Source: Eubacteriales bacterium (GTDB lineage Bacteria; Bacillota; Clostridia; Oscillospirales; Oscillospiraceae). From it: a stretch of DNA of 21,695 nucleotides. The DNA is taken from the NCBI GenBank assembly GCA_030528965.1, contig JAUMXS010000002.1, positions 1 through 21,695 of the forward strand. Reading direction: 5' to 3'. Each line of letters opens with the position of its first letter. Position 1 is the stretch's first letter. The notes under the pieces were generated by a model, which was given only the letters and a program-made list of their open reading frames with translations, made no database searches and was not told the DNA's origin. A program made the position numbers and the translations under genes. Below are positions 1 through 21,695 of this stretch, one piece after another.

Positions 1-54
1 TACCCAAACGGCGAAATACGCGCCATTTACTGTCAGAGGGAGCTTGATTTTCAC
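1..54 (-). CDS. Possible start of an unknown gene, cut by the window edge
   Basis: A GTG at 54-52 opens a minus-strand frame of 18 codons that runs off the left edge (first residues VKIKLPLTVN). It is preceded by GGAG at 64-61 with a 6-base spacer, so a start here is credible. The stretch lies just past the point where sigK similarity ends (stop at 76-78), so it is probably the edge of a second inserted element. The opposite strand is also open here and reads YPNGEIRAIYC and onwards. That resembles the closing beta-strand of a large serine recombinase, and in B. subtilis the skin recombinase gene spoIVCA lies convergent to the sigK piece. I cannot decide between the two readings from 54 bases. 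Function unknown. Confidence 0.25.
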   Translation of the reverse strand, partial: MKIKLPLTVNGAYFAVWV

Positions 55-75
55 CGTATGCTCCAAAACAAGCCG

Positions 76-228
76 TTATGTGAGGATAGCATTTTCAATG
101 CAGCGGGACGCATAGGTAGCAAGTCGCACTCCCCGATCCGGGCGATAGGTGGATACGCCCTTGATAAGTCCGATCGTTCCGATCGATATCAGATCATCCT
201 GATCGCCGTCCGGGGTATAGTATTTCTT
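76..228 (-). CDS. sigK: SigK middle fragment (sigma-70 region 2), disconnected from its N-terminus
   Basis: This codes for the sigma region 2 segment of the late mother-cell factor sigma-K: KKYYTPDGDQDD, LISIGTIGLIKG and LATYASRCIEN can be read, which is sigma-K-like. It has no start codon or ribosome binding site of its own; in frame it simply continues upstream into the element end. Joining base 223 to base 14162 of the N-terminal piece gives ...HIIKK-YYTPDGDQ... without a frame change. After 'RCIENAIL' the frame meets Thr and then TAA (76-78). A complete SigK has over 100 more residues (regions 3 and 4), and none are visible in any frame to the window edge. Loss of similarity at IENAIL coincides with the B. 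subtilis skin insertion point (IENEI|LM), so a second intervening element is likely. Identity as sigK is secure; the reason for its premature end is inference. Confidence 0.85.
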   Translation of the reverse strand, partial: KKYYTPDGDQDDLISIGTIGLIKGVSTYRPDRGVRLATYASRCIENAILT

Positions 229-253
229 GAATATCTGAAGCAAAAGACCAATT
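224..253. repeat. Left attachment half-site of the sigK element
   Basis: Core TTCTT (plus strand) at 224-228 is followed by 11 bases and then arm GCAAAAGACCAATT at 240-253. The arm is repeated inverted at 14140-14153. With the excised circle closed, the two arms would be 24 bases apart, and the exact midpoint falls on the AA of the core AAGAA. That is the expected position of the 2-bp crossover overlap of a serine recombinase. Confidence 0.75.
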
Positions 254-270
254 CCGCCGCTATAGCAGCA

Positions 271-302
271 CCCCCGCCGTGTATCGTATTACACAGCGGG
301 GG
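271..302 (-). terminator. GC-rich hairpin ending the antiporter operon
   Basis: CCCCCGC at 271-277 pairs with GCGGGGG at 296-302. One C/A mismatch follows, then GTGT (279-282) pairs with ACAC (291-294), with an 8-base loop. It lies 28 bases past the stop of the last antiporter gene and just inside the element end. On the minus strand the following sequence is not a U-run (TGCTGCTATA); the plus-strand side is T-richer (TGTTGTTTGT). It may therefore be a weak terminator of the operon or an insulator between the operon and the sigK middle piece. Confidence 0.6.
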
Positions 303-330
303 TGTTGTTTGTATATGGGCAAAGCCCATG

Positions 331-2388
331 TTATTTATGCAGGATAATAAAAGCCAGCGCGAAAACCAGGCCCAAGCCTGCAAGCATAAGACCGAAGCCA
401 AAGGATTGCCAGATGCCCTCTTCCGGCACAGGATCATCCTCATACTTGGCAAAGTGATAATCGTAGGGGATTTCCTCCAGGCTGGGCCGCGGAGTGTATT
501 CCCGTCCCGTCAGGGAAACGATCATCTGCACGATCTGTGTTTTCAGACGACCGCAGCCGCGCGCAGCAGCAGCGGGGATCTCATGGAACAGGATCCGGAA
601 TATGACCTGATCCAGACAGACGGCGATCAGCTGGATAGCCTTGGCCAGAAGATCGATAAGCAGGAGTACACCGCGGTCAAGACAGCCGGCAATCAGCTGG
701 AAAGTCTTGGACAGGAGATCGATAAGCGGACGATAGATCCCGTATTCGATGCTGCACCATTTGGGGATCGGATCGATATACCGGTCCTTGCGGATCAGCA
801 GCCTGCGCACGACGAGCAGATAAACAAGCGCACCGATAGTCAGAGAGATCACAGCGCCCTTGAGGTTGATCCACGCGAAATAATGTACGGCATGCGCCGG
901 AGCTTCCCCATGGAAGAATGACCGCGCGAAGGCCGACACACCTTCCATCGTTTCATGCGGCAAAGCACCGAGTACCGGCATGATGGCCACATACAGCAGC
1001 AGCACGACAGCCGAAGTCCGCGCGATATATTTCCCGGTTTTCCAATGCGGATGCTCGTTCTTCTCCACAAAAATGCAGCAGAACAGCTTCAGCATATACG
1101 CGAATGTAAGTCCGCCCGCAAAGAGGAACATCCATTCCAGCACGGAATAAAGCCAGGCCTGCTCACCGGCGATATGGATATACTCCACAATGCTCTCATG
1201 CAGCAGCGTCTTGCTCACATAACCGTTCAGGAACGGCAGGCCCGCCAGACTGAGCATGGGGATGCCCATGATGACGGCCAGAAGAGGCTTTCCGCGTCCA
1301 AATCCGCGAATATCATTGAGATCATAGGAATGCGTGGAAAGATGGATAACGCCGGCGCACGGGAACAGCACCATCTTAATGAGCGAGTGATTCATGATAT
1401 GCAGGATGGTTCCTTCCACTGCCAGGGCATTATGGTGTCCCAGCAGGCACTGCATGGAAATGCCTACCACGACGAAACCGATCTGCGAGACCGAAGAACA
1501 GGCCAGCGTACGTTTCAGGTCCACCGAGCAGACCGCCAGTGCCGCGCCGAGCACCATGGTAATAGCGCCAAAAACCGCCAGCATCTGGCCCCACTGTGCA
1601 TCATGAAGGAACAGGGTGGTGGACAAAACGGCAACGCCGTAAATGCCGGTTTTCGTAATGACGCCGGAAAGCACGGCCGAGGCCGGAGCCGGGGCTGCCG
1701 GGTGAGCGGTGGGCAGCCAGATATGAAGCGGGAAAGCGCCCGCTTTGGCGCCGAAGCCGACCAGGATCAGAAGCCCGCAGACCCAGAGGATGGATTTATC
1801 CTCCATCGCTTCTGCGGCATGTGCCAGTTCGGAAATGTTCAGAGTGCCAAGCGTATGATACAGCACAAAGATACCCGACAGCGTCACGAGGCCGCCGATG
1901 ACCGCAACGGCAAGATAGGTAACGCTTGCCTTCAGTGCATCTTCTTCCTCCGTCTGCACAACGGCGACATAGGAAGTGAACGACATGATCTCAAAGAAGA
2001 TAAACGTCGTATAGAGGTCAACGGACAGAAATACGCCCATGACCGCGCCCAAAGTAAGAAGCCAGAACACATAATAGCGGTTTCTGCGCTTGACATGAGC
2101 AAAGTATTCACGCGAAAGCAGCGTAGACGCCAACCAGCCGGATGCGGTCAGGAAGGCCATGACCGTACGGAAATGTCCGGAGGCAAAACCGATCCCCAGA
2201 CCGGCAAAGCCGGGAATGCTCAGGGAGATCTCTCCCGCTTTCATAATGAGGAGCGTGAGGAGCATTTCCAGAATTGTGACAGCGAGAACAAATGCATCAC
2301 GGCCCTTCTTGGATTTACGGCCGATCACATAGCTCACAGGTCCGCAGGCCATCGGTACAAACACCACCGCGGCCAACATGCCATTCAT
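331..2388 (-). CDS. Antiporter subunit, NuoL/NuoM/MrpA-type, with long C-terminal extension
   Basis: A 685-residue integral membrane protein of the proton-conducting transporter family (NuoL/M/N, MrpA/D). Family landmarks are visible: the TM5 glutamate at E133 in FFEIMSF, the TM7 lysine near K215 in GAKAGAFPLHIWLPTAHP, and PAPASAVLSG with ITKTG. It is about 190 residues longer than its three paralogues in the operon. The extra part (from about residue 490) holds further hydrophobic segments, an amphipathic stretch with a 22-residue tandem duplication (about residues 549-592), a cytoplasmic-looking charged region and a final transmembrane helix. The extension recalls the long lateral C-terminus of NuoL/MrpA but does not contain the MrpA MbhD/MbhE domains, which are separate genes upstream here. 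The start has AGGAGG 8 bases ahead of ATG at 2388. Last gene of the operon. Confidence 0.85.
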   Translation of the reverse strand: MNGMLAAVVFVPMACGPVSYVIGRKSKKGRDAFVLAVTILEMLLTLLIMKAGEISLSIPGFAGLGIGFASGHFRTVMAFLTASGWLASTLLSREYFAHVKRRNRYYVFWLLTLGAVMGVFLSVDLYTTFIFFEIMSFTSYVAVVQTEEEDALKASVTYLAVAVIGGLVTLSGIFVLYHTLGTLNISELAHAAEAMEDKSILWVCGLLILVGFGAKAGAFPLHIWLPTAHPAAPAPASAVLSGVITKTGIYGVAVLSTTLFLHDAQWGQMLAVFGAITMVLGAALAVCSVDLKRTLACSSVSQIGFVVVGISMQCLLGHHNALAVEGTILHIMNHSLIKMVLFPCAGVIHLSTHSYDLNDIRGFGRGKPLLAVIMGIPMLSLAGLPFLNGYVSKTLLHESIVEYIHIAGEQAWLYSVLEWMFLFAGGLTFAYMLKLFCCIFVEKNEHPHWKTGKYIARTSAVVLLLYVAIMPVLGALPHETMEGVSAFARSFFHGEAPAHAVHYFAWINLKGAVISLTIGALVYLLVVRRLLIRKDRYIDPIPKWCSIEYGIYRPLIDLLSKTFQLIAGCLDRGVLLLIDLLAKAIQLIAVCLDQVIFRILFHEIPAAAARGCGRLKTQIVQMIVSLTGREYTPRPSLEEIPYDYHFAKYEDDPVPEEGIWQSFGFGLMLAGLGLVFALAFIILHK
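611..742 (-). repeat. 66-bp tandem duplication inside the last antiporter gene
   Basis: Bases 611-662 reappear at 677-728 with about 8 differences in 52, a period of exactly 66 bp (22 codons). At protein level LIDLLSKTFQLIAGCLD is followed by LIDLLAKAIQLIAVCLD. The frame is kept and the unit looks like an amphipathic helix, so an amphipathic region has been doubled. Confidence 0.8.
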
Positions 2389-2424
2389 ATTAAACTCCTC
2401 CTCTCTCAGATATTATTTGCCGCA

Positions 2425-3888
2425 CTATCCGATCACCAGCTGCTCAATCAGCTCGACTGCGCCGTTTGCGGCCAGACCCAGGCAGACAGCAATCGCGGAA
2501 ATGCCGATAAGCGGCACCGTCATGCGGTAATTGGGATCAAAGCGGCCGGAACGCGGGAAGGTCTCCGGAAGCGTTCTGTTTTTTCTCGGGAAGAACGCCA
2601 GCATGATGATCTGCGTCAGATACAGCGCCGTCAGAATGGCGGAAATGATGAGCGCCACTGCGCCGCAGCAGCCCAGTACAGTACCGGATTCCACAGCGGA
2701 GGTCGCGAGCATCCACTTGCTGGTAAAGCCCGCCATCGGGGGCACACCCATGATTCCGAGCGAAGCCACGATAAATGTGCCGAATACCACCGGCATCAGC
2801 CGACCGCAGCCCTCGATCTCCGGAACGTAGTCACGGTGCATCTTATAGTGTACGGCACCGACATCAAAGAACAGCGTAATCTTAAAAAATGCATGCGCAA
2901 CCATGTGCACCAATGCTGCAACAAGCGCAGTCGGGGTCATGATGGTAACGCCCAGCAGAATATAAGACAGGTTACTGACCGTCGACCAGGCCAGTCGTCT
3001 CTTAAGATGCTTGGTTCGAAGGGCTCTCGCGGAGGCATACACGATGGTAAGGATGGCAGCACCCATCGCCACGTTCTGTGCCCAGGTCCCGTTCAAAAGC
3101 TCAGGCCCAAAGCCATACCAGGTGATACGCATGACAGCGAACACACCGGCTTTGACAACCGCGACAGCATGGAGCAGCGCAGTGACAGGGGTAGGCGCCA
3201 CAGACGCCCGCAGAAGCCATTTATGGCCGGGCAGTACAGCCGCTTTCACGCCGAAGCCAAAGAAGCCCAGCAGATACACAAGCAAAAGCATGTTGGTATC
3301 CATTCCCTCCGGCCGGACGATCGATCCGCCGAAACGGAAGGTCGGGCCGCCGAACTGAATGAGGAAGACCATGGCGATAAAGCCCAGCGCCGCGCCGCTC
3401 ATGGAGTAAATAAGATATACCTTGCCGGCATACCGGGCCTTGTTGTTAAGCTCATGCATAACAAGCGGCAGTGTACTGAGGGTCAGGAGCTCATAAAAGA
3501 GATACATGGTCATAATGTTGGCGGAAAATGCAATCCCCAACGTAACACCGAAAGCGGCCATGTAAAACGCGAAGAAGCGGTCCTTCCCATGCTCGGGACT
3601 CATGTATTCATTGGCATAGAGGGTCGCCAAAGGCCAAAGGATCGAAACCATGGTTCCGAAAATGCAGCCAAGTCCATCGATTTGAAAACTCAGTGTCAGA
3701 TTTTCACCCAGACGAATGAGCGTGAGAGGGGGTTCCCCCTGCATAGTAAAGATCGAAGCGATCGAAAGCACCGCCGTGATACACGATACGATCATCACAT
3801 AAATCCGCCGTGTACGATCTTCGGACTTGATCAGGAACAGCGCAAATCCCATCAACATGGGAAAAAAGACAGCCGAAAGCATCAGCAT
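2425..3888 (-). CDS. Antiporter subunit, MrpD/NuoL-like
   Basis: A 487-residue polytopic membrane protein of the NuoL/M/N-MrpA/D family that would form one proton or cation half-channel of the complex. The TM5 glutamate is E133 (FYELLTL) and the TM7 lysine about K215 (GVKAAVLPGHKWL). The following motif, SVAPTPVTALLHAVAVVKAG, is the NuoL/MrpA-type APTPVSA..HA..VKAG version, unlike the two paralogues upstream with PAPASAVLSG. This subunit is therefore the most NuoL-like in its channel motif. The start is ATG 3888 with GGAGG 12 bases upstream, a longer spacing than usual; ATG 3882 is the alternative. It sits 34 bases after the previous gene and 36 before the next, all in one transcript. Confidence 0.85.
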   Translation of the reverse strand: MLMLSAVFFPMLMGFALFLIKSEDRTRRIYVMIVSCITAVLSIASIFTMQGEPPLTLIRLGENLTLSFQIDGLGCIFGTMVSILWPLATLYANEYMSPEHGKDRFFAFYMAAFGVTLGIAFSANIMTMYLFYELLTLSTLPLVMHELNNKARYAGKVYLIYSMSGAALGFIAMVFLIQFGGPTFRFGGSIVRPEGMDTNMLLLVYLLGFFGFGVKAAVLPGHKWLLRASVAPTPVTALLHAVAVVKAGVFAVMRITWYGFGPELLNGTWAQNVAMGAAILTIVYASARALRTKHLKRRLAWSTVSNLSYILLGVTIMTPTALVAALVHMVAHAFFKITLFFDVGAVHYKMHRDYVPEIEGCGRLMPVVFGTFIVASLGIMGVPPMAGFTSKWMLATSAVESGTVLGCCGAVALIISAILTALYLTQIIMLAFFPRKNRTLPETFPRSGRFDPNYRMTVPLIGISAIAVCLGLAANGAVELIEQLVIG

Positions 3889-3922
3889 GAGAGGGGGCCA
3901 CCTCCTTTCTGATTAAAATCTT

Positions 3923-5389
3923 TTAAAACAGGGAATTCACTACCGCCTGAACGGCAGGACGAACGATGTCGGGGAACATACCAAGAACCAGCGCCGCCAC
4001 GGTCAGGGAACACAGAGCGATCCACATGAGAGGTGTGGTCTTTTTCTCAAAAATTCCCTCTGCCTGGAAATCGGCACCGGGGAAGAATCCGTTCGTCACG
4101 ATGGAGAGCAGATATCCCGCAGTCAGCAGGGCGGACAGCATCAGAATACCAATACCGACATATCCCAGCGTGCCGACACCCGACTCCATGGCGCCCTGTG
4201 CCAGCATCCATTTCGCTGCGAAACCGCCCGTGGGAGGAATACCTACCAGCGAAAGCGAGCTCAGGGTAAAGCACCACATCGTGATGCCGTACACTCTGCC
4301 AACGCCGCGCAGATCGGAGACCAGCGTCTTATGGGTTTTGAAAATGAGGGCACCCGCCGCCATAAAGAGGGTGTTCTTGGCCAGTGCATGGAAAATCGCC
4401 TGGAAAAGTGCGCCTTCCATCGCCGTAGCGTCCATCAGCATCAGACCGAATATAACATATGACACCTGACTGACCGTGGAATAAGCCAGTCTCTTTTTCA
4501 GGATATTCTCTCTCAATGCCAGTGTGGAGCCCATAAAGATCGTCGTAAGCGCCAGAACAAGCACCGCGGTCTGAGCCCAGGTTCCGATGAGGAATTCCCA
4601 GCCGAAAATGAAATATGTAACGCGGATGATGGCCAGGATACCCATCTTCGTGATGAGACCGGACAGCACGGCGGAAGCCGGGGCCGGAGCTTCGGGATGG
4701 GCAATGGGCAGCCAGGCATGAAGCGGGAACATACCGGCTTTGCAGCCGAAACCAATGATCATCACCAGGAAAACACCGAGAAGAAGTTCCCGGTTTTCCA
4801 TGGCAGCAGCAGTGTCCAACATGCCGCCGGCCGTGAACAGATCGGTCGAGCAGTAGCCCTGCAGCACAAACCAGCCCAGAAGGCCCAGAGCTGCGCCCGC
4901 GACAGAATAAGTCAGATACCGCCAAGCAGCGGCAACTGCCTTTTTCGTTCCGGTATGAAGTACGAGCGGGAACGAGCACAGGGTCATCATCTCATAGAAC
5001 ATATACAGGGTGATGAGGTTTCCGGAGAAACAAACACCGATCAGCGCACTCAGCGTAATGAGATAAAAAGAAAAGAAGCGCTCTCTGTTCTTTTCGTGAG
5101 TCATATACTCGAAGGCAAAAATGGCCACAAAAAGCCAGATCAGCGAGATAAGCACGGCAAACAGGCGGCTCACCGCATCGGCCTGCAGAACGATCCGGAC
5201 ACTTTCGGTCAGGGTAAGCAGTGTCAGAGTCGGAATATCATGAAGCAGAGTCGGGATCAGTGACGCCAACTGTGCGACCATGATACCCACGACCGCAAAC
5301 CGGCGCACAGTCTGTGCGTGCAGGCGCAGGACAATCAAACCGCCAATAAGCGGGCAAAGAATCGGCAGAACCAGCATGATCGGGGACAA
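3923..5389 (-). CDS. Antiporter subunit, MrpD/NuoM-like
   Basis: A 488-residue polytopic membrane protein of the proton-conducting transporter family. Visible landmarks are E133 in FYEMMTLCSF (TM5), about K217 in GCKAGMFPLHAWLPIAHP (TM7), PAPASAVLSGLITKMG, and GFAAKWML, the late-helix lysine motif. The start is taken as TTG at 5389: GAGG is 8 bases upstream of it, while the first ATG (5377) would have a 20-base spacing. It is 29 bases downstream of the preceding paralogue. Three to four such subunits in one operon suggest a multi-channel ion pump module like Mbh/Mbs or complex I, but no redox subunits are present. Ion specificity (Na+ or K+ against H+) cannot be read from the sequence. Confidence 0.87.
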   Translation of the reverse strand: MSPIMLVLPILCPLIGGLIVLRLHAQTVRRFAVVGIMVAQLASLIPTLLHDIPTLTLLTLTESVRIVLQADAVSRLFAVLISLIWLFVAIFAFEYMTHEKNRERFFSFYLITLSALIGVCFSGNLITLYMFYEMMTLCSFPLVLHTGTKKAVAAAWRYLTYSVAGAALGLLGWFVLQGYCSTDLFTAGGMLDTAAAMENRELLLGVFLVMIIGFGCKAGMFPLHAWLPIAHPEAPAPASAVLSGLITKMGILAIIRVTYFIFGWEFLIGTWAQTAVLVLALTTIFMGSTLALRENILKKRLAYSTVSQVSYVIFGLMLMDATAMEGALFQAIFHALAKNTLFMAAGALIFKTHKTLVSDLRGVGRVYGITMWCFTLSSLSLVGIPPTGGFAAKWMLAQGAMESGVGTLGYVGIGILMLSALLTAGYLLSIVTNGFFPGADFQAEGIFEKKTTPLMWIALCSLTVAALVLGMFPDIVRPAVQAVVNSLF

Positions 5390-5418
5390 CTATCTCACCT
5401 CACTTTGATACAACTGCA

Positions 5419-6912
5419 TCAGAGCAGCGCCAGCCCCTGATAGATAAGGCTGGTAATGGGCTGTATGACAACACCCAGAATGACATTAATGACAAGGAAG
5501 CAAAGGATCGCGAAAGTATGTTCACTGCGTTTCTCAGAAACCACGGTCAGCTTCGTCTCATCCGCATGACGGCCCCATATGGCCAGAATGGCCGGGATAT
5601 AGTACATAGCGTTGAGCACCGAGCTGACAGCCAGTCCAAGCAGCGCCGGGATCATCTGCCAGCCGCCGCCGGAGATCGCCGCAGTCGCTATACTGTACTT
5701 GGCAGAAAAACCGGCCAGAAGCGGAAGTCCGCAGAGGGACAGGCCGCCAACAGTAAAGCCCAGGCCGGCAATAATATCCTGCCGCGCCGCACCGCGCAGT
5801 GCCCCAAAATCATGCGAACCGCCGCGGACGCGGATCAACGCACCGGCACTGACGAAGATCATGGGCTTGGTAAAGGCATGAGCGATCACCTGGAAACAGG
5901 CCGCCGCCACGCCCGCCCGGGTACCAAGACCAAAGGCAAGGAAAATATAGGCGATCTGTGCCGTAGAAGAATAGGCAATCATCCGCTTGACATCCTCCTG
6001 CCGCATAGCAGCAAGAGACGCATAGATCATGCCGCAAAGTCCCAGGATAAACAGCAGTTCCTGAATAAACATATTCAATATTACGCTGCCGCCGAAAACG
6101 CGGATGATCAGCTTGATAACCAGAACAATATATCCCTTAAGAACCAATCCGGAAAGGATCGCACTGGCAGACGTGGTGGCATTGGAATGCGCATCCGGCA
6201 GCCAGGAATGGAATGGGAACTGCGCGCTTTTCACAGCGAGACCCACGATCATCAGCAGAGCCGAAACCGTCAGCGGGAGAACGTATTCCCCTTTCGCCGT
6301 CATCTCCGTGATGGACTCGTGCAGGCTCTCCATCAGCAGGTTGCCGGTGATGGCGTACAGGACGGAAATACCCAGAAGCACCAGTCCGGAACCAATGCCA
6401 CTGAACACCAGATAGCGAATGGCTGCTGCGATGGATTTTCCGCTTTCCTTGGCGGCCACAGCCACACAGGCCGTGATGGCGGAAATTTCAATAAACACAT
6501 ATGCGGTGAAAAGGTCGTTCGTATAGACCATGGCAAGCAGCGAGGCATACAGAAGCTGCATCAACAGGAAATATCTTCCCTGCGCTTCCTCACGGATCTC
6601 CTTCCGCATATCGACAGCACCGCCTGTCATGGACAGGAACATCACAAGACTGAATACCAGAGCCAGCAGAGCTTCCAGCGGGCCGGCCTTCAGTTCGTTG
6701 CCCCACGGTGCCGGAAAATGACCCATCATAAAGGTGAAACTCTCTCCGGTTGAAGCCAGCTGCACCAGCAGGACAGCAGAGAGCGCAGCGATGATCACCT
6801 GCACGGCCTGTGTAACGGCCAGAGCCCAGCCCCGCCGGGACACAAAGGGCAGCGCGATCGCACTCAACAACGCCAGAAACAGGCTGATAAACGGAATGTT
6901 AAATGCTAACAT
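5419..6912 (-). CDS. mrpD: Antiporter subunit MrpD/MbhH (MnhD)
   Basis: A 497-residue membrane protein that follows mrpC directly, the canonical place of MrpD/MbhH. Family signatures are the TM5 glutamate at about E142 (FIEISAI), the TM7 lysine at about K228 (VKSAQFPFHSWLPDAH), SASAILSGLVLKG, and GFSAKYSI near the end. MrpD is essential for Na+/H+ exchange in Mrp systems. The start is assigned to ATG 6912; GGAGG lies 11 bases upstream. A GTG at 6924 in the same frame overlaps the ribosome binding site and is less likely. This is the first of four antiporter-like genes in a row. The two that follow could be duplications of it or ancient NuoM/N-like partners. Confidence 0.9.
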   Translation of the reverse strand: MLAFNIPFISLFLALLSAIALPFVSRRGWALAVTQAVQVIIAALSAVLLVQLASTGESFTFMMGHFPAPWGNELKAGPLEALLALVFSLVMFLSMTGGAVDMRKEIREEAQGRYFLLMQLLYASLLAMVYTNDLFTAYVFIEISAITACVAVAAKESGKSIAAAIRYLVFSGIGSGLVLLGISVLYAITGNLLMESLHESITEMTAKGEYVLPLTVSALLMIVGLAVKSAQFPFHSWLPDAHSNATTSASAILSGLVLKGYIVLVIKLIIRVFGGSVILNMFIQELLFILGLCGMIYASLAAMRQEDVKRMIAYSSTAQIAYIFLAFGLGTRAGVAAACFQVIAHAFTKPMIFVSAGALIRVRGGSHDFGALRGAARQDIIAGLGFTVGGLSLCGLPLLAGFSAKYSIATAAISGGGWQMIPALLGLAVSSVLNAMYYIPAILAIWGRHADETKLTVVSEKRSEHTFAILCFLVINVILGVVIQPITSLIYQGLALL

Positions 6913-6947
6913 ACAGAGCTTCACCTCCTCTTTTTCAAACTATTCTC

Positions 6948-7346
6948 TCATACCTGCGTGTTTTGCGCATGTTCTGTCCCGGGATGTCTTTCCCTGGCAC
7001 GCATAAGAATCACATCAAGGTCGAGGCTGCGGTATTTCTCATAGAGCCGACAGGTAAGGGCAAGGAAAACCGCTGTGGTACTCACCGCCACGACGATGCC
7101 CGTCAGGACCAGGCCGCCCGGCACAGGGTTGATATACGCCCGCTCCGCTGCAAAGGAGAAAATGGGTGCCGTGCCTCCCTCGACATAGCCCATGGAGGCC
7201 AGGAAGAGAAAAACGGCGGTATCCATCAGATTCAGACCGATGATCTTCTTGATAAGATTTCGGTGGAGGAAAAGTGTCGCGAGACCGATGGTAAACAGGA
7301 TCACGGCGCCGATATAATATCGCTGCTGCACGATCAGTTCCAGCAT
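6948..7346 (-). CDS. mrpC: Antiporter subunit MrpC/MbhG (NuoK-like)
   Basis: A 132-residue protein with three hydrophobic helices, homologous to NuoK. GLNLMDTAVFLFLASMGY and NPVPGGLVLTGIVVAVSTTAVFLAL match the family core, including the glycine/proline-rich 'PxPxxLVLTGIVV' region before helix 3. In Mrp complexes MrpC packs next to MrpD, and the next gene here is mrpD. The start is ATG 7346 with GGAGG 9 bases ahead, 4 bases after the mrpB stop. The hydrophilic C-terminal tail of about 30 residues makes it somewhat longer than typical MrpC (about 110-115). Confidence 0.9.
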   Translation of the reverse strand: MLELIVQQRYYIGAVILFTIGLATLFLHRNLIKKIIGLNLMDTAVFLFLASMGYVEGGTAPIFSFAAERAYINPVPGGLVLTGIVVAVSTTAVFLALTCRLYEKYRSLDLDVILMRARERHPGTEHAQNTQV

Positions 7347-7350
7347 CGTT

Positions 7351-8343
7351 CTACTCCTCCTTCTGCACAAACAATGTATAAAAGGTATACATCGTGCAGG
7401 CAACAATAATGCCTACACAGATATTCAGCGGCAGGATAAATCCCGCACTGATGATATCTCCCGGAGTTCCCTTGGGGATCTCCCAGCCAACGTGGTTGGC
7501 GCCCGTAAAGAAAGAATATCCCTTCATGGCCCCATAGGCCAGAAGACACCCAACGGTCAGCTTTGTCAGACGATCCGGTGTCAGGATATCATTCATGCGC
7601 TCCTCACCGAGGAGCAGTGCTCCGAGAATAAAGCCGCAGCCGAGTACCGTTCCGCCGGAAAATCCGCCGCCCGGGCTGATATGTCCGTTCAGCACGACAT
7701 AAATGCCATACACGAAAACAGCAGGCAGTATAATACGTCCCATCCGGTTCAGAATGAAGTCCGTTTCCCGCGCAACATGACCGCAGGCGCGCTTGGATCT
7801 GCGCATAAGCAGGACCGTGCTCATAGCCGCGGCAAAAAGAACCGTGGATTCGCCGAACGTATCAAACGCACGGTAATCGAGGATCATACCGGCAACCAGG
7901 TTGACAGCGCCTGTCTCTTCCACGCCCTTATCAATGTAGCGATCCACCACCGAATTGATCATCGGACTATCGGGATCACCAAAAGCAGGCATATACAGCA
8001 CAGTGGCGATCAGCGCACACATCAGAGCCGCCACGATCAGGACCGCAAGTACACGGTATACGCGAATGGCACGCCGCAGAGTGCCCGGTTTCCTGTGCTT
8101 TTTCCGAGCGGGAGCCGCAGGCTCTTCCGCCCCGTGGCCGTGTTCACTCTTTTCGCCCGAAGTCTCTCTCCGGTATTCCTCAAAGGAGACAGACTCGTTC
8201 TTTTTCAGGTATTCCAGATAGGCAACAAGCTCCGCATGATCCGGATCCACCGGCTCTTCCTGCAAGAGGGAGGGATCCTCCGCCTTTGCCCATTGCATCA
8301 GGCGCTCAAACGTGCTGTTATTTTCAGGACGGTCATCTTTCAT
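7351..8343 (-). CDS. mrpB: MbhE-MrpB fusion antiporter subunit with hydrophilic N-terminal extension
   Basis: A 330-residue protein in three parts. Residues 1 to about 95 are charged and cytoplasmic-looking (acidic, then basic KKHRKPG), with no counterpart in standard Mrp subunits that I know. Residues about 96-180 are an MbhE-type domain (one helix, then FGDPDSPMINSVVDRY and the ETGAVNLVAGMILDYRAFDTFGE motif), equivalent to the very C-terminus of MrpA. Residues about 200-328 are MrpB/MnhB proper (VYGIYVVLNGHISPGGGFSGG). MbhE and MbhF are adjacent separate genes in Pyrococcus Mbh; here they form one polypeptide. The start overlaps the preceding gene by 11 bases. Assignment of the two known domains is firm; the role of the extension is unknown. 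Confidence 0.88.
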   Translation of the reverse strand: MKDDRPENNSTFERLMQWAKAEDPSLLQEEPVDPDHAELVAYLEYLKKNESVSFEEYRRETSGEKSEHGHGAEEPAAPARKKHRKPGTLRRAIRVYRVLAVLIVAALMCALIATVLYMPAFGDPDSPMINSVVDRYIDKGVEETGAVNLVAGMILDYRAFDTFGESTVLFAAAMSTVLLMRRSKRACGHVARETDFILNRMGRIILPAVFVYGIYVVLNGHISPGGGFSGGTVLGCGFILGALLLGEERMNDILTPDRLTKLTVGCLLAYGAMKGYSFFTGANHVGWEIPKGTPGDIISAGFILPLNICVGIIVACTMYTFYTLFVQKEE

Positions 8344-8590
8344 CCTCGTCCACTCCTCTCAGCGCGTTTACCTTCCGCAGGGCCAGGAAGAACAACAGGC
8401 TCGTGACGCCCGCACCCACAGCCGCTTCCGTGATCGCAAGGTCCGGCGACTGGAGCAGGAACCAAAGGATCGCCATAACGGAGGAATATGACATGAAAAC
8501 AATGACTGCGGCCAAAAGGTTCTTGGTGCGCACCGCAGCCAGTGCACAGAATATCAAAAAGAGCAGAAGCAGAATTTCCAGAAGAATCAT
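8333..8590 (-). CDS. MbhD-like (DUF4040) antiporter subunit
   Basis: An 85-residue membrane protein of the MbhD/DUF4040 family, corresponding to part of the MrpA C-terminus and related to NuoJ. It has three hydrophobic helices, with the conserved AVRTKNLLAAVI, DLAITEAAVGAGVTSLLFFLAL pattern. The acidic E in LAITEA is the conserved intramembrane residue of this family. ATG 8590 overlaps the mrpG stop in ATGA. Order and content here (E-F-G-MbhD-MbhE/B-C-D) match the antiporter half of archaeal Mbh rather than classical bacterial mrpABCDEFG. Confidence 0.87.
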   Translation of the reverse strand: MILLEILLLLFLIFCALAAVRTKNLLAAVIVFMSYSSVMAILWFLLQSPDLAITEAAVGAGVTSLLFFLALRKVNALRGVDEDER

Positions 8591-8916
8591 AATTCCTGTT
8601 CCCCCTCTCCGGCCACGCGGTCGGGCTCGATATTCCGCCCGGTGATAAGTTCCATGCGGGCAAGAAGATGGGAGGAAACGGGGTTCGTCAGCCACAGGAT
8701 CACAAGCAGAATGACGATTTTCAGGGTATGCGCGGTAAATCCGCACAGGACGACCGCACCGGCCAGCATAAGCAGAACACCCAAAGTATCCGTGATCGCA
8801 CCGGCATGGATCCGCTCCAGTGCATCCCGGAACCGGAACAGACCAAGAACGGAGACAGCTATGACAAATAACCCGAGACTTATCAGGATGACAGCGATCG
8901 CGATTCGGACTGTCAC
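8587..8916 (-). CDS. mrpG: Antiporter subunit MrpG/MbhC
   Basis: A 109-residue protein with three hydrophobic segments and the MrpG hallmark LFRFRDALERIHAGAITDTLGVLL followed by LKIVILLVILWLTNPVSSHLLARM, a close match to the family (FPDVYTRLHA...TDT, then TxPxxxHxxARAA). It forms part of the small-subunit bundle with MrpE and MrpF. It starts with GTG, overlapping the mrpF stop in GTGA at 8913-8916, so translation is coupled. Length is typical for MrpG. Confidence 0.93.
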   Translation of the reverse strand: MTVRIAIAVILISLGLFVIAVSVLGLFRFRDALERIHAGAITDTLGVLLMLAGAVVLCGFTAHTLKIVILLVILWLTNPVSSHLLARMELITGRNIEPDRVAGEGEQEL

Positions 8917-9215
8917 TGCTTTTCCCCCTTTCTTTGTCTGTGACGGCTGACCGTTACACGACTCAGCAGTGCGATGGCCAGCAAGTTCAAAAGGCCGTAC
9001 AAAATGGCAACGTCTATAAGATAGCTCTCACCCAGCAGGCAGGAGAGCATACATATCATCAGAATGACAAGCGTACAGATTTCGTTGAGCGCCACGAGCC
9101 GGTCGGTATACCGGGGACCGCGTATGGCCAGGAACAGGCAAAGCAGAATGCATATTCCCAGCAAGCACAACACGACAGTTAAAAAGAGATTCAGTACCGT
9201 TGTCGGTTCAGTCAT
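8913..9215 (-). CDS. mrpF: Antiporter subunit MrpF/MbhB
   Basis: A 100-residue protein with three hydrophobic helices. The family motif RGPRYTDRLVALNEICTLVILMI (usually RGPxxxDRVxAxD) and DVAILYGLLNLLAIALLSR (usually DIALVYALLxFxxTVAxAR) are clear. The start is ATG 9215, 8 bases after GGAGG; an upstream in-frame GTG at 9224 touches the ribosome binding site and is rejected. It overlaps the end of mrpE by 8 bases. Confidence 0.93.
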   Translation of the reverse strand: MTEPTTVLNLFLTVVLCLLGICILLCLFLAIRGPRYTDRLVALNEICTLVILMICMLSCLLGESYLIDVAILYGLLNLLAIALLSRVTVSRHRQRKGEKQ

Positions 9216-9675
9216 TCTTCTCACCCTCCAATCGGCACAGCTTTTCCACGAATCCGCTGTCCTCCAGCCCCTCGGCCATCTCGGAACGAAGTGCGTAGAC
9301 GCAGATCTCTTCCTCTCCCAGTGCGACCGTCACCGTTCCGGGTGTCAGCGTGATGGAATTGGCCAGAGCGACCTTGGCGGTCTCCCCTTTTGTCTTCGGC
9401 GAGAACCACACGATCTTCGGCCGCCTGCTGTCGGGCTTCAGAATGAGACGCATCACCTGAAGGTTGGACAGCACGATCTGTCCCACCAGATAGAACAGAT
9501 AGCAAACGATCCCCGGCAGCCGCTTAAAAAAGAGCACTTCTTTCCGGATATTGATATCCAAAAGACGATGGATCGCAAAGGTAACGGCCACCGAGATAAC
9601 GAGGCCGAACAGGACAATCTCCAAAGTCACTTTTCCGTTCAGGGCCAGCCAGAACAGGAACAGCAGGATAATCAA
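9208..9675 (-). CDS. mrpE: Antiporter subunit MrpE/MbhA
   Basis: The first gene of the operon, 155 residues. Two or three hydrophobic N-terminal helices are followed by a cytoplasmic domain with LANSITLTPGTVTVALGEEEICVYAL, the conserved MrpE 'xxNxITLTPGTVT' motif. The usual hydrophobic start is recovered with TTG at 9675, which has GGAGG about 9 bases upstream. A longer frame starting at 9762 would add hydrophilic residues without support. The length agrees with MrpE (about 158). It opens a ten-gene transcript ending at the hairpin at 271-302. The upstream region holds a candidate promoter and a Rex/Crp-like palindrome. Confidence 0.92.
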   Translation of the reverse strand: MIILLFLFWLALNGKVTLEIVLFGLVISVAVTFAIHRLLDINIRKEVLFFKRLPGIVCYLFYLVGQIVLSNLQVMRLILKPDSRRPKIVWFSPKTKGETAKVALANSITLTPGTVTVALGEEEICVYALRSEMAEGLEDSGFVEKLCRLEGEKND

Positions 9676-9771
9676 GAAGCACCCCTCCTTCTGAATAATG
9701 TTTGCCGAATCATTGCAAAGCGACCTCCCGAACGGGGCCGCTCTCTGACGAATCTTATGCATCGTTTTTGC

Positions 9772-9800
9772 ATCATACCATAAATGCTTCTAAAAAGGAA
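9772..9800 (-). promoter_or_regulatory. Candidate sigma-A promoter of the antiporter operon
   Basis: On the minus strand TATGAT (9777-9772) is a good -10. Seventeen bases upstream, TTCCTT (9800-9795) is a poor -35, so the promoter may need an activator. Transcription would start near 9765, giving a leader of about 90 bases before mrpE. That leader contains an imperfect hairpin (AGCGGCC...GGTCGCT, about 9719-9742). Confidence 0.45.
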
Positions 9801-9805
9801 GCCTT

Positions 9806-9823
9806 TTGTGACAGGTTTCACAA
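9806..9823. promoter_or_regulatory. Rex/Crp-like palindromic operator
   Basis: TTGTGACAGGTTTCACAA contains the perfect inverted repeat TTGTGA-N6-TCACAA. It differs at one position from the Rex consensus TTGTGAA-N4-TTCACAA and also fits the Crp-family TGTGA-N6-TCACA. It lies directly upstream of the candidate -35 of the antiporter operon, centred about 50 bases before the predicted start. This is the main feature, with the two divergent promoters, of the 312-base non-coding stretch 9676-9987. Confidence 0.55.
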
Positions 9824-9938
9824 TTTTTCTTGGCAAAATCAGTTCCCTCTCTACCATTCCTCATGATCCGCCGAAGAAAATGAATTATTTTATGCGTTAT
9901 TCATTCCTCCGATGCATATTCCGTACTCCTGGGTGTGC

Positions 9939-9967
9939 ACATATTCCGGGCACCGCCTTCATACTCT
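9939..9967 (+). promoter_or_regulatory. Candidate sigma-E (mother-cell) promoter for the recombinase genes
   Basis: ACATATT (9939-9945), a 14-base spacer, then CATACTCT (9960-9967). B. subtilis sigma-E promoters have the form KMATATT, 14-15 bases, CATACAnT. The match is 6 of 7 in the -35 and all but one defined base in the -10. The start would fall near 9974, giving a leader of only about 14 bases with AGGAGG (9975-9980) at its very 5' end. Mother-cell transcription of the skin recombinase spoIVCA by sigma-E is established in B. subtilis. Confidence 0.5.
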
Positions 9968-9987
9968 GGGAGCGAGGAGGCATGACC

Positions 9988-10218
9988 ATGAATGAGCTTG
10001 ATCGGGAAATCGGCCTTGCCTTGCTGAAATGTCTGCACCGGAGGGAGCTGATCTCCGAAAAGACTTTTCTGGCCGCCGGCAGTTCCCGTTCTTTTGAAAA
10101 AAACCGGTTTATTGCTTATGGGAAATCCGACAAAACAGACTCTGCCGGGGAGGGCAGCACACTGAATGACGATCCGAAAACTGAGAGAGGAACTGCGGAG
10201 AGGGAAAACCATTTATGA
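9988..10218 (+). CDS. Small recombinase-linked ORF (helical, SHOCT-like start)
   Basis: A 76-residue ORF that starts at ATG 9988 with AGGAGG 7 bases upstream. The first 25 residues (ELDREIGLALLKCLHRRELIS) form a short amphipathic helical segment like the SHOCT-type small ORFs that precede serine recombinase genes in Clostridia. The rest is polar and of low similarity to anything I recognise. It overlaps the recombinase start (10166) by 53 bases in another frame, so translation of the recombinase is probably coupled. Possible roles are regulation or excision-directionality assistance, but nothing in the sequence proves this. Distant upstream starts in the same frame lack a ribosome binding site. 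Confidence 0.55.
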   Translation: MNELDREIGLALLKCLHRRELISEKTFLAAGSSRSFEKNRFIAYGKSDKTDSAGEGSTLNDDPKTERGTAERENHL

Positions 10219-11785
10219 TCTTCCTCTCCGCGTCACTTTTTATGCCCGTGTTTCCACCGAAAAACCGGAACAGCAGGGCAGTCTTGAACACCAGATCCAA
10301 TACTACACGGACTTCATATGTAAAAACCCGAACTGGAGCTATGTGCCCGGATACACAGACGAAGGAATATCGGGTACCTCGACCCGTAAGCGTGAGAACT
10401 TTCTGCGGATGATCTCCGACGCCCATGACGGCCGTTTTGACTTTATCATCACCAAGGAGATATCTCGTTTTTCCCGCAGCACGCTCGACAGCATCCTGTA
10501 TACGCAGGAACTGCTGGACGCAGGTGTCGGCGTTTTTTTCCAGAACGACAACATCAACACACTGGACACAGACAGCGAATTTCGTCTGGTCGTCATGGCC
10601 GGAGTAGCACAGGATGAAGTCCGGAAGCTGTCCGAACGACTGAAATTTGGTTTTCGGCAGTCCATCCGGAACGGTCATGTGCTCGGAAACGACCGGATAT
10701 GGGGATATGACAAGAAAGACTGTAAACTTACCGTCATTCCGGAACAGGCTGAAGCCGTCCGCCTGATCTTTGAACTCTATGCCGCCGGGAACTGCGGGAT
10801 ACGCAAAATCGCCCATGAGCTGACCCTCCGCGGATATACCAGCCTCAGGGGAAATGATTTCAATCCGCTTACTATCCGCAACATTCTTATGAATCCCAAA
10901 TACAAAGGATGGTACTGCGGCGGAAAGACCCGATCTCTCGACTATCGAACAAAGAAAAACGAAACACTGGACGAGAGCGAATGGATCATGTACCCAGACC
11001 CTCAAATTCCGGCCATTGTTTCGGAGAAACTCTGGGACCGGGCCAATGCCATTCTCAGAGAACGCAGAAATCATGCTAAAGCCAAAGAGGCCGGTTACCG
11101 CAAACAATATCCCTACAGCGGAAAGATACTCTGCGAAAAACACGGCTTATCATTTCACCGTCAGGCCTTCCGGACAAAAAGCGGTCAGACCGAATACTGG
11201 CGCTGCCGGGCTTACCGCCAGGGCGGAAAGGAAAGCTGTCCCCTCCCCTCCGTTCGCACACGGGAAATAAACCTTGTTCTGGCCGAACTCTTTCAGACGA
11301 CCGTCAAACACAAAGAGGAGATCATCCGTCTTGTGCTGGCCGGTCTTGCCGACGCGGAACGCAGGACCGAACCTGCCCCGCAGCTTCAGAGGATCCGGTC
11401 ACAGATCGAACAGCTGCACCGCAAAAAGGACAAACTTCTGGAACTGAGCACGGAAGGAGCGCTTTCCACGCAGGAATTTCAGGAGCGAAACGAACGCTTT
11501 AACAAACAGCTCACATTTTTGGAGCAGCAGCTTCCCGTCATACTGCAGTCGCAAAACGATCCCCCCTGCACAGACCTCGCTTTGCTGGAAAAAGCTCTTT
11601 GGGACGAACTGAACTTCACGAACGGCATCAGCCCGGAGATCGTCTCCGTCATTGCGGACAGTATCGTGGTGCTGGAAGAAAGCAGCGCACAGGAACTTCA
11701 TCTGAAGATCCGATTGCGGTCAGGAAAGACGATTTTCGTCACCTTTGACCGCCGTACCATGGGTTTTTCCTGTGCTTCCTCCTGA
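10166..11785 (+). CDS. Large serine recombinase, probable sigK-element excisionase
   Basis: 539 residues and apparently intact. The N-terminal resolvase domain has the catalytic serine S30 in FYARVSTE, the YTDEGISGTSTRKR loop (about 63-76) and EISRFSRST with R101 and R104. A Recombinase domain follows (about 180-290; GYDKKDCKLTVIPEQAEAV, NPKYKG). Then comes a zinc-ribbon-like segment (about 315-360; CEKHG...WRC...C) and a coiled-coil (about 400-460). The C-terminus ends in short beta-strands (DSIVVLEESS...LKIRLRSGK). This is the SpoIVCA/TndX-type layout. It is the only recombinase in the window and lies inside the sigK interval, behind a sigma-E-like promoter, so it is the best candidate to excise the element. 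Its position about 2.4 kb from the nearer border is unusual, since skin recombinases normally sit at the border. It has GGGAGGG about 12 bases before ATG. Confidence 0.92.
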   Translation: MTIRKLREELRRGKTIYDLPLRVTFYARVSTEKPEQQGSLEHQIQYYTDFICKNPNWSYVPGYTDEGISGTSTRKRENFLRMISDAHDGRFDFIITKEISRFSRSTLDSILYTQELLDAGVGVFFQNDNINTLDTDSEFRLVVMAGVAQDEVRKLSERLKFGFRQSIRNGHVLGNDRIWGYDKKDCKLTVIPEQAEAVRLIFELYAAGNCGIRKIAHELTLRGYTSLRGNDFNPLTIRNILMNPKYKGWYCGGKTRSLDYRTKKNETLDESEWIMYPDPQIPAIVSEKLWDRANAILRERRNHAKAKEAGYRKQYPYSGKILCEKHGLSFHRQAFRTKSGQTEYWRCRAYRQGGKESCPLPSVRTREINLVLAELFQTTVKHKEEIIRLVLAGLADAERRTEPAPQLQRIRSQIEQLHRKKDKLLELSTEGALSTQEFQERNERFNKQLTFLEQQLPVILQSQNDPPCTDLALLEKALWDELNFTNGISPEIVSVIADSIVVLEESSAQELHLKIRLRSGKTIFVTFDRRTMGFSCASS

Positions 11786-11820
11786 GCGTTTTTCCCTTCG
11801 TATATCCGTCTCATCAACAA

Positions 11821-11850
11821 GCCGGAAACCGCTCCCGCGTAAACTCCGGC
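11821..11850 (+). terminator. Weak hairpin after the recombinase gene
   Basis: GCCGGA (11821-11826) pairs with TCCGGC (11845-11850) across an 18-base loop, followed by ATGTTTTGATAAATTTTTG. The stem is short, so termination is uncertain. It lies between the recombinase and the pyk promoter. Confidence 0.3.
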
Positions 11851-11866
11851 ATGTTTTGATAAATTT

Positions 11867-11906
11867 TTGACAAAGTCTTGACAAAGCCATTACCTCTTTA
11901 TACAAT
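11867..11906 (+). promoter_or_regulatory. pyk promoter with tandem TTGACAAAG repeat
   Basis: TTGACA (11878-11883), a 17-base spacer, then TACAAT (11901-11906): a near-consensus sigma-A promoter. The -35 is part of an 11-bp direct repeat, TTGACAAAGTC (11867-11877) and TTGACAAAGCC (11878-11888), head to tail with no gap. The start would be near 11913, 43 bases before the pyk ATG. Confidence 0.8.
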
Positions 11907-11955
11907 TAATGTCGGATAAGAAAGAAAATGTGTTATTTGTGTAATGGAGGATCTT

Positions 11956-13368
11956 ATGAGAAAGACAAAGATCATATGCACTATTGGCCCGGCCAGTGAA
12001 ACAGAAGAAGTCCTGACCCAAATGTGTTTGGCCGGCATGAATGTGGCCCGTCTGAACTTTTCGCACGGTACATATCCCGAGCATGAAAAGCGAATCAAGC
12101 TGATCAAACATGTGCGCGAAAAGCTGGGCCTTCCCATCGCCATCCTGCTGGATACCAAGGGTCCGGAATACCGTATTCGTTCCTTTGCGACCGATAAAGT
12201 AACGATTGAGAAAGGCGCAGCATTCACTTTTACTACCGACGAGGTCGAAGGCGACAAGACCAGAGTCTCTGTGAATTACAAAAACCTGCATAATGAGCTG
12301 AATCCCGGCGACACTGTCACTGCCAATAACGGTATGCTGGTGTTCGAGGTTCAGGAAGTGGAAGGGCACAACATTCACTGCATCTGCAAGGTAGGCGGTG
12401 TTCTTTCCAACCGCAAGAGCATGTCCTTCCCCAACAAAGTCATGTCCGGCCCCTATCTCTCCGAACAGGACAAATCCGACATCCTTTTCGGTATCAAAAA
12501 CAGTGTCGACTTTATCGCGGCATCCTTTGTTTCCACCGCGCAGGATGTAAAAGATATTCAGGAATTCCTGAATGCCAACGGCGGCAGTGACATTGAGATC
12601 GTTGCCAAGATCGAAAACCGCGCCGGCGTGGATAACGTTGTGGAGATCTGTGAAAACTGCAGCGGCATCATGATCGCCCGCGGCGACCTGGGTGTGGAAA
12701 TTCCCTATGTGGAAGTTCCTTCCGTGCAGAAGAAACTGACGAAGATCTGCCGCATGATGGGCAAACGCGTCATCACCGCGACCGAGATGCTGGAATCCAT
12801 GAGCCAGAATCCTCGCCCCACCCGTGCGGAAATCTGCGACGTCGCCAATGCCGTTTATGACGGCACTGCCTGCGTCATGCTGTCCGGCGAATCCGCCGCC
12901 GGAAAATATCCCGTGGAAGCCGTAAAGGCCATGGCCCAGATCGCCGAGTATACGGAAGATCAGACCGAGTACAAGCAGCAGTTCCTTTCCACCGAGTTTG
13001 TCGGTCATAACAATCTCGACTGTATCTCCCACGCCGTCTGCGCCATTGCTCTGGATGTGAATGCCAAGGCGATCGTAGTTTGCTCCGTTTCCGGCAAAAC
13101 CGCTCTGCTGGTTTCCCGCTTCCGTACCCCGGTGAACATCATCGGCATGACGACCGATGTCAAGATCTGGCGCCGTCTTTCCATGAGCTGGGGCGTCACT
13201 CCCGTTATGGCAGAGCAGTTCCCCAGCATGGACGTCATGTTCTACTATGCCAAGAAGGCTACGAAAAAGGCTTTGGATCTGAAGCCCGGCGACAACATCG
13301 TCCTGACCGGCGGCCCGATCAACGGAGTCTCCGGCAACACCGACACCATCAAAATCGACGTGATCTGA
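11956..13368 (+). CDS. pyk: Pyruvate kinase
   Basis: Converts phosphoenolpyruvate and ADP to pyruvate and ATP, the last step of glycolysis, in the cytoplasm. It is 470 residues in the short form without a C-terminal PEP-utiliser domain. Active-site elements are R32/N34/S36 (ARLNFSHG), DTKGPE at 66-71 (the T..K..E set of potassium-dependent enzymes), catalytic K218 in AKIEN, and E242-region ARGDLGVEIP. PRPTRAE and LSGESAAGKYPVEAV are also present. Two sites differ from the usual: ATEMLESM (normally ATQMLESM) at 275-282, and NNG at 124-126 where most enzymes have DDG. The start is ATG 11956, with GGAGG at 11946-11950 lying inside the upstream ATG (11944) that would otherwise be chosen. It has its own strong promoter and terminator. 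It lies within the sigK element, which is unexpected for a central metabolic gene; a second pyk elsewhere in the genome is likely but unseen. Confidence 0.95.
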   Translation: MRKTKIICTIGPASETEEVLTQMCLAGMNVARLNFSHGTYPEHEKRIKLIKHVREKLGLPIAILLDTKGPEYRIRSFATDKVTIEKGAAFTFTTDEVEGDKTRVSVNYKNLHNELNPGDTVTANNGMLVFEVQEVEGHNIHCICKVGGVLSNRKSMSFPNKVMSGPYLSEQDKSDILFGIKNSVDFIAASFVSTAQDVKDIQEFLNANGGSDIEIVAKIENRAGVDNVVEICENCSGIMIARGDLGVEIPYVEVPSVQKKLTKICRMMGKRVITATEMLESMSQNPRPTRAEICDVANAVYDGTACVMLSGESAAGKYPVEAVKAMAQIAEYTEDQTEYKQQFLSTEFVGHNNLDCISHAVCAIALDVNAKAIVVCSVSGKTALLVSRFRTPVNIIGMTTDVKIWRRLSMSWGVTPVMAEQFPSMDVMFYYAKKATKKALDLKPGDNIVLTGGPINGVSGNTDTIKIDVI

Positions 13369-13438
13369 TCCCGGTTCACCTTCCGGATGCATTCTCCCCC
13401 AGGAGCCTTCCTCCGGGCGGAGAGACCGTAAAACAGTT

Positions 13439-13476
13439 AATCCGACCTATGATTGTATTCATAGGTCGGATTTTTT
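13439..13476 (+). terminator. Intrinsic terminator of pyk
   Basis: A perfect 14-bp stem: AATCCGACCTATGA (13439-13452) with TCATAGGTCGGATT (13459-13472), loop TTGTAT, followed by a run of six T (13471-13476). It serves the plus strand; the minus-strand side has no T-run. Confidence 0.92.
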
Positions 13477-13486
13477 ATAGACACAG

Positions 13487-14047
13487 TTATTTATTCGACG
13501 AATCGGGACATCGGACAATCCAGTCTTCCTTTTTTAAACAAGTGATATGTTCCGTTCTTACCTCGTTCAGCATAGAGCACGGAACTTTTTCCTTGGTATA
13601 TTGATATTGAAATCCGCATTTCTCCTGTACCCTCTTTGACTTGGTATTGCCGTCATAATACCCGCACCACACTTTTTCAAGATTCAATTCTTCAAAAGCA
13701 TGGCGAAGGACAACCTGTACAGCTTCGGGGATCAATCCTTGTCCCCAATACGGGACACCGATCCAGTATCCCAATTCTGCTTCTGTATCAGGGATCCCCA
13801 TGCGGCTTGCTTTGCCGATCATCAGTCCGATGCTTCCAACAGCACATCCCGTACATTTATCAACAACCGCATATGTTTCCGGGGCAGAAAGGACATTACG
13901 GATAACATCACGACTGTTTTCTATGCTTGTATGAACAGGCCATCCTGCAGCCGGTCCCACTTCGGGAGCACTCGCATATCTGTATAGGCTCTCTGCATCC
14001 GATTCTTCCCACGGGCAAAGAATCAGTCTCTTCGTTTTAAGAACCAT
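13487..14047 (-). CDS. GNAT-family N-acetyltransferase (RimJ/RimL-like)
   Basis: A 186-residue cytoplasmic acetyl-CoA-dependent acyltransferase. TKRLILCPWEESDAESLYRY is the usual start of RimJ/RimL-type GNATs. The acetyl-CoA loop is seen in YWIGVPYWGQGLIPEAV (about 93-109), followed by LNLEKVWCGYYDGNTKSKRVQEKCGF, the standard late-domain motif. The substrate cannot be told from sequence; relatives acetylate protein N-termini, ribosomal proteins or antibiotics. ATG 14047 has GGAGG 7 bases upstream. It is convergent with pyk and sits 114 bases inside the right element border. By eye it is more AT-rich than its neighbours, fitting a more recent arrival as element cargo. Confidence 0.88.
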   Translation of the reverse strand: MVLKTKRLILCPWEESDAESLYRYASAPEVGPAAGWPVHTSIENSRDVIRNVLSAPETYAVVDKCTGCAVGSIGLMIGKASRMGIPDTEAELGYWIGVPYWGQGLIPEAVQVVLRHAFEELNLEKVWCGYYDGNTKSKRVQEKCGFQYQYTKEKVPCSMLNEVRTEHITCLKKEDWIVRCPDSSNK

Positions 14048-14100
14048 CCGTATTCCTCCAAGTGCTTATTGATCGGTCTTCCTGCATACTATCATACGAA

Positions 14101-14361
14101 TCATAATGATACAAGAACTGGCAGTTTTCTCTCCCCTGTAATTGTCCTTTTGCTTTCATTCTTCTTAATAATATGAGCCACCAGGCGCAGGTTGTGTTCT
14201 ATGAGAATATTGCGCGCCTCCAGATCGCCTTCCAGCCAGCGCTCCACATATTCCCGTTCTTCCTCCGCACGCAGCGGATGCGGAAAGGTTCCTCCCGAAC
14301 CACCCAACCGCAGCATCAGAAACATATTGCTCAACAGCAGAAAGAAAGCCCCAGACAGCAC
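14101..14361 (-). CDS. sigK: Pro-SigK N-terminal fragment, interrupted by the element
   Basis: This encodes the start of the mother-cell sigma factor sigma-K. Residues 1-20 are the hydrophobic pro-sequence ([19 protein letters not shown]), which in B. subtilis is removed by SpoIVFB. Residues 28-67 are the sigma-K signature ([40 protein letters not shown]). After K67 (14163-14161) the frame enters element DNA and adds 19 unrelated residues before TGA at 14101. The start is GTG 14361 with AGGAGG 7 bases upstream. The fragment alone lacks most of region 2 and all of regions 3-4, so it cannot act as a sigma factor. Joined at AAGAA to base 223 it continues with YYTPDGDQDDLISIG. I could not find a convincing sigma-E promoter between the rsmE terminator and this start. 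Confidence 0.92.
14140..14166. repeat. Right attachment half-site of the sigK element
   Basis: Core TTCTT (plus) at 14162-14166; 8 bases inside it lies the arm AATTGTCCTTTTGC (14140-14153), the inverted counterpart of 240-253. Identity between arms is 12 of 14. Confidence 0.75.
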
Positions 14362-14454
14362 CGATCATCCTCCTTTTCCGACCCCATATATCTTCACCCC
14401 GGACAGTCTCCCCTGCTTTTCTCCGCTCATGGCAGACTATCCGCAAAAAACAGT

Positions 14455-14494
14455 CCGCCGGTTTCATGTGGGGTTAGTCACATTTCACCGGCGG
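14455..14494 (-). terminator. Terminator of rsmE
   Basis: CCGCCGGT (14455-14462) pairs with ACCGGCGG (14487-14494), with extra pairing of CATGTG with CACAT inside. On the minus strand the stem is followed by ACTG and then six T (complement of 14445-14450). It separates rsmE from sigK. The plus-strand side also has a short T-run, so it could work both ways. Confidence 0.8.
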
Positions 14495-14594
14495 GTATTG
14501 TTTTTCATTCCCTCAGCATTCTATTCCCAAGCCGCAAGTCCTGATACACATCCGCGGAATTTCAGGGCAGTTAGGGGGCTAAAAGGGCCATCTT

Positions 14595-15329
14595 TTACAT
14601 ATTATCCGTGGCATACATAAGTACGGAAAGCGCGGCAACGGGTGCCGTTTCGCAGCGATAGATACGCGGTCCCATGGAACAGCAGCGCAGTCCGGCCGCC
14701 ACAGCCAGTTCGGCTTCATAGGCTTCAAAGCCTCCCTCCGGGCCGGTTATGATCGCCGCAGAGGAAAAGCTTCCGGCATTTTCAATCGCCGCTTTCAGCG
14801 GCTGACGATCCCCTGTCTCATACAGGAAGATCGGCAGTTCCGTCTTAACCGCGACATCCAGCGCTCCGGCCAGATTGGGAATCAGCCGCACCTTCGGAAT
14901 GATGCCGCGTCCGGATTGCTTGGCCGCTTCCTCGGCAATACGCTGCCAGCGGGTCAGCTTACGGCCCACGATCGCCGTTTCCGGGCGGGCCACACAGCGT
15001 TCGCACAGGAAAAATGCAATGTCTGTTGCGCCCAATTCCGTGCTTTTCTGGATGATATAATCCGCGCGTTCACCCTTGGGGAGTCCGGCCAAAACACTCA
15101 CCCGGACTGTCGGTTCCGCCGGGCTGATCACTGTATCAAAGATCTCCGCCTGCATTTCATTCTTATCCAGTTTTGTCACATGACAATAATAGTCTTTTCC
15201 CTCTCCGTCGCAGACCACGATCTGGTCACCCACACGAAGACGCAAAACACGGGCATGTGCCGCATCCTCTCCCAAAATGCATGCGACACCACCGGCAATA
15301 TTTCCGGCTGCTGCAAAGAATCTGGCCAT
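14595..15329 (-). CDS. rsmE: 16S rRNA (uracil-1498-N3)-methyltransferase RsmE
   Basis: A 244-residue SPOUT-class methyltransferase that methylates N3 of U1498 in 16S rRNA using S-adenosylmethionine. The N-terminal PUA-like domain begins MARFFAAAG and contains HARVLRLRVGDQIVVCDGEG. The knot domain has KGERADYIIQKSTELG, ITGPEGGFEAYEAE and MGPRIYRCETAPVAALSVLMY, all family hallmarks. The start is ATG 15329 with GGAGG 7 bases upstream; the frame stays open 30 codons further but without support. It is usually found after prmA, but here it stands alone between its own promoter and terminator. Confidence 0.95.
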   Translation of the reverse strand: MARFFAAAGNIAGGVACILGEDAAHARVLRLRVGDQIVVCDGEGKDYYCHVTKLDKNEMQAEIFDTVISPAEPTVRVSVLAGLPKGERADYIIQKSTELGATDIAFFLCERCVARPETAIVGRKLTRWQRIAEEAAKQSGRGIIPKVRLIPNLAGALDVAVKTELPIFLYETGDRQPLKAAIENAGSFSSAAIITGPEGGFEAYEAELAVAAGLRCCSMGPRIYRCETAPVAALSVLMYATDNM

Positions 15330-15362
15330 TTCACGACCTCCGATTTTTTCCTGTTTCTTTTT

Positions 15363-15391
15363 ATTATGACACATTTCTCTCTGCTTTGCAA
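15363..15391 (-). promoter_or_regulatory. Promoter of rsmE
   Basis: On the minus strand TTGCAA (15391-15386), a 17-base spacer, then CATAAT (15368-15363). The start would be near 15356, about 27 bases before the rsmE ATG. Confidence 0.6.
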
Positions 15392-15444
15392 GGTGGAACC
15401 ACCGCATCCATCCCCGCATAATCTGTCACAAGGGGGGATTCTCC

Positions 15445-15933
15445 ATGGGATCGAAACAATCAAATCCGCTGGCCGGCTTTGAAGCGATCTGGCAGCGTGT
15501 GACCGGCAGCGCAGAGGCTCCGGAAACAACCCAGGCATGGGATGACATATCCGTCCTGGTGCGCTTCATCGAGGCCACTCTTCGCAGCGTCCGACTGTAT
15601 ACCGGGCTGTCGGCGTACTGCGGCGGCCCCGTTCGCAATACGCTCCTCCGCCTCGCGTCGGAGGAACGCCGGCGTTTCAAACAACTGCAGACAGAGCTCT
15701 TTCTTTTGAGCGGAGACAACTGCGCACCGCAAATGCCCCCTGAACGGTCACGGGGTATGCTCAGCGCTCTTCGCTCTGCCTATAATAATGAAAGAGTCTC
15801 CGCAGAAGCCTACATGTCCTCCGCCGGGCATACACAGAGTGATCGCCTCCGGGCATTATATCTGAGAAGCGCTGCAGAAGAACGGCATCATGCAGAGACA
15901 CTGCGTCGGCTGATTCAGCGTGCCCTGGGTTGA
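15445..15933 (+). CDS. Ferritin-like four-helix protein (rubrerythrin/DUF2383-type fold)
   Basis: A 162-residue soluble protein with a four-helix pattern and ferritin-type metal ligands. FIEATLR is helix 1 with Glu; SEERRRFKQLQ is helix 2 (E..R..), near residue 73; NNERVSAEAY is helix 3 with Glu; AAEERHHAETL is helix 4 with EExxH, near residue 146. Such proteins bind di-iron or di-manganese and are found as rubrerythrin relatives and spore-coat manganese or ferritin-like proteins. No signal peptide or rubredoxin domain is present. The start ATG 15445 has AAGGGGGG 7 bases upstream. It is a lone plus-strand gene between the rsmE promoter region and a shared terminator. Exact family and role are not recognised. 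Confidence 0.7.
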   Translation: MGSKQSNPLAGFEAIWQRVTGSAEAPETTQAWDDISVLVRFIEATLRSVRLYTGLSAYCGGPVRNTLLRLASEERRRFKQLQTELFLLSGDNCAPQMPPERSRGMLSALRSAYNNERVSAEAYMSSAGHTQSDRLRALYLRSAAEERHHAETLRRLIQRALG

Positions 15934-15944
15934 GCTGCACAAAA

Positions 15945-15985
15945 AATCTGCCGCAGAAAATGTATTCTGCGGCAGATTATCGTTT
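15945..15985. terminator. Bidirectional terminator
   Basis: A perfect 14-bp stem: AATCTGCCGCAGAA (15945-15958) with TTCTGCGGCAGATT (15965-15978), loop AATGTA. T-rich tracts follow on the plus strand (CGTTTTATCTTTTTTT), and six A precede it, giving a U-run on the minus strand. It ends both the ferritin-like gene and the infB operon. Confidence 0.93.
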
Positions 15986-16004
15986 TATCTTTTTTTAGTG
16001 CAGA

Positions 16005-16496
16005 TCAGCCGGCAAAGCTGTCTTCAAAGGCCTTTTCAACCGTTGCCCGGTCTGCTTCAGACAGAATGGTATAACAGACATAGTTTCCCTTGGTTACGAC
16101 CTCAGCCGAGGTCACCTTCGGTTTTTCCTCCGGCATATAGGCATCCATCCAGCTGTCGATTCTCAGCTGAAGATACGCTTCCACCGCCGCCTGCAATTCC
16201 TTGCACTGCGCTTCATCTTTGCCCCGGAACACGCCATACTCATCTACATTGGCACCATAGGCATTGATCTTGACGCAGAAATCCGTGTAATCATCGGACT
16301 CCATCCGCAGCGACCCCGCAATGTAATCCTCGTCCACAGCTATCATAGAAGCGGATTTTTCAAGTGCCGCATCGATGTTCGCCACTACTTTGTCAAACCC
16401 GGGATCCTTCACCTGAGTGCCTCCGCAGGCACTCAGCAGTACCAGGCACATTGCTCCGAGAAGGATTGCGGAAACCATTCTGTTCATTTTTTTCAT
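16005..16496 (-). CDS. DUF4358 lipoprotein
   Basis: A 163-residue secreted lipoprotein. The signal peptide MKKMNRMVSAILLGAMCLVLLSAC ends in the lipobox LSAC (Cys about 24). The mature part reads VVANIDAALEKSASM and YGANVDEYGVFRGKD, with VEAYLQLRIDSWMDAYMPEE, which is characteristic of DUF4358 proteins of Clostridia. The start is ATG 16496 (AGAGGG upstream) rather than the ATG at 16547, which would place 17 charged residues before the signal peptide. It follows the SGNH lipoprotein gene by 37 bases and is the last gene before the terminator. The function of DUF4358 is not known; pairing with an SGNH hydrolase suggests a cell-envelope modification role. Confidence 0.85.
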   Translation of the reverse strand: MKKMNRMVSAILLGAMCLVLLSACGGTQVKDPGFDKVVANIDAALEKSASMIAVDEDYIAGSLRMESDDYTDFCVKINAYGANVDEYGVFRGKDEAQCKELQAAVEAYLQLRIDSWMDAYMPEEKPKVTSAEVVTKGNYVCYTILSEADRATVEKAFEDSFAG

Positions 16497-16533
16497 TCTG
16501 CTGCCCTCTTTATCCCTTTCTGTTGTACGCTGC

Positions 16534-17406
16534 TCACTGATACCCATGCGTCCGCAGGTTCTGAATAATCATATCAAACCCGGTCGCATTCAAATGCATC
16601 CCATCGCCGTTGTGCAGGCTCTCCGGAAGCCATCCATCACTGCCGAGCAGCACGGAATTGCTGTCCAGATATCTCGTTCCCGTTTCCTCCGCCACGGCTT
16701 TCAGCCATTCGTTCGCCTGTCTGATCTTGGTATTATTGATATCGCTCTGATGGGCGTAACTGGCTGCCACCGGATAAATGGAGTTAATGATAATCTTTGT
16801 CTCGGGAGAATTCTCCTGCACGCATCTTACCAATTTCGTATACTCGGTCTTAAAGGATGTTTCATCCATGAACGAAATGCCGTTGACACCCAACGTAATG
16901 ACCATATAAGCCGGTTTCTTGGCGGCGACGCAGTCAGCCAGCATCAATTCCTCGCCCGTATCCGGATAGGCAATGGCGGTATAAGACCAGAGCGAAAGCG
17001 TCAGGGTTCCGCCGGAGGGGGTCCATATCTGACCCTTATCCACGACCCCGTAATAACCCAAACCGTAGGTCGTACTGTCACCGAGGAATATGATCTGATT
17101 CACATATTCGGCACCCATGTCCGCCGTCTCACCCAGTACCACGGAAGCGGGCTGCACGATTTCCGGTGCCGTACTTTCCACAGGTGTTTCCGTACCGGAA
17201 GGCTCCGTGCTTTCCGAGGGCTCCTCACTCTCCGAAGGTTCTTTACTTTCAGCAGGCTGGCTGCTGATCACGGGAGGCTGCGTACTCTCGACTTCTTTCT
17301 CCGGCTTTGAGCAGGAGGCAAAGAAAAAGCCGAATACGAGAAGCAAAAGGCTCACAACGATCCCAAGGGACCATAGCTCATATAATCTTTTCTGTTTTTT
17401 TTGCAT
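16534..17406 (-). CDS. Membrane-anchored SGNH/GDSL hydrolase
   Basis: 290 residues. An N-terminal hydrophobic segment (about 12-31) ends in FASC, a weak lipobox, so it is a lipoprotein or an anchored protein. A low-complexity Ser/Glu/Pro/Thr linker (about 35-85) then reaches through the wall. The extracellular SGNH esterase fold has the nucleophile motif FLGDSTTYG (Ser about 111), the Gly/Asn blocks VITLGVNG, and the catalytic pair in DGMHLN near the C-terminus. Relatives remove or add O-acyl groups on glycans. The start is ATG 17406; a TTG at 17424 overlaps the ribF stop and is less likely. It is transcribed from the infB-ribF operon, 14 bases after ribF. Confidence 0.87.
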   Translation of the reverse strand: MQKKQKRLYELWSLGIVVSLLLLVFGFFFASCSKPEKEVESTQPPVISSQPAESKEPSESEEPSESTEPSGTETPVESTAPEIVQPASVVLGETADMGAEYVNQIIFLGDSTTYGLGYYGVVDKGQIWTPSGGTLTLSLWSYTAIAYPDTGEELMLADCVAAKKPAYMVITLGVNGISFMDETSFKTEYTKLVRCVQENSPETKIIINSIYPVAASYAHQSDINNTKIRQANEWLKAVAEETGTRYLDSNSVLLGSDGWLPESLHNGDGMHLNATGFDMIIQNLRTHGYQ

Positions 17407-17420
17407 GGAACTACACCCTT

Positions 17421-18344
17421 TCAATGCATCGGCAGCGGGTTTTCGCCGAAATAGTCTCTGACCGTCTTTTCATCGTGAAAGATCTGTGTACGCAGTTCTT
17501 CCACACTGTCAAAACGTCGTTCCGGCCGCAGAAAACTGTAAAACTCCACCACAAGAAAGCATCCGTAGAGATTCCCATCATAATCGAGGATACAGCTCTC
17601 TACCACAAGGTTCTCTTCCTCACATACCGTCGGATGAACACCGACGTTTGTGACGGACTGTCTCCATATTCCGTCCGGCAGAAGCACACGCGTAGCATAC
17701 ACGCCGCGCGGCAGCTGCAGGACGCCTTCCGGAAACCGCAGATTAACTGTCGGCACACCGATCCGGCTTCCCAGATGCCGACCGCGCCCCACCTCACCGG
17801 TGAGAATATGCGGATGACCGAGAAAACGGTTTGCTTCCTCGATCCGTCCTTCCAGAAGGAGATCGCGTATATGCGACGAACTCACAACCACATCATCCAG
17901 TCTGACCGGAGGTATAACGTCACATCCAAAGCCGTTTTCCGCACAGTAGCGGCTCAATCTGTCTGCGCAGCCCTCGCCCCGCCAACCAAAGCGGAAATCC
18001 TCGCCTATCACGAAATGCACCGCCCCATATTCCCGACGGAGCATCTCTGCGAACTCCTGCCAGGGAATACGTCTGGTCTCTTCCGTAAACGGCAGCACAA
18101 TGACCCGGTCGATCCCGAATTTCTTCCTTAGGATCTGCTCACGCGCAGCGGCGCTGTTGATCAGCCGCACCGGTATTCCGTGCACCAGCATGTCCGGGTG
18201 GGTCCCGAAGGTTATCACCGCAGACTCGATGCCGAGTTCGGCGGAACGTTCCTTCGTCCGGCGCATAAGCGCCGCATGTCCGATGTGTATCCCGTCAAAG
18301 AACCCGAGGGCCAATACGCAGGGCCGTATGTTTTCCCTGCTCAT
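17421..18344 (-). CDS. ribF: Bifunctional riboflavin kinase / FAD synthetase
   Basis: A 307-residue cytoplasmic enzyme making FMN from riboflavin and FAD from FMN. The N-terminal FAD synthetase (nucleotidyl transferase) domain has GFFDGIHIGHAALM (HIGH motif about 20-23) and VSSSHIRDLLLEG (ISSTxIR-type motif). The C-terminal riboflavin kinase domain has GEVGRGRHLGSRIGVPTVNL (normally PTAN; a V replaces A) and PRGVYATRVLL, with a late VVEFYSFLRPERRFDS. Length is normal. ATG overlaps the truB stop in ATGA, so it is translationally coupled. Its place after truB is conserved in Firmicutes. Confidence 0.95.
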   Translation of the reverse strand: MSRENIRPCVLALGFFDGIHIGHAALMRRTKERSAELGIESAVITFGTHPDMLVHGIPVRLINSAAAREQILRKKFGIDRVIVLPFTEETRRIPWQEFAEMLRREYGAVHFVIGEDFRFGWRGEGCADRLSRYCAENGFGCDVIPPVRLDDVVVSSSHIRDLLLEGRIEEANRFLGHPHILTGEVGRGRHLGSRIGVPTVNLRFPEGVLQLPRGVYATRVLLPDGIWRQSVTNVGVHPTVCEEENLVVESCILDYDGNLYGCFLVVEFYSFLRPERRFDSVEELRTQIFHDEKTVRDYFGENPLPMH

Positions 18345-19219
18345 GCTTCGTCGATCTCAAAAAAGTTCTTGACAGTACGTACCACGCCATTCTGCGCTTC
18401 GACGAGGGCAAGAAACTCTCCGTCTGCCGAGTAAACACGCAGACGGCCATCCTCCGCATTGGCCCGGAACTCGGCGCCGACACGGCAGCGGCGTTCCTGT
18501 TCCGCATCCAGCGTCAGGGCGGGATACTGTTCAAAAATCGTATCCACAGGCAGAAGCAGCTCCTCCGCCGCACCCAGGGCAGCTTCACAGTTTACTTCAC
18601 CCACACGGTAGGCATCCACAATACTGAACGGGCCGGCGCTGATCCTTCTCAGGAAGGACAGACAGGCTCCGCAGCCCAGTTCCTCGCCGATATCATGGCA
18701 AAGCGTCCGCACATAGGTACCCTTGGAACAATGGACATACAGATAAGGATCTTCCCCTTCACCGACGGATCGGCGCAGCTCATAAATGTTGATTTTTCTG
18801 GGGGTACGCTCAATCTCCTTCCCCTTGCGGGCCGCATCGACCAGCTTCTGTCCGCCGATCTTCACAGCGCTGTACATAGGGGGCATCTGCATCTGTTCTC
18901 CGGTAAATTTCTCCAGAACACGGTCCAGTTCCTCATCGGAAACATGGGCTTCCTCTTCCCGGAGCTTTGTACCGGTGATATCCTGCGTATCCGTGGTAAC
19001 TCCCAGCCGGATACCGGCGATGTACTTTTTTTCATCCGCTTCCGCAAAAGAAGCGGCACGGGTGGCACGGCCGACCAAAACCACCAGCAGACCGGTTGCC
19101 ATCGGATCCAGCGTTCCCGTATGACCGATGCGCTTCTCCCGCAGAATGACGCGCAGCTTCGCTATAACGTCATGGCTTGTCCAGCCCGCCGGTTTATCTA
19201 TCAACAATATACCGTTCAT
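18341..19219 (-). CDS. truB: tRNA pseudouridine-55 synthase TruB
   Basis: A 292-residue enzyme that isomerises U55 of the tRNA T-loop to pseudouridine. GILLIDKPAGWTSHDV and GHTGTLDPMATGLL (catalytic Asp38) are diagnostic. KKYIAGIRLGVTTDTQDITG, the MPPMYSAVKIGGQKLVDAARKG block and CSKGTYVRTLCHDIGEELG follow, and the C-terminus is a PUA-like tail. Length is normal. It starts 18 bases after nrnA. Confidence 0.97.
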   Translation of the reverse strand: MNGILLIDKPAGWTSHDVIAKLRVILREKRIGHTGTLDPMATGLLVVLVGRATRAASFAEADEKKYIAGIRLGVTTDTQDITGTKLREEEAHVSDEELDRVLEKFTGEQMQMPPMYSAVKIGGQKLVDAARKGKEIERTPRKINIYELRRSVGEGEDPYLYVHCSKGTYVRTLCHDIGEELGCGACLSFLRRISAGPFSIVDAYRVGEVNCEAALGAAEELLLPVDTIFEQYPALTLDAEQERRCRVGAEFRANAEDGRLRVYSADGEFLALVEAQNGVVRTVKNFFEIDEA

Positions 19220-19237
19220 GTTAATCCCCCGATGGAA

Positions 19238-20173
19238 TTATCCCCAAAGTTCGTCGATAACGGAAAGCATCTGCGTCACCGTTTTTTCCGGCGTGGCACT
19301 CAGTTCACAGCCGGCAGCCATTCGATGGCCGCCGCCTCCAAAGCGCGCACAGGCAGCCGAGGCATCCAGCACACCGTCCGTTCGGAGGGATACCTTACAG
19401 CGGCCGGGTTCCATCTCCCGGACAGTCACAGAGACACGATTCCCCGCGACGCGCCCCGCCAGAGAGGCAATATCGTCACAATCATCTTCAGTCGCACCGG
19501 CTCTGCTCATCATATCGAGAGTCACGACCGCGACATTGACAGCTCCGTCCCGCGCACTGCGCAGGCCGGTATAGATCATGCCCTCCAACATCAGCCGAGG
19601 CCGGCTGGATGTACGGAAAAGCAGTTTATTCAGCCGCCGATTGTCTGCGCCGGCTTCATAAAGCTCCGCGGCAGCCCGAAAGGTATCTGCCGTGGTATTC
19701 CCATAGCAAAAACAACCTGTGTCCGTGGAAACGGCAACATACAGTAGATCCGCTTCCTCTTTTTCCAAATTCCCGCACAGGAGAGGAATCAGGTCCAGGA
19801 TCAGCTCCCCGCATGCGGCCGCTTCCGGCCGGACTTCATTCATCAGACCGAATTGGGAATTGGATCCGTGATGATCCAGCACCAGATCCACAGATCCGTC
19901 AAAGCCTTTCGGCAGCATAGTCACATCCGCGATATCCAGTGCAATAAAATACGCCGGCCGGAAATCCGCCGGCGCATAATAAGAGGCAACGAAAGGTTCA
20001 TACCGCTCCGTCACCTCCGGATTCCGGTACAGCCATGCCTGTTTTCCCAGCCGCTTCAGCGCATGGCACAGGGCCGCTGCGCTGCCGAGCGTATCTCCGT
20101 CCGGGCGGCGGTGCGTGAGAAGCAGGAAGGAATCATTCTCCCTGATCCACGCAGCACATTCATGCAGTCCCAT
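19238..20173 (-). CDS. nrnA: DHH-family phosphoesterase NrnA (nanoRNase / pAp phosphatase)
   Basis: A 311-residue DHH/DHHA1 protein. HRRPDGDTLGS (about 21-31) and LDHHGSN (about 98-104) give the Mn2+-binding aspartates and histidines, and GGGGHRMAAGCEL near the C-terminus is the DHHA1 nucleotide-binding motif. NrnA degrades 2-5-mer RNAs and dephosphorylates 3'-phosphoadenosine 5'-phosphate; some relatives cleave pApA. It overlaps rbfA by 14 bases and precedes truB, a conserved arrangement in Clostridia. Confidence 0.93.
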   Translation of the reverse strand: MGLHECAAWIRENDSFLLLTHRRPDGDTLGSAAALCHALKRLGKQAWLYRNPEVTERYEPFVASYYAPADFRPAYFIALDIADVTMLPKGFDGSVDLVLDHHGSNSQFGLMNEVRPEAAACGELILDLIPLLCGNLEKEEADLLYVAVSTDTGCFCYGNTTADTFRAAAELYEAGADNRRLNKLLFRTSSRPRLMLEGMIYTGLRSARDGAVNVAVVTLDMMSRAGATEDDCDDIASLAGRVAGNRVSVTVREMEPGRCKVSLRTDGVLDASAACARFGGGGHRMAAGCELSATPEKTVTQMLSVIDELWG

Positions 20174-20537
20174 CCGGTTCCTCCCTGGAAATCGGCTGCG
20201 GCAATTCCGACAGCAGACGGCTGATGTGCGCGCCGGTCTCTATGGAATGGTCCAGTTCAAACATCAGCTCCGGGACACATCGAAGGGACAGTCTTCTCCC
20301 CAGCTCACGACGAAGCCAGCCGGAGGCAGAACGCAGTCCGCGCCGGAATTCTTTTTCGTTCACTTCACCCAGCACAGACACCCACACCTTGGCATAGCGC
20401 AGATCTCCCGTTGTATCGACGCGCACCACACTGACCATACTGCCCTGCTGCACGCGCGGGTCTTTCACGGAGCGAAGAAGCTCCGCCAGAACGAACTGTA
20501 TATCATCATTTATGCGTTGAATCTTATTTGACGCCAT
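20160..20537 (-). CDS. rbfA: Ribosome-binding factor A
   Basis: A 125-residue KH-fold protein needed for late maturation of the 30S subunit. KIQRINDDIQFVLAELLRSVKDPRV and VSVVRVDTTGDLRYAKVWVSVLG are the family core, ending with LRCVPELMFELDHSIETGAHISRLL. The ATG at 20537 has GGAG about 9 bases upstream and is 24 bases after the infB stop. Length is typical. Confidence 0.96.
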   Translation of the reverse strand: MASNKIQRINDDIQFVLAELLRSVKDPRVQQGSMVSVVRVDTTGDLRYAKVWVSVLGEVNEKEFRRGLRSASGWLRRELGRRLSLRCVPELMFELDHSIETGAHISRLLSELPQPISREEPDGTA

Positions 20538-20561
20538 TTTTCTTTCTCCGAAACGACTCCG

Positions 20562-21695
20562 TTACGGCTCGATCTTCTCCATAACAAAGCATTCAATGAT
20601 ATCGCCTTCATGGATGTCGTTAAATTTTTCAACCTGCATACCGCATTCATAACCGGCAGAAACTTCCTTCACATCGTCCTTGAAACGACGCAGGGAAGCC
20701 AGCTGGCCCTCATGGATTACGATATTGTCGCGATTCACGCGGACCTGGCAGTTGCGCACGATCTTGCCATCCTGCACATAGCAGCCACAGACCGTACCGA
20801 TCTTGGAAACATGATATACCTGACGGACTTCGGCATGCCCGATGATCGCCTCGCGGAACTTCGGTGCAAGCATACCCTTCATGGCGGTCTCGATCTCGTT
20901 GATGCAGTCGTAGATGACGCGGTACATCCGCATGTCGACCTTGGACCGGGCCGCGCTCTCACGGGCGGCATTGTCCGGACGGACGTTGAAGCCGACGATC
21001 ACAGCGCCGCTCGTCGCAGCCAGCATAACATCCGACTCGTTGATGGCGCCGACGCCGGAATGGATGACACGCACCCGTACCTCTTCGTTGGAAAGCTTCT
21101 CCAGAGAAGCCTTTACCGCCTCTGCGCTGCCATGTACGTCGGCCTTGACAATAATGTTGAAATCCTTGATCTCACCCTTCTGGATCTGCGCAAACAGATC
21201 TTCCAGGCTGACTTTGCGGACCTGACTGGCTGCGGCAGCCTTCAGTTCCTGCTTGCGCTGCTCGACCAGTTCACGGGCCATACGCTCATCGGCAACGGCA
21301 TTGAACACATCACCGGCGCTGGGGACTTCACTCATGCCGGCGATTTCCACCGGTACGGACGGTCCCGCTTCGGTCACTCGCTCGCCCTTATCGTTGGTCA
21401 TCGTACGCACACGGCCAACCGTAGTGCCCGCGATGATAATATCGCCCTGATGCAGCGTACCGTTCTGAACCAGAACGGTCATAATGGGACCACGGCCCTT
21501 GTCCAGACGCGCTTCGATTACGATACCCTTGGCCGCACGGTTGGGATTGGCCTTCAGTTCCATGATCTCTGCCTGGAGGACCAGATTTTCCAGAAGATTA
21601 TTCATGCCCATACCGGTCTTGGCGGAAATCGGGCAGATGATCGTATCGCCGCCCCATTCTTCACTGACCAGATCATACTCCGTCAGCTGCTGCTT
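20562..21695 (-). CDS. infB: Translation initiation factor IF-2, C-terminal part (5' end outside window)
   Basis: 377 residues run in frame to the window edge. The piece starts inside the G domain: [15 protein letters not shown] is the G5 region that closes it. It continues through domain II ([29 protein letters not shown]) and domain III ([36 protein letters not shown]). The fMet-tRNA-binding C-terminal barrel follows ([20 protein letters not shown]), ending [11 protein letters not shown]-2 places initiator tRNA on the 30S subunit in a GTP-dependent way. It is the first gene visible of the infB-rbfA-nrnA-truB-ribF operon. The internal ATG at 21611 is not the real start. Confidence 0.97.

Follow-up and report, generated by a model that had tools for sequence, protein, structure and literature searches.

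The sigK gene of this genome is most probably interrupted by three separate skin-type elements: element A after codon 65 (HII/KK, the slash marking the break), element B at codon 113 (CIEN/EIL) and element C at about codon 211 (SRSYVS/RIE). A single excised element in sigK is a textbook case of programmed DNA rearrangement in bacteria. The window, referring here to the whole stretch of 21,695 nucleotides that was analysed, is the entire contig C109 of an assembly of 167 contigs that is 71% complete. It contains element A together with the edge of element B, and the third break is located on another contig of the same assembly, C160. The original prediction of one skin-like element interrupting the gene is partly supported by these observations; it is right in kind and covers one third of the story.

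Two minus-strand segments of the window match the SigK model TIGR02846, positions 14361–14164 corresponding to model residues 8–66 (E = 1.3e-16) and positions 225–79 to residues 67–114, so that exons 1 and 2 are contiguous to the residue (Table 1). Exon 1 begins at a putative GTG start codon at 14361, preceded by AGGAGG, and its hydrophobic N-terminus is pro-SigK-like. The two copies of the core sequence AAGAA are 13,938 bp apart, and deletion of this length in silico joins exons 1 and 2 in frame, exactly as had been proposed. The ends of element A form a 16-bp inverted repeat around the core, with 14 of 16 positions matching (AATTGGTCTTTTGCTT and AATTGTCCTTTTGCTT), and none of 2,000 random pairs of 32-mers taken from the window scores as high. 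Both sigK pieces lie inside the coding region, on the same strand and in the correct order, the core restores the reading frame, and the element encodes its own large serine recombinase, LSR-A. The break was expected to fall upstream of the classical skin site, and it does so by about 48 codons; the uninterrupted motif HIIKKYY that was anticipated in a relative is present in locus L021. A complete sigK elsewhere in the genome would speak against a split gene; none was found in the 71%-complete assembly, in which the other matches were taken, on the basis of frame length and coverage, for SigE (C125), SigA (C15) and SigG or SigF (C33).

Table 1 Features of the window that relate to the interrupted sigK gene and element A
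Feature	Positions	Strand	Basis
sigK exon 1; 65 codons, 195 nt up to the core	14167..14361	-	TIGR02846 residues 8–66; sequence upstream of the start
Site A core AAGAA, exon 1 side	14162..14166	-	Junction comparison
attP-A half-site, exon 1 end of element A, arm GAATGAAAGCAAAAGGACAATTACAGG...	14130..14161	-	Inverted repeat with the other end; similar arms in relatives
GNAT-family acetyltransferase	13487..14047	-	PF13302, 2.1e-29
Pyruvate kinase	11944..13368	+	TIGR01064, 1.3e-159
LSR-A, large serine recombinase, 539 aa; Resolvase, Recombinase and zinc-ribbon domains	10166..11785	+	PF00239, 1.1e-29; PF07508, 1.4e-22; PF13408, 2.2e-9
Small ORF of 76 aa, candidate recombination directionality factor; overlaps the LSR-A start by 53 nt	9988..10218	+	Homologues upstream of LSR-A
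Mrp/Mnh-type cation/proton antiporter operon	331..9762	-	Profile matches
attP-A half-site, exon 2 end of element A, arm ...AATTGGTCTTTTGCTTCAGATATTC	229..260	-	Inverted repeat; TTTTGCTTC at the same place in G030 and G031
sigK exon 2; site A core AAGAA at 224–228, site B core AAATG at 90–94	90..228	-	TIGR02846 residues 67–114; junction alignments
End of element B; attP-B arm CTATCCTCACA at 79–89, stop codon at 76–78, contig end at 1	1..89	-	Arm identical in L044

Exon 2 is itself broken within the window. It ends in ...CIENAILT followed by a stop codon (read as ...ATYASRCIENAILT-stop), and the contig terminates 75 bases beyond this stop; at the boundary between exons 2 and 3, an uninterrupted relative reads ...CIENEILMYFRSQKK... 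Positions 79–94 are identical to the AAATGCTATCCTCACA half-site of the site-B element in locus L044, the ends of which form GTGAGGATAGC-AAATG-CTATCCTCAC. The end of exon 2, combined with a half-site of the L044 type, indicates that the window stops just inside a second element, inserted at the classical site (site B). Relatives split at site B have exon 2 ends reading CIENAIL, CIENAML or CIENATL and exon 3 starts reading IANEILM or VANEILM, with AAATG as the common core.

Originally, the insertion had been viewed as one new skin element occupying a position not known for such elements. In favour of this reading, element A is complete and well formed, but exon 2 is broken again at the CIEN/EIL position with the attP-B arm inside the window (79–99), the last sigK exon is located separately on C160, and site A is widespread among relatives rather than a one-off. 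Site A alone was accordingly rejected as a full account of the gene, and a solitary insertion is very improbable.

The third break lies close to the 3′ end of the gene. Among 89 distinct sigK 3′ ends, 66 read SRSYVSRIE, 5 read SRLE, 2 are unreadable and in the other 16 a related arm takes over after SYVS, with TAATGTAA present in 11 of these 16. Both sides of the junction are visible in locus L181 (Flavonifractor sp. An100), where the site-C break is followed by about 7 kb ending in a third large serine recombinase, LSR-C, and then directly by YVSRIEKRALGKLEEAMQGWRP-stop, the missing end of SigK. Contig C160 of the genome studied here carries a relative of LSR-C, 73–76% identical to those of L181, L205 and L243, adjoined by GACGCTATGTATCGCGG..., which encodes YVSRIEKTAIRKLREALEKAGT-stop, the last sigK exon (exon 4). 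The presence of LSR-C and exon 4 on C160 implies that this sigK gene is broken at A, B and C. Neither exon 3 nor the site-B recombinase, LSR-B (E ≤ 1e-130), was found in the 71%-complete assembly, LSR-B being present in relatives; sites B and C are therefore each visible from one side in this genome.

In relatives, each of the three sites pairs with its own family of large serine recombinase and with its own att arms surrounding a short core of sigK sequence. The families are distinct and distantly related, with identities of about 21–27% between them, and the LSR-A and LSR-C frames of this genome are full length. Two overlapping samples were searched, one of 400 genomes and the other a separate scan of named genomes. 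In the former, LSR-A has matches in 132 genomes at E ≤ 1e-60, many of which are other recombinases, LSR-B in 32 (E ≤ 1e-130) and LSR-C in 48 (E ≤ 1e-190), including the genome studied here. A sigK fragment broken at site A adjoins LSR-A in 20 of 20 loci (G030 and the 19 best-scoring places other than the window), and LSR-B adjoins a piece split at site B in 20 of 20. LSR-C is followed by the last sigK exon in 29 of 31 loci, 21 recognized by script and 8 by eye, the exceptions being L264 and L285; the 31 derive from 32 loci, two of which are the same place.

The scan of named genomes returned 393 stretches encoding a relative of LSR-A, of which the best 80 were kept, and in 74 of these best 80 of 393 no more than 250 nt separate the LSR-A 3′ end from a sigK piece. 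Outside the 74, the contig of L250 stops within LSR-A, that of L217 continues for 64 bases beyond LSR-A, L185 has LSR-A at a site-like sequence that is not sigK, L191 has an apparently unused attP, L223 has exon 1 about 4.6 kb away from LSR-A, and L258 likewise lacks a nearby sigK piece. The LSR-A gene of the window is set back by 2.4 kb from the closer end of the element, unlike the 74 of 80 relatives in which it adjoins sigK.

One, two or all three families may occupy the same sigK: Flavonifractor sp. An306 combines A with B, An100 combines A with C, and at least one strain genome, An200, has all three. Exon 2 can be followed to its end in 51 of the 80 LSR-A loci and is broken at site B in 20 and intact in 31; this count drops L224, where the contig end cuts exon 2, and retains L253, which breaks at the same codon into an arm that was not recognized. 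Exon 3 can be read to its end in 32 of the 80, of which 10 have a site-C break, 21 are intact and one (L199) is unclear. Seven of these exon 3 ends were assigned by eye: four read SRIEK and are counted as intact, two have a site-C arm and are counted as split, and the seventh is L199. In L218, exon 2 stands alone between LSR-A and LSR-B, and in genome G272, exon 1, exon 2 broken at site B, and LSR-C with exon 4 are distributed over three contigs. No uninterrupted sigK is present among the matches listed in a set of 20 genomes; the full-length matches listed there are 40–48% identical and SigE-like, and a 60% match in G094 runs through two stop codons upstream of exon 2.

Two relatives allow the reading frame to be followed across several junctions. 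L252, a contig of a metagenome-assembled genome (MAG), carries exons 1, 2 and 3 in order, separated by elements of 8.4 and 7.7 kb, and the three exons, with the join set by eye, form a frame of 231 codons, with 65% identity over 223 residues to the uninterrupted relative. L255 (Anaeromassilibacillus sp. An200) likewise has exons 1–3 in order on one contig, the intervening elements measuring 6.0 and 6.2 kb; exon 3 runs into a site-C arm, and exon 4 adjoins LSR-C elsewhere in the same genome. The four An200 exons, of 194, 135, 298 and 96 nt, join to encode a SigK of 240 amino acids that shares 58% identity over 214 residues with an uninterrupted relative. These layouts bear on the question of whether pieces were misjoined in a fragmentary MAG, a concern raised by the window being a whole contig of a 167-contig assembly and ending inside an element. 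With the same junctions occurring in many assemblies, including records not marked as MAGs (An200, An306, An100 and Oscillibacter sp. PC13), and with two contigs carrying exons 1–3 in order, an assembly artefact is exceedingly improbable.

Overlapping the start of LSR-A is the small ORF listed in Table 1. A homologue immediately precedes LSR-A in 79 of 79 loci (E ≤ 0.01), six of them, including the window, being seeds of the model used; the same model detects none in 79 shuffled sets, 32 LSR-C loci or 20 LSR-B loci. LSR-C is preceded by another small ORF in 7 of 8 loci displayed, and that of the genome studied here (L260) looks different; upstream of LSR-B, no conserved small ORF is evident in the 8 loci displayed. 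These ORFs are candidate directionality factors only.

By analogy with known skin elements, splitting of the gene may act as a developmental switch. In the mother cell, each recombinase, assisted by its small directionality factor (for element A, possibly the product of the ORF at 9988–10218), would recombine its own attL and attR, the elements would leave as circles, and the four exons would join into one pro-sigK frame. Sigma-K could then be made only after all three excisions, and the forespore would keep the split gene. Control by SigE and SpoIIID would be expected of such a switch, and SpoIIID scores above its cut-off in this genome. The junctions, cores, arms, the pairing of recombinase family with site and the in-frame joining in silico are observed; excision itself, its timing and order, and the part played by the directionality factor are predictions. 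If the elements behave like the known cases, three excisions and not one appear to be needed before the spore can be completed.

A different view of the same anatomy is that parasites broke sigK in a lineage that no longer sporulates and that the pieces are remnants. Consistent with such decay, the 71%-complete assembly yielded no YabG, which is a sigma-K target, the gene has three breaks, LSR-A is displaced from the element end and exon 3 was not seen in the assembly. Against it, exons 1, 2 and 4 retain open frames, cores and paired arms, the LSR-A and LSR-C frames are full length, SpoIIID is present above the model cut-off, and genes split several times, whose frames can be rejoined, are also present in other assemblies. 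We consider decay unlikely.

Apart from the recombinase, the scanned ORFs of element A match antiporter, pyruvate kinase and acetyltransferase families in TIGRFAM- and Pfam-type models. The Mrp operon and pyruvate kinase do not look like the usual cargo of element A: they were found in none of 80 other LSR-A loci (E ≤ 1e-30, flanks of up to 10 kb), and in L173 an element A of 5 kb carries a hybrid-cluster protein and a Crp-type regulator. Nor is element A marked as foreign by composition, with a GC content of 50–56% inside and 51–57% outside. For the antiporter subunit at 331–2388, no other match was found in the 71%-complete assembly at E ≤ 1e-120, and for pyruvate kinase, none at E ≤ 1e-40, so the element A enzyme may be the only pyruvate kinase of the cell. 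If there were indeed no second copy, vegetative cells that lost the element would pay a high price, which would offer a simple means of retaining a skin element. A possibly sole pyruvate kinase is, at the same time, odd cargo for something that is removed from a cell. This oddity was counted against the three-element account, as were the 2.4-kb displacement of LSR-A, the failure to find YabG, exon 3 and LSR-B, and the observations on small ORFs upstream of LSR-B and of the LSR-C of this genome.

Across the 12 genomes in which a single contig spans element A, its size ranges from about 5.0 to 55.8 kb (13.94 kb in the window). The element occurs in both orientations, with LSR-A pointing towards exon 2 in 43 loci and towards exon 1 in 31. 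A quick tree of 81 LSR-A proteins requires at least 11 changes of orientation (74 loci) and at least 16 in whether site B is broken (52 loci). Because 28 of its 77 inner branches are open and several long rows meet, these counts are rough and do not distinguish gain from loss.

Taken as a host system, the arrangement may constitute a three-key lock on Sigma-K in some Oscillospiraceae and related bacteria, a proposition to which we give about even credence. Three distinct recombinase systems, with separate sites and separate directionality factors, would all have to act in the mother cell; the number of keys, from none to three, would shift rapidly among close relatives; and essential cargo, perhaps the only pyruvate kinase, could hold the elements in the vegetative genome. 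A possible but more tentative alternative is that sigK is a favoured safe landing gene, in which three families of elements are harmless because they excise in a terminal mother cell, the splits being tolerated rather than serving as a host switch. This alternative is compatible with the anatomy and differs on who gains. It would account for three distinct, distantly related recombinase families converging on one gene, for the frequent gain or loss of sites suggested by the change counts, for the varied cargo and for the 5.0–55.8-kb size range of element A; set against it, the host-like genes of element A, at host-like GC content, suggest some domestication. The natural series of genomes with 0, 1, 2 and 3 elements makes testable the old question of what purpose skin elements serve in the host, and the three recombinase–attB pairs may be able to work side by side.

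Several features described in earlier reports resemble those observed here. The B. subtilis skin element also interrupts sigK and contains a large serine recombinase, and the AATGA reported at its recombination site (PMC10745906) overlaps the site-B core AAATG. Its directionality factor, Skr, is described as a 64-residue ORF overlapping the start of spoIVCA by 101 nt (PMC6957869), a layout resembling that of the 76-residue ORF and LSR-A, in which the overlap is 53 nt. In B. subtilis there is one element at one site, whereas here further sites, A and C, are occupied with other recombinase families (the comparison being among LSR-A, LSR-B and LSR-C). The skin element of C. difficile (CD1231, CD1234) is reported as an independent insertion into sigK that is excised with the aid of a small directionality factor (PMC5025042). 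Its orientation is given as opposite to that of B. subtilis, and element A likewise occurs in both, but C. difficile has one element and not several. Precise deletion of the C. difficile element is reported to lead to mistimed or failed sporulation (PMC3789829, PMC10745906).

Site A, originally taken to be a new position, is probably already known. Island IV of B. cereus biovar anthracis is described as inserted at sigK position 195, as lacking phage genes and as being excised in sporulation (PMC10745906); exon 1 is 195 nt in length, and if the two numberings are equivalent, as we infer, the sites coincide. Insertions are also described in B. cereus AH820, J7 and J62, the AH820-type site at position 423 (PMC10745906) being yet another site; these B. 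cereus elements are one per gene. The gin element in gerE of B. cereus ATCC10987 is also a non-phage element with a serine recombinase and an extra factor, but it is a single element in a different gene (PMC5595907). Phages integrated in sigK, Alicyclobacillus MMB025 and C. perfringens phiS63, similarly reside inside the gene but are particle-forming by report and one per gene, with TCTC as the core in MMB025 (PMC13141910). Multiple elements in one developmental gene are described for cyanobacterial heterocyst genes, where 10 of 87 interrupted genes have several, with up to four in nifD of Rivularia (PMC4874684); this is a different development, involving neither sporulation nor sigK. No case of two or three elements in one sigK was found in the literature searched, from which subscription papers are mostly absent, so this negative result carries little weight.

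Gene finders may easily miss exons of only 96 or 135 nt, so a genome of this kind without an annotated sigK may still contain the gene. In 21 loci, the stop codon of LSR-A lies within sigK DNA, and the C-terminus of the recombinase should therefore differ between the integrated and excised states of the element; LSR-A of the window, located away from the junction, departs from this arrangement.

Element A, the 13.94-kb insert at site A of sigK, carries the operon of an Mrp-type antiporter together with a pyruvate kinase gene; such housekeeping genes are unusual as skin element cargo. No second match to pyruvate kinase (E ≤ 1e-40) or to an Mrp-type antiporter subunit (E ≤ 1e-120) was found in the assembly, which is 71% complete. 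The pyruvate kinase and GNAT genes stand between the site A large serine recombinase (LSR-A) and the exon 1 junction, unlike the arrangement in 74 of 80 relatives, where sigK directly adjoins LSR-A; the gap perhaps reflects an internal rearrangement or a later gain. Other genes are carried in relatives, within a 5.1-kb element A in Oscillibacter sp. PC13 and within element B, at the classical site B, in Anaeromassilibacillus sp. An200.

Features of the sigK elements and LSR-A loci
Sequence	Position	Feature
Window, element A	331-9762	Mrp-type antiporter operon
Window, element A	11944-13368	Pyruvate kinase
Window	11786-14161	Pyruvate kinase and GNAT genes, LSR-A to exon 1 junction
L173 (Oscillibacter sp. 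PC13), element A	3512-5955	Hybrid-cluster (Prismane) protein, Crp-type regulator
L255 (strain An200), element B	11830-15879	Chloramphenicol-acetyltransferase family ORF, ADP-ribosylglycohydrolase, AraC and HTH regulators, NUDIX protein
L087 (IMGVR_UViG_3300010163_002043)	8202-10006	LSR-A; exon 2 of sigK, interrupted at site B
L191 (Flintibacter muris)	11560-11700	Palindromic attP-like sequence after LSR-A
L185	2570-2610	LSR-A joined to attB-A-like sequence

In the 21 LSR-A loci examined for it, the stop codon of LSR-A is supplied by sigK DNA, and therefore the C-terminus of the recombinase should, judging from the reading frame, change upon excision.

The palindrome after LSR-A in Flintibacter muris, where no sigK is present, may be an unused attP (element-side site), and the junction in L185, where the sequence resembling the sigK-side site is not sigK, is likely to be an off-target integration. 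Two readings fit the L087 contig, which is filed as viral: an element of prophage type, or bacterial DNA placed in the wrong category.

Just upstream of LSR-C, the site C recombinase, is a similar small ORF (..VVHC..EILEESFRLFL.RIL..) in seven of the eight loci inspected (L261-L265, L269 and L290), a candidate factor for site C. At the end of exon 3 in L199, SigK terminates in GISRSYV-stop and the arm is a different one, which perhaps marks a further element close to site C or a disrupted gene.
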